This document shows positions 1-64,000 of a stretch of DNA of 64,000 bases, one piece after another (positions within the stretch are counted from its first letter, which is position 1; each line of letters opens with the position of its first letter). The notes beneath the pieces were generated by a model. That model was given only the letters and a program-made list of their open reading frames with translations. It did no database searches and was not told where the DNA came from. Origin of the DNA: Solirubrum puertoriconensis (GTDB lineage: Bacteria; Bacteroidota; Bacteroidia; Cytophagales; Hymenobacteraceae); NCBI RefSeq assembly GCF_001483135.1, contig NZ_LNAL01000002.1, forward strand, positions 11-64,010, written 5' to 3'. Position numbers and translations under genes: made by a program.

Positions 1-2129
1 GCGTGGGCGAGGTTATGGCCATCGGCAAAACCTTCGAGGAAGCCGTGCAAAAGGGCCTGCGCATGCTCGACACCGGCCGGCGCGGCTTCGTGGCCAACAA
101 GCCCGAGCCCATCGACCTGGCGGACCTCGACCGGCTGCTGAGCGAGCCGAACGAGGAGCGCATCTTCGCCATCAACGAGGCCTTCCAGGCCGGCTACGAC
201 GTGGAGCGCGTGTACGAGCTGACGCGCATCGACCGGTGGTTTTTGCAGCGCCTCTACGGCATCTACCAGCTGAGCCTGCAGCTCGGTGAGAAGCGCCACG
301 AGGGCGGCCTCGACGCCCTCGACACCGACCTGCTGCGCCAGGCCAAAAAGTCGGGCTTCTCGGACCAGCAATTGGCCGTGCAATTGCTCGGCCCGGCCGA
401 GGTGAAGGCCAACGAAATGCTGGTGCGCGCCCGCCGCAAGGCCCTGGGCGTGCTGCCCGTCGTGAAGCAAATCGACACGCTGGCGGCCGAATTCCCGGCC
501 CAGACCAACTACCTCTACCTGACCTACCACGGCACCGAAAACGACCTGGCGCCGGAAACCGACAAGTCGGTGGTGGTGCTGGGCTCGGGCGTGTACCGTA
601 TCGGCTCGTCGGTGGAGTTTGACTGGTGCGGCGTGAATGCGGCCCAGACGGTGAACGAGGAGGGCTACAAGTCCATCATCATCAACTACAACCCCGAAAC
701 CGTAAGCACCGACTACGACGTGTCAGACCGCCTGTACTTCGAGGAACTGAGCTACGAGCGGGTGATGGACATCCTGGACTTTGAGGCGCCGCAGGGCGTG
801 ATTCTGAGCACCGGCGGGCAGATTCCGAACAACATTGCCACCCGCCTGGAGCAGGCCGGCGCGCCCATCCTGGGCACCGCCGCCGCCCGCATCGACGAGG
901 CCGAAAACCGCCACAAGTTCAGCAGCATCATGGACGAGCTGGGCATTGCTCAGCCGCGCTGGAGCGAGTTGACCACGATGGAGGCCATCTACGGCTTCGT
1001 GAAGGAAGTCGGCTTCCCGGTGCTGATCCGGCCGAGCTACGTGCTGTCGGGTGCGGCCATGAACGTGGTATCGAACCGGCAGGAGCTTGAGGAGTACCTG
1101 AAGCTGGCCGCCGAGGTCAGCGCCGAGTACCCGGTGGTGGTGTCGCAGTTCATCCAGGATGCCAAGGAAATCGAGCTGGACGCGGTGGCCGACAAGGGCG
1201 AAATCGTGTCGTACGCCATTTCGGAGCACGTGGAGTTTGCCGGCGTGCACTCGGGTGATGCCACCATGTACTACCCGCCGCAGCGCGTGTACGTGGGCAC
1301 GGTGCGCAAGCTCAAGGTCATTGCCGAGAAGATTGCCCGGCGGTTCCAGATCAGCGGGCCGTTCAACATCCAGTTCCTAGAGAAAAACCGCGAAATCCGC
1401 GTCATCGAGTGCAACCTGCGCGCCTCCCGCAGCTTCCCGTTCGTGAGCAAGGTATCGGGCAACAACCTGATTAAGAAGGCCACGAAAGTGCTGCTGGGCC
1501 TGCCCGTGGAGCGCGACGCGAGCGAGTTGGTGTACGACCTGCCCTTCGTGGGCGTGAAGGCCTCGCAGTTCTCCTTTACCCGCCTGCAGGGCGCCGACCC
1601 GGTGCTGCGCGTGGACATGACGAGCACCGGCGAAGTGGGCTGCCTGGGTGACACGGCCGAGGAAGCGCTGCTGAAGTCCCTGCTGTCGGTGGGCTACCGC
1701 ATTCCGGAGAAAACGGTGCTGATGTCCAGCGGCCCGCTGACGTCCAAAGTGGCCCTGCTGGAATCGGCCCAGGTGCTGGTGCAGCGCGGGTACACCATCT
1801 ACGCCACGCACGGCACGCACAGCTTCTTCGCCGAAAACGGCGTGCCCAGCTCCCTGGTCTACTGGCCCGACGAGCTGCAGGAGCCCAACGCCCTGACCTA
1901 CCTGCGCGAGCGGAAAATCGACCTGGTCATTAACATCCCGAAGAACACGACCAAGGGCGAGCTGGACAACGACTACAAAATCCGCCGCACGGCCGTCGAC
2001 TTCAACATCCCGCTCATCACCAACGCCCGCCTGGCCAAAGCCTTCATCCACGCCTTCACTACGCTGAAGCTGCAGGATTTGAGCATCAAGAGCTGGAAGG
2101 AGTTCAAGGCGCAGGCAGTAGAGGCGTAG
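1..2129 (+). CDS. carB: Carbamoyl-phosphate synthase large subunit, C-terminal two thirds (partial at left edge)
   Basis: Makes carbamoyl phosphate from bicarbonate, ATP and glutamine-derived ammonia for arginine and pyrimidine synthesis. The visible 708 residues begin at the GEVMAIGKTFEEAVQKGL motif, which in the roughly 1,070-residue family lies near residue 365, so about one third of the protein is upstream of the window. The frame is open to base 1, so the GTG at base 3 is not taken as the start. The oligomerisation region, the second ATP-grasp domain (VVLGSGVYRIGSSVEFDWC onwards; LIRPSYVLSGAAMNVV) and the C-terminal MGS-like allosteric domain (last ~130 residues) are present without frameshift. 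Leu-Gly pairs are mostly CTG-GGC and the gene has no CCTAGG, unlike most of the window. argF' follows after a repeat-flanked insert, as expected for a Bacteroidota arginine cluster. Confidence 0.96.
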   Translation, partial: VGEVMAIGKTFEEAVQKGLRMLDTGRRGFVANKPEPIDLADLDRLLSEPNEERIFAINEAFQAGYDVERVYELTRIDRWFLQRLYGIYQLSLQLGEKRHEGGLDALDTDLLRQAKKSGFSDQQLAVQLLGPAEVKANEMLVRARRKALGVLPVVKQIDTLAAEFPAQTNYLYLTYHGTENDLAPETDKSVVVLGSGVYRIGSSVEFDWCGVNAAQTVNEEGYKSIIINYNPETVSTDYDVSDRLYFEELSYERVMDILDFEAPQGVILSTGGQIPNNIATRLEQAGAPILGTAAARIDEAENRHKFSSIMDELGIAQPRWSELTTMEAIYGFVKEVGFPVLIRPSYVLSGAAMNVVSNRQELEEYLKLAAEVSAEYPVVVSQFIQDAKEIELDAVADKGEIVSYAISEHVEFAGVHSGDATMYYPPQRVYVGTVRKLKVIAEKIARRFQISGPFNIQFLEKNREIRVIECNLRASRSFPFVSKVSGNNLIKKATKVLLGLPVERDASELVYDLPFVGVKASQFSFTRLQGADPVLRVDMTSTGEVGCLGDTAEEALLKSLLSVGYRIPEKTVLMSSGPLTSKVALLESAQVLVQRGYTIYATHGTHSFFAENGVPSSLVYWPDELQEPNALTYLRERKIDLVINIPKNTTKGELDNDYKIRRTAVDFNIPLITNARLAKAFIHAFTTLKLQDLSIKSWKEFKAQAVEA

Positions 2130-2167
2130 TTGGCCGCTGACATTCGAAAAGAAAGCACGTCAGCCGG

Positions 2168-2222
2168 AAAAGGCCGTCTGTCGTCATGCTGAGCTTGTCG
2201 AAGCATCTCTACTGCTTCGTTG
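2168..2222. repeat. Left outer arm of GIY-YIG cassette inverted repeat
   Basis: Contains the core TGCTGAGCTTGTCGAAGC, flanked by AAAAGGCCGT on the left and GCTTCGTTG on the right. The same core with both flanks occurs in inverted orientation at 2999-3046, so the two copies behave as ends of one element. The left arm has a few extra bases between AAAAGGCCGT and the core. Confidence 0.8.
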
Positions 2223-2253
2223 TATGGCGTCAGCGCTGACCGACTGAAACCAG

Positions 2254-2354
2254 AACGTCATGCTGAGCGAAGCCGAAGCATCTTTACTGATAGTAACTCC
2301 TCTCGTGAGGACGACCCCAGTAGAGATGCTTCGACAAGCTCAGCATGACGTTCT
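2254..2354. repeat. Internal inverted repeat (large hairpin) of the same palindrome family
   Basis: Two further copies of the core face each other: AGAACGTCATGCTGAGC at 2254-2270 is matched exactly by its reverse complement ending at 2354, and the GAAGCATCT/AGATGCTTC segments pair as well. The hairpin lies about 30 nt before the GIY-YIG start codon. It could be a structure for replication or processing of the repeat, or an attenuator for the nuclease gene. Confidence 0.8.
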
Positions 2355-2386
2355 AAAGTTTCGGCGGTTCTGCGTAACGTAGCCGC

Positions 2387-2677
2387 ATGTACGTCTACAT
2401 CCTGACCAACCCGACCCAAACCGTACTCTATATCGGCGTCACCAACGACCTGGCCCGCCGCCTTTATGAGCACAGCCAGGGCCGCGGCGACGCAAATAAG
2501 TTCACCGGCCGCTACCAAGCGGACTTACTGGTGTATTTCGAGCAGTGCCCGGATGCCAAGCAGGCCATTGCGCGGGAAAAGCAGTTGAAAGGCTGGACGC
2601 GGCAAAAGAAGGACGCGCTGATTGCCGCGTTCAATCCAACGTGGCAGGCTATTGATTTGGAAACGTGGGACGGTTAA
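2387..2677 (+). CDS. GIY-YIG family endonuclease (single domain)
   Basis: A 96-residue protein made almost only of a GIY-YIG nuclease domain of the COG2827 type. It shows YVYILTNPTQTVLYIGVTND at the N-terminus, then ARRLYEH with the usual Arg and His, and the metal-binding Glu in AIAREKQLKGW with the family ending LI..FNP.W. GIY-YIG domains cut DNA through a metal-dependent tyrosine/arginine centre. This one has no extra DNA-binding domain, so targeting, if any, must come from the short domain itself. It lies between inverted copies of a palindromic repeat, within what should be the carB-argF' junction, which suggests (inference) that it moves or maintains the repeat. The cellular substrate is unknown. 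Confidence 0.85.
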   Translation: MYVYILTNPTQTVLYIGVTNDLARRLYEHSQGRGDANKFTGRYQADLLVYFEQCPDAKQAIAREKQLKGWTRQKKDALIAAFNPTWQAIDLETWDG

Positions 2678-2696
2678 GCAACCAACAATCGTTGTT

Positions 2697-2975
2697 ATGT
2701 CTGAGGTAAGAGTTTACAGATCACGCAAGGCTTTCGACAGTCAAAAGCCCTCTTTGGCATTTGACACAAAAGGAATACACACTTTTCAAATAACGGAGTA
2801 TACAAATTCTCGAAGCGTCAACAGCTATTGTTTTAAGCTTACAGTTGACGACAAAGAGTATGCATTCTGTTATGGTAAAATCCACAACAGGGATGAATGC
2901 TTAAGCCGATTAATTCTTGGAATTAAATCCATTCAGGAGCACAACATTCCTCTCGTAAACGTCATGCTATACTAG
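2697..2975 (+). CDS. Hypothetical AT-rich cargo protein
   Basis: A 92-residue protein starting at ATG 2697 (MSEVRVYRSRKAF). A longer reading from 2622 would overlap the nuclease gene and is less likely. I do not recognise a family. It reads as a small globular alpha/beta protein (ITEYTNSRSVNSYCFKLTVDD, then LSRLILGIKSIQEH), with no signal peptide or membrane segment. Base composition is clearly AT-richer than the neighbours and codon use includes many A/T-ending codons, consistent with transfer. It lies between the nuclease and the right repeat arm, so it may be passenger DNA of the cassette. Confidence 0.55.
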   Translation: MSEVRVYRSRKAFDSQKPSLAFDTKGIHTFQITEYTNSRSVNSYCFKLTVDDKEYAFCYGKIHNRDECLSRLILGIKSIQEHNIPLVNVMLY

Positions 2976-2998
2976 ATAATCGGCCTTTGTGATTAGAC

Positions 2999-3046
2999 CA
3001 ACGAAGCGGTAGAGATGCTTCGACAAGCTCAGCATGACGGCCTTTT
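2999..3046. repeat. Right outer arm of GIY-YIG cassette inverted repeat
   Basis: Inverted copy of the arm at 2168-2222, with CAACGAAGC on its left, the core GCTTCGACAAGCTCAGCA, and ACGGCCTTTT on its right. It ends about 35 nt before the argF' start codon. Confidence 0.8.
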
Positions 3047-3081
3047 CTGTCTGCCGTTCTGAAATACCGTAGAACCACCTC

Positions 3082-4026
3082 ATGAAAAAATTCACCTCGT
3101 TCGCCGACGTACCGGACTACCGCGCCCTGCTGCAACAGGCGCTGGAGATTAAGCAGAACCCCTTCGGCTACCAGCAGCTAGGCAAGAACAAGACCGTCGG
3201 GCTGATTTTCTTCAACCCCAGCCTGCGCACCCGGCTCAGCTCCATCAAGGCGGCCTACAACCTAGGGGCGCAAGCCTGGGTGCTCAACGCCGGCGCCGAC
3301 TCTTGGACCCTGGAAATGGCCGACGGCGCGGTGATGAACGGCAGCACGCAGGAGCACATCAAGGAAGCCATTGCCGTGATGAGCCAGTACTGCGACGTGT
3401 TGGGCGTGCGCACCTTCCCCGGCCTCAAGGACCGCGACGAGGACTACAACGAGGTGGTCTTCAATAAGATTCTGCAGTACGCCACCGTGCCCGTCATCAG
3501 CCTGGAAAGCGCCACCCTGCACCCGCTGCAAAGCTTCGCCGACCTCATCACCGTGGCCGAAACCAAGCAGACCGAGCGCGTGAAAGTGGTCTTGACCTGG
3601 GCCCCGCATGTGCGCGCCCTGCCCCAATGCGTGCCCAACTCCTTTGCCGACTGGTTCTCGGAGGTAGACTGGGTAGACTTCGTCATCACCCACCCCGAAG
3701 GCTACGAGCTGGCCGAGCAGTTTACCAAGGGCGCCCGCATCGAGTACGACCAAGCCAAGGCCCTGGAAGGCGCCGACTACGTGTACGCCAAGAACTGGAG
3801 CAGCTACCGCAACTACGGGCAGGCCATCACCCAGGACCCGAGCTGGATGGTGGACGCCCGCCACATGGCCCTGACCAACAACGCGAAATTCATCCACTGC
3901 CTGCCCGTGCGCCGCAACGTGGAAGTTTCGGACGCCGTGCTCGACTCGCCCAACTCCTTGGTGGTGCAGGAGGCTGGCAACCGCGTATTCTCGATGCAAA
4001 CGGTGCTGCACGAAATGCTGAAGTAG
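3082..4026 (+). CDS. argF': N-acyl-L-ornithine carbamoyltransferase (acetyl or succinyl type)
   Basis: Transfers carbamoyl phosphate to an N-acylated ornithine in the Bacteroidota/Xanthomonas branch of arginine synthesis. The 314 residues match the family length. The carbamoyl-phosphate loop is FFNPSLRTRLSS (43-54); HPLQSFADL, TWAPHVRALPQ, THPEGYEL, AKNWSSY and HCLPVRRN follow in family order. The specificity residue in the GxxxEH segment is Gln90 (GSTQEH). The Bacteroides fragilis succinyl enzyme has Pro90 and the Xanthomonas acetyl enzyme has Glu92 there, so the acyl group used cannot be read from this protein. It lies downstream of carB, separated by the repeat cassette, and ends in a strong terminator. 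Confidence 0.93.
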   Translation: MKKFTSFADVPDYRALLQQALEIKQNPFGYQQLGKNKTVGLIFFNPSLRTRLSSIKAAYNLGAQAWVLNAGADSWTLEMADGAVMNGSTQEHIKEAIAVMSQYCDVLGVRTFPGLKDRDEDYNEVVFNKILQYATVPVISLESATLHPLQSFADLITVAETKQTERVKVVLTWAPHVRALPQCVPNSFADWFSEVDWVDFVITHPEGYELAEQFTKGARIEYDQAKALEGADYVYAKNWSSYRNYGQAITQDPSWMVDARHMALTNNAKFIHCLPVRRNVEVSDAVLDSPNSLVVQEAGNRVFSMQTVLHEMLK

Positions 4027-4047
4027 CCGCTTCTATCCTACTGCTGA

Positions 4048-4085
4048 AAACAAGAAAGCCGGACCTAGGTCCGGCTTTCTTGTTT
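4048..4085 (+). terminator. Rho-independent terminator of argF'
   Basis: Perfect 18-bp stem (AAACAAGAAAGCCGGACC and its complement) with a two-base loop, ending in a T-rich stretch. The A-rich left side could make it work in both directions, serving the convergent lipoprotein gene too. The centre of the palindrome is CCTAGG. Confidence 0.85.
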
Positions 4086-4122
4086 GGTACATGGCAGCGC
4101 GCTGCGCCTAGGTGCTAGTGTC

Positions 4123-4653
4123 CTAAAGCGGGTCGGCGGTTACCTTAAATTTGGAATCGGCGCGCATGGTGATGTCCTGCGTTACGGCCGCCCGGATGCG
4201 TGCTTCGGTAGTGAGGGTGTAGCTCGAAGCCTTGATGTACTTATCGAGCTTGGCGCCGCTGGGCTGCAGATCGATGGTGCGCACGCCACGCGGAATTGAG
4301 CTAAGAGAGGCCAGGGGCACGCGGTCGTTCTGGTCGGTGCTGATGTAGATGGTGATGCTTTCGAGGAAGTCGAAGTTGGCGGTGTTGGGGTCGGTGATGG
4401 TGAGCGTGAGTTTGGTAAGGCTTACGTCCTTTACCAGGTCGGCGCGGGTGTCTTCGTTGCGGAAACGGTCTTCTGACTTGGTGGTAACCGAAACCGGCGC
4501 CACCGGAATAACCGAGCCGAAGGGCAGGTTGCTACCGGCAACCCGGATGTTCTGCGAGTCTTCGATGGTGAAGGTGAGGATCTTATCGAGTTTTTTGCAG
4601 GCAGCCGCCCCGATGAGCAGCGCAGCAGCGAAGAGCAGGAGGAAATTTCTCAT
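4123..4653 (-). CDS. Hypothetical outer-envelope lipoprotein
   Basis: A 176-residue protein with a lipoprotein signal: MRNFLLLFAAALLIGAAAC, Cys19 being the predicted lipid-modified residue. The mature part is rich in Thr, Ser and beta-strand patterns (VSLTKLTLTITDPNTANFDF, ESITIYIS), suggesting a beta-sandwich fold. No enzyme motif is visible. Similar small lipoproteins are common in Cytophagales, but I cannot assign a function. It is convergent with argF'. Upstream it is separated by about 140 bp from the glycosyltransferase stop and could be transcribed alone. Confidence 0.75.
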   Translation of the reverse strand: MRNFLLLFAAALLIGAAACKKLDKILTFTIEDSQNIRVAGSNLPFGSVIPVAPVSVTTKSEDRFRNEDTRADLVKDVSLTKLTLTITDPNTANFDFLESITIYISTDQNDRVPLASLSSIPRGVRTIDLQPSGAKLDKYIKASSYTLTTEARIRAAVTQDITMRADSKFKVTADPL

Positions 4654-4793
4654 GGCAGGTGAAGAAGAATGGGCGAAAATACGGTGCCCCGTTTCCGCTG
4701 GTTTGGCAGAAACGGGGCACCGAGCAATTTTCGTTCCGGAGTACTACAAGGCAATAATTAAATGCCATGTCGCGCCGGCAGCAAAACCATTTG

Positions 4794-6110
4794 CTAGCCG
4801 GCCCATTCGCGCACAATAAAGCGCTGCAACAACCACAAAAGCAGCGCACTGTTGCCCGCTATGCTAAGCACCAACGCTGCTTGGCGCACGCGGGGGTGGG
4901 TACTCGCCGTAGCCAGCACCACCATGGCGGCCAAGCCAAGCAATAAATAAGCAGTCAGCGTCCGGACGTGACCGTAGGTCCGGAAAAGCCCCAACCAGCA
5001 TACTTCGGCGGCCAGCCACACCCAAAGCAAACGCTTGCAATCCAAACGTACCTGGCCGAGCACCCACCCAAGCAGCACCACAAAGAATGGCGAGGCAAAT
5101 GCATAGCGGCTGAGGCTAGCCATAATGCCTCCTTTGGTAGCCACGGTAATGGTAGCCACGCCCGCTATATAAAGCATCGAGAATATCACCCCAAAAGGCA
5201 GTGAGGCCGCTTTGCTGGGTTGCAACAACAAGTAAGCAAGGTATAAAGCGCAGGCAACGGCCACCAGCAGCGCCAGCGACTCGTAGCGGGTCATCGTATC
5301 GCCACCCCAGCTAGACAAGGGCCACGCGGGCACCTGCAGGTGGTTGTTCCATCCTTCGCGCTGAGCCCGCACGAATGCCAGCCAGATACCGGTGTCGCGG
5401 TAGTGCACCCATAAGCTAATTAGCATGCCTGCAACCGAAGCCAGCACTCCACCTAGGGCTTGCCGCCATACCAACCGAGCGCCCTGATGACGCAACAGCC
5501 AAGCAGTGAGCAGCAAGGCCGGGACAAACATGAATGCTACCGAGCGCGTGCAGCTACACAGTAGCAGGCCTGCCCACGCCAATGGCATTTGCTGTTGGCG
5601 CCACCCGATTAGCGTTGCCGCGCCACCTACAAAAAACAGGGCCTCGCTGTAAGCCACGCCCATGAAAAACATCGACGGTATTGATAGCGCGAGCAGCTGT
5701 TGCCCCACCGGGAGGCGCCACGCTCGGGCCAAGGCCGCAAACGCCAGCACAAAGAGCCCTAGGTTGAGCACGCATATGCCAACCGTACCCAGCCCCGTAG
5801 CACGCCAAAGCAGCGGAAATGCCGGGAAGAAAGCCGTTCGGATGAGGTCGTAGCCCTGGTTGCAGATGAACAGGTAATGCTCGGCATCCCATTCTTGCAG
5901 TCCGCGCGCGGTAATGGGCTGTGCCCCTAGGTAGGGCAGCAGCACAGCCGCCAGCAGCACCATGCTGGCAGTATACAAGGCGGGCACCAGCAAGTAGCGC
6001 CAAAAGATGCCCGGCTTGCTGGCTTCGTCGGTGGCTTGTGCCGGGCCGATAATAGTACCGGACGCTGCGGTGGCAGCGTCCGGTACATTTGATTGTGACA
6101 TACTATGCAC
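4794..6110 (-). CDS. PIG-V-like membrane glycosyltransferase (GT-C fold)
   Basis: A 438-residue protein with about 10-12 hydrophobic segments. After the first segment comes WDAEHYLFICNQGYD, and then AFFPAFPLLWRATG. These match the WDxxWYxxIAxxGY and AFFPxYPLL signatures of PIG-V-like mannosyltransferases, in which the first Asp is catalytic. Such enzymes move a sugar from a polyprenyl-phosphate donor to a lipid or protein acceptor on the outer face of the inner membrane; donor and acceptor here are unknown. A second in-frame Met (MSQSN) lies three codons downstream of the chosen start. The stop of hmgA lies only 6 nt upstream, so it is probably co-transcribed behind hmgA, with no clear functional link. 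Confidence 0.8.
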   Translation of the reverse strand: MHSMSQSNVPDAATAASGTIIGPAQATDEASKPGIFWRYLLVPALYTASMVLLAAVLLPYLGAQPITARGLQEWDAEHYLFICNQGYDLIRTAFFPAFPLLWRATGLGTVGICVLNLGLFVLAFAALARAWRLPVGQQLLALSIPSMFFMGVAYSEALFFVGGAATLIGWRQQQMPLAWAGLLLCSCTRSVAFMFVPALLLTAWLLRHQGARLVWRQALGGVLASVAGMLISLWVHYRDTGIWLAFVRAQREGWNNHLQVPAWPLSSWGGDTMTRYESLALLVAVACALYLAYLLLQPSKAASLPFGVIFSMLYIAGVATITVATKGGIMASLSRYAFASPFFVVLLGWVLGQVRLDCKRLLWVWLAAEVCWLGLFRTYGHVRTLTAYLLLGLAAMVVLATASTHPRVRQAALVLSIAGNSALLLWLLQRFIVREWAG

Positions 6111-6116
6111 TCTGGG

Positions 6117-7322
6117 TTAATCCATCATGTCGGCCGGTTTGGGGCCGGCGTGTGGGTAATCGGGGTTCCAGCTCATGGGGTAGCCGGTGTCTTCGTACTG
6201 AAGGGCCGTTTCGGTGAGGTAGAGCGGGCGGAAGGTGTCGACCATTACAGCCAGCTCGTGGGTTTCCTTTTTGCCGATGCTGGCCTCCACGGTGCCCGGG
6301 TGAGGGCCGTGTGGCAGCCCCGAGGGGTGCAAGGTAAACGAAGCCAGATCGACGCCGCGGCGCGACATGAAGTTGCCGGCCACGTAGTACAGCACCTCGT
6401 CGGAGTCGACGTTGCTGTGGTTGTAGGGCGCCGGAATGGCCTCGGGGTGGTAGTCGAACAGGCGCGGCACAAAGGAGCAGATCACGAAGTTGTGAGCCTC
6501 GAACTGCTGGTGCACGGGTGGCGGCTGGTGAATGCGGCCCGTAATCGGCTCGAAATCGTGGATGCTCATGGCGTACGGAAAAAAGTACCCGTCCCAGCCA
6601 ACCACATCAAAAGGCGTGTGGGCATAAACTAGCTCGTGCAGGGCGCCTTCGCGCTTTACCAGCACGCGGTACTCGCCGCGGTCGTCGTCTTCGGTTACCA
6701 GCTCGTGCGGCGGCCGGATATCCCGCTCGCAGTAAGGCGAGTGCTCGAGCAGCTGCCCGAAGTGGTTGCGGTAGCGGCGGCAGGTTTCGACGGGGCTGAA
6801 CGACTCGATGACGAGCAGCCGCACGGGCCCTTCTTCGAAGTGAAACTGGTGAATGATGGTGCGCGGAATCACCACGTAGTCGCCAGGCTCGAACGCGACT
6901 TTACCCAGCTGGCTCCACAGCTCGCCGCGGCCCTCGTGCACGAAGATGACCTCGTCGGCCAAGGCGTTTTTGTAGTAGTAGTCCATGCGCGTCTGCGAGG
7001 GGTTGCAGATGCTCAGGGCCACATCGGCGTTGGCCAGCAGGGTTTGGCGGGCGCCTAGGTAGTCGGTGCCGGTGCTGGTTTGGGGCAGCGTACGCAAGTG
7101 CGTGGGCTGCAGCGGGCGGTCCTTCAGCAGCTTGGGGCTGAAAGGCTGCGGCTCGCCCACGCGCTTAATCTGAGTGGGCGGGTTTTTATGGTACAGCAGC
7201 GACGACAAGCCCGAGAAGCCCAGCGTGCCCACCAGCTGCTCGGAGTAGAGCGAGCCATCGGGCTGACGGAACTGGGTGTGGCGCTTGCGCGGAATCTGAC
7301 CTAGGCGGGTGTAATACGGCAT
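6117..7322 (-). CDS. hmgA: Homogentisate 1,2-dioxygenase
   Basis: Opens the ring of homogentisate to maleylacetoacetate in tyrosine degradation, using non-haem Fe(II). I chose the start MPYYTRLGQIPRKRHTQF (401 residues), because the 36 codons upstream show no family similarity. The cupin core is clear: ADEVIFVHEGRGELWSQLG, GDYVVIPRTIIHQF, then the iron region HSNVDSDEVLYYVAGNF and LHPSGLPHGPHPG. His302, Glu309 and His338 are the best ligand candidates. The family-typical ending, which describes lack of a C-terminal extension, fits the shorter bacterial form. The gene is not next to other tyrosine-degradation genes here; the PIG-V-like gene follows 6 nt downstream. Confidence 0.92.
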   Translation of the reverse strand: MPYYTRLGQIPRKRHTQFRQPDGSLYSEQLVGTLGFSGLSSLLYHKNPPTQIKRVGEPQPFSPKLLKDRPLQPTHLRTLPQTSTGTDYLGARQTLLANADVALSICNPSQTRMDYYYKNALADEVIFVHEGRGELWSQLGKVAFEPGDYVVIPRTIIHQFHFEEGPVRLLVIESFSPVETCRRYRNHFGQLLEHSPYCERDIRPPHELVTEDDDRGEYRVLVKREGALHELVYAHTPFDVVGWDGYFFPYAMSIHDFEPITGRIHQPPPVHQQFEAHNFVICSFVPRLFDYHPEAIPAPYNHSNVDSDEVLYYVAGNFMSRRGVDLASFTLHPSGLPHGPHPGTVEASIGKKETHELAVMVDTFRPLYLTETALQYEDTGYPMSWNPDYPHAGPKPADMMD

Positions 7323-7531
7323 AAGCAGATGAGAAACTGGGTGGGAATACGAGCAGATTGGGTAGCCGTGAAGGTACGAAAAAGGCCCGCCGACCGATGA
7401 ATACGCTCCGGCTTTGGCTGCCGCTGCCATTCACGGGCATTCACATGATTGTGCTATGGCGCCCGCCCTGCCTGCGTGCTTAATTGCCTGAGTATTGCCG
7501 CTATTCTTTCGCTCACATACCGCTTTCAGCC

Positions 7532-8284
7532 ATGACGCTACGCCTACGCTTGCCTTACGTTGTTGCGTTTCTGCTCTGCACGCTGGTGTTTACGGAACTG
7601 CACGAGCTGGCGCACCTCACGGTGGCCGGCCTGGTGTGCGGCTGCTACGGCCCGCGCGACTTCAACGTATGGGAAACCTGCGTCCAGTGCAGCAACCCCG
7701 AGCTAGGCTTTTTGGCCAGCGCTGCGGGGCCGCTGTTCTCGTACGCCATGATGTGGCTCGGCATGTGGGGCCTACGCTCGGCTAACCCGGTGCGGCGCGG
7801 CCTGGGCTTAACGCTGCTGTTTGCCAACCTGCCGTTTGCGCGCCTGCTCACGGTGGCCATGGGCGGCGGCGACGAGCTAACGCTGGTGCGCGCACTGGCA
7901 GGCAGCAGCGAAGCTTACGCCTTGTACCGCGGCATTGCCACCGCCGTGGTGTTCGCCCTAGGTGGCATTCCACTGATAGTGGCCCTGCGGCGCATCGGTA
8001 ACCGCCGCGCATGGCTGTGGGTAGCAGGCCTTTGCGTGGCACCGCTGCTGTTCGAGTTCGGCTACCTGTTTCAGCTGATGAACGGCTTGCTCGAGCGCGG
8101 CACCTTGGCCGATGTGTGGTTTATGGGTACGCCGGGCCTAATTTGGGTGCACAGCCTCTTGGCCCTGATGTTGTTGCTGCTAATGCTGCCCTACTTGCCC
8201 AGTATTGATGCCAACGTAACCATCTCCAAAGGCACTCAGCTGATTACCGAGTCCGAAGCTGCGCCCGTAGCGGTGCGGGCCTAA
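7532..8284 (+). CDS. HELAH-motif integral membrane protein (M50-like)
   Basis: A 250-residue protein starting at MTLRLRLPYVVAF, with about six membrane segments. The first helix carries HELAH (24-28) in the context LVFTELHELAHLTVAGL, as in membrane zinc peptidases of the M50/site-2 type. Right after it come CxC (Cys36, Cys38) and CxxC (Cys50, Cys53) in VCGCYGPRDFNVWETCVQC. A later Asn/Pro segment (FANLPFARLL) is in the place where M50 enzymes have their third ligand, but no NPDG is visible. It may therefore be an active protease or a relic fold. It is divergent from hmgA and convergent with the S41 protease gene. Confidence 0.65.
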   Translation: MTLRLRLPYVVAFLLCTLVFTELHELAHLTVAGLVCGCYGPRDFNVWETCVQCSNPELGFLASAAGPLFSYAMMWLGMWGLRSANPVRRGLGLTLLFANLPFARLLTVAMGGGDELTLVRALAGSSEAYALYRGIATAVVFALGGIPLIVALRRIGNRRAWLWVAGLCVAPLLFEFGYLFQLMNGLLERGTLADVWFMGTPGLIWVHSLLALMLLLLMLPYLPSIDANVTISKGTQLITESEAAPVAVRA

Positions 8285-8309
8285 ACAGCCTGTATTCAAC
8301 AAGCAATAT

Positions 8310-9995
8310 TTATTCGCTTGGCTGCTTAAGCGCCAGCTTGGTGCTGCCGTTTTGCAGAGCACGCAGGGCCTGCTGCAGCTCTAGGTCCTGGTCGCGCATT
8401 ACGGCGTAGTAGGCATCCTTGCCGTAGGCGCTGCGAGCCACGAGGGCTTTCAGCTGCACACGCAAGGCGGCAGCGCTGCGGCGCAGGCTCGCGGCATCGG
8501 TGCGTACGCCATCCTGCGCACCGCGGGCGGCCAAGGCTTGCAGCTGCACGTCGCTTACCTCGAAAGTGCGCGCAAACTGCTGCTGCGTCATTTGCTCCAG
8601 CTCGGGGCGGTGCTGCTGATACAGGTTTAGGGCAAACTCGCGCACCACGTTGGCCGCTTGCAGGCGAGCGTAGTAGCGGTTGTTTACGAGGGTATCGCGC
8701 GGCACAAACAAATCGGGCATAATGCCGCCGCCGCCGTACACGGTGCGCCCGTGCGAGGTACGGAAGCGCAGCTCGGGCGCGAAATGCACGCTATCGGCGT
8801 GAAAGGCTTCGCCGCGGGCGTAACGCTCCTGCAGCTCCCGGTCGTAGGCAGCCACGCCGTTGCGGTAGGGCTTCTGGATGGAGCGGCCCGAGGGCGTGTA
8901 GTAGCGCGCAATGGTCAGGCGCAGCTCCGAGCCATCGTTGAGGGTAATGGGCTGCTGCACCAAGCCTTTGCCAAAGGTGCGGCGGCCCACCAGCAAGGCG
9001 CGGTCGTGGTCTTGCAGGGCGCCGGCCAATACCTCGGAGGCCGAGGCGCTGCCTTCGTCGACGAGTACTACTAGCTGCCCGTCCTCAAACTCGCCCAACA
9101 CGCGCGAAAACGTTTGGCTGTCGTATTGGTCGCCTTTGCCATCGGTGTACACGATTTTGCGCGTACCGGCAATAAACTCGTCGGCCACTTTGGTAGCGCG
9201 GTCGAGGTAGCCGCCGGGGTTGCCGCGCAGGTCGAGCACCAGCTTCTCCATTCCCTCGCGGCGCAGCCGACCTAGGGCCGCCTTAAACTCGTCGTAGGTG
9301 CCAGCAGCAAAGCGGCTGACTTTGATATAGCCCGTTTGCTCATCGATGAGGTAAGCCACATCAACTGAGCTATTCGGGATACGGTTGCGCGTGAGGGCAA
9401 ACATCATGGGCCGCGTTTGGCCGCGGCGCAGCAACAGCAAGCGCACGGTGCTGCCACGTGGGCCCCGCAAGCGGGCAAATACGTGATCGGTGGTGTAGTG
9501 CTGGCCCGATACATTCTGGCCATCCACGGCCAAAATCCGGTCGCCTGGCTGCATGCCGGCTTGCTCGGCGGGCCCGCCGCTCAGCGGCGATACCACCGTT
9601 ACCGTGTCGCGAAACAGGTTAAACTCCACCCCTACCCCATCGTAGTCGCTCTGCAAGAAAGCAGCGGCCTGCTGTTGCTCTTTGGCCGGAATGTAGGTGG
9701 AGTGCGGATCGAGGCGCTCGAGCAGGCGCTTGATGGCGTAGTCCGATAGCTCCTCGGCGTTAACCGAATCGACGTACTCGCGGTCGACGTAGCTCAGGAT
9801 TTCCTTGAACTTAAGGTACCCACGCGCGGTGGCGTCGGGGTTTTGCTCCGAAGGCCGAAACGGGTTGGCACCCAAGAGCACACCGCAAGCCAATGCTGCG
9901 CTCAACAGTATGGGCTGCCGCCAACGCGCCCACACGCTTCGCTTACGCGCGGCCACAACAGGCTGAGAGGCTTCGAGCCCTGAAGCGAGTTTCAT
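8310..9995 (-). CDS. S41 family C-terminal processing peptidase
   Basis: A 561-residue envelope serine protease anchored by one N-terminal helix (27-44). The PDZ domain runs about 115-200 (GVGVEFN, GPAEQAGMQPGDRILAVDG). The S41 core contains KLVLDLRGNPGGYLD (251-265), the nucleophile in GSASASEV (Ser318) and the general base in TFGKG (Lys343). Such Ctp/Prc proteases cut C-termini of envelope proteins. The tail after about residue 400 is an extension common in Bacteroidota. A promoter of the TTG-N17-TAnnTTTG type lies just upstream. Confidence 0.92.
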   Translation of the reverse strand: MKLASGLEASQPVVAARKRSVWARWRQPILLSAALACGVLLGANPFRPSEQNPDATARGYLKFKEILSYVDREYVDSVNAEELSDYAIKRLLERLDPHSTYIPAKEQQQAAAFLQSDYDGVGVEFNLFRDTVTVVSPLSGGPAEQAGMQPGDRILAVDGQNVSGQHYTTDHVFARLRGPRGSTVRLLLLRRGQTRPMMFALTRNRIPNSSVDVAYLIDEQTGYIKVSRFAAGTYDEFKAALGRLRREGMEKLVLDLRGNPGGYLDRATKVADEFIAGTRKIVYTDGKGDQYDSQTFSRVLGEFEDGQLVVLVDEGSASASEVLAGALQDHDRALLVGRRTFGKGLVQQPITLNDGSELRLTIARYYTPSGRSIQKPYRNGVAAYDRELQERYARGEAFHADSVHFAPELRFRTSHGRTVYGGGGIMPDLFVPRDTLVNNRYYARLQAANVVREFALNLYQQHRPELEQMTQQQFARTFEVSDVQLQALAARGAQDGVRTDAASLRRSAAALRVQLKALVARSAYGKDAYYAVMRDQDLELQQALRALQNGSTKLALKQPSE

Positions 9996-10347
9996 CTGTT
10001 AGTGGAGCGGGTAAATGTGAGCAATAAGCGACGGGTAAGCCAACGGATACTACTCAAAAATACTACAACTATTCCAAGACAACGGGGTAGCAGATGCAGA
10101 CATTCTTATTTTCTAATAAAAAGACAAATTAACATTATATAAACGCAAATTCAACCGCATTAACCCGTAACTATAAGTAAAAATACCCTAGGTGCTGAGA
10201 CACCGACTCAAGCTGAGGAGCAGCCACGAAATAGCACATTTCCGTAACCTCGGGCATTCGAGCCTGTTGGGCTCAAAACGGCACAAAAGCGACAACTCCC
10301 AGACTTGGTGAGCAAGCCTGGGCGCCGGGGTGGTACCGCCGTGGCGG
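9996..10347. other. Intergenic region upstream of the S41 gene
   Basis: 352 bp, AT-rich at 10090-10180. Apart from the promoter at 10055-10082 and one CCTAGG near 10187, nothing is recognised. Confidence 0.6.
10055..10082 (-). promoter_or_regulatory. Predicted Bacteroidota sigma-A promoter of the S41 gene
   Basis: On the minus strand, TTG at 10080-10082 is followed after 17 nt by TATTTTTG (10055-10062), matching the -33 TTG / -7 TAnnTTTG consensus. The implied 5' leader is about 50 nt. Confidence 0.45.
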
Positions 10348-11799
10348 CTATTGCCGCACTAACTTCAGGCGGCTTACCTGCGCACCTTGCTGCAGCACGA
10401 GCACGTAGGTGCCCGCGGCCAATTTGCCCGCGCCTACCACCTCAACTTCGGAGGTGCCTACTGCCAGCTGTGCTTGTTGTTGCAGCACCTTCCGACCTAG
10501 GGCATCGGATACCACCAGGGTAGCGGGGCCCGGCACAGGCGTGCGTACCTGCAGCGTCAGCCCATCGGCACCGAAAGGCAGCGGCCACGCCACAGCGGCA
10601 AAGGTTGCTAGCGCACCCACCCGCACGGTGCGCACCGGCGAAAGGTGCTCGGTACCATCGGCATCAATCTGGCGCAGGCGGTAGTACACCAGCTCGGCGC
10701 CGTAGTTAAGCAGGCGGGCATCGGTGTACTGGTACTCGGTGCGCTGGGTGCGGTTGCCGGCCCCGGCCACGGTGCCCAGGTGCTGAAAAGTGCTGCCGTC
10801 GGCGCTACCCTCTACCTCGAAGCGGTTGTTGTTGCGCTCCGTGGCTGTGGCCCACCGCAGCCAAGCGGCATCGTTGCGGCGCTCGGCCGTAAAACTGATC
10901 AGCTCAACTGGCAAGGGGTTTTGCGCCGTCGAAACCGTCCAGCGCGAAAACTGCGTGGCATCAACGCTAATGCTGCGCGTGGCCGTGGCATTGCTGGCGG
11001 CCCCAACGGCCTCCCACCGATTGGCGTTGGGGCTGGTTTCGCGCCAGGCTACGGCTTTGCTGAAGTCGGTAATCTGGTTGTCGTTGTCGGAGAGCCAGCC
11101 GAGGGTAAGTTGCACAGGCGCGGTGGGTTGCTGCGTGGGCTGTATGCTCCAGATCTGGTCGATGCCCTTTAGAGCGGCGTTTTGCGGGTGCACGGCGTAG
11201 CTGGTGTGCATGGTTTGCAGCCCCGCCGCGCGGGTAGCAATTACAGCACCTAGGTTTTGCCCACGAGGGTTGATGCGCAAGCCGGGCCCAAAATCGACGG
11301 CGGTGCTGCCGCTCACGGCGCGGCTGATTTGCAGGTTGCCCTGTACGTAGCGGCCCACTTGCTCGCCCGTAACCGTAGCCCCATCGGGCAAAATTACCTT
11401 GGCGGCCGCGGCGGTTTGCACCATGCCGTTGCTAAGCGTAAGCTGGTTGCTGATGGTGAGGTCGGCGGGCACTTGCACGGTGTTTTGGCCGGCCGTGGTT
11501 TTGTCGATGGTGAGGCGGTAGAGCGTGGCCCCGCCAGCGGCCAAAGTTTGGTCGGCAGCGCCGTTGAGCACTACCGTACCCGAGCCCGGCACCACGGTGC
11601 CGGTGTTGGTAAGGTTGCCTTGCACCGTAAGCGTACCCGCACCTAGGGCCAGCGTGCCGGTATTTTGCACCGCACCGGCCGAGTACAGCGTGGCCCCATC
11701 GCCGATGTACAGCGTGGTTCCAGCTTGGGTCGTTAGCTGCGCCAAGGCCGCGCCGGGCGCCAATAAGGCCAAACCAAGGAGGGGTAAAAAGTGCTTCAT
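10348..11799 (-). CDS. Secreted T9SS-sorted surface protein
   Basis: 483 residues, start MKHFLPLLGLALLAPGAALAQ (signal peptide). The first 150 residues are a Gly/Thr/Asn-rich repeated strand pattern (TLYIGDGATLYSAGAV, then VQNTGTLALGAGTLTV) like polymorphic outer membrane or beta-helix proteins. The middle holds a PVELISFTAER segment typical of Bacteroidota surface proteins. The end is a type A sorting domain (VVSDALGRKVLQQ, then AAGTYVLVLQQG, closing KLVRQ), which directs export through the type IX system. No catalytic motif is seen; adhesion or matrix function is an inference. The CCTAGG hexamer occurs several times in the gene. Confidence 0.85.
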   Translation of the reverse strand: MKHFLPLLGLALLAPGAALAQLTTQAGTTLYIGDGATLYSAGAVQNTGTLALGAGTLTVQGNLTNTGTVVPGSGTVVLNGAADQTLAAGGATLYRLTIDKTTAGQNTVQVPADLTISNQLTLSNGMVQTAAAAKVILPDGATVTGEQVGRYVQGNLQISRAVSGSTAVDFGPGLRINPRGQNLGAVIATRAAGLQTMHTSYAVHPQNAALKGIDQIWSIQPTQQPTAPVQLTLGWLSDNDNQITDFSKAVAWRETSPNANRWEAVGAASNATATRSISVDATQFSRWTVSTAQNPLPVELISFTAERRNDAAWLRWATATERNNNRFEVEGSADGSTFQHLGTVAGAGNRTQRTEYQYTDARLLNYGAELVYYRLRQIDADGTEHLSPVRTVRVGALATFAAVAWPLPFGADGLTLQVRTPVPGPATLVVSDALGRKVLQQQAQLAVGTSEVEVVGAGKLAAGTYVLVLQQGAQVSRLKLVRQ

Positions 11800-12128
11800 G
11801 CAGGCAAAACAGAGCGGGAGCGATATACAAACGGAGCAAGCCCAAGCAGCTTGCTCCGCGGGGCTGCGGCAAGGCATAGCACATCAGCCCGACAAAACTC
11901 GCTTTTACAAGCCATAAATGCATTAGATAAATTGAATATTTATAAAACCGAACGGCAACTCTCTCGGCTCATAGGAGCCGTACCGTTTGCCGTTCATTAA
12001 CCCAACTACCAGCCCTAGGTGCGGCGCCCACTTTTGCGAGCTGCACCTACTGCCAACCGGCTGCCGTATCTTTGCCGCGGCTGCGCCACCTAGGCACGGC
12101 TTGTTTTCGGCTCATTTTCAAGCTCCTT
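11800..12128. other. Divergent intergenic region between the T9SS protein and ruvX
   Basis: 329 bp with an AT-rich stretch at 11915-11950. TATCTTTG at 12067-12074, 55 nt before ruvX, fits the -7 consensus on the plus strand, but no TTG is well spaced. Two CCTAGG copies (12015, 12089) flank it. Confidence 0.5.
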
Positions 12129-12545
12129 ATGGCCCGCCTTCTTGCCATCGATTACGGCCACAAGCGCGTGGGCCTGGCCGTGACGGACCCGCTGCAACTT
12201 ATTGCCACGCCGCTCGACACGATTCATAGCCAGGACTTGTTCCCTTTCGTGAAGAAGTACCACCAGCAGGAGCAGCTAGCGGGCATCGTTATCGGCATGC
12301 CGCGCACGCTGATGAACGAAGCTACCGACTCGACCTCGGCCGTGGTGGGCGTGGTGCGTAAGCTGCGCCGCGAGCTGCCCGATGTGCCCGTGCACGAGGT
12401 GGACGAGCGGTTTACCTCGCGCATGGCGCACCAAGCCATGCGCGACGGCGGCCTGGGCCAAAAAGCCCGCCGCGACAAAGCCTTGGTGGACCGCGTAAGC
12501 GCCACCATCATTCTGCAATCTTTTCTTGACTCTCGCCCTGTATGA
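12129..12545 (+). CDS. ruvX: RuvX/YqgF family pre-16S rRNA nuclease (putative Holliday junction resolvase)
   Basis: 138 residues, start MARLLAIDYGHKRVGLAVTD, an RNase H-like fold. Asp8 in AIDYG is the first acidic metal ligand, Glu in HEVDERFTS the second, and Asp in KALVDRVSA the third. The family trims the 5' end of 16S rRNA precursor and was first described as a Holliday junction resolvase. The start codon at 12129 removes a 19-residue extension without family similarity. Its stop overlaps the def start by 4 nt (ATGA), so the two are translationally coupled. Confidence 0.92.
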   Translation: MARLLAIDYGHKRVGLAVTDPLQLIATPLDTIHSQDLFPFVKKYHQQEQLAGIVIGMPRTLMNEATDSTSAVVGVVRKLRRELPDVPVHEVDERFTSRMAHQAMRDGGLGQKARRDKALVDRVSATIILQSFLDSRPV

Positions 12546-13129
12546 TTTACCCCATCGTTGCCTACGGTGACCCGGTGCTGAAAGCCCGCGCCAAGGACAT
12601 CCCGGCCGATTTTTCGGCGGAGGAGCTGCAAAAGCTCATCGCCGATATGTACGAAACCATGTACTACGCCCACGGCGTAGGCCTTGCAGCGCCGCAAATC
12701 GGCAAAGGCGTCCGTCTGTTCGTTATTGATTCGGAGCCGATGGTGGATGACGACGAGGACGACGATGCCCCCGCCGAAACCGGCGTGAAGCGGGCCTTCA
12801 TCAACCCCGTAATGATCAAGGAAAGCGGCGAAGAGTGGCCTTTTGAGGAGGGCTGCCTGAGCATTCCGGGCGTGCGCGAACGGGTATTCCGCAAGCCCGA
12901 TATCATCATCCGCTACGAAGACGAAAACCGCCAAGTGCACGAAGAAGGCTTTTCGGGCATGACGGCGCGCGTAATTCAGCACGAGTACGACCACCTCGAG
13001 GGCGTGCTGTTCACCGACAAAATTTCGGCGTTCAAAAAGCAGCTGATCAAGAGCAAGCTGATGCGTATTGCCAAAGGCGATGCCAAAGCCGACTACCGTA
13101 TGCGCTTTGCCGGCCAGCGCGGCCGCTAA
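12542..13129 (+). CDS. def: Peptide deformylase
   Basis: 195 residues. Removes the formyl group from the N-terminal Met of new proteins. All three family motifs are intact: GVGLAAPQIG (45-54), EGCLS (103-107, metal ligand Cys105) and QHEYDH (146-151, ligands His147 and His151, catalytic Glu148). An acidic loop (VDDDEDDD, about 68-75) lies between motifs 1 and 2; such loops are usual in Bacteroidota deformylases. It overlaps ruvX by 4 nt and is followed by a strong terminator. Confidence 0.96.
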   Translation: MIYPIVAYGDPVLKARAKDIPADFSAEELQKLIADMYETMYYAHGVGLAAPQIGKGVRLFVIDSEPMVDDDEDDDAPAETGVKRAFINPVMIKESGEEWPFEEGCLSIPGVRERVFRKPDIIIRYEDENRQVHEEGFSGMTARVIQHEYDHLEGVLFTDKISAFKKQLIKSKLMRIAKGDAKADYRMRFAGQRGR

Positions 13130-13151
13130 ACCCTAGGTTGATTTAAGCCTG

Positions 13152-13178
13152 AAACGCCCGGCCATGCCGGGCGTTTTT
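13152..13178 (+). terminator. Terminator of ruvX-def
   Basis: Stem AACGCCCGGC with its complement around the loop CAT, followed by TTTTT. Confidence 0.85.
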
Positions 13179-13212
13179 GCGTTCTTTAGGCTCCTGCTTT
13201 GTGCCATATCAA

Positions 13213-14202
13213 ATGGTTATGCTGCTGCGGCGCGCTTCGCCTTTTCTGCTGACTGCCTTGCTGTGGCTGCTACCGCCGCAGCCCCAAAGCCACGCGTGGG
13301 GCTTTTTTGCGCATCGCAGCATCAACCGCCTGGCCGTGTTTACGCTGCCGCCCGAAATGATCGGGTTCTACAAAAGCCGCATTGAGTACCTCACGGTGCA
13401 GGCCACCCGCCCCGACTCGCGCCGTACCGTGGTGGCGGGCGAAGCCCCTCGGCACTTCATTGACTTGGACGTGTACGGCGACTCGGCTGCGTACAAGCTA
13501 CCCCGCTCCTACGCCGATGCCGTGGCCCGCTTTGGCGAAGACTCGCTTTTGCGCCACGGCATTGTGCCCTGGCACGTAGCGCGCATGAAAGGGCAGCTCA
13601 CCGAGGCCTTCCGCACCCGCGACGCCGAACGCATCATCAGTCTCTCGGCCGACCTAGGGCACTACATTGCCGATGCCTGCGTGCCGCTGCACACCACCCG
13701 CAATTACAACGGCCAACTTACCAACCAGCGCGGCATTCACGGTTTGTGGGAGTCGCGCCTACCCGAGCTGCTGGCCACCGGTTACGATTTCTTTACTGGT
13801 CCGGCGCCTTACCTCGAGTACCCCACCGGCACCATTTGGGCAACCGTAGCCCGCTCCAATGCCGCCGTCGATTCGGTTTTGCGTTTCGAGAGCGAGCTGA
13901 CGCGCAAGCTACCCGCCGACCGCAAGTACAGCTACGAAGAGCGCAATGGCCACACCTCGCGGGTGTACTCCCAAGAGTTCAGCCGCGAGTACCATCAGCG
14001 CCTGAGCGGGCAAGTAGAGCGGCAAATGCGCTTGGCCGCGCGGCTCACGGGGGCGTTTTGGTACACCTGTTGGGTTGATGCCGGCCAACCCGACCTTAAC
14101 CACATGCCCCGCCTCACCGAAGCCCAGATGCGCCAACTGGCTTTGCAAGCCCAGCAAGAGCAAACCGCCCCAGCTACCGACACCCACGGCCACGTCGACT
14201 AA
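13213..14202 (+). CDS. Secreted S1/P1-nuclease-like zinc phosphodiesterase fold protein
   Basis: 329 residues from ATG 13213; a TTG 12 codons earlier lies in the terminator and is less likely. A signal peptide ends near SHA, leaving mature WGFFAHRSINRLA. An N-terminal Trp plus His is the first zinc ligand pattern in the S1/P1 nuclease and zinc phospholipase C families. Further ligand-like segments follow: HFIDLD, the long LGHYIADACVPLHTTRNYNGQ, and HGLWESRLPE. Members cut nucleic acids or phospholipids outside the cytoplasm; the substrate cannot be told here. The last 30 residues (QEQTAPATDTHGHVD) are low in complexity. A DUF486 gene follows after about 100 bp. Confidence 0.75.
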   Translation: MVMLLRRASPFLLTALLWLLPPQPQSHAWGFFAHRSINRLAVFTLPPEMIGFYKSRIEYLTVQATRPDSRRTVVAGEAPRHFIDLDVYGDSAAYKLPRSYADAVARFGEDSLLRHGIVPWHVARMKGQLTEAFRTRDAERIISLSADLGHYIADACVPLHTTRNYNGQLTNQRGIHGLWESRLPELLATGYDFFTGPAPYLEYPTGTIWATVARSNAAVDSVLRFESELTRKLPADRKYSYEERNGHTSRVYSQEFSREYHQRLSGQVERQMRLAARLTGAFWYTCWVDAGQPDLNHMPRLTEAQMRQLALQAQQEQTAPATDTHGHVD

Positions 14203-14308
14203 GCGCAATTCAACTGCCTAGGTTATCAGGGTTCGGCAAGTAAATGACAGGGGATACAGAACTTTGCTTGGCGGCTTCAACAGCTCCGCCTCTGCTGCTA
14301 ATTCGATT

Positions 14309-14680
14309 ATGAAAGCCTTCCTCACCATTGCCCTGCTCTGCGTTTCCAACCTGTTCATGACGTTTGCCTGGTACGGGCACCTGTACTTCAAGAAGCTGCC
14401 GTGGTTTGCCAAAACGGGCATCGTGGGCGTGGTGCTGCTCAGCTGGGGGCTGGCATTTTTCGAGTACGTGTTTCAGGTGCCCGCCAACCGCATCGGCTTC
14501 GAGGCCAACGGCGGCCCCTACAACCTGTTTCAGCTGAAGGTTATTCAGGAGGTGATTTCGCTCACGGTGTTCACGCTGTGCGCCGTGTACGTGTTCAAAT
14601 CCGACAAGCTGGCCTGGAACCACCTGCTGGGCTTTGTGCTGCTGGTAGCGGCGGTGTATGTCATTTTCAAGAAATGGTAG
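14309..14680 (+). CDS. DMT-family small membrane protein (DUF486)
   Basis: 123 residues, start MKAFLTIALLCVSNLFMTFAWYGHL. Four membrane helices, with the family features FMTFAWYGHLK-like in helix 1, ANRIG in the second loop, and FQLKVIQE before helix 3. DUF486 proteins belong to the drug/metabolite transporter superfamily and probably work as dimers; the transported compound is unknown. The upstream reading from TTG 14264 adds residues without family match. Confidence 0.88.
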   Translation: MKAFLTIALLCVSNLFMTFAWYGHLYFKKLPWFAKTGIVGVVLLSWGLAFFEYVFQVPANRIGFEANGGPYNLFQLKVIQEVISLTVFTLCAVYVFKSDKLAWNHLLGFVLLVAAVYVIFKKW

Positions 14681-14928
14681 GCTAGGCTGGTTCGAGCAAC
14701 TGAGCCATTTGTTTTAAGTGTTCAACCAAGCAGAGTGTATATTTTTACCTCAATGAACAGCCTCGTTGCTTGTGCTAAGAACCCAACAGTAAGCCGCAAA
14801 TCACCATCCAGCAGCTACATGATAGCCAGCGCATAAGTTTAGGTTAAAACAGCAGAGGCACAGGCAACAACCCCGACCGCAGGCGTGCGTAGGTAGGCCG
14901 TTGCCCTTCCTTTCCTCTCCTGTTGTAT

Positions 14929-17250
14929 ATGCCTCGCTTTTTACGCCTCGTTGCAGGCTTTCTTCTTTCTTTTTGTGTTCTGACTGGCAGCGCCGCCGCC
15001 CAACGGGTGGGCGTGGTACTTTCGGGTGGCGGGGCTAAGGGCCTTGCCCACGTGGGCGTGCTGAAGGTGCTCGAGCAAAACGGCATCCCCATCGATTATA
15101 TCGTGGGCACGAGCATGGGCTCGGTGGTGGGGGCGTTGTACTCGGCCGGGTACTCGCCGCGCGAAATCGAGCAGATTGTCATTCAGCCCGAGTTTCAGTA
15201 TTGGGTATCGGGCAAGCAACCCGCCGACCGCACCTTTAACTACCTCACCGCCGACCCCAACCCCTCGTCGCTACACGTGGGGCTGGCCGTCGATTCGTCG
15301 TTCCGGACGCGGGTTACGCCCAACCTCATCAACGACGTGAACCTGAACTTTGTGCTGGCCAAGATGCTGGCGCCGGCCGGGGCCATTTCGGGCTACAACT
15401 TCGATAAGCTGTTTGTGCCGTTCCGGTGCCTGGCTGCCGAGGTATTCACGCGCAACCAGGTAATTCAGCGCGAAGGCTCGATTTCCGATGCGGTGCGCAA
15501 CTCCATGGCCGTGCCGCTGGTATTCCGGCCCATTCGCAACCCCGATGGCCGCTACCTGTTCGATGGCGGCATCTACAACAACTTCCCCACCGATGTGATG
15601 CGCTCCGAGTTCAAGCCCGATGTCATCATTGGGGTGAACGTGGGCGACGTGGCCTACAAGAAGTACCCCTTCGGCAAGGACGACGAGCTGCTGCTGGGCT
15701 CCATCGTGTTTCTGGGTGCCGACGTGGCCGACACCTTGGCCGTGGGTAAGAATGGCGTGTTCATTCAGCCCGACCTGGAGGGCTTTGGGGCTACCGACTT
15801 TGCCCGGGTGCGCGAGCTGATTGACTTAGGCGAAAAGGCCGCCACTGCCAAGCTGCCCCAGGCGCTGCAGCGCATTCAGCGCCGGCAGGATACGCTGGAG
15901 CTAGCAAAGCGCCGCCAAGGCTTTCAGCAGCAGGCGCCGCAGCCGCGGTTTGCCCGCGTGGGGGTGCAGGGCCTCAACGATCAGCAAGCGGCCTTTGTGC
16001 GGCGCTTTTTCCGGCGCGACGGCAGCACCTACACCATCGACGATATCGAGGAGGGCTACTACCGCCTCGCAGCCGACGACTTTTTCCGGAACGTGTACCC
16101 GCGCATCCGCTACGACCGCACCTCCGAGGGCTACGTGTTTCAGGTGGATGCGCGCCAGAACAACAACCTTTCGGGCGAAGTGGGCTTCGTGCTGAGCTCG
16201 CGCCCCATCGATAACTTTTACCTGGGGCTGGAATACCGCTACCTACGGCGCTTTCTGTACCAGGCTTCGGCCAGCGTAAACATCGGCCGCTTCTACAACG
16301 CGGCGCGTGGTTCGTTTCGCATCAATGTGCCGGCACGCTACTCCTACTACCTCGAGCCGACCATCATTTACAACCAGTGGAACTACCAGAAAACCGGGGG
16401 CCTGCTGGGGCGCGACGTGGTGAGCACGCAGGTGCGTCAGCAGGATTTGAAGGCCGGCGTGCAACTGGGCTTCAGCCCGAACTACCGCAGCCGCATTTTG
16501 CTCGAAGGCGCTTGGTTTACACGGCAGGATGAATATGCCAATGTAAACGAGATATCGAACACCGACCGCCTCGACGAAACCGATTTTACGGGCTACACCG
16601 CCGCCGCGCAGTTTGCCCGCAACTCCCTCAACCGCAAACAGTACGCTACCAGCGGCCGCCGGGCGGTGTTTACCACGCGCCTGGTGTACGGCCGCGAGCA
16701 GCTGACGCCCGGCACTACCTCGCTCATCGAGGAGGAGCGCGAGCGGTACTTACGCTGGCTGCAGATCCGCGCCTTCACGGAGCAGTTCTTCCCGCTGAAA
16801 AACGAAAAGCAGAGCTGGGGCTACTTCGGCGAGGTGATGATTAGCGGGCAGCCGCGCTTTTACAACTACCGCTCGTCGGTTACGGCTGCGCCCATTTTTG
16901 CGCCCTTGCCCGACTCGCGCACGTTGTTTTTGGAGAACTACCGCTCGGCGCGCTACGTGGCCGCGGGCTTGCGCTTCAACCAAGGCGTAATAGGCAAGCT
17001 CGAATGGCGCACCGAGGCCTATGTGCACGTGCGGCACCAGCCCTTGCGCATGGGCGACAACCAGGAAGCCGAACGCAACGGCCGCTTTTCGGTGGAGCGC
17101 CCGCGCCTAACGGCCAGCACCGGCCTGGTGTACCAAACGCCCGTGGGGCCGCTGGCCGTGCACGTTATTCACTACGACGACTCGGCCAAGCGCTGGGGGG
17201 TGTTTGGGCACATTGGCTACCTGCTGTTCCAAAGCCGAGCTCTGGAATAG
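14929..17250 (+). CDS. Patatin-like phospholipase with POTRA and outer-membrane barrel (type Vd/Omp85-like)
   Basis: 773 residues from ATG 14929. Signal peptide to about residue 25, then a patatin domain: oxyanion loop GGGAKG (33-38), nucleophile GTSMGS (Ser62) and Asp212 in DGGIYNNFP, the Ser-Asp dyad being intact. After about residue 325 a POTRA-like segment (RFARVGVQGLNDQQAAFVRRFF) leads into a C-terminal beta-barrel of the BamA/FadL type, rich in aromatic strand ends. The Bacteroidota RssA/PlpD-like proteins of this layout sit in the outer membrane and expose or release a lipase; lipid turnover is inferred. No CCTAGG occurs in its 2.3 kb. Confidence 0.9.
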   Translation: MPRFLRLVAGFLLSFCVLTGSAAAQRVGVVLSGGGAKGLAHVGVLKVLEQNGIPIDYIVGTSMGSVVGALYSAGYSPREIEQIVIQPEFQYWVSGKQPADRTFNYLTADPNPSSLHVGLAVDSSFRTRVTPNLINDVNLNFVLAKMLAPAGAISGYNFDKLFVPFRCLAAEVFTRNQVIQREGSISDAVRNSMAVPLVFRPIRNPDGRYLFDGGIYNNFPTDVMRSEFKPDVIIGVNVGDVAYKKYPFGKDDELLLGSIVFLGADVADTLAVGKNGVFIQPDLEGFGATDFARVRELIDLGEKAATAKLPQALQRIQRRQDTLELAKRRQGFQQQAPQPRFARVGVQGLNDQQAAFVRRFFRRDGSTYTIDDIEEGYYRLAADDFFRNVYPRIRYDRTSEGYVFQVDARQNNNLSGEVGFVLSSRPIDNFYLGLEYRYLRRFLYQASASVNIGRFYNAARGSFRINVPARYSYYLEPTIIYNQWNYQKTGGLLGRDVVSTQVRQQDLKAGVQLGFSPNYRSRILLEGAWFTRQDEYANVNEISNTDRLDETDFTGYTAAAQFARNSLNRKQYATSGRRAVFTTRLVYGREQLTPGTTSLIEEERERYLRWLQIRAFTEQFFPLKNEKQSWGYFGEVMISGQPRFYNYRSSVTAAPIFAPLPDSRTLFLENYRSARYVAAGLRFNQGVIGKLEWRTEAYVHVRHQPLRMGDNQEAERNGRFSVERPRLTASTGLVYQTPVGPLAVHVIHYDDSAKRWGVFGHIGYLLFQSRALE

Positions 17251-17283
17251 CGCTTCAACCCGTAGCTGAAAGCACCTGCTCAT

Positions 17284-17334
17284 TAATGCCAAACGGCCCT
17301 AGGTTCAATTCGAACCTAGGGCCGTTTGGCATTT
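17284..17334 (+). terminator. Terminator of the patatin gene, symmetrical
   Basis: Perfect 22-bp stem (AATGCCAAACGGCCCTAGG plus TTC and its complement) with a 5-nt loop and ATTT after it. Each arm contains one CCTAGG. It is unusually long and could also block transcription from the other side. Confidence 0.8.
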
Positions 17335-17463
17335 GGATGGCCGCCTCATAGTTAACACAACTTTGAATTACAACTTTTTGTCTTGTGAAAATTATGTGAT
17401 TGCGCCAGGGCATAGGCACCGGGTACCTTAGCTGACGAAACCGAACCCCATACCACCTTCGCT

Positions 17464-18120
17464 ATGAAAACTTTCCGCTTTGCCCTCGCCGCCCTCCTGC
17501 TCGCCGGCACTCTCAGCACCGCCTCCGTAGCGCAGTCGCGCGAGATTTACGAGAACCCGCAGTTCAAGACCCTTGCGCAAAAGCACAAGCAACTGGCCAT
17601 TCTGCCCTTTGCCGTTACCATGACGACGAAGAAACTGCCCAAGGGCGTAACGCAGGAGCAGGTGCACCAGCAAGAAATGCAAGAGGGCAAAAATGTGCAG
17701 AGTGCCCTGCACACCTACTTCCTGAAACACCAAAGCTCCGACAACTTCACGGTGACGTTCCAGGACATCAACAAAACCAACTCCCTGCTCTCGAAGGCGG
17801 GCATCACGCCCGAAAACATCAGCGGCAAAACCTCGGAAGAGCTGGCCACGCTGCTCGGGGTTGATGGCGTGGTGTCGGGCACGTTCGTGACGGACAAACC
17901 CCTCTCCGACGGCGCGGCCGTGGCCATGGCCGTGCTGGTGGGCGTATCGGGCCCCACCAACTCGGGCCGCACCAGCATCAGCATCAACGACGGCGCCACG
18001 GGCGAGCTGCTTTGGAAGTACGACAAGGCCCTGTCGCGCGGCCTCGGCTCCGATACCAGCACCATCATCAACGCCATTATGCGCAAGTGCTCCAAGATGT
18101 TCCCCTACGCCAAATCGTAA
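17464..18120 (+). CDS. Secreted protein with periplasmic CsgG/LpoB-like look
   Basis: 218 residues with a signal peptide (MKTFRFALAALLLAGTLSTASVAQS). The mature part begins with KQLAILPFAVTMTTKK and holds a KTSEELATLLGVDGVVSGTFVTDK segment, which resembles the nucleotide-free alpha/beta fold of TolB-N/CsgG-like lipoproteins (ILPF..., LG.D.V..G). The strand SISINDGATGELLWKYDK fits the same fold. No lipobox is seen. The role is unknown. It stands alone between two terminators. Confidence 0.65.
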   Translation: MKTFRFALAALLLAGTLSTASVAQSREIYENPQFKTLAQKHKQLAILPFAVTMTTKKLPKGVTQEQVHQQEMQEGKNVQSALHTYFLKHQSSDNFTVTFQDINKTNSLLSKAGITPENISGKTSEELATLLGVDGVVSGTFVTDKPLSDGAAVAMAVLVGVSGPTNSGRTSISINDGATGELLWKYDKALSRGLGSDTSTIINAIMRKCSKMFPYAKS

Positions 18121-18153
18121 GGCCTGAGCACCTAGGGCCACGTTGCCCACACG

Positions 18154-18198
18154 AGCGAAACGCCCGGGTTGCCAACGCAGCTCGGGTGTTTCGCTTTT
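18154..18198 (+). terminator. Terminator after the secreted protein
   Basis: Imperfect stem GCGAAACGCCCGGG / CTCGGGTGTTTCGC with a 12-nt loop, followed by TTTT. Confidence 0.65.
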
Positions 18199-18311
18199 GG
18201 GCGGGCTGCCGAACCTAGGATAAGCGAGGGCCAAGTCAATCAATTAGCGCGGGCCAAGCAACGCTGCGCCGGTTTTTTCATCCGTTAGGTTGCTGCTATT
18301 ACCTTGCTGCT

Positions 18312-20117
18312 ATGAAATATACCCTGCGCTACGGCCTGTTGGCCGGGCTGCTCATGGCCGGGCTCACGGCCCAGGCCCAAAAAGAACTGACGTACACCGT
18401 CGACATCGACCCGAAAGTATCAACCAACGAGTTTCGGGTGCGGCTGCAACTGCCCAAGCTCAAGAAAGACCAAGCCGTTTACCAGTTTGCCTCCACGGCA
18501 CCCGGCACCTACCAGGTAATGGACATGGGCCGGTTCGTGAGCAACTTTCAGGCCTTCGACAGCAAGGGCAAGCCCCTAGGTGCCAAGCAGGTTTCGACGA
18601 ACCAGTGGCAGCTGGAGCGGCCCGACAAAACGCGCGAAATCCGCTACACCATTGCCGAAACCTGGGATACGCCGGTTAATGAGCACCGCATTTACCGCAT
18701 GTGCGGCTCGTCGCTGGAGGCCGACCACGCCTTGATTAACGGGCAAACCGTGTTTGGCTACCCGCAGGGCATGCAGGGCAACCCGCTGCGCATCAAACTG
18801 AACTACCCCGCCGATTGGAAAGTAGGCACCGCGCTAGTACCCGATGCGCAAGGCTACTACCGCACCAACAGCTACGACCACGCCGTGGACTCGCCCATTT
18901 TGCTGGGCCGCCTCACGCAAGCCAGCACGAAGCTGGGCGATGCCGAAGTAGCGCTGTACACCTACTCCAAAACCGACGTGGTGCAGGCCGAGCCGCTGCT
19001 GGGCTACATGCAAAAGATGCTGAATGCGGCGCAGGCCTTTTTGGTGCAGCTACCCGTGAAGCGCTACGCCTTCCTGTACCACTTCGAGGACCAAGACCAG
19101 GGCGCTTGGGAACACTCCTACAGCTCGGAATACACCCTGAAAGAGCGGCCCCTCACGCCCGAATCGGCGCAACCCATTACCGACATGGCCGCGCACGAGT
19201 TCTTCCACATCGTAACGCCGCTGAACATCCACTCCGAAATCATCGAGCGGTTCAACTTTGTGCAGCCCACCGGCTCGCAGCACCTGTGGCTGTACGAGGG
19301 CACCACCGAGTGGGCCGCCCACATGATGCAGCTGCGCGGTGGCCTGATTACGTTGGATGATTACCTCGCCACGCTGCGCAACAAAGTGGGTTACAGCCAA
19401 GAGCGCGCCGATACCACGTACTCGCTCAAGCGCCTAGGGCTGAATTCATTTTCCGACGAAGGGCAGCAGCAGTACGGCAACATTTACCAGCGCGGCGCCC
19501 TCACGGCCTCCCTGCTCGATTTGCGTTTGCTGGAGCTATCGGGCGGCAAGCGTGGGCTGCGCGAGGTACTGTTGGAACTGGCTAAGCAATACGGCCCGAG
19601 CAAGCCCGTAAGCGAGCAAAACTTCTTCGACGACTTCACGAAGGCGACTTACCCCGAAATCCGCGACTTCTTTACGCGCTACGTCGAAAACGCCGAGCCG
19701 CTGCCGCTCAAGGAATACTACGCCAAGGTGGGCATTCGCTACGATGCTGCGCTGCGCACCGGCCGCAAGCTGGCCTCGCTGGGTGCCAATGGTTACGCCA
19801 TGACGGCCAACGGCGGCATTGGCTTCAGCCAGGTAAGCCCCTTGCTGCAAGCCTGCGGAGTAGCCCAAGGCGACCAATTGGTAGCTTACAACGGCACTGC
19901 AGTACAGCCCCAGAACATGCGCGATATTCTGACGGCCATGCAAGGCGGCAAACCCGGCGACCAAGTGGAGCTAACCATTCGCCGCGACGGCGCCGAGAAG
20001 AAAATCCGATGCCGCTCGGTGGAGCGCGAGGAAATCAAGCGCTACCATTTCGCTACGGATCCGAACGCCACGCCCCAGCAGCTTGCCCTGCGCGACGCCT
20101 GGAGCAAAAATTTGTAG
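18312..20117 (+). CDS. M61 family metallopeptidase with PDZ domain (glycyl-aminopeptidase type)
   Basis: 601 residues with a signal peptide (cleavage near AQAQK). The N-terminal M61 domain spans about 25-200. The catalytic HEFFH sits at 295-299 in MAAHEFFHIVTPLN, and the downstream Glu in WLYEGTTEW is the third zinc ligand candidate. A C-terminal PDZ domain (about 500-585) shows GFSQVSPLLQACGVAQGDQLVAYNG. M61 enzymes cut N-terminal Gly/Ala from peptides in the periplasm. A single gene between two terminators. Confidence 0.93.
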   Translation: MKYTLRYGLLAGLLMAGLTAQAQKELTYTVDIDPKVSTNEFRVRLQLPKLKKDQAVYQFASTAPGTYQVMDMGRFVSNFQAFDSKGKPLGAKQVSTNQWQLERPDKTREIRYTIAETWDTPVNEHRIYRMCGSSLEADHALINGQTVFGYPQGMQGNPLRIKLNYPADWKVGTALVPDAQGYYRTNSYDHAVDSPILLGRLTQASTKLGDAEVALYTYSKTDVVQAEPLLGYMQKMLNAAQAFLVQLPVKRYAFLYHFEDQDQGAWEHSYSSEYTLKERPLTPESAQPITDMAAHEFFHIVTPLNIHSEIIERFNFVQPTGSQHLWLYEGTTEWAAHMMQLRGGLITLDDYLATLRNKVGYSQERADTTYSLKRLGLNSFSDEGQQQYGNIYQRGALTASLLDLRLLELSGGKRGLREVLLELAKQYGPSKPVSEQNFFDDFTKATYPEIRDFFTRYVENAEPLPLKEYYAKVGIRYDAALRTGRKLASLGANGYAMTANGGIGFSQVSPLLQACGVAQGDQLVAYNGTAVQPQNMRDILTAMQGGKPGDQVELTIRRDGAEKKIRCRSVEREEIKRYHFATDPNATPQQLALRDAWSKNL

Positions 20118-20135
20118 GCCAGCACCTACTTGCCA

Positions 20136-20175
20136 GCAAGCCCCGGCCATTGGTTTGGCCGGGGCTTGCTGCTTT
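20136..20175 (+). terminator. Terminator of the M61 peptidase gene
   Basis: Stem GCAAGCCCCGGCCA and its complement around TTGGT, then GCTGCTTTTT. Confidence 0.8.
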
Positions 20176-20401
20176 TTGCGCAGCTTGGCCGCGCAATACT
20201 TCAAATTGCCACGCGCGGCTATCTTTGCCGCCCCGCCTCGCTAATGCGAGGCCGGCCCCACGAACCTACCGACACGCGATGCGCCCCCAAGAGGTGATAG
20301 AGAAGCAGCTGTGTTGTTGTTGCCGCCCCGCAACAACCTAGGCTACCTGTATCTGCGCGGCTTTGCGGCTGCGCCTTCTCTTCCTCTCCGCATCCATTTT
20401 C

Positions 20402-21721
20402 ATGTCGAATACCGTTGCGCCGGCCGTGCAGCCAGGCCTCATCCGGGGTATCCGCCGCTGGGACTTCGTGGCCCTGATCATCAACATCACCATCGGGGCC
20501 GGCATCCTGGGCCTGCCGTCCAAAATCTACAACCTGGTGGGCGCCTACAGCCTGGTAGCCTACGGGGTGAGTGCGGCCGTGGTCACGCTCATCATTCTGT
20601 GCTTTGCCGAGGTAAGCAGCCGATTTAGCGGCACCGGCGGGCCATACCTCTACGCCCGCGAGGCTTTCGGGCCGTTGGTGGGGTTTGAGGTTGGCTGGCT
20701 GCTGTGGGTGTCGCGGTTGGCAAGCTTTGCTTCCATCTGCAACCTGCTGGTAAGCTACGCGGCGTACTTCTGGCCGGCGGTGGAGCACGGGTGGCCCAGG
20801 GCGCTGGTCATCACCGGGCTCATTGGCACCCTCACCGCCATCAACCTGATTGGGGTGCACACGGCGTCGCTGGTGAACAACCTGTTCACGGTAAGCAAGC
20901 TGCTGGTGCTGCTGCTGTTTACCGGCGTCGGCTTGTTTTTCGTTGACTTCGACGCCTACTCCTTCGCTACGCCGCCCACCTACGCCAACTTTTCGATGGC
21001 GGCCATGCTGCTCATCTTCACTTTTTCGGGGTTCGATGTGGCGGCCATACCCTCGGGCGAAGTAAAGGACCCGCAGCGCACCATTCCGTTTGGGTTGTTC
21101 ACGGCCATTGCCACGGTGGCGCTGCTGTTCTGGCTGGTGCAGGCGGTGTGCATCGGCACCTTGCCCGGCCTGGCCGCCTCGGAGCGCCCCCTGGCCGATG
21201 CCAGCCAGCGGTTCCTAGGTCCGGCTGGCGGCGCCTTCATTGCCGTAGCCGCTTTGCTTACTGCCCTAGGTACCCTCAACGCCCTGATGCTGACGGGGCC
21301 TCGCCTGCTGTTTGCCCTGGCCGAGCAGAAGCAAGTACCCGCCTGGTTGGGCGCTACGCACCCGCGCTTCCGTACGCCGCACGTGGCGCTGCTTATTTCG
21401 GCGGTGCTGAAGCTGGTGCTGGCCATTACCGGCACGTTTATCTACGCCCTCACCCTGAGCACCATCATTCGGTTGTTTTACTTTGGGCTTACCTGTGCGG
21501 CCTTGCCGGTGCTGCGCCGGCGGCAGCCCCAGGTGCCGGCGCCGTTTCATTTGCGCGGTGGCTGGGTGGTAGCCGGTTTATCGGTGCTGCTGTGCGGCTG
21601 GCTGCTCTCCAACAGCAAGGGCGACGAAGCCCGCGACGTACTCATTGCCGCCGCTGTTGGCCTGGTGCTTTATTTCTTTTCGCGCCGCGGCAGCCGCGCT
21701 GCAAGTTCTAACAAGCCTTAA
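20402..21721 (+). CDS. APC-family amino acid permease
   Basis: 439 residues from MSNTVAPAVQPGLIRGIRRWDF, with 12 predicted helices. The APC hallmark helix 1 reads ALIINITIGAGILGLPSKI (unwound GAGI substrate site), helix 6 has FTFSGFDVAAIPSGEVKDPQRTIP with the usual FxGF..A..E...P pattern. Members carry amino acids or polyamines across the inner membrane with protons or by exchange. The substrate is not decided by sequence. A possible -7 element (TATCTTTG) lies at 20220-20227. The SsuD-like gene follows after 84 bp. Confidence 0.88.
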   Translation: MSNTVAPAVQPGLIRGIRRWDFVALIINITIGAGILGLPSKIYNLVGAYSLVAYGVSAAVVTLIILCFAEVSSRFSGTGGPYLYAREAFGPLVGFEVGWLLWVSRLASFASICNLLVSYAAYFWPAVEHGWPRALVITGLIGTLTAINLIGVHTASLVNNLFTVSKLLVLLLFTGVGLFFVDFDAYSFATPPTYANFSMAAMLLIFTFSGFDVAAIPSGEVKDPQRTIPFGLFTAIATVALLFWLVQAVCIGTLPGLAASERPLADASQRFLGPAGGAFIAVAALLTALGTLNALMLTGPRLLFALAEQKQVPAWLGATHPRFRTPHVALLISAVLKLVLAITGTFIYALTLSTIIRLFYFGLTCAALPVLRRRQPQVPAPFHLRGGWVVAGLSVLLCGWLLSNSKGDEARDVLIAAAVGLVLYFFSRRGSRAASSNKP

Positions 21722-21805
21722 CTCTTCTGTCATCCACTTCCGCCTTGCCGGTTGGCCAATAGCTAAGCACCTAGGGCAACCGCAGCAGCGCGGCCGATTT
21801 CAGCT

Positions 21806-22975
21806 ATGCCACTCTCCCTCCCCATCGAATCCGTAGCCATTCGCACGCAGCCGCGGGTGGCCGAAATTGCCTGGTTCGACGACCTGTGCGGCGGCGACAC
21901 CCAGTTTCTGAGCGTACTCGACAACGAGCGCCGCAGCTCCTGGCAGCACTGCTCCGACATCACCTTGGAAGCCGACCGCCTAGGCTACAGCAACATTCTG
22001 CTGCCCACCTCCTACACCGTAGGGCAGGATGTGCTCACGTTTGCGGCCGGCATTGCCCCGCAAACCAAAAACATCAACCTGCTCACGGCCATTCGCACCG
22101 GCGAAATTCACCCGCCTATGCTGGCCCGCGCCCTGGCCTCGCTCGACCACATGCTGCAGGGCCGGCTCACCATCAACATCATCAACTCCGACCTGCCCGG
22201 CCTGCGCGAAGACCCGGCCCTGCGCTACCAGCGCTGCGCCGAAACCATCGAGATACTGCGCCAGGCCTGGACGCAGGAGCGCATCGTGCACAAAGGCGAG
22301 CTGTACCAGTTCGATATGGCCGCCGACCCGGCCAAGCCATACCAGCAAAACGGCGGTCCGCTGCTGTACTTCGGTGGCACCTCCGAGGGCGCCCGCGAGG
22401 TGTGCGCCAAGTACTGCGACATGTTCCTGATGTGGCCCGAGAAGGAGGAAATGCTGTACGAAACCATGCAGGACATGAGCGCCCGCGCCGCCCGCTACGG
22501 CCGCCAAATTGACTTTGGCTTGCGCATTCACGTGGTGGTACGCGAAACCGAAGCCGAAGCCCGCGCCTACGCCCGGCACCTGATGTCGAAGTTCGACCCG
22601 GTAAAGGGCGCCGAAATCAAGAGCCGCGCGCAGGACTCGTGGTCGTTGGGCGTGCACCGCCAGAACCAGATGCGCGAGTACGCCGACAAGGAAGGCTTCG
22701 TGGAGCCGTTGCTCTGGACGGACATCGGCAAGGCCCGCTCCGGCGCCGGCGGCGCTTTGGTAGGCGACCCCGACCAGATTGTGGAGAAGCTGCAACGCTA
22801 TATGGATATGGGGATGCGCGCCTTCATCTTTTCGGGCTACCCGCTGATTGATGAGGCCAACCTGTTTGCCCGCTACGTGCTGCCGCGCCTGCCCAACGTA
22901 TCAATGCCCAAACTGCAAGGCCGCATTCCTGCAGAAACACCCGTAACTCCGCTCACCACGGCCCCGCTACGCTAG
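21806..22975 (+). CDS. LLM-class flavin-dependent monooxygenase, SsuD-like
   Basis: 389 residues, a TIM-barrel flavin protein. Early markers are [16 protein letters not shown] and [39 protein letters not shown] and NIINSD follow, then [27 protein letters not shown], closely resembling alkanesulfonate monooxygenases. SsuD-type enzymes use FMNH2 from a partner reductase to release sulfite from alkanesulfonates. No sulfonate transporter or reductase gene is next to it, so the substrate is open. The C-terminal 25 residues are rich in Pro and Thr. Confidence 0.85.
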
Positions 22976-22995
22976 AGCTATGCTACAGGCTAGTA

Positions 22996-23150
22996 CTAGT
23001 TCCCCTCCTCAGATGAATTCCGCGCCTGGAGCGGCGTGGGTTAGGGGTGGTTGAAAGGCTAGAGTTACAGACTAGTTCTAGATGCTGTTCAAACGTCAAC
23101 CACCCCTAGCCCCTCCTCAGACGAGGAGGGGAATTAGCTTGTAGTTTTAG
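22996..23150. repeat. Inverted repeat between SsuD-like gene and trehalase
   Basis: The left arm has TTCCCCTCCTC and, about 40 nt later, TAGGGGTGGTTGA. The right arm has the complements in mirrored order (TCAACCACCCCTA, GAGGAGGGGAA). The left arm is interrupted by a GC-rich stretch and the right arm folds on itself (CCCCTCCTCAGACGAGGAGGGG). It lies tail-to-tail between two genes and may act as a double terminator, but the form is that of a dispersed REP-like element. Confidence 0.7.
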
Positions 23151-23158
23151 CTTCTAGC

Positions 23159-24730
23159 TTATTTGCCCATCTGCTCTTCCAGCTTGTACTGATTCATCAG
23201 CGTTAGTAGCACGCCGTTGGTCCAACCGAAACCATCTTGCGTGGGGTACTCGCCGCCCCCGGCTTCGAGGTGCGTGTTTACGACGTTGTACTTCTCGAGC
23301 AGCTTGCCCGTTTGCCTGAATACGTTCACGTTTAGGGCTACCCAGCGTGTGGCAATGGTGCGGGCCAGCTCGCGCTGCCGGTAGTGCCCGAGCCCTTCGA
23401 TAGCCACGTACTGCAGCGGGGCCCAGCCGTTGGGCGCATCCCATTGTTCGCCGCTGCTGTTGAGCGTAGTGAGCAGGCCGCCATCCTTCAGAAAGTCGCG
23501 CTGCAGACCGGCGGCTACGGCGCGGGCCTGCCTAGGTGTGGCTATCTGCACGAACAACGGGAACACGCCCGCCAGGGTACGAATGGCGGCCGGCTGCTGC
23601 GCCGCAAAGTCGTAATCGGTAAACCAATTGGCTTGTGCATTCCAGCAGTAGCGGAGCAGGGCTTGCTTGCGTTGCGCCGCTTTTCCGTCGAATGCTTTGG
23701 CTTGCGCGGCCTGGCCTTGTATGCGGTAGCTGCGGGCAATGGTTTGCTCCAGCGTGTAAAGCAGGCAGTTCAGATCGACAGGCACTAGCTCGGTAGTGCG
23801 GATAGAGCCTAGGCCACCGGCCGGGCCAAACCAGCGCGTGCTAAAATCCCAGCCCGAGGCCGCGGCGGCGCGCATGTGGCGGTAAAACACCGGCTTGGGC
23901 TGTGCGCTTTGGGCAGCGGTAGCAACATCCTCGGCGTATGATTCTTCTCGGGGGTAGTCGCCGCTGTCGTAGTAGCGGTTGAGTACCTCGCCGCCGGGCA
24001 GGCGCACAACGCGGCGCGTGGCTTGGTTTGGGGCCAGCGAATCGGCGCCAGCCATCCAGTAGGCGTACTCTTGCAACAGCTGGGGGTGGTAGCGGCGCAG
24101 CACCGTATCACCTTGGGCTTGGGCCAGCAGCTGCACCATCAGGGCAAAAAACGGCGGCTGCGAGCGGGTAAGGTAGTAGGTGCGGTTGCCGTTGGGCACA
24201 AAGCCGTAGCGGCCAATCAGCGAGGCAAAGTTGTCAACCATGCTGCGCATCAGCGGTGTGCGGCCGCTTTCGCGCAGGCCCAACATGGTGAAGTACGAAT
24301 CCCAGTAGTATATCTCGCGAAAGCGTCCGCCCGGCACGATGTACGGCTTGGGCAGTTGGATCAGCGAGGCATACGGACCTACCGAATCCTGCGGTTGGCG
24401 CTGCAGCACCGTCCAAAGCGTGTCGAGGTGGCGCCGGATACCGCCGCTCACGTTGGCGCGGTAAGTGCCTGCTACCTGCGCGGGCAGTTCGAAATGCGCC
24501 AACACAAACTGCCGCAGGTTAAAGCCCGGTTGGTTTTTCTGCTGCTCGTAGGTTCGCACAATGGCGGCGGGTTGCGCTTTGGGGCGCGCATCCACAAAGG
24601 TTTTGCTGTCCTCGAACACGCGGCCCGTTTGCACGGGCTCAAACAACCCTGGGTACAGCTGTCGCGGCGACGACTGCGCCCCGGCACCTAGGCTCAGCAG
24701 CCAGCAACAAACAACGAGCAGGTATTTCAT
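23159..24730 (-). CDS. treA: Periplasmic trehalase (GH37)
   Basis: 523 residues from MKYLLVVCCWLLSLGAGAQ (signal peptide). Splits trehalose into two glucoses. Signature 1 PGGRFREIYYWDSYF spans 133-147; QWDAPNGWAPLQ and the glycine-rich EAGGGEYPTQDGFGWTNGV near the end are also present. The acid Asp is in SGWDFSTRW and the base Glu is in the GGGEY region, by family comparison. Two upstream Met codons add no signal-like sequence. Upstream is a lipoprotein gene on the same strand; a terminator separates them. Confidence 0.93.
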   Translation of the reverse strand: MKYLLVVCCWLLSLGAGAQSSPRQLYPGLFEPVQTGRVFEDSKTFVDARPKAQPAAIVRTYEQQKNQPGFNLRQFVLAHFELPAQVAGTYRANVSGGIRRHLDTLWTVLQRQPQDSVGPYASLIQLPKPYIVPGGRFREIYYWDSYFTMLGLRESGRTPLMRSMVDNFASLIGRYGFVPNGNRTYYLTRSQPPFFALMVQLLAQAQGDTVLRRYHPQLLQEYAYWMAGADSLAPNQATRRVVRLPGGEVLNRYYDSGDYPREESYAEDVATAAQSAQPKPVFYRHMRAAAASGWDFSTRWFGPAGGLGSIRTTELVPVDLNCLLYTLEQTIARSYRIQGQAAQAKAFDGKAAQRKQALLRYCWNAQANWFTDYDFAAQQPAAIRTLAGVFPLFVQIATPRQARAVAAGLQRDFLKDGGLLTTLNSSGEQWDAPNGWAPLQYVAIEGLGHYRQRELARTIATRWVALNVNVFRQTGKLLEKYNVVNTHLEAGGGEYPTQDGFGWTNGVLLTLMNQYKLEEQMGK

Positions 24731-24803
24731 AGCGGCGAAGGGTGGCATCTTGCCCGAAGTACGTAAGCCCCCCACTCCACGGCCGACCTAGGACCCCAGG
24801 AAA

Positions 24804-24842
24804 AGCCCCGGCCCCGGCTGCAAGTGCAACCGGGGCCGGGCC
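24804..24842 (-). terminator. Terminator of the lipoprotein gene at 24860
   Basis: Stem CCCGGCCCCGGCTGCA against TGCAACCGGGGCCGGG with one mismatch; on the minus strand it is followed by GCTTTTCC. Confidence 0.7.
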
Positions 24843-24859
24843 GAAGCGCCAGGCCGCTC

Positions 24860-25489
24860 TTAGCGGTTGCTGCCGCGGCCTAGGTCGAAGGTGCCGTTGC
24901 TGATGGTAACGGGCACCTGCTTCATGCCGTTGGCCATATCCATGTAGGTGCCCTGGGCCTCGAACGTACCCACCAAGCGGCCGCCGTACTGGCTGATGGT
25001 GACGGAACCACCCGTGATGGACACGTCGCCGATACTGCCCTCGCCGTTGTTCATGATGGCGCCCGAAGCAATGGGGTACGTGCCCGGCTTGTCGGCATTG
25101 GCCGAAGGAAGGCGCAGGATCACGCCGTTGGGCTTTTCGTGGCTGGCGTCGAGCACGGTACCCATTTCGCTCTGTGCCGACCAAAAGCCGATGGCGGCGC
25201 CGGGGCGGGTGGCCGCATCGGTGGGGTGCGCCACCGTTACGCGTTGGTTGTTGAAGGGCCCGCCGCTGAGGGTAAAGCCGTACGCCTCGGCGTTGACGGG
25301 CGCCGTTGCGGCCGGTGCGGTACCGGGCTCGTTGGCCGCGGCAGCAGGCGTAGGTGCCGCCGACGTAGCGCCGGGCGTACTAGCGGGGTTGGCGTTGGGG
25401 TCGGTGGTAGCGGCGGCTTCGTTTTGCTTGCCCGAGCAAGCGGCCAGCAGCAGCAGGCCGGCAAATAACGGTAGGCGGAGGTAGTGCAT
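24860..25489 (-). CDS. Hypothetical lipoprotein with Ala/Pro/Thr linker
   Basis: 209 residues from MHYLRLPLFAGLLLLAACSGK; Cys18 is the lipidation site. A low-complexity linker rich in Ala, Pro and Thr (about 24-65) joins to a 140-residue beta-rich domain (EAYGFTLSGGPFNNQRV, TYPIASGAIMNNGEGSIGDVSITGG, RLVGTFEAQGTYMD). This last arrangement (strand pairs ending in GTFEA) resembles lipocalin-like or DUF6252-like envelope proteins in Bacteroidota, but I cannot assign it. Probably a surface or periplasmic lipoprotein. Confidence 0.7.
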   Translation of the reverse strand: MHYLRLPLFAGLLLLAACSGKQNEAAATTDPNANPASTPGATSAAPTPAAAANEPGTAPAATAPVNAEAYGFTLSGGPFNNQRVTVAHPTDAATRPGAAIGFWSAQSEMGTVLDASHEKPNGVILRLPSANADKPGTYPIASGAIMNNGEGSIGDVSITGGSVTISQYGGRLVGTFEAQGTYMDMANGMKQVPVTISNGTFDLGRGSNR

Positions 25490-25588
25490 AGCGCGTAGTT
25501 GAGAGGGGACCTTAACGGAACGCCCCTTGGCAGCCACCTAGGGCTGTGGGCGCGGCCGCAAGGTAGAGGCCCTAGGTGCTACCGCGCA

Positions 25589-26011
25589 TCACATCATTGG
25601 GTGGCTGGGCACCTGCGGATTCAGCCGCCGCAGCCACATGTAAGCCGAGGCCACGTCGTCGAAGGTGCTTACTACCGGTTTCTGAATCACCATCAGGGTG
25701 CTTTCGGTGGCGCGCCTGGCCTCAAATTCGCGGGGCAGTACCCAGGCCACATATTCCAGCCCGGCGCGCATCATCTCCTCGAGCCACCACGCGCCCCATA
25801 GCGTAAGCTGCACGGTGGTGCGCGTAATGTTGGAGTTGTCGTTCAGGATTTTGCTGCATGGCCGCTGCCGCATAGCCTCGAGCATCAGCATGCATCCGGC
25901 CTGCGAAGTTTCCTGATCGTGTTCGCCGCGCCAATCAACGTACAGCCACTCGTTGGTGGTGTCGTAGCTGATTGTAATGAGCTCGGTTTGGGCAATTAGC
26001 TGCAGTTCCAT
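25589..26011 (-). CDS. STAS-like paralogue A
   Basis: 140 residues, cytoplasmic, no signal. Pattern: TISYDTTNEWLYVDWRG, GCMLMLEAMRQRPCSKILNDNSNI, LEYVAWVLP, and VSTFDDVASAYMWLRR near the end. The strand-helix order and KILNDN loop suggest a SpoIIAA/STAS-like fold (inference). It is clearly related to 49898-50410 (TFDDLASAYEWL, KLLNDD, LQYIAWV) and more weakly to 34472-34921. No partner kinase or phosphatase is nearby. Two CCTAGG copies lie just upstream of its stop side, between 25530 and 25580. Confidence 0.7.
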   Translation of the reverse strand: MELQLIAQTELITISYDTTNEWLYVDWRGEHDQETSQAGCMLMLEAMRQRPCSKILNDNSNITRTTVQLTLWGAWWLEEMMRAGLEYVAWVLPREFEARRATESTLMVIQKPVVSTFDDVASAYMWLRRLNPQVPSHPMM

Positions 26012-26234
26012 GCAGTATGGGTAGGGCTTGGTGGTGGGGTGATGACGCCGAGGCGCGGCTACCTACTTGCAGAAAGATAGGCATTTCGCGCTACCGTGGG
26101 CCGCAACCGGCTAGCTTGCCGCCGCGGCGGTTATACCTGCAGCGCTCCTGTGCGTAAGCACCCTCTACGGTTGCGCCGCCCAGGCAGCGCAGCCGCCCAG
26201 TTGCCCAGTGTCCGCATCAACTACCTGATTCTGC

Positions 26235-28331
26235 ATGACGAAGACCATCTTCATTGCCTCGGCCGAGCCGTACAGCGGCAAGTCGCTAGTTGCCCTAGGG
26301 CTGGTAAATATGCTGCTCAGCAAAGCGCAGAAGGTAGGCTACTTCAAGCCCGTTATCAACACCGGGCCCGATAACCGCCTCGACCCGCACATCGACACGG
26401 TGCTGCGCTACTTTCAGCTGCCCGTAGCCTACGACGATGCCTACGCCTACACCGGCGCCGAGGTGTTGCGGCTGATCGAAACCGAGCGGCAAGGCGAGAT
26501 GATTGATACCATCATTCGCCGGTACAAGCAGCTCGAAGACCAGTACGACTTTACGGTAGTAGAAGGTACCGACTTTGTGGGCCAGGGCACCGCCTTCGAG
26601 TTCGACCTCAACGTGACCATTGCCAAGAACCTGGGCGTGCCGGTGGTGCTCGTAACCTCCGGCGAAGGCAAAACCACCGCCCAAATGGTGAGCGGTACCC
26701 TCACGGCACTGCGCGGCTTTGAGGCGCGCGAAGTACAGGTGCTGGCCATTGTGGCCAACAAAGTGCGCCCCGAGCAAGCCCTCGATGTGCAGCAACTCTT
26801 GCGCGCCCAGCTGCCGCATGAGGTCATACTGTCGGTAATACCCGAAGACAAAGCCCTGCTGAACCCCACCATGCAGGAGATTCACGAGAACCTAGGGGGC
26901 CAGCTGCTGTTCGGGCAGGAGCTGCTCGGCAACCAGGTCGACAACTTCGTGACCGGGGCCATGCAGGTGCCCAACTTCCTGAACTACCTCAAGGACAACG
27001 TAGTAATTGTAACCCCCGGCGACCGGGGCGACATCGTTATCTGCGCCATGCAGGCCAACATGTCGGCCAACTACCCCAAGGTGGCGGGCGTGGTGCTTAC
27101 GGCCGGTTGGGAGCCCGAAGAGCCCATTTTGCGGCTGCTGCGCGGCTTGCAGGGCGTAATGCCCATTATTGCCGTGCAAACGGGCACCTTCGAAACCAGC
27201 GCGCGGCTCGGGGCTATTAAGTCGCGCCTCTCGCCCAACAACCCCAAGAAGATTCAACTGGCTATTCGCACCTTCGAGCGCTACGTGGATGTGCGCGCCC
27301 TCGACGAGCGCATGGTGGCCTTTAAGCCCGAAGGCATTACGCCGCACATGTTTCAGTACCGGCTGCTGCAGTGGGCCAAGCGCCAGCGCCGCCACATTGT
27401 GCTGCCCGAGGGCAACGACGACCGTATTCTGCGCGCCGCCGCCCACCTGCTGCAGCAGGATATCGTGGACCTCACCATTTTGGGCAACCCCACCGAGGTA
27501 GCCGCCTCAGCCAAACGCCTCGGCCTGAGCATGCCCCTAGGTGGCCACCTGCGCGTGATTGACCCCGTGCACTCGGAGTACTACGACGACTACGTGCAGA
27601 CTTTTTATGAGCTGCGCCAGAGCAAAGGCGTAAACCTCGACATGGCCCGCGACCTGATGCGCGACGTGTCGTACTTCGGCTCGATGATGGTGTTCAAAGG
27701 GCACGCCGACGGCATGGTATCAGGGGCGGTGCACACCACGCAGCACACCATTCGGCCGGCGTTGCAGTTCATCAAAACCAAGCCGGGCATTTCGCTGGTG
27801 TCGTCGGTGTTCTTCATGTGCCTGCCCGACCGCGTGGTGGTGTTCGGCGACTGCGCCGTGAACCCCAACCCCACCGCCGAGCAGCTGGCCGAAATAGCTA
27901 TTTCGTCGGCCGAGAGCGGCATGCGTTTCGGCATCGAGCCGCGCATTGCCATGCTTTCCTACTCCTCGGGCACCTCCGGCGAGGGCGCCGAGGTAGATAA
28001 AGTGCGCCGCGCCACCGAACTGGTGCGCCAACTGCGGCCCGACTTGAAGGTGGAAGGCCCCATTCAGTACGATGCCGCCGTCGACCCCATCGTGGGCAAC
28101 CAAAAGCTGCCCGGCTCGGAGGTAGCCGGCCAAGCCAGCGTGCTCATCTTCCCCGACCTGAACACCGGCAACAACACCTACAAAGCCGTGCAGCGCGAAA
28201 CCGGCGCGCTGGCCATCGGCCCGGTGCTGCAAGGCCTCAACAAGCCCGTAAACGACCTAAGCCGCGGCTGCACCGTCGACGACGTATTCAACACGGTAGT
28301 CATCACGGCCATCCAGAGCCAATCGGCATAG
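26235..28331 (+). CDS. pta: Phosphate acetyltransferase (long form)
   Basis: 698 residues, start MTKTIFIASAEPYSGKSLVAL. Converts acetyl-CoA and phosphate to acetyl phosphate and CoA. The N-terminal P-loop-like domain (SAEPYSGKS) and a DRTGG-type regulatory middle region (about 210-330) precede the catalytic PTA/PTB domain (about 375-695: IVLPEGNDDRILRAA, VSGAVHTTQHTIRPALQ, SYSSGTSGEGAEVDKVRRAT, PIQYDAAVDP). Works with ackA, whose gene lies 1.9 kb downstream in the same direction, separated by a DUF808 gene and an AT-rich insert. The gap upstream (26012-26234) shows nothing beyond a possible leader. Confidence 0.96.
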   Translation: MTKTIFIASAEPYSGKSLVALGLVNMLLSKAQKVGYFKPVINTGPDNRLDPHIDTVLRYFQLPVAYDDAYAYTGAEVLRLIETERQGEMIDTIIRRYKQLEDQYDFTVVEGTDFVGQGTAFEFDLNVTIAKNLGVPVVLVTSGEGKTTAQMVSGTLTALRGFEAREVQVLAIVANKVRPEQALDVQQLLRAQLPHEVILSVIPEDKALLNPTMQEIHENLGGQLLFGQELLGNQVDNFVTGAMQVPNFLNYLKDNVVIVTPGDRGDIVICAMQANMSANYPKVAGVVLTAGWEPEEPILRLLRGLQGVMPIIAVQTGTFETSARLGAIKSRLSPNNPKKIQLAIRTFERYVDVRALDERMVAFKPEGITPHMFQYRLLQWAKRQRRHIVLPEGNDDRILRAAAHLLQQDIVDLTILGNPTEVAASAKRLGLSMPLGGHLRVIDPVHSEYYDDYVQTFYELRQSKGVNLDMARDLMRDVSYFGSMMVFKGHADGMVSGAVHTTQHTIRPALQFIKTKPGISLVSSVFFMCLPDRVVVFGDCAVNPNPTAEQLAEIAISSAESGMRFGIEPRIAMLSYSSGTSGEGAEVDKVRRATELVRQLRPDLKVEGPIQYDAAVDPIVGNQKLPGSEVAGQASVLIFPDLNTGNNTYKAVQRETGALAIGPVLQGLNKPVNDLSRGCTVDDVFNTVVITAIQSQSA

Positions 28332-28508
28332 CAAGCCATACGTTGGGCAAACAACGCTTCGATTGGCCGGGTCAGCCAGCCGTACAAGCGGCCAAGACCT
28401 AGGGCTGGTGCCATGCCGTTCGGGAAACCGCCATAACTTGCCGCTTGGTAAAAACGAGAGGAAAGCACAACGCTTTCCGATTCAGGAATAGAACACCCAA
28501 CCTTCAAT

Positions 28509-29432
28509 ATGCCTTCAGGATTTTTTGCGCTGCTAGATGACGTATCGGCCTTGGTAAAAGCAAGCGCCGCCAGTTTGGACGACGTGCCTACGCAGGTAGC
28601 CAAAACCACCAGCAAGGTATCCGGAATCGTAATCGACGACACGGCCGTTACGCCCAAATACGTAGTTGGTCTCGATCCATCGCGCGAGCTTTCCATTATC
28701 TACCAGATTGCTAAAAAGTCACTGATTAACAAGCTGCTTATCCTTACCCCGGCAGCTTTGCTGCTAGGTTACTTTGCTCCATGGGCCATTACGCCAATTC
28801 TGATGATGGGCGGCGCCTTTTTGTGCTTCGAAGGCTACGAGAAGGTGCATTCGATGTTCAGCAAGCACCACGATGTGCAGCCCGAGGACGAGGCAGTAAA
28901 AGCCATTACCCCGGAAGAGCTGGAGAAAGAGCGGGTTACCGGTGCTGTTCGAACCGATATTATTCTATCGGCAGAAATCATGGCCATTGCCTACAGCCAA
29001 GTAACCGATCAGCCGGTTGTAAACCAGATTGCAGTAACGCTGGCCGTAGCCGTTTTCATCACCATTGGCGTGTATGGCTTTGTAGGCTTAATCGTAAAAG
29101 CCGACGATTTCGGCGTGCATTTGGCTAAGGACAAATACGGCCCCGCTACCCAGAACTTCGGCCGGGGCTTGGTAAAATTCATGCCGCACTTCTTGCGTAT
29201 TCTGAGCTACGTGGGCACGGCGGCCATGCTGTGGGTAGGCGCCGAGATTATCGCCCACGGCATTCCGTTTACGGCTCATTTGCTGCACGATTTAGAACAC
29301 GCCTTGGCCGATGTGCCCGTAGTGGCGTGGTTTGCCAAGGCAATTGCCTGCGGTATTGGTGGGCTTATCCTAGGCTTTTTCATCGAGAAAATCGTGGGGC
29401 TAGTGAAGAAGGCATTGCCAGCCAAAAGCTAA
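28509..29432 (+). CDS. DUF808/YedI-like inner membrane protein
   Basis: 307 residues. N-terminal MPSGFFALLDDVSALVKASAASLDDV and the KTSKVSGIVIDDTAVTPKYV region are hallmarks of the DUF808 (YedI) family. About six to seven helices follow, including LLLGYFAPWAITPILMMGGAFLCFEGYEKVH and LSAEIMAIAYSQV. The function of the family is unknown. Its position between pta and ackA, all in one direction, may be by chance or may point to co-expression. 177 bp separate it from pta. Confidence 0.9.
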   Translation: MPSGFFALLDDVSALVKASAASLDDVPTQVAKTTSKVSGIVIDDTAVTPKYVVGLDPSRELSIIYQIAKKSLINKLLILTPAALLLGYFAPWAITPILMMGGAFLCFEGYEKVHSMFSKHHDVQPEDEAVKAITPEELEKERVTGAVRTDIILSAEIMAIAYSQVTDQPVVNQIAVTLAVAVFITIGVYGFVGLIVKADDFGVHLAKDKYGPATQNFGRGLVKFMPHFLRILSYVGTAAMLWVGAEIIAHGIPFTAHLLHDLEHALADVPVVAWFAKAIACGIGGLILGFFIEKIVGLVKKALPAKS

Positions 29433-30260
29433 AATTCAGCATAACGGCTAATCTAATTACTTTTGAGTGAACAAGCACATTTATTATCGCCTATAATCAG
29501 CGCAATAAATATTTATTATGAAATATTATTTATCAACCTTGAATGTAATGGTAGTAGTATTGTAATAACCAAATATAGAAAACCCATTGTTTTCAACAAT
29601 CTTCATTCGAATCTCTCTGAATTCAGGATAAATATCTACAACCGATGAACCTAGAATATTATTTACGATACTGTCACATTTTTGCGAATACAGCCTATTA
29701 TCATCCTTTATACTATTCAAAGTTTTTGAGTTATAAATAGCCAACTCCAAGTAACTTTCTTCTCCGGAAGATTGTCCATCCGTTGTTGTGGTAGTGCTAA
29801 GATGATAAAGATCCACCCTATCAGCCTTGATAGAATCGGCAACTTCGCTTTCCCAGTCATCCATTGGCTCCACTTTATCGGAGCAGGAAATTACAATTAA
29901 TGAAAGCAAGAAAATTTTAAACAATTTCATTTTATGATGGATTTTCATTATCCTTTACACATTGAAAGACTGTTCAAATATACTATATAACAGAGACCCC
30001 ATTCATTTCACCCACTTATAAAATCATGTTTAATATCATAAATTATACTATTAATTACTAATCAACTCAATCGATGAGAGAGGTTACAAACAGTACTAAA
30101 TGTAAGTAATTCAGAACCCCATTCTTGTAATTGCTCGTTGCTACTGCACAGTCGATAATAAGCGGCTCGTACTTTGCCACTATAATTTCCGTACAATCTT
30201 CTTGATCACAACTGCCCAGCTGCTGTAATTCCTTCTTTGAGCACAGAGACTTACAATGGC
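29433..30260. other. AT-rich island between DUF808 gene and ackA
   Basis: About 830 bp with many A/T runs, in clear contrast to the GC-rich surroundings. It carries one lipoprotein gene on the minus strand. No repeats, tRNA or integrase flank it. The low GC suggests transferred DNA. Confidence 0.6.
29526..29930 (-). CDS. AT-rich hypothetical lipoprotein
   Basis: 134 residues from MKLFKIFLLSLIVISCSDKVEP; the lipobox is LIVISC. A Met six codons upstream is an alternative start. The mature part has an acidic segment (PMDDWESEVADSIKADRVDL), a Thr run (LSTTTTTDGQSS) and a C-terminal hydrophobic/Thr strand (GYYNTTTITFKVDK). No family is recognised. Codon use is AT-rich, unlike the flanks, so it is probably a recent acquisition. 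It is opposite in direction to its neighbours. Confidence 0.65.
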   Translation of the reverse strand: MKLFKIFLLSLIVISCSDKVEPMDDWESEVADSIKADRVDLYHLSTTTTTDGQSSGEESYLELAIYNSKTLNSIKDDNRLYSQKCDSIVNNILGSSVVDIYPEFREIRMKIVENNGFSIFGYYNTTTITFKVDK

Positions 30261-30274
30261 GTAGACCTCCTAAT
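29949..30274. other. Intergenic AT-rich leader before ackA
   Basis: 326 bp, very AT-rich (e.g. 30010-30060). I see no convincing gene or terminator; a minus-strand reading of 75 codons over 30067-30294 overlaps the ackA start and is rejected. Confidence 0.5.
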
Positions 30275-31480
30275 ATGAACATCTTCGTCGTCAATTCCGG
30301 TAGCTCGTCTATTAAGTATCAGCTCTTCCGGCTGCCTGCCGAGCAGCCCTTGTGCAGCGGTTTGGTGGAGCGCATTGGCTTGGCCGCGCCGCGCATTACG
30401 CATAAGGTATATACCGGCGGCGAAGAACAGGTCATCCGGCAAAGCCCCGCAAGCCTGCCCGACCACCGCGCCGGCCTACAGGCCGTGCTGCAGCTGCTGA
30501 CCGATGATGCCCTAGGTGTAATCCGCGAACCGAGCGAGATAGAAGCCGTGGGGCACCGCGTGGTGCACGGCGGCGAGGCGTTTGCTGCCACTACCGTGAT
30601 TACTGAGGAGGTAAAAGCCGAAATCAAACGCCTGTTTTCGCTGGCGCCGCTGCACAACCCCGCCAACCACCTAGGCATTGAGGTGGCCGAGCAAATCTTT
30701 CCGCAGGCGCAGCAAGTAGCTGTATTCGATACAGCCTTCCATCAAACCTTGCCCGAGCAGGCTTACCGCTACGCTTTGCCGCACGCGCTGTACCACGAGC
30801 ACGGTATTCGGGTGTACGGCTTTCATGGCACCAGCCACAAGTACGTGGCCGCGCAAGCCGCTGCCCACCTAGGCAACCCCGACGCCCGACTGATTACCAT
30901 TCACCTAGGCAACGGCTGTAGCATGGCCGCGGTGCGCGGAGGCCGCTCGCTCGATACCACCATGGGCTTTGGCCCGCTGGCCGGCCTGATAATGGGCACG
31001 CGCTCCGGCGACCTTGACCCCTCCATCATCTTCCACCTCATCGAGCACCTAGGCTACTCGCCCGCCGAGGTAAACAACCTGCTCAACAAGCAAAGCGGCA
31101 TGCTGGGCCTCACGGGCATGAGCGACATGCGCGACATCGGCCGCGCCCTCGACGAAGGCGACGAACGCGCCCGCCTTGCCTACGAGCTCTACGCCTACCG
31201 CATCAAGAAATACATTGGCGCCTACGCTGCCGTACTGGGTGGGCTCGATGCGCTGGTATTCACGGCCGGCGTAGGCGAAAACGACCCGCTTACACGCCGC
31301 CTGGCGTGCCAGGGGCTGGAGTTCCTGGGTGTGCGGATTGATGAGCAGCAGAACCAACTGCGCACCGGCGCAGTGCGCGAAATAAACGAGGCCGATGCGC
31401 CGGTGAAAGTGCTGGTGGTGCCCACCAACGAGGAGCTGGAAATAGCCCAGCAGTGCTACGAGCTGCTGCACCTAGGGTAG
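30275..31480 (+). CDS. ackA: Acetate kinase
   Basis: 401 residues. Transfers phosphate between acetyl phosphate and ADP. N-terminal MNIFVVNSGSSSIKYQLF (phosphate-binding NSGSSS), FHGTSHKYV, HLGNGCSMAAVRGG (adenosine loop) and VFTAGVGENDP are in family order. Forms the acetate pathway with pta upstream. Of nine Leu-Gly pairs, six are written as CTA-GG after a codon ending in C, producing CCTAGG; two after a non-C end use CTG, and one (TTC CTG GGT) breaks the rule. The stop follows CAC-CTA-GGG. Confidence 0.96.
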   Translation: MNIFVVNSGSSSIKYQLFRLPAEQPLCSGLVERIGLAAPRITHKVYTGGEEQVIRQSPASLPDHRAGLQAVLQLLTDDALGVIREPSEIEAVGHRVVHGGEAFAATTVITEEVKAEIKRLFSLAPLHNPANHLGIEVAEQIFPQAQQVAVFDTAFHQTLPEQAYRYALPHALYHEHGIRVYGFHGTSHKYVAAQAAAHLGNPDARLITIHLGNGCSMAAVRGGRSLDTTMGFGPLAGLIMGTRSGDLDPSIIFHLIEHLGYSPAEVNNLLNKQSGMLGLTGMSDMRDIGRALDEGDERARLAYELYAYRIKKYIGAYAAVLGGLDALVFTAGVGENDPLTRRLACQGLEFLGVRIDEQQNQLRTGAVREINEADAPVKVLVVPTNEELEIAQQCYELLHLG

Positions 31481-31497
31481 CCCAGCCAGTCGTTAGT

Positions 31498-32973
31498 TTA
31501 CCGTTCCACCACCTTTATCAGCGAACCGGCGTTGAGCTGCTCGTTGAGCGGCATGCCGTTGAGGATGGCCATTTCTTCGTGACGCTTTTCAGGTACTTGC
31601 AAAGTGCGTAAAGCCTGCTGCAGGGTGCTGCGCAACTTCAGGGTTTTCACGCGTACGCGCTCGGGTTGGCGGTTTATTTTGTCGGGGTCGGAGAGCTGCC
31701 GGAAGCCCTGGGCAGTGCTGCTGAACAGCGGGAAGTAGGTAGTAAAATCCTGCGGGCTGCTGGCGCCCAGCATCAGGTAGTTTTTGTCGGTGTAGCGAAT
31801 GAGGTAGAGCAGCGTGCGGGCCGATACCTGCGCCTGCTGTTGCGGAGCGGCTTGTCCTTGTTGCTGCTGGGCTATTTGGTCGGCCACTATGGCCAGCGCG
31901 GGCAGGCCGTTTACCGTGGTATTCTTCGACTCGGCCACCTGCAGCTGGTACTGCTGCACCAACTGTTGCGCGGCGGCCTCGAGGGTTTGGCCCGCCACCA
32001 GCGTAAATATCAGCAGGGCTTTGCCATCCTTGGGCGCCATTTGCACCTGCTGTGGGGTATTCTGGTGCTGCCAACCAGTGGGTACTGGAAACTGAAACCG
32101 CAGCTCGGGGTGGTAGAACACGCTGTTTTCAACAAAGCCCTGCTTAGGATCTTCGCCGTACACGATGCCGTCGATCATCCGCAGGTACGAGTCGCGGTTT
32201 ACCTTGGCATTGGTGAGGCCGGCTTTCTGCTGCCATTCGGTAGCCAGCTGGTTTACCGTCACGAAACGGTCGCCGGGGTTAGGGTGCGTCGACAAGAAAT
32301 CGGGCAGTGCCTCGCCTCCGCTTTTCTCCTGTTCGCGCTGCAGCGTCTGGAAGAAGTCGGCCATGTGGTGGGCATCGTAACCAATTTTGGTGGAGTACTC
32401 CACGCCCAGTTGGTCGGCCTCGCGCTCGTCGTCGCGGCCAAACTTCAGAAACAACAACCCCAACCCCTGCTGCGCCTGCTCGGCGTATTGCCCAAAGCGC
32501 GGCGAGGCAATCATGGCACCTAGCAAGCCTACCTGTGCCAGCGTGGCTTTGGTTTGCTGCTGGGCCGAATGGCGCGCCGTTACGTGGCCTATTTCGTGGC
32601 CGAGTACGCCGGCAAACTGCGCCTCGTTGTTGAAATGGGCCAAAATGCCGCGCGTGAGGTACACGTAGCCGCCGGGTATGGCAAAGGCATTGAGCACCGG
32701 CGAATCAACCACCTTGAACTCGTACGGCAGGTTGGGCCGGTGCGACACGGCTGCCATTTGCTTGCCCCGCTCCTGCACAAAGCGCTGCAGCTCGGCGTTT
32801 TCGTACAGCCCGTACTGCGCCACAATTTGCGGATCGGCCTGCTTGCCCAGGGCCACCTCCTGCCCTTCCGACACCAGGCTTACCTCGCGCTTGCCGCTGA
32901 CGGGGTTGGTTGAACAGCTATTCAGCAACAAGAGCAGCGCGGCGCTGTAGCCGGCAACAAAAGGAGTTTTCAT
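31498..32973 (-). CDS. M48 family zinc metallopeptidase lipoprotein (BepA/LoiP-like)
   Basis: 491 residues. Lipobox LLNSC with Cys20, so membrane-anchored in the periplasm. The catalytic HEIGH is at 126-130 and the third ligand Glu185 is in READQLG. A QQQ-rich linker (about 376-390) and a C-terminal region related to LysM-type ends (RHEEMAILNGMPLNEQLNAGSLIKVVER) follow. Family members clear misfolded outer membrane proteins. Convergent with ackA, separated by only 17 bp. Confidence 0.9.
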   Translation of the reverse strand: MKTPFVAGYSAALLLLLNSCSTNPVSGKREVSLVSEGQEVALGKQADPQIVAQYGLYENAELQRFVQERGKQMAAVSHRPNLPYEFKVVDSPVLNAFAIPGGYVYLTRGILAHFNNEAQFAGVLGHEIGHVTARHSAQQQTKATLAQVGLLGAMIASPRFGQYAEQAQQGLGLLFLKFGRDDEREADQLGVEYSTKIGYDAHHMADFFQTLQREQEKSGGEALPDFLSTHPNPGDRFVTVNQLATEWQQKAGLTNAKVNRDSYLRMIDGIVYGEDPKQGFVENSVFYHPELRFQFPVPTGWQHQNTPQQVQMAPKDGKALLIFTLVAGQTLEAAAQQLVQQYQLQVAESKNTTVNGLPALAIVADQIAQQQQGQAAPQQQAQVSARTLLYLIRYTDKNYLMLGASSPQDFTTYFPLFSSTAQGFRQLSDPDKINRQPERVRVKTLKLRSTLQQALRTLQVPEKRHEEMAILNGMPLNEQLNAGSLIKVVER

Positions 32974-33355
32974 GAGGCTAGGTGGGTTGCAATGGGAGCG
33001 GGGCTGCCCGAGCCGGCCTTGTGGGCAAGTACCTAGGAGGGAGCAGCACAGCGGGTTCGGTTTTGCCCTAGCAACGCTACCGCTGCCGATAGGTTACGCC
33101 GCCTTGTTTGCGCTAACTTACTACGTGCTTTGGGTAGCCTGCTGCCCCGAAAGCTCGACATTAAGCCAAGAAACCTTACTATTGCTTTAACTCTTAGGCT
33201 ACTGCGGCGCGTGAATCGTATCTAACGCGCCCACCCCTCCTTACCCAACGCGGGTTCGCAGCCCGTTTGGCCACCTACTTGCATCCAGCGCACGTCCGAG
33301 CCGCCCCTCCCGCACGGCTCGTCTTTTCCCAACTCTTACCCCCGACGACATTGCC
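32974..33355. other. Divergent intergenic region
   Basis: 382 bp between the M48 peptidase and the first CarboxypepD-like gene. One CCTAGG at 33031. No gene, hairpin or clear promoter seen. Confidence 0.5.
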
Positions 33356-33763
33356 ATGGATCAACGCGCTACACTTCTGCTCTGCTTGGGCCTGTTGCTT
33401 GCTCCTGCGGTGGGGCAAGCCCAAACCGCGTCCCAGCCGGCTACCCCACCAACGCTCCCCTGCGACACCCTGCTCGGCCGCGTTACCAACCTCTTCGACG
33501 AGCCGCTTACCGGCGCTACTGTAATGCTGGCGGGCACTACCAACGCCTCCAGCACCAACTCCGAGGGGCGTTTCATCCTGGCTTCCCGATCGGCTATTCA
33601 GCGCGGGGCCATGCTGCAGGTAAGCGCCGCTGGCTACAGCAGCGTGGAGCTGCCGCTCATCAACTGCAATGCCCTGGATGTATCGTTGGAGCTGCTGCCC
33701 GGTACCCGGCTCAGGTCGGATGGCCGCATCAAGAAAACCAGCAAAACCGGCAAGGTGCACTAA
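33356..33763 (+). CDS. Small secreted CarboxypepD_reg-like domain protein 1
   Basis: 135 residues. Signal peptide (to about AQA, residue 23), then a single carboxypeptidase regulatory-like beta-sandwich: LLGRVTNLFDEPLTGATVMLAGTTNASSTNSEGRF, and LQVSAAGYSSVELPL. Two Cys (PCDTLLGR and INCNALD) frame the domain. The tail RIKKTSKTGKVH is basic. In TonB receptors this domain is an N-terminal extension; here it stands alone. A related gene follows 120 bp downstream. Role unknown. Confidence 0.75.
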   Translation: MDQRATLLLCLGLLLAPAVGQAQTASQPATPPTLPCDTLLGRVTNLFDEPLTGATVMLAGTTNASSTNSEGRFILASRSAIQRGAMLQVSAAGYSSVELPLINCNALDVSLELLPGTRLRSDGRIKKTSKTGKVH

Positions 33764-33882
33764 GCCGCTCCCGAGAGCATAACGTGGTGCTGGTGCGCTG
33801 CAGGTGGATATACATGAGCTCAACCATTACGGCGGGTTCACGTTCTAAGCACATCTGTAAGCCTCTATACCCTGCTCAGCCA

Positions 33883-34341
33883 ATGCGCCACCTGCTACCC
33901 TTTGCTTGCTTTGCTGCTTTATCGATTGCCCCGTTTGCTGCCAATGCTCAACACGGCACTGCCGGTCCGCAAGCCTCGGCAATGGCCGCTGTAGCGTCCG
34001 AATCTGCTGCTGGCACTGCGCCCAACAGCATTGAATGCGGTAGGGTGCAAGGGCAAGTACTTAATGCCAACGGCCAGCCGCTGATTGGTGCTACCGTAAT
34101 GCTGGCCGGCAGCAAACGCCCCTACATAACCAACGGCGAGGGCCGCTACCACATAGCCGAACCAGTGTACCGCGGCCAACAGCTGCGCATTGAGGCCGCT
34201 GGCTACATCAGCCGCTACTACGAGTTGCACACCTGCGAAGCTCCAGTGGTAAGCCTGGAGCTAGCCGAAGGCACCAAAGTAAAACGCAGCGGCAAGCGCG
34301 CCGGCCAAATCGTGCGCGCCGGCCAAGCCTTTCGCCAGTAA
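33883..34341 (+). CDS. Small secreted CarboxypepD_reg-like domain protein 2
   Basis: 152 residues from MRHLLPFACFAALSIAPFAANAQ. Same layout as protein 1: VQGQVLNANGQPLIGATVMLAGSK, TNGEGRYHIA, IEAAGYISRYYEL, with framing Cys in IECGRV and HTCEAPV and a basic tail (KVKRSGKRAGQIVRAG). The shared ATVMLAG and SLEL strands indicate tandem duplication followed by divergence. A longer reading from 33784 would run through sequence with no similarity. Confidence 0.72.
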   Translation: MRHLLPFACFAALSIAPFAANAQHGTAGPQASAMAAVASESAAGTAPNSIECGRVQGQVLNANGQPLIGATVMLAGSKRPYITNGEGRYHIAEPVYRGQQLRIEAAGYISRYYELHTCEAPVVSLELAEGTKVKRSGKRAGQIVRAGQAFRQ

Positions 34342-34471
34342 CGCATTCGCCTAATACCGCCTATTGCCATTGCGGCGTGCTTACCGGGCAGCGGTAGGCA
34401 CGCCGCTTTTTGTTTGCCAACGCAAGCCCGACCAGCGGTAGCCGCCGTTCGTGTGTGCTTAGGGTTAGGAC

Positions 34472-34921
34472 TTAGCCCTGCAATACCGGCGCAGTTGCCA
34501 ATTGCAAAGCCCGGCAATGTGCCAGCCATTGCATGGCTACTTGCTCCTCGATAAACCGGCGCACCTGGTAGGGCCGGTTATCGAAGTAGTTTAAAGAAGG
34601 CAGGTTGGTATCCGTCTCCAGGTCGTTGAGGTGCGCGGGCGTAAACAGGTACCCTAGGTACGTTTGCCCTCCGAGCCGGGTCGCCAGTTGCGGAAAGAAC
34701 GTCTCCATCATCCAGCGCGAGTCGCTGCTGTGGGCGTGGGTGCGGCGGCGGCCATCAACCAGCCAAAAGCGGCACTGTAGCTCGGCAGCGGCCTCCAACA
34801 TTAGGTGGTAGCCGGCTTGTAGCTCCTCCGTGGTAAGCGGCTGCAGCCAGCGGCCAACCAGCACACCCAACTCGGGCCGGTAAACGAGCTGCAAAAATTC
34901 CGGAGAAGGCAGGGTACGCAT
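34472..34921 (-). CDS. STAS-like paralogue B (divergent)
   Basis: 149 residues, start MRTLPSPEFLQLVY. Weak but ordered likeness to the proteins at 25589 and 49898: LGVLVGRWLQPLT, AGYHLMLEAAAELQCRFWLVDGRR, TYLGYLFTPAHL, then a helix with IEEQVAMQWL. The KLLND-like loop is replaced by WLVDGRR, and no FDD motif is present, so it could be a distant member or a separate family. Confidence 0.6.
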   Translation of the reverse strand: MRTLPSPEFLQLVYRPELGVLVGRWLQPLTTEELQAGYHLMLEAAAELQCRFWLVDGRRRTHAHSSDSRWMMETFFPQLATRLGGQTYLGYLFTPAHLNDLETDTNLPSLNYFDNRPYQVRRFIEEQVAMQWLAHCRALQLATAPVLQG

Positions 34922-35289
34922 AGCTGAAAACGACAAAGCGGCTTGTAGGTAAGCCTTAAATGGAGGCTACGCGCATCCGCTGCCCTAGGTTCGGCCGCGG
35001 ACGATGCCCACTACCAGCCATGCCATCTGCCAATTGCACCTGATTTACTTCGGCGTACTGTGGCTTTGCTTCAGCGCGGCCAATCAGCCAACACTCTTCA
35101 CGTACCCCGCTTTGCACTAATGTTTGTACGGCCGCGCTTATAAGCCAATTTTCAATTGATTAAATACAAATATTTTGTAATTTAAAGCATACCGCGCCAG
35201 CTGCTCTTCTCCAGAACAGCCTCCCTATCTACACCTATTGTTACACCTCAACTGCTTGTGCCCATGAACCTATCCTTAATGCTACACCT
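34922..35289. other. Divergent intergenic region before the LuxR regulator
   Basis: 368 bp with an AT-rich stretch at 35145-35185 that may hold a promoter. One CCTAGG at 34984. Nothing else recognised. Confidence 0.5.
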
Positions 35290-35925
35290 ATGCCACTATC
35301 CAGCAATGCAGTTCTGGTGGCTGCGCCGCCCAGCCTACACCGGCAGGGCCTGCTTGCCACCCTACGCGAAACCTGGCCGCATCTAGCACTCAACATCACG
35401 GCCGACGCGCTGCAACTTCCGGCACTTCTTCGCCAGCAGTCCTACGCGCTGCTGGTGCTTGATTATGCCCTTACCGCGCAGCCGCTTCCGCGTGTATTGG
35501 CGCAACTCCATGCCATCCGTAGCCAACAACCGGTATTGGTGCTTACCGCCCAACGCCTCAGCCCCACCATGCGGGTTGAACTGCTGCAAAGCGGGCCCCA
35601 CTTACTCCTGCCGCGCTACACTACGCCGCACGATGTGGTAGTGGCTGTTGCGCCGTGGGTGCTTGGCGGCTCTGGTTGCGCCACACCTTCCAATGAAACC
35701 ACGCCTACCCGCCATCACGCGCCTCCTACCCCATTCAGTAGCCGCGAATTGGAAGTGCTGCACCTTGTGGTAGCTGACTGTTGCAATCAGGAAATAGCCG
35801 AGCGGTTGTGCCTCAGCGTGCGAACCGTGGAAAGCCACCGCCGCGCGTTGCTGCAAAAAACCGGTGCTAAGACGTTGGTGGGGCTGGTAGTGCAGGCTGT
35901 GCGAGAGGGATGGGTGGTTGCGTAA
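35290..35925 (+). CDS. LuxR/NarL-type regulator with degenerate receiver domain
   Basis: 211 residues. N-terminal receiver-like domain: VLVAAPPSLHRQGLL in place of the usual acidic pair, Asp58 in LLVLDYAL at the phosphorylation site, Thr in VLVLTAQ, and LPRYTTP where the conserved Lys should be. The acidic pair is absent and Lys is Arg, so classic phosphorylation is doubtful. A linker leads to a C-terminal LuxR HTH (FSSRELEVLHLVVADCCNQEIAERLCLSVRTVESHRRALLQKTG). No sensor kinase is adjacent. Targets unknown. Confidence 0.85.
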   Translation: MPLSSNAVLVAAPPSLHRQGLLATLRETWPHLALNITADALQLPALLRQQSYALLVLDYALTAQPLPRVLAQLHAIRSQQPVLVLTAQRLSPTMRVELLQSGPHLLLPRYTTPHDVVVAVAPWVLGGSGCATPSNETTPTRHHAPPTPFSSRELEVLHLVVADCCNQEIAERLCLSVRTVESHRRALLQKTGAKTLVGLVVQAVREGWVVA

Positions 35926-36103
35926 AGTTCAGTAGAAGCACGGTTGTTCACACTCCATCCCTGTTCAATCTTTCTGTTGTTGATAAAAGACCATCAGACT
36001 CTCAACTTACGCTAACCACAAGTAGGCTAAATGACTTATAATAAGAATAATAGCTAACAATCAGGATGTATTCGTATTGAAAGCCTAGACCGTGCTTTAT
36101 GTT

Positions 36104-36150
36104 AAAAACACGAGAGCCGCCGAAGTCAACTTCGGCGGCTCTCGTGTTTT

Positions 36151-36151
<1 letters not shown>
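36104..36151. terminator. Bidirectional terminator between LuxR gene and ettA
   Basis: Perfect 23-bp stem (AAAAACACGAGAGCCGCCGA plus AGT) with a two-base loop and A/T tracts on both sides. It ends at the ettA stop codon. Confidence 0.85.
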
Positions 36152-37818
<1,667 letters not shown>

Positions 37819-38320
37819 GCAGTAAGCTGAATGTGTAGATATCGGGTGAGGTAAAACAACGGCCTTGCCCGGGCGGGTAAGACAGCCCTAGGTGCGCCGG
37901 TTGGGTTGCAGCCGGAGCAGCCCCAGGTGGCGCACCGCGGGCCAAGCTGCGCCGCTGGTGTGCTTTGCCAAGGCCCAGGTGCCCAGCCACAACCTACCCC
38001 GGCACTGGCTAAGCCAAGCGCAGGCACCCACCTAGGCGGGCGCAAAACGCGGGCAAGTGCGGGCGTACTGCAAAGCTAAGCCGCGCCCGGCACAGAAACA
38101 CACCGCGTAAGGCTTGCATTGTAAGCAAACTTAGGTGCAACTTCCGGCTGCGTACGCTGTCTTCGCATCAAGCACGAAGCTTGGCGGCGCTATTCACTTT
38201 CTTTAGCCCAACGAACCTCGTCTTTTACCGTACCGCCAAGTAGCTACGAATCCCGTAAACTTGTGCGTTTATCGCTTCCCGCCACCCACCACTCCGCTCC
38301 TGTTTAGGACGTTTATCCTT
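37819..38320. other. Intergenic region between ettA and the DUF349 gene
   Basis: 502 bp, GC-rich near ettA. Two CCTAGG copies (37887, 38030). TTTCTTTAG near 38200 may be a weak -7 element. I see no gene, RNA or clear hairpin. Confidence 0.45.
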
Positions 38321-39625
38321 ATGGAACAGCAAGAGCAGCTGCTCAATCAGGCTCGCCAATTTGGCTATATCGAAGGCGACCAAGTATGGCTTCGCCCGTT
38401 CATGGACCTGCCCGCCCGGCAGGTAGGCCAGGTAAAAGACACCGAAGACGCGGCCCTGCTGTACTTCGCGCAGCGTTTCGAGAGCTTCCGCGGCAAGGTC
38501 GATGACCTGCTCAGCCGCATCGAAGAATCAGAAAACAAGGGTTCATTCCTGATGAAGGCGCTGCACCTTAAGGAGCAGATTGCCTCGTACGATGGCCTAG
38601 GCGACTTTACCGAGCTACACCGCCGCCTCACCGACGCCGAGGAGCACATCCGCACGCTGGTGGCCCGCAACCGCGAAAAGAACCTCGCCACCAAGGTGAA
38701 GCTTATTGAGGAGGCCGAGTCGCTGCGCGACACCATCGACTGGCAGGCCAGCGGCGAAAAGCTGAAGGAACTGCGCCAGGCGTGGATCAAAACGGGCCCC
38801 GTAAGCAAGGAGCTGACCGACGAGATGGAAACGCGCTTTCAGGCTTCCATCGAAGACTTCTACGTGCGCAAAAAGGCCTTCCAGGCTGATAAAAAGGCCA
38901 TGACGAACCGCGCGTTCGAGAAGTACAAGTCGCTCATTCATAAATCGGAAGCGCTGCAGAATTCCGATGACTGGGAAGGCACCACCGCCCAGCTGAAGCA
39001 ACTGCAGCAAGAGTGGAAAGAGGTAGGTGGCTCGCTGCCCCGCAAAACCGCCAACGACCTCTGGACGCGCTTCCGCGCCGCGCACAACCGCTTTTTCGAC
39101 CGCTTGAAAGAGCACATCAGCTCGAAGCGCTCGGAAGCCAAGGATCAGTACATGGACGACAACCTGGGCCGCAAGCGCGCCTTGGTAGCCGAGGCCGAAG
39201 CCTTGCTCGAGCGCCCCATGCACGAAGCCGTAACCCGCGCCAAGGAGCTGCAGGCCGCCTGGAAAAAGGTAGGCCCCGTGCGCGGCCCCGAGTCGGACCA
39301 AGTGTGGGAGCAGTTTTTGGCTGCCTGCGACAAAGTGTTTGAACTCAGCTCGCTCGAGCACTACATCCGCAAGCGCCAGCCGCAAGAGGGGCCCAAGCCC
39401 AGCTCGCAGGAACAGCTTACGCAGCGTGTTACGGCTTTGCGCGAGTTCATCAAGTACGACCGCCAGGAGCAGGACGTGCTGCAGGAAAACCTAGGCAAGC
39501 TGAACGACTCGCCGGGCAACGATGCTTTCCGTACGATGCTGCAAAGCAAAATCAGGGCGTTTGAGCGGAAAATCCGCACGAAAAACGAGCTGATCGACCT
39601 GCTCCGTCAGCGATACGCCGAATAA
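38321..39625 (+). CDS. DUF349 repeat protein
   Basis: 434 residues from MEQQEQLLNQARQFGYIEGD, nearly all helical and highly charged. At least four DUF349-type repeats are visible by the recurring WK.VG..PR / W..F..A...FF..K pattern: LRQAWIKTGPVSKELTDEMETRF, LQQEWKEVGGSLPRKTANDLWTRFRAAHNRFFDRL, LQAAWKKVGPVRGPESDQVWEQFLAACDKVFE. Coiled-coil C-terminus. The role in Bacteroidota is unknown; homologues are conserved single genes. Start choice drops a 20-residue extension without similarity. Confidence 0.85.
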   Translation: MEQQEQLLNQARQFGYIEGDQVWLRPFMDLPARQVGQVKDTEDAALLYFAQRFESFRGKVDDLLSRIEESENKGSFLMKALHLKEQIASYDGLGDFTELHRRLTDAEEHIRTLVARNREKNLATKVKLIEEAESLRDTIDWQASGEKLKELRQAWIKTGPVSKELTDEMETRFQASIEDFYVRKKAFQADKKAMTNRAFEKYKSLIHKSEALQNSDDWEGTTAQLKQLQQEWKEVGGSLPRKTANDLWTRFRAAHNRFFDRLKEHISSKRSEAKDQYMDDNLGRKRALVAEAEALLERPMHEAVTRAKELQAAWKKVGPVRGPESDQVWEQFLAACDKVFELSSLEHYIRKRQPQEGPKPSSQEQLTQRVTALREFIKYDRQEQDVLQENLGKLNDSPGNDAFRTMLQSKIRAFERKIRTKNELIDLLRQRYAE

Positions 39626-39760
39626 TCTAACATTTCTTTGCGTTTTACGTTGTCCAAACGCCTGTTGAACTGACGCCTTGGCGCACTATATTTCGGCGGC
39701 CGGATTTTTGTTAGCGGCATACCGCGACTTTACCCAACTCATTTTACGCACAACCTTACT

Positions 39761-39982
39761 ATGTACTGGACCCTGGAACTCGCCTCGTATCTGGAAGATG
39801 CTCCCTGGCCCGCCACCAAGGACGAGCTCATCGACTACTCGATTCGTTCGGGCGCTCCGATGGAGGTAGTGGAAAACCTGCAGGCCCTCGAAGATGACGG
39901 CCAGCCTTACGAGAGCATCGAAGAAGTTTGGCCGGACTACCCGACCAAAGAAGACTTCATGTTCAACGAAGACGAGTATTAA
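39761..39982 (+). CDS. DUF2795 small acidic protein
   Basis: 73 residues: MYWTLELASYLEDAPWPATKDELIDYSIRSGAP, then a strongly acidic tail. The LASYLEDAPWPATKDELIDYA pattern is the DUF2795 family. Very conserved in Bacteroidota; function unknown. It lies 135 bp after the DUF349 gene, in the same direction, with no terminator between. Confidence 0.85.
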   Translation: MYWTLELASYLEDAPWPATKDELIDYSIRSGAPMEVVENLQALEDDGQPYESIEEVWPDYPTKEDFMFNEDEY

Positions 39983-39987
39983 GCCAG

Positions 39988-40090
39988 TTATCGGTTTTTA
40001 GTTGTCAGTTGTCCGGGTCTTTGCTGCCCTGAAGCCGCCTATTTAATGAGTCTGCTGACTGACAACTCACAACTGACAACCGACAACGCT
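39988..40090. repeat. GACAACTGACAAC-type inverted repeat
   Basis: Left arm TTGTCAGTTGTC near 40000-40013; right arm GACAACTCACAACTGACAAC at about 40061-40080 plus CGACAAC. The repeat unit is tandem and inverted. It overlaps the first codons of the ABC ATPase gene. Confidence 0.6.
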
Positions 40091-40837
40091 CCCATTGCGC
40101 TGAGCGCAGTAAATTTGGTTGCGGGGTACGAACATCGCGTTCTGCTCCGCAACCTTTTTTTGTCGGTACCCGAAGGCGCGTTTGTTGCGATTGTGGGCCA
40201 CAACGGCGCCGGCAAAACCACCTTGTTTCGGGTGCTTACGGGGCAACTGCCCTACACCGGCCACGTACAGCTGCACGGCCGCGACTTGCAGCACATTCGG
40301 CGGCCGGCGGCCGAGGGCATACTGGCCCATTTGCCGCAACGCAACGCCATCAGCTTCCCGATTGAGGTGCGCGAGTTGGTGGTGATGGGCCGCTTCCGGC
40401 AGCGCCGCGGCATGCTCGCCGGCTACACCACGCAGGATTACGCCCTGGCCGACGAGGCTTTGCAACAGGTAGGCGCTGCGCACCTAGCGCACCAGAATTT
40501 TACCCTGCTTTCGGGCGGCGAGCAGCAATTGGTATGGCTGGCGCAACTGTTGCTGCAAGATGCCCGCCTGTGGCTGCTCGACGAGCCCACGCAGCAGCTC
40601 GATGTGTACTACCGCCGGCGCGTGTTTAGCCTGCTGCAGCAGTGGGTGCAGGAGCGTCACAAAACCATCCTCTGCATCACCCACGACCTCGATCAACTGC
40701 CTAACCTACCCGGTTACCTGCTTAACCTTTCGGCGCCGGAACCGCAGCTGCAGCCCCTGAGCGAGGCCACCGTAACCGCCGCACGCGAGTGGTTGGAAAA
40801 CGAAGCTAGCTTACCTACGGTGTACGCCCGGCCCTAG
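40046..40837 (+). CDS. ABC transporter ATP-binding protein (HmuV/FecE-like)
   Basis: 263 residues. Walker A GHNGAGKTT, Q-loop LPQRNAISFP, signature LSGGEQQLVWLAQLLLQ, Walker B LWLLDEPTQQLD and H-loop CITHD are all present. The Q-loop and signature resemble haem/siderophore/B12 importers. No permease or binding protein is adjacent, so it must pair with distant parts. The first ~16 residues (MSLLTDNSQLTTDNAP) are encoded by the upstream GACAACTGAC repeat and are probably not part of the ancestral protein. Its stop shares CTAG with the crtY stop. Confidence 0.88.
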   Translation: MSLLTDNSQLTTDNAPIALSAVNLVAGYEHRVLLRNLFLSVPEGAFVAIVGHNGAGKTTLFRVLTGQLPYTGHVQLHGRDLQHIRRPAAEGILAHLPQRNAISFPIEVRELVVMGRFRQRRGMLAGYTTQDYALADEALQQVGAAHLAHQNFTLLSGGEQQLVWLAQLLLQDARLWLLDEPTQQLDVYYRRRVFSLLQQWVQERHKTILCITHDLDQLPNLPGYLLNLSAPEPQLQPLSEATVTAAREWLENEASLPTVYARP

Positions 40838-42048
40838 GCCTGCACCAACTGCCGGGCAGCCGGCACCTCGCGCATGCCCGGTTTGCCCCGTAGCACGTTG
40901 GCAATCGAGTGCATAAATGGCCAGGGCGTTACAGAGTTCATCACCTGAAAATTCTCGACCCAATTGGTGCGCTCGTCCAGAAAATCGAGGATGCGCTCCA
41001 CGGGGTTGTTAGCGAACAGCTCGCTGAAAATTTCGCTGGTTCGCTCACCCTCTCGCTGCATGATATCGAGCAACAAGGTGTCGAACAGGCGAAACTGCCA
41101 CTCGTCGCCGGTAAGGTCGGCAGGCAATGTGCCAGTATTGGCCAGGGCTGTCGTGAGCCGCGCAGCGTGCTGTTGCATGCGTAGGAAGGCATAGCCGGTA
41201 CTGGCTTTTACGCGGCCACCCCGGGTGCCTAGGTGCACAATGTTGGCGCCGGCGCTTGGCTCGAAGTAGTGGTCGGTCATCGGGATGGCGCCGGCCTCGG
41301 TTTCGGCAATGCGGTAGGGCTTGCCGCCCAGGTGTTGGGCCAAGTACTCGCGCAGGGCCTGCTCGTACTCGGCTTGCGGCAGCAGCGTGCCCGAAAACAG
41401 CGTGTACTCAATCAAGGCCCGCCGTGGCGAAAACGGCAGCACATACACAAAGCGGCACTCGTGGTGTTGCGGCACCCGAAAATCCATGAACACCGGGGTG
41501 CTGGCATCAAAGGCATCGTAATCGGTTTCTACCTCCCAGCCCACAAAGTGCTGCCAGAGGTAGCGCTTATCGGCGCGGCGCTCGGGCTTGGGCGGTCGGC
41601 TATCAAAGCCAAACCGGGCGCTAAAGCTACCGGCCGTAGTGTGGGCTACTACGCCATCGGGGGTATTCTCAAGCTGCTCAACGCTGGCTTGCACTAGGGT
41701 AAACTGCTCTGGCCGGGCACCTAGGGCTTGCTGCACAAAACGGTAAAAATCGAGGCCGCGCAGGGTGCAGTAGCGGTACCGCCGCAAGGGCAACACCACA
41801 TCAATCCGTGGGCTCCGAAACGCCAGCTGCCGCCACTCGGCCGCCAGCACGGCATCGTAGGGCGTGGGCTGGTCCGTCCAGAACGACCAAGTACGGTCGT
41901 TGTGGCTTTTCTGCTCCGGCTCGAGCAGCAGCACGCGCTTGTGGCGCAGGCGGGTCTCCTGGCTGATGTGGTAAGCCAAGCTCAGCCCGGCCGCGCCGCC
42001 ACCAGCGAGTAGATAGTCGAAATCAGACCGAGTTGTCGTCACAGGCAC
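40834..42048 (-). CDS. crtY: Lycopene beta-cyclase family
   Basis: 404 residues. Closes the end rings of lycopene to beta-carotene in the pink/red pigment pathway of these bacteria. FAD-binding start DYLLAGGGAAGLSLAYHI, LEPEQKSHNDRTWSFW, and FMDFRVPQHHECRFVYVLPFSPRRALIEYTLFS fit the CrtY type. No other carotenoid genes (crtB, crtI, crtZ) are in the window. Convergent with the ABC ATPase; the two stops overlap in one CCTAGG (40833-40838). Confidence 0.9.
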   Translation of the reverse strand: MPVTTTRSDFDYLLAGGGAAGLSLAYHISQETRLRHKRVLLLEPEQKSHNDRTWSFWTDQPTPYDAVLAAEWRQLAFRSPRIDVVLPLRRYRYCTLRGLDFYRFVQQALGARPEQFTLVQASVEQLENTPDGVVAHTTAGSFSARFGFDSRPPKPERRADKRYLWQHFVGWEVETDYDAFDASTPVFMDFRVPQHHECRFVYVLPFSPRRALIEYTLFSGTLLPQAEYEQALREYLAQHLGGKPYRIAETEAGAIPMTDHYFEPSAGANIVHLGTRGGRVKASTGYAFLRMQQHAARLTTALANTGTLPADLTGDEWQFRLFDTLLLDIMQREGERTSEIFSELFANNPVERILDFLDERTNWVENFQVMNSVTPWPFMHSIANVLRGKPGMREVPAARQLVQA

Positions 42049-42158
42049 AAAAGAACGCAGCAGCCTTGTTTGTTTAAGCCAAGCTACGCACCAATTGCCT
42101 AGGTGCGCCCTGGCTCATACGCAACCTTGGCACCTAAAGGCCACTGCCGTCACAAACA

Positions 42159-42188
42159 AAAGCGGCCCTGGTGCATACCAGAGCCGCC
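42159..42188 (-). terminator. Terminator of the LOG-family gene
   Basis: Hairpin AGCGGCCCTGGT / ACCAGAGCCGC with a GCAT loop; on the minus strand it is followed by CTTTTGTTTG. Confidence 0.6.
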
Positions 42189-42218
42189 CAAATAGTGCCG
42201 TAGCAGCGCCGCCGAGGC

Positions 42219-43088
42219 TTAGAAGTTCGGCGAGAGCAGGTACTTGCTGTAGAACTCGTCAATGATGCGCACGGCATCCGAGGGGTCGTCTACGATCTGC
42301 ACCAAGCTCATGTCCTCGGGCGAGATGTTGTGCTCCTCGTGCAGCATCACTTCCTCGATCCACTTGAACAGGCCGTTCCAGTAAGCCGAGCCCACCAGCA
42401 CGATGGGGAAGCGGCCGATTTTACGCGTCTGAATCAGGGTAATGGCTTCGAAGAGTTCGTCGAGGGTGCCGAAGCCGCCGGGCATGCCAATGAAGCCCTG
42501 CGAGTACTTCACAAACATCACCTTGCGCACGAAGAAATAATCGAAGTTGATAACCTTATCGGGGTCGATGTAGATGTTGTGCGTCTGTTCGAAAGGAAGT
42601 TCGATGTTGAGGCCTACCGACTTACCGCCCTCGGCGCGGGCGCCTTTGTTGCCGGCTTCCATGATGCCGGGGCCACCACCTGTGATTACGCCGTAGCCGT
42701 GGCGTACCAGCTTGGCCGCAATGTCCTCGGCCATTTGGTAGTAGGGGTTGTCGGGTTTGGTGCGAGCCGAACCAAAGATGGATACGCACGGACCGATTTT
42801 GGCGAGCTTCTCGAAGCCCTCCACGAACTCGGCCATCACCTTAAAGATCTGCCACGAGTCGGCAATCTTAATCTCGTTCCAGTCCTTATCAACAAACGCC
42901 TTGCGGATCTTCTGCTCATCGTCGAGCTGCACGGTACGCTCGCCGTGGGTTTGCTCCCGGATGTCGCTGATCGAGGTAACCTTGTTGTCGTTAACGTCGG
43001 GCTGCGTGATGATGCGGCCGCTGCCGGCGTTGTGAGCTTCTTCCTGGAGTTTGGTTTTGCTCGTTTTTTTCAGTTTGGTCATAGCCAC
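42219..43088 (-). CDS. LOG family protein (TIGR00730)
   Basis: 289 residues. Rossmann fold: VSIFGSARTKPDNPYYQMA, GYGVITGGGPGIMEAGNKGA, and the catalytic PGGFGTLDELFEAITLIQT with the conserved Arg-less loop. LOG enzymes split the N-glycosidic bond of cytokinin or nucleoside monophosphates; the natural substrate in bacteria is often unknown. The first 80 residues are charged and variable. Start MAMTKLKK or MTKLKK cannot be told apart. A promoter and a perfect palindrome lie upstream (43219-43259). Confidence 0.9.
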   Translation of the reverse strand: MAMTKLKKTSKTKLQEEAHNAGSGRIITQPDVNDNKVTSISDIREQTHGERTVQLDDEQKIRKAFVDKDWNEIKIADSWQIFKVMAEFVEGFEKLAKIGPCVSIFGSARTKPDNPYYQMAEDIAAKLVRHGYGVITGGGPGIMEAGNKGARAEGGKSVGLNIELPFEQTHNIYIDPDKVINFDYFFVRKVMFVKYSQGFIGMPGGFGTLDELFEAITLIQTRKIGRFPIVLVGSAYWNGLFKWIEEVMLHEEHNISPEDMSLVQIVDDPSDAVRIIDEFYSKYLLSPNF

Positions 43089-43218
43089 GCTGATGAAGTA
43101 AGGGGTCTGCCAACGGGCTTGCTCAACCGCACGGTTTCGGGCACGGCAGACCGGGTAGTGAAAGGTGGGAAAAGAAAGGGCAAAAAGAAAGCCGCTCTGC
43201 CCCTACGGACACAGCGAC

Positions 43219-43245
43219 CAAAAGTATCGGCGGCCAAGTTAACAA
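43219..43245 (-). promoter_or_regulatory. Predicted promoter of the LOG-family gene
   Basis: On the minus strand TTG (43243-43245) is followed after 16 nt by TACTTTTG (43219-43226), a TAnnTTTG -7 element. The -33 side lies within the palindrome at 43233-43259. Confidence 0.45.
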
Positions 43246-43259
43246 TTTGTTAACTTGGC
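43233..43259. promoter_or_regulatory. Perfect palindrome over the -33 region (operator candidate)
   Basis: GCCAAGTTAACA, three-base spacer, then its exact reverse complement. It covers the -33 side of the LOG-gene promoter and lies about 145 bp before its start codon. It has no U-tract, so it does not look like a terminator for the upstream permease gene. Confidence 0.5.
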
Positions 43260-43380
43260 GCTAGCCATATGGTTAAATTGTTAAGCACTGAGCCGCAGCC
43301 AAGCTGGCAACTAACGCAACCACCTAGGGCAGAGTTACCGCGGAGCAGAAGACAGCAGTATCCGGGCCGCTCACCTCGTA

Positions 43381-44643
43381 TTATTTCGAGCGAATGGCAA
43401 TAACGGGGTCCATCATGGAGGCTATTACCGCCGGCACAATCCCCGAAATTACCCCGATCAGCACCGAAAGGCTCAGGCCTAACATAATGCGATTCGCCGA
43501 CATCGATACTTTCAGGGCATCCTGAGGCACCAAGGTAACCAGCCACACCAAGAACAAGCCCGCCGCACCGCCTACCAGGCACAAAAACACCGCCTCGAAC
43601 AGGAACTGCGACAGGATAAAGAAGTTGTTGGCGCCAAGCGACTTCTGAATACCGATGATGTTGGTCCGCTCTTTTACCGACACGAACATGATGTTGGCAA
43701 TGCCAAAGCCGCCCACCAGAATAGCAAACGAGCCAATCACTGCGCCGGCTACGCCAATTACTCCAAACAGCTTGGTAATGGCATCGGCCAGCATTTCGGG
43801 GCGGTTCAGGGCAAAATCGTCTTCCTCGCGGGGTTTCAGGCCCCGAATGTTGCGCATGGCCCCGCGTACCTCCGCTTCCAAATTCAGCAGGCCGGGGTCG
43901 GTGTCGGTGCCTTTGATGCCGATGGTGGCTTGCGCGCCCCCTAGACTACCGGTGCTCAGGGCAAACATTTTGGTGAAGGCACCTAGGGGCAGCAGGCAGT
44001 TGGTGTCGTTGCTGGGGGTATCGAGCAGTTTCTTGCCTTCCTTTTCCATCACGCCCACGATGGTAAACTTCTGCCCTTGAGTACGAAACTCGCGACCTAG
44101 GGCCGAGCCGTTGGGGTACAGGTTGTGGGCAATGTCGTAGCCTACCACGGCCACGTTGCGAGCAGCGTCCATCTCCTGTGGCGTAAAGTAGCGGCCCTCC
44201 TGTATCGGCACGCTCGATACCTGGCGGTAGTCGTACGTAACGCCTTGCAGAGCAATGCCCTCCACGCTGTTGGTACCGGCCTTGAGCGTGTTGCCGCCGC
44301 GCGCCGCAAACACGGCTACGCCGCGGTTGTTCTCGGCCGTAAGCCGGCGCTGCAGCTCCCGAAACTCCCGCACCGAGGGGTTGGGCCGGTTAAAATACTT
44401 CCACCAGGGGTAATCGCCGCCAAAGGCCCAGGGCCACTTCTGCACATAGATGACCTTGTCGCCCACGAAGTTCATGCTCTGGCGGATGTTGGCCTCGAGC
44501 GAATCGACCACCGTGAACACCGAGATGATGGCGAAAATGCCCACCGTAACGCCCAGCAACGACAGCACCGTGCGCAGCAAATTGGAGCGAAGCGCCTGCC
44601 AGGCAAAGCGTAAACTCTCGAATAACAGGCGCAACGATTTCAT
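43381..44643 (-). CDS. MacB-type ABC transporter permease
   Basis: 420 residues from MKSLRLLFESLRFAWQALRSN. Four membrane helices: one near residue 30 and three in the C-terminal FtsX region (from about 280), with a periplasmic MacB-PCD domain between them (DSLEANIRQSMNFVGDKVIYVQKW onward). KSLGANNFFILSQFLFEAVFLC and the MDPVIAIRSK end are family marks. Such permeases move lipoproteins, peptides or toxins, or transmit mechanical signals. No ATPase gene is adjacent. The upstream promoter (44676-44703) indicates transcription from its own start. Confidence 0.9.
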   Translation of the reverse strand: MKSLRLLFESLRFAWQALRSNLLRTVLSLLGVTVGIFAIISVFTVVDSLEANIRQSMNFVGDKVIYVQKWPWAFGGDYPWWKYFNRPNPSVREFRELQRRLTAENNRGVAVFAARGGNTLKAGTNSVEGIALQGVTYDYRQVSSVPIQEGRYFTPQEMDAARNVAVVGYDIAHNLYPNGSALGREFRTQGQKFTIVGVMEKEGKKLLDTPSNDTNCLLPLGAFTKMFALSTGSLGGAQATIGIKGTDTDPGLLNLEAEVRGAMRNIRGLKPREEDDFALNRPEMLADAITKLFGVIGVAGAVIGSFAILVGGFGIANIMFVSVKERTNIIGIQKSLGANNFFILSQFLFEAVFLCLVGGAAGLFLVWLVTLVPQDALKVSMSANRIMLGLSLSVLIGVISGIVPAVIASMMDPVIAIRSK

Positions 44644-44675
44644 AGCGGCGAACTTGGGTGTCAGCAATTACTGGG

Positions 44676-44703
44676 GAAAGGTACAACACCGAAGCTCAGC
44701 CAA
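44676..44703 (-). promoter_or_regulatory. Predicted promoter of the MacB-like permease
   Basis: On the minus strand TTG (44701-44703), 17-nt spacer, TACCTTTC (44676-44683): same spacing as the S41-gene promoter. Leader about 30 nt. Confidence 0.4.
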
Positions 44704-44798
44704 AGTATTGCCGGGCGTCATCTTTCCGGTGCGCTTTCACGTAGTGAAGGCTTTTCAGATTTCTAAGGGAAAGTAACGATATATCCAAGCCCGTTGCG

Positions 44799-44806
44799 TA
44801 CTTTTG
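44799..44806 (+). promoter_or_regulatory. Possible -7 element of queA
   Basis: TACTTTTG matches TAnnTTTG about 57 nt before the queA start. No well-spaced TTG is seen. Confidence 0.3.
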
Positions 44807-44862
44807 CAATCCGAAAATTTTGCGTATTCTCCCCGTTTTCTTGCCTGTTCTAAACGCCGGCC

Positions 44863-45915
44863 ATGAAGCTCTCCGAGTTCAAGTTTGAATTGCCCGATAA
44901 CCTGGTCGCTCAGCACCCTGCCAAAAACCGCGACGAATCGCGGCTGATGGTGGTGCACCGCGATAGTGGCCGCATCGAGCACCGTACATTTAAAGATATC
45001 ATCGAGTACTTCGACGATGGTGACGTAATGGTGGTGAACGACACGAAAGTGTTTCCGGCCCGCCTTTACGGTAACAAGGAAAAAACCGGCGCCAAGATTG
45101 AGGTATTCCTGTTGCGCGAGCTGAACAAGGAGCTGCACCTGTGGGACGTGCTGGTTGATCCGGCTCGTAAAATCCGGGTTGGCAACAAGCTGTACTTCGA
45201 CGACGACGGCATCATGGTGGCCGAAGTTATCGACAATACCACTTCGCGTGGCCGCACGATCAAGTTCTTGTTCGATGGCCCGGAGGAGGAGTTCTACAAG
45301 GCCCTGCACGACCTAGGCGAAACCCCGCTGCCTAAGGAGTTTATCCCGCGCGACCCCGAAGCATCAGACAAAGAGCGTTACCAAACCATTTACGCCAAGC
45401 ACACCGGCGCCGTAGCGGCTCCGTCGGCTGGCCTGCACTTCACCCGCGAGGTTATTAAGCGCCTCGAGATTAAAGGCGTGGAAATGGTGCCGGTAACCCT
45501 GCACGTAGGCCTGGGCACGTTCCGCCCCGTCGACGTGGAGGACCTCACCAAGCACAAGATGGACTCGGAAAACTTCATCGTGCCCACCGATTCGGCCTCG
45601 ATGGTAAACCGCGCCCTCGACCACAAAAAGCGCGTGTGCGCCGTGGGTACCACCACCATGCGCGCCATGGAGTCTTCGGTATCGGCCAACGCCCGCCTGA
45701 AGCCGACCGAAGGCTGGACGGACAAGTTTATCTTCCCGCCTTACGACTTCAAAATCGCCAACACGCTGCTCACGAACTTCCATATGCCCGAGAGCACGCT
45801 CATGATGATGGCCGCCGCCTTTGCTGGCTACGACCTGCTGATCGAAGCGTACCAAACAGCCATTAAGGAGAAGTACAAGTTCTTCACCTACGGCGATGCC
45901 ATGCTGATTCTGTAA
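44863..45915 (+). CDS. queA: S-adenosylmethionine:tRNA ribosyltransferase-isomerase
   Basis: 350 residues. Adds the ribosyl part of S-adenosylmethionine to preQ1 in tRNA, the penultimate queuosine step. [57 protein letters not shown], and [12 protein letters not shown] are in order and at family length. Followed by a terminator; ispD lies downstream. Confidence 0.96.
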
Positions 45916-45941
45916 GCAGCACCGCTGGTAGCAATTACCCC

Positions 45942-45975
45942 GAAGCCCGACCGCGAAAGCGCGTCGGGCTTTTTG
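45942..45975 (+). terminator. Terminator of queA
   Basis: AAGCCCGAC and GTCGGGCTT around a CGCGAAAGCGC inner hairpin, then TTTTTG. Confidence 0.85.
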
Positions 45976-46052
45976 TTGCCCCTAGGTAGCAGTTGCCGCA
46001 GCTACCTAGGGGCATATTGGGTTGCGGGTATGATGGTAGCGCACTTGCGGGC

Positions 46053-46060
46053 TACTTTTG
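46053..46060 (+). promoter_or_regulatory. Possible -7 element of ispD
   Basis: TACTTTTG, 36 nt before the chosen ispD start; the -33 part is not convincing. Confidence 0.3.
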
Positions 46061-46095
46061 GCCAGCCAAGGCCCAACGCAGCCTTATTCCTGCTT

Positions 46096-46776
46096 ATGCC
46101 CCTTCCTCGCTTTGCCATTATCGTAGCGGGTGGCACCGGTACCCGCATGGGCGCCGGCCGCCCCAAGCAGTTTTTGAAACTGCAGAACGAGCCCGTGCTG
46201 CTGCACACGTTGCGCCGCTTTGCCGCTCCGGCCTTGGGTGTGCAGCGCCTCGTGTTGGTGCTACCTGCCGATCAGTTCGACGTTTGGCAAGAGCTGCACG
46301 CCCAGTACGCCCCGGAGTTGCAGCACGAGGTAGTAGCCGGCGGCGCTACCCGCTGGGCCTCGGTGCGGCAGGGCTTGCTGCAACTAGGCGAGCAAACCGA
46401 AGGCGTAGTAGCCGTGCACGACGGCGTGCGGCCGCTCACGCCGCTTAGCGTAATCGAAAACACGTATGCCGCAGCCGAGCAGCACGGCGCGGCCATTGCT
46501 GCCGTACCGCCCAAGGATTCGGTGCGCGGCTTATCGGCAACGGGCTCGTACGCACTCGACCGCTCGCGGCTTCGCTTGGTGCAAACGCCGCAGTGCTTTG
46601 AGTTGGGTTTGCTGCGCCGCGCCTACCAAATGCCCGAGCTGCCCACCTTTACCGACGATGCCAGCGTGGTAGAAGACCTGCACCCCATTCAGCTCGTGCA
46701 GGGCGACTACTGCAACATCAAAATCACCACCCCCGACGACTTGCTGCTGGCCGAAGCCCTGCTGCGGCACACCTAG
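46096..46776 (+). CDS. ispD: 2-C-methyl-D-erythritol 4-phosphate cytidylyltransferase
   Basis: 226 residues from MPLPRFAIIVAGGTGTRMG. Makes CDP-methylerythritol in the MEP isoprenoid pathway, which also feeds the carotenoids that CrtY acts on. The CTP loop AGGTGTRMGAGRPKQF, VVAVHDGVRPL, PPKDSVRG, and TDDASVVE are all there. The reading from 45973 would start inside the queA terminator. The stop TAG is part of a CCTAGG (46772-46777). The hydratase gene follows 63 nt later. Confidence 0.95.
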   Translation: MPLPRFAIIVAGGTGTRMGAGRPKQFLKLQNEPVLLHTLRRFAAPALGVQRLVLVLPADQFDVWQELHAQYAPELQHEVVAGGATRWASVRQGLLQLGEQTEGVVAVHDGVRPLTPLSVIENTYAAAEQHGAAIAAVPPKDSVRGLSATGSYALDRSRLRLVQTPQCFELGLLRRAYQMPELPTFTDDASVVEDLHPIQLVQGDYCNIKITTPDDLLLAEALLRHT

Positions 46777-46839
46777 GCCACCAACGCCCGGCACTGCGGC
46801 TTGGCTACTAACTTGCGCACCCTACCATTCCCACTCCCG

Positions 46840-47637
46840 ATGTCGAACTACACCTGCCTGCTTTACGAAGTACGCCCCGATGGCGTGGCTACCATCACCC
46901 TTAACCGCCCCGACGTATTCAACGCCTTCAACGACGCGCAGAGCTACGAGCTGCAGGATGCCCTGAAGCAAGTAGCCCGCGATGCGCAGGTGCGTGCTGT
47001 GGTGCTTACGGGTGCAGGCCGGGCGTTCTGCTCGGGCCAGGATCTGAAAGCTTCGCAGCAAGCGGAGGTTACCAGCGACCGGGCTTTTTATGATTCCCTG
47101 CACCAGCGCTACAACCCTATTATCCGGGCCATGCGGGCCTTGCCGAAGCCCATCATCTGCCGCCTCAACGGCGTAGCCGCGGGCGCCGGCTGCTCCCTGG
47201 CCCTGGCCTGCGACGCTATCGTGGCGTCGTCGGAGGCTTCGCTGATTGAGGTGTTCATCAACATCGGGCTCGTGCCCGATTCGGGTTCGTCGTACTTTTT
47301 GCCGCGCGTTGTGGGGTCGCTCAAGGCTTTTGAGCTTTGCACCCTCGGCTCCAAAGTACCCGCCGACGAGGCCTTGCGCCTAGGTTTAGTAAACCAAGTG
47401 GTAGCTCCTGAGCAACTCGACGAGGCGGCTTATGCCCTAGCCTCCCGCTACGCATCGGCGCCTACCAAAGCCATTGGCCTGATCAAGCAAATGCTGAACA
47501 AGTCGGGGGCCGCTACCCTCGACGAAATGCTCGATTACGAAGCCTATTGTCAGCAAATTGCTGGTGAAAGCGCCGATTACCAAGAAGGCGTGCAGGCGTT
47601 CAGCGAGAAGCGTAAGCCCGTATTTCAGGGCAAATAA
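46840..47637 (+). CDS. Enoyl-CoA hydratase/isomerase, PaaG-like
   Basis: 265 residues from MSNYTCLLYEVRPDGVATITLNRP. Crotonase fold: GAGRAFCSGQDLK (oxyanion region 1), NGVAAGAGCSLALACD (region 2), EVFINIGLVPDSGSSYFLPR and the FSEKRKPVFQGK end. The GLVPDSG segment, with Asp in place of the usual catalytic Glu, fits PaaG-type isomerases of phenylacetate degradation. No other paa genes are near, so a general role in fatty acid or aromatic breakdown cannot be excluded. Confidence 0.88.
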   Translation: MSNYTCLLYEVRPDGVATITLNRPDVFNAFNDAQSYELQDALKQVARDAQVRAVVLTGAGRAFCSGQDLKASQQAEVTSDRAFYDSLHQRYNPIIRAMRALPKPIICRLNGVAAGAGCSLALACDAIVASSEASLIEVFINIGLVPDSGSSYFLPRVVGSLKAFELCTLGSKVPADEALRLGLVNQVVAPEQLDEAAYALASRYASAPTKAIGLIKQMLNKSGAATLDEMLDYEAYCQQIAGESADYQEGVQAFSEKRKPVFQGK

Positions 47638-47658
47638 GCTAGTTAACCAGCCCTTTAC

Positions 47659-47694
47659 ACAGCCTGCTCCGCTACCTCGGAGCAGGCTGTTTTT
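47659..47694 (+). terminator. Terminator of the enoyl-CoA hydratase gene
   Basis: Perfect stem ACAGCCTGCTCCG with a 6-nt loop, then TTTTTG. Confidence 0.85.
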
Positions 47695-47896
47695 GTACCA
47701 GCGGGCTGCTGCTCCGAGGTCTTTGCAAGGCCACTTAATCTAGCATGTGAGCCTTAGGCAGCATTGCCCAATTATGTAATTCAAAAACTCCGGGCCCATA
47801 CGTAGCCCTAGCAGCTGCTTTTGCGTACATGCCATCCGCGGCCTGCCTCAGATGCAGGCACGTAGCCAAGCCAAAACCCTACTTATTCTACCCGCT

Positions 47897-48241
47897 ATGG
47901 AAAACCAGCTCCAGCAAAACCTCGACAAAATCATGCCCGAGGACCTGGCCCGCACTTTCGAAAGTGCTTACCACGTGATTCAAGGCAACAACGACCACAT
48001 GGAAGACCTGCTGCGCCACGGCGGAGCACTGCTGCGCAAAGCCAGCCAGCGCTTCACGCCTACGCAGCTGGTACTCGGCATTGCGGTACTGGCCGTTGGT
48101 ACGGTAATCGTGCTCACTAAGTATTCCGATCAGATTCAGGATGCGATTGAGGACTTGACCGACGACAACGACAACAACGGCCAACAGGGCCGCGGTGGCG
48201 CCCAGCCGAAAAACAAACAGCCGCAGCAAGGCCAGCAATAG
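47897..48241 (+). CDS. Small membrane-anchored hypothetical protein
   Basis: 114 residues from MENQLQQNLDKIMPEDLARTFESAY. A helical amphipathic N-terminal half (HVIQGNNDHMEDLLRHGGALLRKASQRF) leads to one membrane helix (QLVLGIAVLAVGTVIVLT, about 57-74) and an acidic/Asn/Gln tail (DDNDNNGQQG, then KNKQPQQGQQ). No family recognised. It stands alone between two terminators; no signal peptide. Confidence 0.6.
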   Translation: MENQLQQNLDKIMPEDLARTFESAYHVIQGNNDHMEDLLRHGGALLRKASQRFTPTQLVLGIAVLAVGTVIVLTKYSDQIQDAIEDLTDDNDNNGQQGRGGAQPKNKQPQQGQQ

Positions 48242-48263
48242 TCTGTAACAGCCTCTAAGTCAG

Positions 48264-48305
48264 AAGGCCCGCTTTGGAAAATTCCTTTCCGAAGCGGGCC
48301 TTTTT
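48264..48305 (+). terminator. Terminator of the small membrane protein gene
   Basis: AAGGCCCGCTT / GAAGCGGGCCTT stem with an inner hairpin loop, then TTTTT. Confidence 0.8.
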
Positions 48306-48408
48306 GCGTGTTCACATCATCATGTGATTGCACTTAGCCGTCATTAGCCTGTAATCTTGCATCATAAACAAACCATACGCCACCAATAAAGTACCACACT
48401 GCACTGCT

Positions 48409-48618
48409 ATGAAAACCCTTTGCTTCAGCCTGCTCTTCGCCGTTTTGGCCGCTGCTCCCTTTGAGGCCTCGTATGCTGCTTCGGCTACCGCAACCGAAAC
48501 CACTGCCTCCGTTTCGGCCGATACCAACGAGTTTGGCGGCGGTTATAAGCTCAAGCGCAAAAAGCGCAAGAAAAACCGCTCGATGCGTCGCTACCGCCGC
48601 CTGCGCGGTTTGCGCTAG
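48409..48618 (+). CDS. Secreted polybasic peptide 1
   Basis: 69 residues. Signal peptide (MKTLCFSLLFAVLAAAPFEASYA), then an Ala/Thr/Ser-rich spacer with acidic residues, GGG at 43-45, and a tail of 24 residues of which 15 are Lys or Arg (KLKRKKRKKNR, then RRYRRLRGLR). Same length and layout as the gene at 48803. Predicted exported; no family is recognised. A short peptide of this type could bind nucleic acid, lipid A or peptidoglycan, or be an antimicrobial; no export or immunity gene is visible. Confidence 0.7.
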   Translation: MKTLCFSLLFAVLAAAPFEASYAASATATETTASVSADTNEFGGGYKLKRKKRKKNRSMRRYRRLRGLR

Positions 48619-48668
48619 GTTGCGCGCCCCTTTGGCCTGCTTCAGTAAGCGCAATCAGTCCCTTACGG

Positions 48669-48705
48669 CCCCGGTTCAGGAGAAGATGCCTGATCCGGGG
48701 TTTTT
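48669..48705 (+). terminator. Terminator of polybasic peptide 1
   Basis: CCCCGGTTCAGG / CCTGATCCGGGG (one mismatch) with an 8-nt loop and TTTTTATTT. Confidence 0.75.
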
Positions 48706-48802
48706 ATTTCTTTTTATATAATTACTTGTATTTATCTATTTACAATCATTGATTAGCACAACAATAACTAAATACAACACCAACTAACAACCAAACCACC
48801 GT

Positions 48803-49012
48803 ATGAAGCTAACCTGCTACGCACTGTTGCTGGCGGTACTGGCCTCTGTGCCGGCCGAAGCCGCCGTTTCCGAAACTCCCGACGCCGCGGCCACGCCCAG
48901 TGCCGTGTTGAAAGCCGATGAATTGGGTGGAGGCGACAAGTTCAAACGCAAAAAGCGCAAGAAGAACCGCACCGCCATGCGCCACCGCCGGCATCGTATG
49001 CGCATGCGCTAA
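48803..49012 (+). CDS. Secreted polybasic peptide 2
   Basis: 69 residues, paralogue of peptide 1. Signal peptide (MKLTCYALLLAVLASVPAEA), acidic/Ala spacer, GGG at 42-44, and tail KFKRKKRKKNR then RHRRHRMRMR (15 Lys/Arg of 25). The core K[LF]KRKKRKKNR is identical in both, while the spacer has diverged, so the tail seems to be under selection. The AT-rich 100 bp upstream likely hold its own promoter. Convergent with the YedK gene, 5 bp apart. Confidence 0.7.
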   Translation: MKLTCYALLLAVLASVPAEAAVSETPDAAATPSAVLKADELGGGDKFKRKKRKKNRTAMRHRRHRMRMR

Positions 49013-49017
49013 GCAAC

Positions 49018-49683
49018 CTAGGCCGCGGGCTCCAGCACCGAAGGGTCGTTGTGAGCGGGCGAGTTTACCAGTGTCGTCACGGCATACTCTTTCAGCAAGC
49101 CGTCGGGCAACGGGCGCAATAGCGCCTGGTGTTCGGCGGCTGTTGCGTCTTCATCCAGCCAAGCAAGTTCGGCTTCGCGCGAGGGCAAAATCACGGGCAT
49201 GCGGTTGTGCAACCGCGCCACCAGCTCGTTGGGCTCGGTGGTAACAATAGTGAACGTGGGCACCACCTCGCCCGTGGTGCGGTCGGCCCATTCGTCCCAC
49301 AACCCAGCAAAGGCAAAGGGCTGCTCGTCGAGGCGCAGAATGCGGTGCGGCACCTTGCCACGGGCCGTTTGCTGCCATTCGTAAAAGCTATCGGCCAGTA
49401 CCAGGCAGCGGCGGCGCTGCAGCAGCTGCCGAAATGAGGGCTTTTCACCTAGGGTTTCGGCACGGGCATTGATGGGCTTGGCCGCTTGGCGTACCTCTTT
49501 CACCCAAGCGGGTATCAGGCCCCATTGCACCAATTGAATTTCGTGCGGTGCAAGGTTGGTAACAATGGGCATGCGCTGCGAAGGCGCGGCATTGTAGCTG
49601 GTTGGGGCGGGTTCGGTAAAAGTGGCGTCGAAGCGCTGCTCTACCGTTGGAGCGGGGGCAATAAAGGTGTAACGGCCGCACAT
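49018..49683 (-). CDS. yedK: SOS response-associated peptidase (YedK/HMCES, SRAP domain)
   Basis: 221 residues. Crosslinks to abasic sites in single-stranded DNA through its N-terminal Cys2 (after Met removal) and so shields them. MCGRYTF, PINARAET (Asn72), SFYEW (Glu102) and LHNRMPVIL (His159) are the active-site set, all intact. Its stop TAG lies in a CCTAGG (49017-49022). Confidence 0.94.
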   Translation of the reverse strand: MCGRYTFIAPAPTVEQRFDATFTEPAPTSYNAAPSQRMPIVTNLAPHEIQLVQWGLIPAWVKEVRQAAKPINARAETLGEKPSFRQLLQRRRCLVLADSFYEWQQTARGKVPHRILRLDEQPFAFAGLWDEWADRTTGEVVPTFTIVTTEPNELVARLHNRMPVILPSREAELAWLDEDATAAEHQALLRPLPDGLLKEYAVTTLVNSPAHNDPSVLEPAA

Positions 49684-49897
49684 AGGAGCATTCAGAAGAT
49701 TGGCTTTGTCCTAAAACGGAATAACACGGCATAAGATACTTTTCAACTAATAATTGATGAGCTAGCCGTGGTTTTGCTTTGGCCAAATAGTACCTTTACT
49801 AAGTCGGAATCAACCTTTTGTACCAATACAAGCTGCACTAGCTTTTTAGCAAGGTTGATTTTGATGTTGCTGCCCGCCCCACCGCTTGCTTCTGCCT

Positions 49898-50410
49898 ATG
49901 CCCCAATTTTACTCTTTGCACGAAAGCCCCGGAATTACCATTTCGCACGACAAGCAGAACTGCTGGCTGTACATGCAATGGCTGGGCAACCAAAACGCGG
50001 AAAGCATTCGGGAAGGCTGCTTGCTGCTGCTGCATTACCTGCACGAAACAAAGTGTGTGAAGCTGCTTAACGACGACACACACGTAACCATTGCCGCGCA
50101 ACCCTCGGGTACCGCTTTGAACTGGCAGGCAGAAGAAGTGCCTCTCGAGGGCTCGGCGGCTTGGGTGGGCAGCTCGTTTTACACCATGCTGGCCGATGCA
50201 GGCCTGCAGTACATTGCTTGGGTAAACGCACCTAGCGTACTCAACCGCCGTACCGCCGACTTAGCCTTGGCCGTAAGCGAAACCGTGCAGCTATCCGATA
50301 ACCGCCCGCTTGTTGCCACCTTCGACGACTTGGCCTCGGCGTACGAGTGGCTGCAGAAGCGCGAAGTCAAGCGCACGTTTTCCAGCGAGGTACCGTCGTT
50401 CATTCATTAA
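49898..50410 (+). CDS. STAS-like paralogue C
   Basis: 170 residues from MPQFYSLHESPGITISHDKQ. Shares NCWLYMQWLGNQ, GCLLLLHYLHETKCVKLLNDD, LQYIAWVNA and TFDDLASAYEWLQK with the protein at 25589, the last segment almost identically. Somewhat longer in the middle (residues 70-95). Predicted cytoplasmic. The function is unknown; SpoIIAA/STAS-like fold is an inference. Convergent with the aquaporin gene. Confidence 0.7.
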   Translation: MPQFYSLHESPGITISHDKQNCWLYMQWLGNQNAESIREGCLLLLHYLHETKCVKLLNDDTHVTIAAQPSGTALNWQAEEVPLEGSAAWVGSSFYTMLADAGLQYIAWVNAPSVLNRRTADLALAVSETVQLSDNRPLVATFDDLASAYEWLQKREVKRTFSSEVPSFIH

Positions 50411-50419
50411 GCTACTGGT

Positions 50420-51280
50420 TTACGCTTCGCGCTCGGTGGCGTGCGCATCGGGGTATTGCGGCGGCTCGGCAGCATCGGCACTTTGGTAAAGTGGCCCGCC
50501 TGTGCCGCTTTGGCAACCCGCCAGCACAGCACACGCCAACGGTTGCCCGTGGTATAAGCGCTGAAACAATACGGTAGCCCCCCAAGCGGCGGCTGTGGTT
50601 GCCACGATATAAATCCAGAGCCCCTGGTAACTACCCGCTGCCACGGCTGCTCCCAGCGAGCGGGCTGGGTTCAAGCTCATGCCCGAATACGGCGTTTCGA
50701 AGTAGATGTACAAGGCCAGCAGCACACCCACCAACCAGCCGGTGTACTTCTTGTAACGCTCGGAGTGTAGCGCTAGCAGCAGTACCAGCATCAGCACGAA
50801 CGTAATCACAAACTCGGCGCTAAAGGCCAGCCACCAGCCGTTAGGGCCGGGCGGTGGGTGCGTCACTACATGATTCACGGCCGGGTGCGCGTACAGCTCG
50901 CCCAACACCAGCTTCATGAGCTGCCCGGCGCACACGGCACCCAGGCATTGCGCAAGCACGTACCACAAGGCATCGGCGGTGCTGATTTTACCGAGGTGCC
51001 AAAAGCCTACCGTTACGGCCGGATTGATGTGCGCCCCCGAGCGTTTACCCCAGGGGCTGTACACAATGCCCACAATCACCAAGCCCATCAGCAGGCCCAT
51101 AATACCTAGGCGCAATTGGTGCTGCTCGGCAAACGCCTGCCGCACCCACGATGCCGGGTGCTCCAGCACGACCGTAAACAAGCTGGCACTGCTCAAAAAG
51201 AAGGCAATGCCGGCGGCTTCGGCTAAGTAATAAGGCCAATGGCGGCGCAGAGCTGCGCCTAGGTGAAGGGCAACGGACAT
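50420..51280 (-). CDS. Aquaporin/glycerol channel (MIP family)
   Basis: 286 residues, six helices and two half-helices. NPA boxes at 86-88 (SGAHINPAVT) and 204-206 (SGMSLNPARS). GxxxG helix contacts are as usual. The residue after the second NPA is Arg (NPAR) as in all functional members. The loop and helix 5 do not decide between water and glycerol; the lack of a Asp two residues after NPAR favours AqpZ-type. The C-terminal tail (about 40 residues) is longer than usual and rich in Ala, Pro and acidic residues. Confidence 0.92.
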   Translation of the reverse strand: MSVALHLGAALRRHWPYYLAEAAGIAFFLSSASLFTVVLEHPASWVRQAFAEQHQLRLGIMGLLMGLVIVGIVYSPWGKRSGAHINPAVTVGFWHLGKISTADALWYVLAQCLGAVCAGQLMKLVLGELYAHPAVNHVVTHPPPGPNGWWLAFSAEFVITFVLMLVLLLALHSERYKKYTGWLVGVLLALYIYFETPYSGMSLNPARSLGAAVAAGSYQGLWIYIVATTAAAWGATVLFQRLYHGQPLACAVLAGCQSGTGGPLYQSADAAEPPQYPDAHATEREA

Positions 51281-51365
51281 GGACTGGTGCAGGCAACAAC
51301 CCTAGCTAAAACGCGGCTCCGGCTGTTGGGTTGAGTGGCAGTGATAAGCTTGCGTGCCGAATTGC

Positions 51366-52298
51366 CTACTTCCACCGAATCTTTTTGCCGGCGCCTTTCG
51401 CCTGCAACCGTTCCGGCACCCGGTCCAGGATGATGTCGCGCAGGGTGGTGAGCAGCGGCAACCGCACAAAGCTGTGGTGCACCACCAAGCTTACCTCGCG
51501 CACCGGTTCGGGCGCTGCAAAGCGCTTAATCATGGGATTGTTATTGATTTCATCGAGCACCGATAACTCAGGCACCAAGGTGTAGCCGCGGTTCAGGCGC
51601 ACCAGTTGCTTTAGGGTTTCGATGGAGCCACTCTCGTAGGTAAAGGGGCGGTTATCGGTGGCTGCAGCGGGCGTGCAGATGTTTAGCACCTGGTGCCGGA
51701 AGCAGTGGCCCTGCTGCAGCAGCCACAGCTCGTGCGCTTCTAGGTCGGCGGGCGCTACGGTAGCTTGCCCGTACAGCGGGTGCCCCGCCGATACGTAGGC
51801 CAAAAACGGCTCTTCGAGCAGCGGCACCTCTTGCAAGGCACGGTCTTCGAGTGGCGTTACGAGCAAGCCTACATCGAGGCGGTTGTCTTTCAGGCGCTGC
51901 ACTATCTGCTCGGTTTGCAGCTCCTCTACCTGCACGCGCAGCTGCGGGTGCCGCTCAACCAGCTCTAGCAAAAACAGCGGCACAATGTACTGCGCCAGCG
52001 TTGGGATGATTCCTAACCGCAGCTCACCTACCAACTCACCTTTCTCGAGCTGCACGGCCTCTTTGAGTTGCTTCACGGAACGCAGCACCTCGCGGGCATG
52101 CTGCACCACCTTGGCGCCAATGGCCGTGGGCTCGATGCCACCTTTTGTGCGGTGAAACAACAGCACGCCGAGTTCATCTTCCAGCTTTTGCACCTGCATG
52201 CTGAGCGTGGGCTGCGACACGAAGCATTTCTCCGCTGCCAGCACAAATTGGCGGTGCGTGTCGAGGGATACTAGGTACTCAAGCTGTTGCAGCGTCAT
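51366..52298 (-). CDS. oxyR: Peroxide-sensing LysR regulator OxyR
   Basis: 310 residues. LysR HTH at the N-terminus (MTLQQLEYLVSLDTHRQFVLAAEKCFVSQPTLS). The redox pair is exact: Cys199 and Cys208 in GHCFRHQVLNIC, the same numbers and spacing as in E. coli OxyR. On oxidation the disulfide changes DNA contacts and activates catalase and related genes. Divergent from katA, 121 bp apart, so it likely acts on that gap. Confidence 0.94.
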   Translation of the reverse strand: MTLQQLEYLVSLDTHRQFVLAAEKCFVSQPTLSMQVQKLEDELGVLLFHRTKGGIEPTAIGAKVVQHAREVLRSVKQLKEAVQLEKGELVGELRLGIIPTLAQYIVPLFLLELVERHPQLRVQVEELQTEQIVQRLKDNRLDVGLLVTPLEDRALQEVPLLEEPFLAYVSAGHPLYGQATVAPADLEAHELWLLQQGHCFRHQVLNICTPAAATDNRPFTYESGSIETLKQLVRLNRGYTLVPELSVLDEINNNPMIKRFAAPEPVREVSLVVHHSFVRLPLLTTLRDIILDRVPERLQAKGAGKKIRWK

Positions 52299-52419
52299 CG
52301 GCCTAGGGCTGTGTTCTTATATTATATTTATTAATACTCAAATCAAAATTATCGATTTTACTTATAAAACCCAGCCATTCACCTTTGCAGTGTTCCTCAA
52401 CAGTAAAACGTTGCCACCC
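52299..52419. promoter_or_regulatory. oxyR-katA divergent control region
   Basis: 121 bp with a very AT-rich core (52317-52372). On the plus strand CACCTTTG at 52380-52387 nearly fits the -7 consensus, 33 nt before katA, but no TTG is found at -33. That is what an activator-dependent promoter would show. An exact OxyR site cannot be read by eye. Confidence 0.45.
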
Positions 52420-53931
52420 ATGGCCGATCAAACCAACTCGAACAAACTGACGACTGCCTCGGGCCGTCCTATCTGGGACAACCAAAACTCTGTATCGGTA
52501 GGCCAGCGCGGCCCTTTACTGCTGCAAGACTACCTGCTGCACGAAAAGTTGGCCCACTTCAACCGCGAGCGTTTGCCCGAGCGCGTAGTGCACGCCAAAG
52601 GCTCGGGCGCTTACGGCACCTTTACTGTAACGCACGATTTGACGCGCTATACCCGCGCCAAACTGTTTTCGGAAGTTGGTAAGCAAACGCGCGTGTTTCT
52701 GCGCTTCAGCACCGTAGGGGGCGAAAAGGGCTCGGCCGACACCGAACGCGACCCGCGCGGTTTCGCCGTGAAGTTTTACACCGAAGACGGCAACTGGGAC
52801 TTGGTGGGCAATAACACGCCGGTGTTCTTCATCAAAGAACCGGTGAAGTTTCCCGACTTCATCCATACCCAAAAGCGCGACCCGTTTACCAACTGCAAGT
52901 CGCCCACGGCCATGTGGGACTTCTGGAGCCTGAACCCCGAATCGTTGCATCAGGTGCTCATTCTGATGTCGGACCGCGGCACGCCCTACGGCTACCGCCA
53001 CATGCACGGCTTCGGCTCGCACACGTTCTCGTTTATCAACCAAGATAACGAGCGCGTGTACGTGAAATTCCACTTTATCACGCAGCAAGGCATCAAGAAC
53101 TTCTCGGCCGAAGAAGCTACCGCAATGAAGGGCCTCGACCCCGACTTTGCGCAGCGCGACCTAGTAGAAGCCATTGAGCGCGGCGACTTCCCGCGCTGGA
53201 CGCTGAAGGTGCAGATCATGACCGAGGAGCAAGCCGCCGCGTTCCGCTGGAACCCCTTCGACCTAACCAAGGTGTGGCCCAAGGCCGATTTCCCGCTGCA
53301 CGAGCTGGGCGTGCTGGAGCTGAACGAAAACCCCGTGAACTACCACGCCCACGTAGAGCAATCGGCGTTTGCACCGGCGCACGTGGTGGATGGCATTGGC
53401 TACTCGCCCGACCGCATGCTGCAGGGCCGCATTCTCTCCTATCCCGATGCGCAGCGCTACCGCCTAGGTGGCAACTACGAGCAACTGCCCGTGAACCGCT
53501 GCCCCTACGCCACCAACAACTACCAGCGCGACGGCCTGATGGCCTTGGGCGACAACGGCGGTGCCGGCCCGAACTACTTCCCGAACTCGTTCGGCGGCCC
53601 GCAGGAAGACCGCACCGTGGGCGAGCCCGCCGAGCACCTCGCGGGCTTGGCTGCCCGCCACGACCGCAACTCCCCCGGCGAAGACGACCACTACACGCAG
53701 CCCGGCAACTTCTACCGCCTGCTCGACCTAGGCGCGCAGCAGCGCCTGGTGCAAAACATCGTGGGCGCCATGAGCGGCATTGCCGGCCCCAAGCGCGACG
53801 AAATCATTAACCGCCAGCTTTGCCACTTCTTCCGCGCCGACCTAGGCCTCGGAATGGCCGTTGCCCAGAGCCTGGGCGTGAATATCTCGATGCCGGCCCA
53901 CCCCGCCCCGGCCGAAAGTGCAACCGTGTAA
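52420..53931 (+). CDS. katA: Clade 3-like monofunctional catalase
   Basis: 503 residues from MADQTNSNKLTTASGRPIWDNQ. Splits hydrogen peroxide. Active-site His58 in VVHAKGSGAYG, Asn in GNWDLVGNNTPVFF, and the haem Tyr341 in RILSYPDAQRYRLG are present. Length fits the small-subunit type (about 480-510 residues). Divergent from oxyR, which probably activates it. Three CCTAGG copies lie in Leu-Gly codons. Followed by a terminator. Confidence 0.95.
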   Translation: MADQTNSNKLTTASGRPIWDNQNSVSVGQRGPLLLQDYLLHEKLAHFNRERLPERVVHAKGSGAYGTFTVTHDLTRYTRAKLFSEVGKQTRVFLRFSTVGGEKGSADTERDPRGFAVKFYTEDGNWDLVGNNTPVFFIKEPVKFPDFIHTQKRDPFTNCKSPTAMWDFWSLNPESLHQVLILMSDRGTPYGYRHMHGFGSHTFSFINQDNERVYVKFHFITQQGIKNFSAEEATAMKGLDPDFAQRDLVEAIERGDFPRWTLKVQIMTEEQAAAFRWNPFDLTKVWPKADFPLHELGVLELNENPVNYHAHVEQSAFAPAHVVDGIGYSPDRMLQGRILSYPDAQRYRLGGNYEQLPVNRCPYATNNYQRDGLMALGDNGGAGPNYFPNSFGGPQEDRTVGEPAEHLAGLAARHDRNSPGEDDHYTQPGNFYRLLDLGAQQRLVQNIVGAMSGIAGPKRDEIINRQLCHFFRADLGLGMAVAQSLGVNISMPAHPAPAESATV

Positions 53932-53968
53932 GGGTTGTAAATACATCGGTTTAAGTAAACTCATTGCA

Positions 53969-54006
53969 CGGAAAAAGCCAGCTTCCCTAGGGAAGCCGGC
54001 TTTTCT
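53969..54006 (+). terminator. Terminator of katA
   Basis: AAAAGCCAGCTTCC / GGAAGCCGGCTTTT (one mismatch), then TTCTTCTTT. The apex GCTTCCCTAGGGAAGC is a perfect palindrome with CCTAGG in its centre. Confidence 0.8.
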
Positions 54007-54022
54007 TCTTTCTATGCAAGCC

Positions 54023-54466
54023 CTACTGCAACGGAATGCCGAAAGCCTTGGCCATTACCAGCGGATTGAAGTACTCGGTGTACTCCACGATGCGCCCATC
54101 CTGTAGGCGGAAGGTGCCGAGGTAATCGTTCTCGTACTTGCCGCCCGCTTTGATGTCGATTTCGCCGCGGAACTGCACGAAGAGAAAATTGGGGTCGTCG
54201 GTGGCGTAGATGGTGCGAGGGAAGCGCATTTGCCCAAACTGCTGCGGCAACGAGCTATACTGCCGGTAAATGGCCTCGCTGCCATCGAAGCTGGGTGGGA
54301 AGCCCGCAGGCACGTATGGATTGAGCTGCCGGCCGTGTTCGGCGAATACTTCGCGCAGCAACTCAAATTGCTGCGTTTCGAGGGCCGTGAAGAAGGTATC
54401 GACTACGTGCTTGTTGCGCTGTACCAACTCCGTATCGGCGGTGAGTAGTTCGGCTTGCGTTTCCAT
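54023..54466 (-). CDS. SnoaL/NTF2-like protein 1
   Basis: 147 residues, cone-shaped NTF2-like fold: N-terminal helices with VVDTFFTALETQQFELLREVFAEHGRQLNPY, then strands LFVQFRGEIDIKAGGKYENDYLGTFRLQDGRIVEYTEYFNP. Typical for SnoaL polyketide cyclase-like and related ligand pockets. Function unknown. Last gene of a likely four-gene minus-strand operon behind an AraC regulator. Confidence 0.8.
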   Translation of the reverse strand: METQAELLTADTELVQRNKHVVDTFFTALETQQFELLREVFAEHGRQLNPYVPAGFPPSFDGSEAIYRQYSSLPQQFGQMRFPRTIYATDDPNFLFVQFRGEIDIKAGGKYENDYLGTFRLQDGRIVEYTEYFNPLVMAKAFGIPLQ

Positions 54467-54509
54467 AAGACTGGTTCAAGTGATGAAATTAAGTGTTAGG
54501 GGGCGGGTC

Positions 54510-54977
54510 CTATCCCAGTAGTGGAACGGCCTGTTTAGCCCGCTCGATGGCCAGCTTCGGTAGCTCTAGGTTGCCGTCCTGATACTTGAAGTTGAAAGTC
54601 ATCTGATCTGCTTTCCAAGTGTCGCCCAAGCGCACCAGATGCAAGTGGTAAGTGCCTACCACTGTCCACACGCTACCGCCAATGGGCTGCGGCAGATAGT
54701 GCGTGGCCGTGCCGTAGCAGAACACAGTGGCTTCGTCGGCGCTGAGCTGCACGTCGAAATTGCCGAGCTGGTGGTGGGTGTGCTCGAAGCCGGGCAGTAT
54801 ACCCTGCCAGCTTTCTACGACTTGCGCGGGCGTGAGCGTAGCTGGTTCGCCACCGCTCATGGAGCTGTAATCGAGCAGTACTTCCGGCGCGAAAGCAGCT
54901 TGCACGCGATTCCAGTCGTGTTCATCGGCCCCGATAAAGATGTCCAGAGTGGTTGTGGTAACGGCGGCGGTACTCAT
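54510..54977 (-). CDS. SnoaL/NTF2-like protein 2
   Basis: 155 residues. TLDIFIGADEHDWNRVQAAFAPEVLLDYSS, then TVFCYGTATHYLPQPIGG and WTVVGTYHLHLVRLGDTWKADQMTFNFKYQDGN fit the SnoaL-like_4 type, with the DYSS and TATHY positions resembling scytalone dehydratase-like pockets. 43 bp upstream of SnoaL-like 1. Confidence 0.8.
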   Translation of the reverse strand: MSTAAVTTTTLDIFIGADEHDWNRVQAAFAPEVLLDYSSMSGGEPATLTPAQVVESWQGILPGFEHTHHQLGNFDVQLSADEATVFCYGTATHYLPQPIGGSVWTVVGTYHLHLVRLGDTWKADQMTFNFKYQDGNLELPKLAIERAKQAVPLLG

Positions 54978-55052
54978 AAGAGAAATGATTGACGGCTGGC
55001 TTTGGCAAAGTTTTGCAATTGGGGAAGGCAGCTTCCGCGGCGTTCGGGCCGG

Positions 55053-55994
55053 CTACGTCAACACCGCCTCGGGATGCAGCACGCGCTTATAGTGGTCGGT
55101 GATAATGCGAGCAGAGCGGTGCACGTAAGGTTCTTGGTCGTAGAACTGAGTATGCTCACCAGTGGTCCAGTGCAGGTCTTTCTCGGTGCTGCCCAGCTCC
55201 TCAAAGAAGCGCTTCACGTTCTGCGGCAGGGCCGAGCCGTCGGAATGCACCATCTGTACGGGTACTTTAATGGCCTTGGCTGGGGCTATGGCATCCATGG
55301 TCAGCCATTCGCGCCAGCTCAACACCGCAAATTGATTATGCCAGCTGGGCACGCGTCCCCGTTCGGGATTGGCGTAGTAGTCGATGGGGAAGAACATGGC
55401 CGCGCCGCTGCCTTCGGCAGGGTCGTAGGCGGCTACGTAGTCCATGTCACCAGTTTGCTCGTACTTGGCCTCGGCCTGCTCGGCGAACTTCAGCCGCTGC
55501 TCTACGCCTTCAGCACCGCCGTAGAAAAGGGGCGTAGTATCGGGGTGCTGCAACCAAGCGGCCACTGTGCCCACGGCTTTGATGCGGTCATCTTGCGCTG
55601 CTGCAAAAGCCACTACGCTGGCGCCAGCGCACACGCCCAAGATTCCAATCTGCTCCGGATCTATCACGCCCGCGAGCGTTTGGAGGAAGCTGACGGCGTG
55701 GTGCAGGTCGCGCACTTTGGCTAGGGTCGATTCCAGCTGCCGGGGCTCCCCGCCGCTTTCGCCGTAGAAGCGGAAGTCGAAGGCCAGCGAGGCTAGGCCC
55801 TGTTTCGCAAGTTCGCGGCCGTAGCGGTAGCCAATTTGTTCCTTTACCTGCGTCCAGGGGCCGCACACTACCACGGCCGCCAAGGGCGTACCCGGCTGGT
55901 ACACCGCGGGCAAAAACAAGGTTCCAATCAGCGTTTCGCCTTCGCTGCTGAAGCTGACGGCGTTCGGGCCGGGCTGGTAGTTAAGGATTTGCAT
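55053..55994 (-). CDS. Alpha/beta hydrolase with Cys nucleophile elbow
   Basis: 313 residues from MQILNYQPGPNAVSFSSEG. Alpha/beta fold: VVVCGPWTQVKEQIGYRYGREL, LAFDFRFYGESGG, then the elbow GILGVCAGASVVAF with Cys122 where most esterases have Ser, as in dienelactone hydrolases. The late His is likely in TTGEHTQFYDQEPYV. The COG1073 type is close. Substrate unknown. 75 bp before SnoaL-like 2. Confidence 0.82.
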   Translation of the reverse strand: MQILNYQPGPNAVSFSSEGETLIGTLFLPAVYQPGTPLAAVVVCGPWTQVKEQIGYRYGRELAKQGLASLAFDFRFYGESGGEPRQLESTLAKVRDLHHAVSFLQTLAGVIDPEQIGILGVCAGASVVAFAAAQDDRIKAVGTVAAWLQHPDTTPLFYGGAEGVEQRLKFAEQAEAKYEQTGDMDYVAAYDPAEGSGAAMFFPIDYYANPERGRVPSWHNQFAVLSWREWLTMDAIAPAKAIKVPVQMVHSDGSALPQNVKRFFEELGSTEKDLHWTTGEHTQFYDQEPYVHRSARIITDHYKRVLHPEAVLT

Positions 55995-56084
55995 GGGGCT
56001 GATGCGTTGCGTGAACGAACACTGCAAAGGAGCACCAATCAGCAGCTCGAGGGGTAACGAAAATCAACGCAGCTATGACCGGTT

Positions 56085-56987
56085 TCAACGCACCGCGTGC
56101 TGCCCGCGGAACTGCAGCGGCGTGTGACCGGTATGCTTCTTGAAAAAGCCCACAAAATGGGTCGGCTCGGAGAAATGCAGGCGGTACGCCACTTCTTTCA
56201 CGCTCAGTGTGGTACTGATCAATAAGCTCTTGGCCGAAGTCACGACGGCCTCTTGCACTAGCTGCGAGGCCGTTTTGCCGGTAATGCGCTTGGCTACGGT
56301 GTTCAGGTGGTTGGGGTGGATGCAGAGCTGCTCGGCGTAATACGACGGCGACCGGACGGCCTCGGAGCCGGCACTCTCGGCCAAGTTGCGCCCCAGCAGT
56401 TGCTGCAGGCGGGCAATGAGCTGCACGTCGGCGGCGCGGTTTTCCTGGGTGCGCGGCTCGGCCGGGTGCAGGCGGCTAAACTGCCGGCGCACGTGCAGCA
56501 GGAGCAGGTGCGCATACCCAACCAATAGAGCATGCTGATCGGCGTAATCGGCGTGGTATTCGGTCCAGAGCTGCCCAAAAAGTGCATCCAGAAATTGTGC
56601 TTCAGGCGTGGGCACGTGCAGCGGTTCGGTCCTGTCGAGGCATAGAAAAGGAAATTCGGTAAGCAGGTTGGGGCCGGTGGGCAGGCTGCGGGCAAATTCC
56701 TCATCGAACATTATGTACCAACCTTCCCAATCAGACTCAATGTCCCAACCGATAATTTGATAGGGCGTGTTAAAAAACATGTTGGCTTGCACTAGGCGAC
56801 CGTTTACCTGCCGGTTGCTGCCTTGCCAGCGTAGCGCAACTGCGTAGAAGGCGTGCCGAAACGGCGGCTGGTGCCGGTTGACGGTGCGCATGTTGTCGGC
56901 AAAACGCCGGATGTCAAAATGCTCGAACCGGGGCACCGGAATATTGATATGGCGGCAATAGCCGCTGAGCGTTGTGACGTGGTGCAT
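56085..56987 (-). CDS. AraC family regulator
   Basis: 300 residues. N-terminal cupin-like sensing part (PPFRHAFYAVALRWQGSNRQVNGRL, NTPYQIIGWDIESDWEGWYIMFDEE), C-terminal double HTH (YYAEQLCIHPNHLNTVAKRITGKTASQLVQEAV, then LSVKEVAYRLHFSEPTHFVGFFKKHTGHTPLQFR). First gene of the minus-strand set, so it probably controls the hydrolase and SnoaL genes as well as itself. Confidence 0.9.
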   Translation of the reverse strand: MHHVTTLSGYCRHINIPVPRFEHFDIRRFADNMRTVNRHQPPFRHAFYAVALRWQGSNRQVNGRLVQANMFFNTPYQIIGWDIESDWEGWYIMFDEEFARSLPTGPNLLTEFPFLCLDRTEPLHVPTPEAQFLDALFGQLWTEYHADYADQHALLVGYAHLLLLHVRRQFSRLHPAEPRTQENRAADVQLIARLQQLLGRNLAESAGSEAVRSPSYYAEQLCIHPNHLNTVAKRITGKTASQLVQEAVVTSAKSLLISTTLSVKEVAYRLHFSEPTHFVGFFKKHTGHTPLQFRGQHAVR

Positions 56988-57040
56988 GCTCCTGTAACCC
57001 GTTCGTCAGCAAAAAGCTTTGGGCGCGGCCCCTAAACGAT

Positions 57041-57071
57041 ACGCTCCCCGCCAGAGCGGCGGGGAGCGTGA
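57041..57071 (-). terminator. Terminator of the M16 peptidase pair
   Basis: Perfect stem ACGCTCCCCGCC with an AGAGC loop, downstream of the M16 genes on the minus strand. U-tract weak (ATCGTTT). Confidence 0.6.
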
Positions 57072-57098
57072 AACAAACAGCCGGAGCAGCCCGCCGGG

Positions 57099-58502
57099 CT
57101 ACAGTGCCTTCTTGCGCGTGGCCTGAAATTTCTTGATCTGCGGATCGATAACCTTTTTGTCGCCCACTACCACAATGGTCATCGACTCGGGCCGGATGTA
57201 CTTGCGTACGGTTTCGCTGACTTGCTGCGGCGTAACGGCGTAGGTGTTCTTCACCTGATCGGTGAGGTACGAATCAGGTAAGCCGTGCAGGTCGAGGAAG
57301 TTAAGCTGGTTGATGATGCCGCCGGGGTTGGAGTTGCGCAGGACGAACAAGCCGGCTTCGTAGTTCTGGATGCCTTTCAGCTCGTCTTCGCTGGGGGCTT
57401 GCTTCTGCAGCCGCTCAATCTCGTACACGATTTCCTTGAGCGAGTTGCCGGTTTCCTGAGTGGTTACGTCGGCGCTCTGGGCCCACTCGCCCGTGCGGTA
57501 CCGCGGCGAAATGTAGCTGTAGGGCGAGTAGGTATAGCCTTTATCCTCCCGAATGTTGCGCGTAACGCGCGAGCCAAACGAGCCGCCCAACAGCGAGTTG
57601 GTTACGCGCAGGCGTAGGTAGTCGGGGTTGGTAGGGTCGATAACCGGTAGGCCCATTATGATGGTTGATTGCGGCGCGCCGGGACGGTCTTGGGTCATGA
57701 TCTGGCCGCGCGTCACGGCCTTGGCCAGCGGGATACTTGGCGCCGGGCCTTGTTGCCACGGGCTGAACGCCTGGGTAATGGCCTTGCGCATGGCCGCGCC
57801 ATCGAACTTGCCGGCCACGTAGATGTTGCTGCGCTGCGCCCCGTACTGCGATTGGTAGAATGCCTGCACCTGCTCCAGCGTCATCGCGTCAATCTCGGCG
57901 TCGGTGGGGAGCGTGTTGCCGTAGGGGTGGTTGGGGTACATGGCCTTCAAAAACTTCTGCTGGGCCTGGGTGCTGGGCTGGGCGCGCATCAGGGCCACTT
58001 GCCGCTTAAAGTCAGTTTTGAGGCGCGGCAGTTCGGAGGCGGGCAAGGTGGGGTGCTGCACCATTTCGGCCAGCAGGTTTACCAGCTCCGGCCCAAACTC
58101 CGACAGCGACGAGGCCCAAATCATGGTTTGGTTTGGCCCGACGCTAACATCAAGCGAGCCGCCCATGCGGGCCACCTTTTCGGCCATTTCCTGCGCCGAC
58201 ATCGAGCGGGTGCCTTCGCGCAGCATGCGCCCGAGCAAATCGGCAATGCCCGTTTGGCCGGCCGGCTCGTGCACGTTGCCGGCCTGCACGGCCAGCGTAA
58301 CGGTTACTTTGGGCACGTTGCCGTAGGGCACCAGCGTGGCCTGCATGCCGTTGTCGAGCTTAAACTCTTCCTTGGCGGGCAGGGAAAAGTCTTTGGGCGT
58401 ACCGCCTTCGGGCGGGGTTTGCTTTTTGGGCTGCTCCTGCGCCTGCGCGTGCGTGGCCAACAGCAGGGCTGCACCGAGTAATCCTAGGTATAGTGATTTC
58501 AT
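57099..58502 (-). CDS. M16 peptidase homologue, inactive subunit
   Basis: 467 residues, signal peptide (MKSLYLGLLGAALLLATHAQAQ). Where active members have HxxEH, this one has DLLGR (88-92) in TGIADLLGRMLREGT, so it cannot bind zinc. The C-terminal half retains the substrate-clamp GGSFGSRVTRNIREDKGYTYSPYS. Together with the gene upstream it probably forms a heterodimer with one active and one inactive half, as in the bacterial and mitochondrial processing peptidases. Confidence 0.9.
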   Translation of the reverse strand: MKSLYLGLLGAALLLATHAQAQEQPKKQTPPEGGTPKDFSLPAKEEFKLDNGMQATLVPYGNVPKVTVTLAVQAGNVHEPAGQTGIADLLGRMLREGTRSMSAQEMAEKVARMGGSLDVSVGPNQTMIWASSLSEFGPELVNLLAEMVQHPTLPASELPRLKTDFKRQVALMRAQPSTQAQQKFLKAMYPNHPYGNTLPTDAEIDAMTLEQVQAFYQSQYGAQRSNIYVAGKFDGAAMRKAITQAFSPWQQGPAPSIPLAKAVTRGQIMTQDRPGAPQSTIIMGLPVIDPTNPDYLRLRVTNSLLGGSFGSRVTRNIREDKGYTYSPYSYISPRYRTGEWAQSADVTTQETGNSLKEIVYEIERLQKQAPSEDELKGIQNYEAGLFVLRNSNPGGIINQLNFLDLHGLPDSYLTDQVKNTYAVTPQQVSETVRKYIRPESMTIVVVGDKKVIDPQIKKFQATRKKAL

Positions 58503-58520
58503 GGGATGTTGAGGGGGTGT

Positions 58521-58634
58521 AGCGCGTTAGTAGCGCGGACTTTGTAGTCCGCGTCCTCCGCGCCGTTTGCACGTTCTCGTTTTAAGAAATGTATCTGCGG
58601 ACGCGGACTACAAAGTCCGCGCTACTGACGCGCT
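58521..58634. repeat. 36-bp inverted repeat between the M16 genes
   Basis: Arms 58521-58556 and 58599-58634 are inverted copies with one mismatch. Each arm also holds an inner hairpin (GCGGACT-TTGT-AGTCCGC). A 42-nt loop separates them. The block lies in the transcribed gap between two cistrons. Confidence 0.85.
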
Positions 58635-58645
58635 ATTGCCGGGCA

Positions 58646-60103
58646 TCAGCTTTTGGCCAGCGGGTTAATCAGCAGCACAGTGCGATTGGTGGGGCGCAGG
58701 TACTCCTGAGCGGTTTTCTGCATCAGCTCGGGCGTTACTTTCCGGAACTCCGCCTCCAGGGTATTGATGCGCGCGGGGTTGTTGTCGAACAAGGCAAACG
58801 AGGCCAGCATATCGGCGCGGCCGAAGCCATCGGAGCCGCCCACCTGGTCGTAGAAGCTGGAGCGCATTTTCACCACGGCCAAATCGAGCATGGCGGGCGT
58901 AACGCCGCCGGGGCGCATCAGCTTGCTGATTTCCTGATCGAGCACGGCCACTACGGAGTCGGCCTTCACGGTTTGATCGTGCGTGAGGTTGCCCATCCAG
59001 AGCATGGGCCCGGCGTAGTTGAACTGGTTGCCTAGGTAGTTGATGCCGCCGCCCACGTTGTCGGTGTAGCCGCGTTTCTGTACCATGGCTTGGTAGAGGC
59101 GGCTGTCGTTGCCCTGCAGCAGCAGCTGATCGAGCAGGATCATGGCGTAGTACTCGGGCGAGTTGCGCTCGGGCATGTGGTAGGCAAAGGCCAGGGCGGG
59201 CTTGTTGGCCAGCTTATCGTCTTTGGTAAAGCGCTGCTCCTTTTCCTGGCGCGGCTCTGCCAGGTCGACTTTCGGAGGCTGCGGGGTGCCGGGTATGGGC
59301 GCGAAGTACTGCTCAATCCAGCGCTTGGCCTGGTCGGGCTCGAAGTCGCCGACCACCACCAGCACCGCGTTGTTGGGGGCGTAATACGTTTTGAAGAACT
59401 TCTGCACGTCGTCGAGCGTGGCGGCGTCGAGGTCTTTCAGGTCGCCGTAGAAGTTGTGCGCGTTGTACCAGTTTTTGTTGGCGTACTGCGGCATATCGAG
59501 CCACGGAAAACCACCGTAGGGCTGGTTGAGCACGTTTACGCGCACTTCGTTTTTCACGACGCCCTGCTGGTTGGTGAGGTTGGCCTGCGTAATGGCCAGC
59601 CCGCGCATGCGGTCGGCTTCGGCCCACAGCATGGTTTCGAGCTTGTGGGCAGGCACCGTTTCGAAGTAGTTGGTGAAATCGAAGCGGGTGGAGCCGTTGA
59701 GCACGCCGCCGTTTTTCTGCACCAACTGAATAAACTCCATTTTGCCTAGGTTCTGCGAACCTTGAAACATCATGTGCTCGAACAGGTGCGCAAAGCCGGT
59801 GCGGTCTTTGGGCTCGTTGCGGAAGCCGATGTTGTAATACGCTGCTACCGTGGCAAGCGGCGCGGTTTTATCGGGCGACAGCACCACCTTCAGCCCGTTG
59901 GGCAAGGTGTAGTAGTCGACGGGGATTTGGTAGGCGGGCGCAGCCTCGGCGGCGGGTGTGGCCGTAGCCGTGGCGGGCGGCGCTGCTTGGGTAGCGGCGG
60001 AGGTGGTTTTTTGGCTGCACGAAGCGGAGGCCAAAGCCAGCAAGCCAGCTGCCCCCAGCACAAGCCAGGAAAGCGGAGTTTTGGCGGGTTGGTACATGGG
60101 CAC
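58646..60103 (-). CDS. M16 zinc peptidase, active subunit (lipoprotein)
   Basis: 485 residues. Lipobox LASASC (Cys29), Thr/Ala/Pro linker to residue 60, then the M16 domain. HLFEH at 106-110 in RTGFAHLFEHMMFQGS is the active zinc site; the second Glu follows about 75 residues later (QGVVKNEVRVNVLNQPYGG). The paired M16C-type domain ends near residue 470. Outer-envelope peptide clearance is the probable role. It precedes its inactive partner, with the repeat in between. Confidence 0.92.
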   Translation of the reverse strand: MPMYQPAKTPLSWLVLGAAGLLALASASCSQKTTSAATQAAPPATATATPAAEAAPAYQIPVDYYTLPNGLKVVLSPDKTAPLATVAAYYNIGFRNEPKDRTGFAHLFEHMMFQGSQNLGKMEFIQLVQKNGGVLNGSTRFDFTNYFETVPAHKLETMLWAEADRMRGLAITQANLTNQQGVVKNEVRVNVLNQPYGGFPWLDMPQYANKNWYNAHNFYGDLKDLDAATLDDVQKFFKTYYAPNNAVLVVVGDFEPDQAKRWIEQYFAPIPGTPQPPKVDLAEPRQEKEQRFTKDDKLANKPALAFAYHMPERNSPEYYAMILLDQLLLQGNDSRLYQAMVQKRGYTDNVGGGINYLGNQFNYAGPMLWMGNLTHDQTVKADSVVAVLDQEISKLMRPGGVTPAMLDLAVVKMRSSFYDQVGGSDGFGRADMLASFALFDNNPARINTLEAEFRKVTPELMQKTAQEYLRPTNRTVLLINPLAKS

Positions 60104-60229
60104 TACTTGGGGTTGAGAGATTGAGCACGAGGCCGTTAAGCTAAAAATATTTCAACTTAATCAAAGCTCCGCCCAGTACTAAGCTGACTTAATGAAGCCG
60201 CGTAGCACTCTGCCCTAGGTGCCCAGTCC

Positions 60230-61567
60230 TTATACCTCCACTTTGAGGGTGGCCGGCTGGCGGGTTATCTCAAACATTTCGCCGTGCGGCACCATGGTTA
60301 TCTGCCCGAATTCCTGAATCATTTGCTTGTAGGATTCACCCACCGGCCTGATGCGACGCTCTAGGTCGTAGAGGCCGCAGGGGTTTACGGTGCCGCGCTT
60401 TTCGGCCAGGGCAATGTCCCAGTCAACTTGGTCGGTAAGCGAGTACCACGTAAAGCCGAGCACGGGCACGCCGTCCTGGCGCATGCGCAGCACGTTCATC
60501 CACTGCTTCCAAAGCCAGCACTCGGCGTCTTCGGCCTTAAAGGTGTTGGTTTCGGTGTGCATTACGGGCTTGCGGTACCGGTCGTAGTAAGTGCGCGTCA
60601 TGTGGTACCAGCCCAGCACATCCTCGGCCTCGCACCAGCCGCCATCGGGCTTGATGATGCGCTCGTTGCGGCCATAATAGTCGTTGCCCATAATCTGGTG
60701 GCCGGGCGGCTCGCCGGCCATAAACCAGTCGAGCTCCTTGCGCGTGAGGCCGTTATCGAGGCAAAACAGCATCACCTCGGCATCGAGTTGGTGCGCGTAC
60801 AGCAAATCGAGCGACAAAAAGCGCAGCTTGTTGCTAAGGCGCACCCAGTCGCTTTCCACCACGCGCGCTTCGTGCAGAAACTCGGCCGACTCGCTCTGCA
60901 CAATTACCGCGTCGGGCCGGCGGTGCACAATTTGCTGCGTGGCCATGATGCTGGCGGCCACGGTGTGCTTCATGGCCGTTACAAACGAGCGGTCGTCCTT
61001 GAGCTGCTCGTTCCAGATGCCGTCGCGAGCCGAGGCGCGGGCCGTCACGTAGATTTCGTTGACGGGCGTGTAGTAGCGCACCCAAGGGTAGCGCTCGGCC
61101 ACGGCGGCGGCGTAGCGCGCAAAATGAACCGGTAGCTCGGGGTTCTGAAAATTGCCAACCCAATCGGGCACGCCAAAATGCAGCAAGTCCAGAATGGGCG
61201 TAATGCCCAGGCGCTTGATTTCGGCCATCACCTGATCGGCAAACTCCCAATCGTAGCGGTCGGGGCCTAGGTGAATTTTGTGGTACGGCAACCCGTAGCG
61301 CAACACCCGCAGGCCCAAGTCCTTCACCAACTGTAAATCCTGCTGCCAATAGTCGTAGTGGCGGCACTCGGCCAGCTGGTCGCGGCGGGTGCGGCCGTTA
61401 TCGATGGTGGGGTTTGAGCACTCGATGCCCGTGGCAAACATAAAGTTGCCAGGCGAACCGGTAGGCAACCCACGCCCATCGTGGCCGCCGGCGCCGCCGT
61501 ACTCGTCGCCGAGGTAAGTACCATCGCCGAACTCCTTGGTAATATGGTCGAGAAAATTGCTGGACAT
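60230..61567 (-). CDS. GH1-like family glycosidase
   Basis: 445 residues, TIM barrel. Acid/base Glu171 in YYTPVNEIYV and the nucleophile Glu339 in MHTETN are placed as in GH1. LRYGLPYHKIHLGPDRYDWEFAD and ITPILDLLHFGVPDWV are family features. The start MSSNFLDHITKEFGDGTYLGDEY has no signal peptide, so it is likely cytoplasmic. It may act on products of the GMC/subunit-3 pair upstream on the same strand. The gap 61568-61733 holds two CCTAGG. Confidence 0.8.
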   Translation of the reverse strand: MSSNFLDHITKEFGDGTYLGDEYGGAGGHDGRGLPTGSPGNFMFATGIECSNPTIDNGRTRRDQLAECRHYDYWQQDLQLVKDLGLRVLRYGLPYHKIHLGPDRYDWEFADQVMAEIKRLGITPILDLLHFGVPDWVGNFQNPELPVHFARYAAAVAERYPWVRYYTPVNEIYVTARASARDGIWNEQLKDDRSFVTAMKHTVAASIMATQQIVHRRPDAVIVQSESAEFLHEARVVESDWVRLSNKLRFLSLDLLYAHQLDAEVMLFCLDNGLTRKELDWFMAGEPPGHQIMGNDYYGRNERIIKPDGGWCEAEDVLGWYHMTRTYYDRYRKPVMHTETNTFKAEDAECWLWKQWMNVLRMRQDGVPVLGFTWYSLTDQVDWDIALAEKRGTVNPCGLYDLERRIRPVGESYKQMIQEFGQITMVPHGEMFEITRQPATLKVEV

Positions 61568-61733
61568 GCGAACGGTGTGGCGTTGGTTATCAGCTTGATA
61601 GAAGCACGGGCGGCTTGCTTTTGTTTGCGCATCCGGGCAAACAAAGCTGCCCTAGGTAGTTTGCGGCCCTGGCCACCTAGAGCACCGCGGCAGCGAGGCC
61701 AGTGCAAACTGCACGCGGCCCTAGGTAGCAAGG

Positions 61734-63410
61734 TTAGGCATCGAGGCGGCGCTGCTTTTCCAGAAACCGATCGGCAGTGCGCAGGCTCAGGGCCATGATG
61801 GTAAGGGCCGGGTTCACGCTTAAGGCACTCGGAAAGACACTGTTGTCGCAGATGTAGAGGTTGGGCACGTCGAAGGCGCGGCCATCAGCATCTACCACGG
61901 CATCGTCGCCGGAGCGGCCCATGCGGCAAGTGCCGATTACGTGCGCCGAACGCTGAAACGCCCATATATCCCGGGCACCGGCGGTTTCCCAAATTTGGCG
62001 CATGGTGCGCTCGGCGTGCTCAGAGAGGCGCAGCTCATTATCGTGGTAGCTGAAGTGCACCCGCGGTTTGGGCAGGCCGCGCGAGTCTTTTTCGGTGGCT
62101 AGCTCGAGGTAATTTTCGTCGTGCGGCAGGCACTCGCCCAATATGTTTATGCCGGCCACGTGGTTGTACTGGCGCATGTAGTCGTGCAGGGCGGCGCCCC
62201 ACAAGCCGCGGCCGCGCGCCACTTGGTTGGCAAACGTTACGGGCATTACGCCGATGCTTTGCAGCAGGTAGCCGCCGGCAAAGTTGGCATTGGCGGGTCG
62301 GTGCGTGTCTTCCGAAATCAGCGCGCCGGGTATGCCCTTGTACGGGCGCACTTCTTCCTCGAAAGTACCCCACACTTGCATTCCCGGGTGGGCCATAAAG
62401 TTGCGGCCTACGTGGCCGCTGCTCAGGGCTAGCTCATTGAGGAGCAGCAGCCGCGGCGTTTCGATAGCGCCGGCACACAAAAACAAGGCGCGGCAGCGCT
62501 GTTGCATTTGCTGGCCGTGCTGCTCGTACACCACGCCTGTTACGCGGCCTTGCGCGTCGCGCTCAATCTCGGTCACGAAGGCCTCGGCCCGTACCTCGGC
62601 GCCGTAGGCTTCGGCCAGCGGAATAAACGTAACATCCATGCTGGCTTTGGCACCAACCGAGCAACCGGCCTGGCAAAAGCCTCGGTTGGTACAGGCTTCG
62701 CGCCAACCTATGCCCTCCTGGTAGTAGCGCGCCGAAAGCGCCGCATTGGCCGCCGGCGAGGTACGAATACCCAACTGCTGACAAGCGCGCTGCATCAACT
62801 GCGCGGCACCATTTAGCGGCAGCGGACCTAGGGGGTAGCTCTGCCGGCGCGGCGGCCCCCACGGGTACGCCGCCGGCCCCGATATACCGAGCAGTTGCTC
62901 CAACTCATCGTAATAAGGCTCTAGGTCGGCGTAGCTCAGGGGCCAATCTTGGCCTATGCCGAACTCGGTGCGCAGGAGCAAATCGTCGGGTTGTGCGCGT
63001 GGGGTATAGGCCGTGTAGTGCAGCGTAGAGCCGCCCACGCCCGTGCCCGAGTTGTTGTTGCCAAACGAGGTGGGCGTGCGGCCGGCCGACAGGCGTTCGT
63101 CGTTCCAGAACAGAAATTCCTGCGCTTTTTCGTCGGTGGCAAAGTCGCGGCGCGCATCGTGGCGCGGGCCAGCCTCGAGGGCCACCACCTTTAGCCCGGC
63201 CATGGCTAGGCGCGCCAGCAGCGGGGCGCCGCCGGCGCCGGTACCAATCACCACGCAATCCACCTCGTCGAACTGCTCTGGCACAGGTTGCGGTTGCTCT
63301 TGCGGCGTAGCGGCCTGCTGCTCACCTAGGAGCTCTTGCAGCAGCGGGTCTTGTATTTCGGGCTTGATGGGGTTCAGCACTCCCTCCTCCAGCAGTTCTT
63401 CGTCGGGCAT
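61734..63410 (-). CDS. GMC family oxidoreductase
   Basis: 558 residues. FAD motif VDCVVIGTGAGGAPLLARLAMAGLKVVALEAGPR (about 50-83), SGTGVGGSTLHYTAY, TNRGFCQAGCSVGAKAS, and a C-terminal SAHVIGTCRMG (active His) and NPALTIMALSLRTAD. Resembles the large subunit of gluconate/sorbose-type dehydrogenases in Bacteroidota. It passes electrons to a partner through the subunit-3-like protein encoded 2 bp upstream. Substrate unknown. No twin-arginine signal is visible; export would need the partner. Confidence 0.9.
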   Translation of the reverse strand: MPDEELLEEGVLNPIKPEIQDPLLQELLGEQQAATPQEQPQPVPEQFDEVDCVVIGTGAGGAPLLARLAMAGLKVVALEAGPRHDARRDFATDEKAQEFLFWNDERLSAGRTPTSFGNNNSGTGVGGSTLHYTAYTPRAQPDDLLLRTEFGIGQDWPLSYADLEPYYDELEQLLGISGPAAYPWGPPRRQSYPLGPLPLNGAAQLMQRACQQLGIRTSPAANAALSARYYQEGIGWREACTNRGFCQAGCSVGAKASMDVTFIPLAEAYGAEVRAEAFVTEIERDAQGRVTGVVYEQHGQQMQQRCRALFLCAGAIETPRLLLLNELALSSGHVGRNFMAHPGMQVWGTFEEEVRPYKGIPGALISEDTHRPANANFAGGYLLQSIGVMPVTFANQVARGRGLWGAALHDYMRQYNHVAGINILGECLPHDENYLELATEKDSRGLPKPRVHFSYHDNELRLSEHAERTMRQIWETAGARDIWAFQRSAHVIGTCRMGRSGDDAVVDADGRAFDVPNLYICDNSVFPSALSVNPALTIMALSLRTADRFLEKQRRLDA

Positions 63411-63412
63411 GG

Positions 63413-64000
63413 CTACTGGGTTGGCTGGGTGGTGGCTTGCGGCTCCCGTTCTTCGCGGTCATTCAGGCCGATGCGCGTCCAGGCCGGTAAGTCGGCCATG
63501 CCCACGTACCCGATTTCTTCCTGCGCCAACGGGTGGGAGTAGTACAGGCTAATGGTTTCGGCCAGCAGCTCCTCAAAAAACAACGGCCCGTTCAGCTCTT
63601 GCCAAATGGCACCGCTGGCCGTGCCCGCTTGCACGGCTTGCAACACGGCATCTTGCTCGGCGGGTGTTAGCTGGAGAAAGTCGCGGCCGTACTGTGCCTG
63701 GGCCGTTTGGCGCAGGCCACCTAGGGCGAGGCGGTACGCTTCGCGGTCGGGCGGCAAGGCATCGTAGCGCCAGCCGTCGGCGTGACCTAGGGCCAGGCGC
63801 TCATCCACGCACCGCGCTACATCAATCACATTGGCCGGGGCGTTAGGCTGGTGTAGCAACCGGGCGCATACGGCCTCGAGTAGGGCGTAGGCTTCAGGCT
63901 CGAAAAATTGCGTCTGGTAGGGCTCGGTACCGGCAGCTAAGCGGCGCTGCAACGCCTCGCGGGTAGCGTCGCTCACGTGCTCGGTATCGAGTAAGGCCCG
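63413..64000 (-). CDS. Gluconate 2-dehydrogenase subunit 3-like protein (partial at right edge)
   Basis: At least 195 residues; the frame is open to the window edge. GTG at 63974 is a possible start, but ALLDTEHVSDATREALQRRLAAG continues upstream as in the family, so the gene is likely cut. Features: FFEPEAYALLEAVCARLLHQ, NVIDVARCVDERLA, TPAEQDAVLQAVQAG, ETISLYYSHPLAQEEIGYVGMADLPAWTRIGLN. The family is the small subunit of membrane GMC dehydrogenases, usually carrying a Tat signal at its start. Ends 2 bp before the GMC gene, so co-transcribed. Confidence 0.88.
   Translation of the reverse strand, partial: RALLDTEHVSDATREALQRRLAAGTEPYQTQFFEPEAYALLEAVCARLLHQPNAPANVIDVARCVDERLALGHADGWRYDALPPDREAYRLALGGLRQTAQAQYGRDFLQLTPAEQDAVLQAVQAGTASGAIWQELNGPLFFEELLAETISLYYSHPLAQEEIGYVGMADLPAWTRIGLNDREEREPQATTQPTQ

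What the first reader, a model, noticed from the sequence alone, without database searches (positions are those of the whole stretch)
3261..63791. CCTAGG is a highly iterated palindrome in this genome
I count about 90 CCTAGG in 64 kb. At about 63% GC the expected number is 20-22, and CTAG is normally depleted in bacteria. The pattern is not only codon use: density between genes (about 28 in roughly 10 kb) seems higher than in genes. In ackA six of nine Leu-Gly pairs use CTA-GG, all after a codon ending in C; when the previous codon does not end in C, CTG is used. This is like HIP1 in cyanobacteria, but another sequence. It could be a methylation or repair-biased site, a nucleoid or replication motif, or a mutational attractor.
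Basis: partly seen in the sequence, partly recalled or inferred. Interest (0 to 1): 0.78.

Follow-up and report, generated by a model that had tools for sequence, protein, structure and literature searches.

The report
Lineage-specific repeated DNA words in Hymenobacter
This bacterium's genome carries a short one-directional DNA word about once per thousand letters, and some related species carry different words at similar density, which looks like a self-recognition mark of the kind a few bacteria use when they take up DNA, but that use has not been tested.

Summary
The count is right: 89 CCTAGG in the window against 20.6 expected, 6212 in the 4.80-Mb genome; two congeners hold 5678 and 5325, five others 123-249. 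The organism belongs to the Hymenobacter family.

The palindrome is not the unit here. In 289 kb of this genome 367 of 415 CCTAGG have A on exactly one side: the word is directional, ACCTAGG, usually followed by G or C. None of 200 aligned sites flips. Orientation ignores transcription and shows no consistent replication bias. Motif sites survive better than other Leu-Gly codons in 4 of 4 comparisons. No methyltransferase family of the six tested is shared by the three motif-rich congeners.

Other Hymenobacter groups carry other words: ACCTAGGT, CCCTAGGG, STAGGCCAS, CTACCCC. This resembles dialects of Neisseriaceae DNA uptake sequences more than cyanobacterial HIP1. Best reading (0.45): an uptake or self-recognition mark with dialects. 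Against it: some dialects are symmetrical, and no receptor or competence gene was found in the DNA held.

The parts
3261..63791 (.). 89 copies of CCTAGG; 78 have A on exactly one side (directional ACCTAGG), 2 on both, 9 on neither. With A-side orientation and not followed by T, 44 read on + and 34 on -
30275..31480 (+). ackA (acetate/propionate kinase): 9 Leu-Gly pairs, 6 written CTA-GG
17285..17333 (.). perfect hairpin whose stem holds a head-to-head pair of the word (CCTAGGT at 17298, ACCTAGG at 17314), about 35-47 bp after the stop of the 14926-17250 gene; a pair with the same 17-base offset stands at the matching place in G005 and G006, with outer stem letters changed on both sides
45977..46014 (.). 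second hairpin with a head-to-head pair of the word (CCTAGG at 45981 and 46005), about 60 bp after the stop of the ORF ending at 45915

Best explanation
ACCTAGG(S) is a self-recognition mark of DNA, most likely a DNA-uptake-sequence-like word of a naturally transformable lineage. A DNA-binding protein of the uptake machinery (inferred, not found) would prefer DNA holding the word in one orientation-specific reading; biased uptake and recombination between kin would then spread and keep the word wherever it does little harm: intergenic DNA, hairpins after genes, and silent positions of Leu-Gly codons. Relatives with a changed receptor would have drifted to other words (ACCTAGGT, CCCTAGGG, STAGGCCAS, CTACCCC), that is, dialects. 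Shown: the directional word, its density, its lack of consistent strand or transcription bias, its retention above controls, its paired copies in hairpins, its scarcity in most restriction-gene loci looked at, and the different words in other Hymenobacter lineages. Inferred: receptor, competence, uptake, and that the dialects are one system.
For: Directional: 367 of 415 sites have exactly one flanking A; none of 49, 45 and 106 sites conserved between species pairs flips. Orientation: 183 against 184 in 289 kb of G000, 118/110 in G005; sense/antisense in genes 118/129, 67/66, 69/56. Intergenic excess: 2.05 against 1.23 per kb in G000, 1.61/1.05 in G005, 2.13/0.87 in G006. Retention in Leu-Gly codons 73/115, 70/88, 37/51, 32/52 against 84/243, 88/269, 29/102, 36/104 for Leu-Gly codons without the word (p 4e-7 for the first pair). 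Filled to 240 of 677 Leu-Gly pairs in G000, 134 of 430 in G005, 119 of 471 in G006, against 1 of 744 in motif-poor congeners. Close pairs within 80 bp lie head to head (-+) 27 times, +- 12, -- 11, ++ 8, several as perfect hairpins. Eight restriction/modification loci of the rich trio hold 0 or 1 CCTAGG each in 3.2-4.1 kb; two MmeI-like ones hold 6 and 8. Dialects. These are traits that papers give for uptake sequences: not palindromes, no orientation bias, inside ORFs yet more than expected in non-coding DNA (PMC1939737, passages), inverted pairs at terminators and eight dialects with a shared core (PMC3630211, abstract and passages).
Against: No competence or type IV pilus gene was shown: tblastn of E. 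coli HofB, HofC, PpdD and YcaI found nothing in the 3.86 Mb held, but that is a few per cent of each genome, no positive control rang, and no whole-genome search was left. In H. cavernae, H. crusticola and G158 the two flanks of CCTAGG are independent, so the word is symmetrical there, and G109 favours the palindrome CCCTAGGG. The word is 7-8 letters; the Neisseria uptake sequence is given as a 10-mer or longer. Intergenic retention beats anagram controls in 4 of 4 comparisons but one of the two tested is not significant (p 0.11; the other 0.0013). Intergenic-only head-to-head pairs within 60 bp are 12 against 8 the other way. One 200-kb stretch of G006 has 131 to 92 in orientation and one 20-kb stretch of G000 19 to 5. 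GGGCCCC in H. nivis and kin is retained no better than plain identity predicts (26/52, 17/46, 14/45 at 91, 87 and 88% identity), so it may be something else.
Confidence: 0.45

Rival explanations
1. It is a highly iterated sequence like the cyanobacterial HIPs: a modification enzyme reads CCTAGG and a repair process biased by the modification makes and keeps the sites.
For: Density fits (1293 per Mb; Elhai 2015 gives 1000-2000). Elhai reports a candidate methyltransferase in the cyanobacteria with alternate HIPs that he examined (PMC4390886, section 2.5.3). In H. cavernae, H. crusticola, G158, G125 and G140 CCTAGG behaves as a symmetrical site with independent flanks.
Against: G000 has no match in PF00145, PF02384, PF07669, PF02086 or PF20473 and one in PF01555, which sits beside a SmaI endonuclease gene; no tested family is shared by G000, G005 and G006. 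The word is directional in this clade. Elhai's model predicts G next to the methylated C and site spacing near 1 kb; here the preferred neighbour is A and gaps look near random (CV 0.89 and 0.96 in G000 and G006; 1.89 in G005, where a stretch poor in sites inflates it). Two other dialects, CTACCCC and STAGGCCAS, are not palindromes. Not tested: PF00145, PF01555, PF02384 and PF07669 in the five rich genomes outside the genus, and other modification systems (phosphorothioation, deazaguanine, MT-A70).
Confidence: 0.2
2. A chromosome-wide DNA-binding protein (nucleoid, recombination or repair factor) needs the word at high density, and selection on many weak sites keeps it.
For: Retention above controls; sites in intergenic and coding DNA alike; a shared CTA/TAG core in several dialects would suit one binding fold with shifting specificity.
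Against: Most of the family lacks the ACCTAGG word: 196 of 204 genomes hold at most 345 per strand, and some sampled genomes show no comparable word (G020, G171 and the poor congeners), so the function is dispensable. Chi- or KOPS-type use would predict strand polarity (recalled), which is not consistent here.
Confidence: 0.2
3. Mutation bias or codon and composition effects make the word without function.
For: An order-4 Markov model of the window expects 138.7 of 178. The commonest single-step precursors in outgroups are ACCTGGG and ACCCAGG, silent changes in Leu-Gly codons. The decay products at the 3' end are several-fold more frequent than in poor congeners.
Against: Congeners with similar genes hold 25-50 times fewer sites; intergenic DNA is richer than coding; flanks are coupled (exactly one A) in both coding and intergenic sites; outgroup precursors mostly differ by two or more bases; sites are kept better than controls.
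Confidence: 0.07

Closest known systems
DNA uptake sequence (DUS) dialects of Neisseriaceae
   Same: Short non-palindromic word in thousands of copies, in genes and more so between genes, head-to-head pairs in terminator-like hairpins, different words in related lineages that follow phylogeny, a short core shared by several of them (CTA/TAG here, CTG there)
   Different: Bacteroidota instead of Betaproteobacteria; 7-8 letters instead of 10 or more; some lineages have a symmetrical word; no receptor (ComP-like) or competence shown; only part of the family has a detectable word
Uptake signal sequence (USS) of Pasteurellaceae
   Same: About one per kb, no orientation bias, terminator pairs (passages)
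   Different: Other sequence, other phylum, no transformation data
HIP1 and alternate HIPs of cyanobacteria
   Same: Density, presence in sporadic lineages, GC-rich six- to eight-letter words, CCTAGG core palindromic in some Hymenobacter
   Different: Directional in the window's clade; no shared or matching methyltransferase found; several relatives share the word as clades; HIP1 itself is nearly absent

Membership tests
DNA uptake sequence | Short word over-represented genome-wide at about one per kb | tested here: met
   2861 + 2962 ACCTAGG in 4.80 Mb
DNA uptake sequence | Not a palindrome | tested here: met
   met in the window's clade; not met in H. cavernae, H. crusticola, G158 and G109
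[quoted passage not shown]
   183/184 in 289 kb of G000 and 118/110 in G005, but 131/92 in one 200-kb stretch of G006; origins not mapped
DNA uptake sequence | Head-to-head pairs in terminator-like hairpins | tested here: met
   27 -+ against 12 +- within 80 bp; examples; intergenic only 12 against 8
DNA uptake sequence | A receptor in the uptake machinery and competence | tested here: inconclusive
   no hit of E. coli pilus or ComEC-like proteins in the 3.86 Mb held; whole genomes not searched
DNA uptake sequence | DNA with the word is taken up better | not testable with these tools
   needs cells
HIP (highly iterated palindrome) | Palindromic word | tested here: not met
   exactly one flanking A at 367 of 415 sites in G000; met for the hexamer core and for other Hymenobacter clades
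HIP (highly iterated palindrome) | A methyltransferase for the word in the same genome | tested here: not met
   six Pfam families, one hit in G000, beside a SmaI endonuclease; enzymes outside these families not excluded
Chi / FtsK-orienting sequence | Strand polarity along the replichore | tested here: not met
   no consistent polarity among 13 pieces of G000 or with GC skew; origin not mapped

The most novel reading that the evidence does not exclude
Hymenobacter holds a third, independent family of DNA uptake sequences, the first in Bacteroidota: lineage-specific directional words (ACCTAGGS, ACCTAGGT, CCCTAGGG, STAGGCCAS, CTACCCC, perhaps CCTACCC and GCTAGCC) that share a CTA/TAG core and act as dialects separating gene pools.
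Probability: 0.35. Interest if true: 0.9.

Novelty: new variant of a known kind. Interest (0 to 1): 0.74.

Why it matters
Uptake sequences are described in two families of Proteobacteria and HIPs in cyanobacteria. A family of Bacteroidota in which sister lineages differ sharply in which word they repeat, or have none, gives recent gains that can be compared with close relatives lacking them. That makes an old question testable: whether such words arise from uptake preference, DNA modification, or another DNA-binding function. If it is uptake, it predicts species-specific barriers to gene exchange in these bacteria.

Tried and rejected
Cyanobacterial HIP1: GCGATCGC occurs 1 time in G000 and 0-60 times in 57 relatives, and the organism is Hymenobacteraceae, not a cyanobacterium. 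Methyltransferase: rejected for G000 within the six families tested. Conserved ~1200-aa MmeI-like methyltransferase: present in rich G005 and G006 and in poor G001, G004 and G007, absent from G000, so it does not track the word; in the 40 genomes of that of 8 rich and 23 of 32 others match PF20473. Single-step deamination: outgroup precursors are mostly two or more changes away. Chi-like polarity: not consistent. Regular spacing as in Elhai's repair model: not seen. Rows dropped: in the cross-table I left out L172 and L174 (G140; 3 and 1 CCTAGG in 20 kb each) and L177 (G158 contig C2; 1 in 20 kb), all three included; I also left out L178 (G158), L169 and L170 (G125). G032's gene calling failed (no coding base called), so its intergenic test is void. 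The 32 rows were chosen after the motif scans, many rest on about 20 kb, and they are not a random sample. G074 (0.70 CCTACCC per kb), G162 (0.68 CTACCCC) and G071 (0.50 CTACCCC) are borderline. The AckA tree is one gene, no support values were read, G003, G084 and G109 had no match (27 of 30 matched) and G116, in two pieces, was left out.
Full report
What is there. The window is bases 11-64010 of contig C2 of a 4.80-Mb genome. It holds 89 CCTAGG, 20.6 expected. The genome holds 6212; congeners G005 and G006 hold 5678 and 5325, the five other congeners 123-249, and 50 further relatives 5-807. Naming came from the contigs of ackA relatives: contig lengths identify congeners G001 as H. edaphi, G002 as Hymenobacter sp. 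15J16-1T3B, G004 as H. jeollabukensis and G007 as Hymenobacter sp. CRA2.

The word is directional. In 289 kb of G000, 415 CCTAGG are followed or preceded by A on exactly one side in 367 cases, on both in 9, on neither in 39; independence is rejected with chi-square 251. The same holds in G005 and G006 and in coding and intergenic DNA separately. Read with A first, the next base after ACCTAGG is G 182, C 154, A 31, T 9 in G000. Letters further out carry little information. Between species no conserved site flips: 49, 45 and 106 sites keep their direction. Orientation is even overall in G000 (183/184) and G005 (118/110), less so in a 200-kb stretch of G006 (131/92), and does not follow GC skew among the pieces. 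It does not follow transcription: sense/antisense 118/129, 67/66, 69/56.

Where it sits. By my gene calls CCTAGG is at 1.23 per kb in genes and 2.05 between genes in G000, 1.05 and 1.61 in G005, 0.87 and 2.13 in G006, and 0.01 and 0.07 in 400 kb from five poor congeners. In genes it is nearly always a Leu-Gly pair: 240 of 677 Leu-Gly pairs carry the full word in G000, 134 of 430 in G005, 119 of 471 in G006, 1 of 744 in the poor congeners; where the codon before ends in C, 264 of 399 are CCTAGG in G000. Gaps between sites look close to random (CV 0.89 and 0.96; 1.89 in G005). Pairs within 80 bp are head to head in 27 of 58 cases; some are perfect hairpins close after a gene. One, at window 17285-17333, has counterparts with the same offset in G005 and G006 whose outer stem letters have changed on both sides while the word stayed.

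How it arose and is kept. At orthologous places in G001, G004, G007, G002 and G003 none of 37, 23, 23, 20 and 13 sites has the word; most differ by two or more bases or a gap. Within the rich trio, at 87-88% identity, Leu-Gly codons with the word are unchanged in 73/115, 70/88, 37/51 and 32/52 cases, against 84/243, 88/269, 29/102 and 36/104 for other Leu-Gly codons; intergenic sites 28/49, 32/56, 14/22 and 15/23 against anagram controls at 0.45, 0.43, 0.29 and 0.35, one of two tested intergenic pairs being significant. So the word was gained in the trio and is kept by selection or drive.

No matching methyltransferase. G000 has one hit over six families, a PF01555 enzyme beside a SmaI endonuclease gene (PF17411, E 1.7e-76) on a 12.5-kb contig. 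G005 lacks PF01555, PF00145 and PF02086 but has one hit each in PF02384, PF07669 and PF20473; G006 has hits in five of the six. None is shared by all three. Eight restriction or modification loci of the trio hold 0-1 CCTAGG in 3.2-4.1 kb; the two MmeI-like loci hold 6 and 8, so those two genes look like old residents.

Other lineages, other words. ACCTAGG was counted in 204 genomes of the family: eight exceed 2500 per strand (G000, G005, G006, G070, G076, G125, G140, G158), the other 196 have at most 345. On an AckA tree of 56 sequences the eight fall in three separate groups. Scans for over-represented words then gave CCCTAGGG in G109, TAGGCCA in G080 (H. fodinae), G172 and G164, and CTACCCC in G124 (H. 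sediminis), in coding and intergenic DNA alike. In the cross-table TAGGCCA is at 1.04-1.43 per kb in its three genomes and 0.05-0.42 elsewhere; CTACCCC at 1.13-1.64 in four species, 0.58 in G060, 0.68 in G162 and 0.50 in G071 and G074. TAGGCCA has G or C on both sides in 96% and 93% of 271 cases. Weaker cases are CCTACCC in G060, GCTAGCC in G032 and GGGCCCC in H. nivis, H. coccineus and H. caeli; the last is retained no better than plain identity predicts. CTACCCC is retained in 11/20, 11/17, 7/22, 7/18 and 13/27 sites at 83-88% identity. No clear word appeared in G020, G171 or the poor congener G001.

Reading. The features match what papers list for DNA uptake sequences: not palindromes, no orientation bias, present in ORFs and in excess between genes (PMC1939737, passages), inverted pairs at terminators, and dialects with a short shared core (PMC3630211, abstract and passages). 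Elhai 2015 (PMC4390886, named sections 2.2, 2.3, 2.5 and most of 3) describes alternate HIPs in cyanobacteria, each with a candidate methyltransferase; CCTAGG and AvrII are not in its main text. A type IV filament system of Cytophaga that clusters with type IV pili is mentioned in PMC6668835 (passages), so related machinery exists in the phylum. My tblastn with E. coli pilus and ComEC-like proteins found nothing in the DNA held, which covers only a few per cent of each genome. The symmetrical dialects are the main fact against a one-way receptor.

Literature. Searches of the open library for ACCTAGG with Hymenobacter, Hymenobacter with uptake sequence and Hymenobacter with overrepresented, palindrom and methyltransferase found no paper; DNA uptake sequence with Bacteroidetes found five, none of which by title or abstract start deals with such words in Bacteroidetes. 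PMC1939737 names GCCTAGGC as a palindrome of unknown effect in a table on other genomes (passage). Subscription papers are outside these searches.

Noticed in passing
window 22961-23170: A dispersed repeat of about 60-190 bp that can fold into a long hairpin (-75.7 kcal/mol for 170 bases); matches of 69-92% identity occur in five other pieces of this genome held here and at many places in G005, G006 and G007.
   Followed up: partly
L001:1372-3150 (G000:C4, a 12.5-kb contig): A SmaI-type restriction pair (PF01555 methyltransferase and PF17411 SmaI endonuclease, convergent). CCCGGG is depleted in G000 (O/E 0.26) but also in congeners (0.32-0.37), so the depletion is not explained by this pair alone.
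   Followed up: partly
window and loci of G000-G007: GATC is depleted to about 0.3 of expectation in the whole genus, and CTAG to 0.19 in the motif-poor congeners, so the word arose in genomes where its core was rare.
   Followed up: partly
G048 (another family of the order): 807 CCTAGG in 4.0 Mb against 62 for the reversed control pattern, with no relation to the Hymenobacter groups examined.
   Followed up: no
L025 (G005) and L032 (G006): A roughly 1200-aa MmeI-like methyltransferase, in G001, G004, G005, G006 and G007 but not found in G000 or G003, dense in CCTAGG in the two rich genomes.
   Followed up: partly
G005:C1:2980001-3000000 (L071): A 20-kb stretch with only 7 CCTAGG that carries a type I HsdM gene; probably an acquired island.
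   Followed up: no
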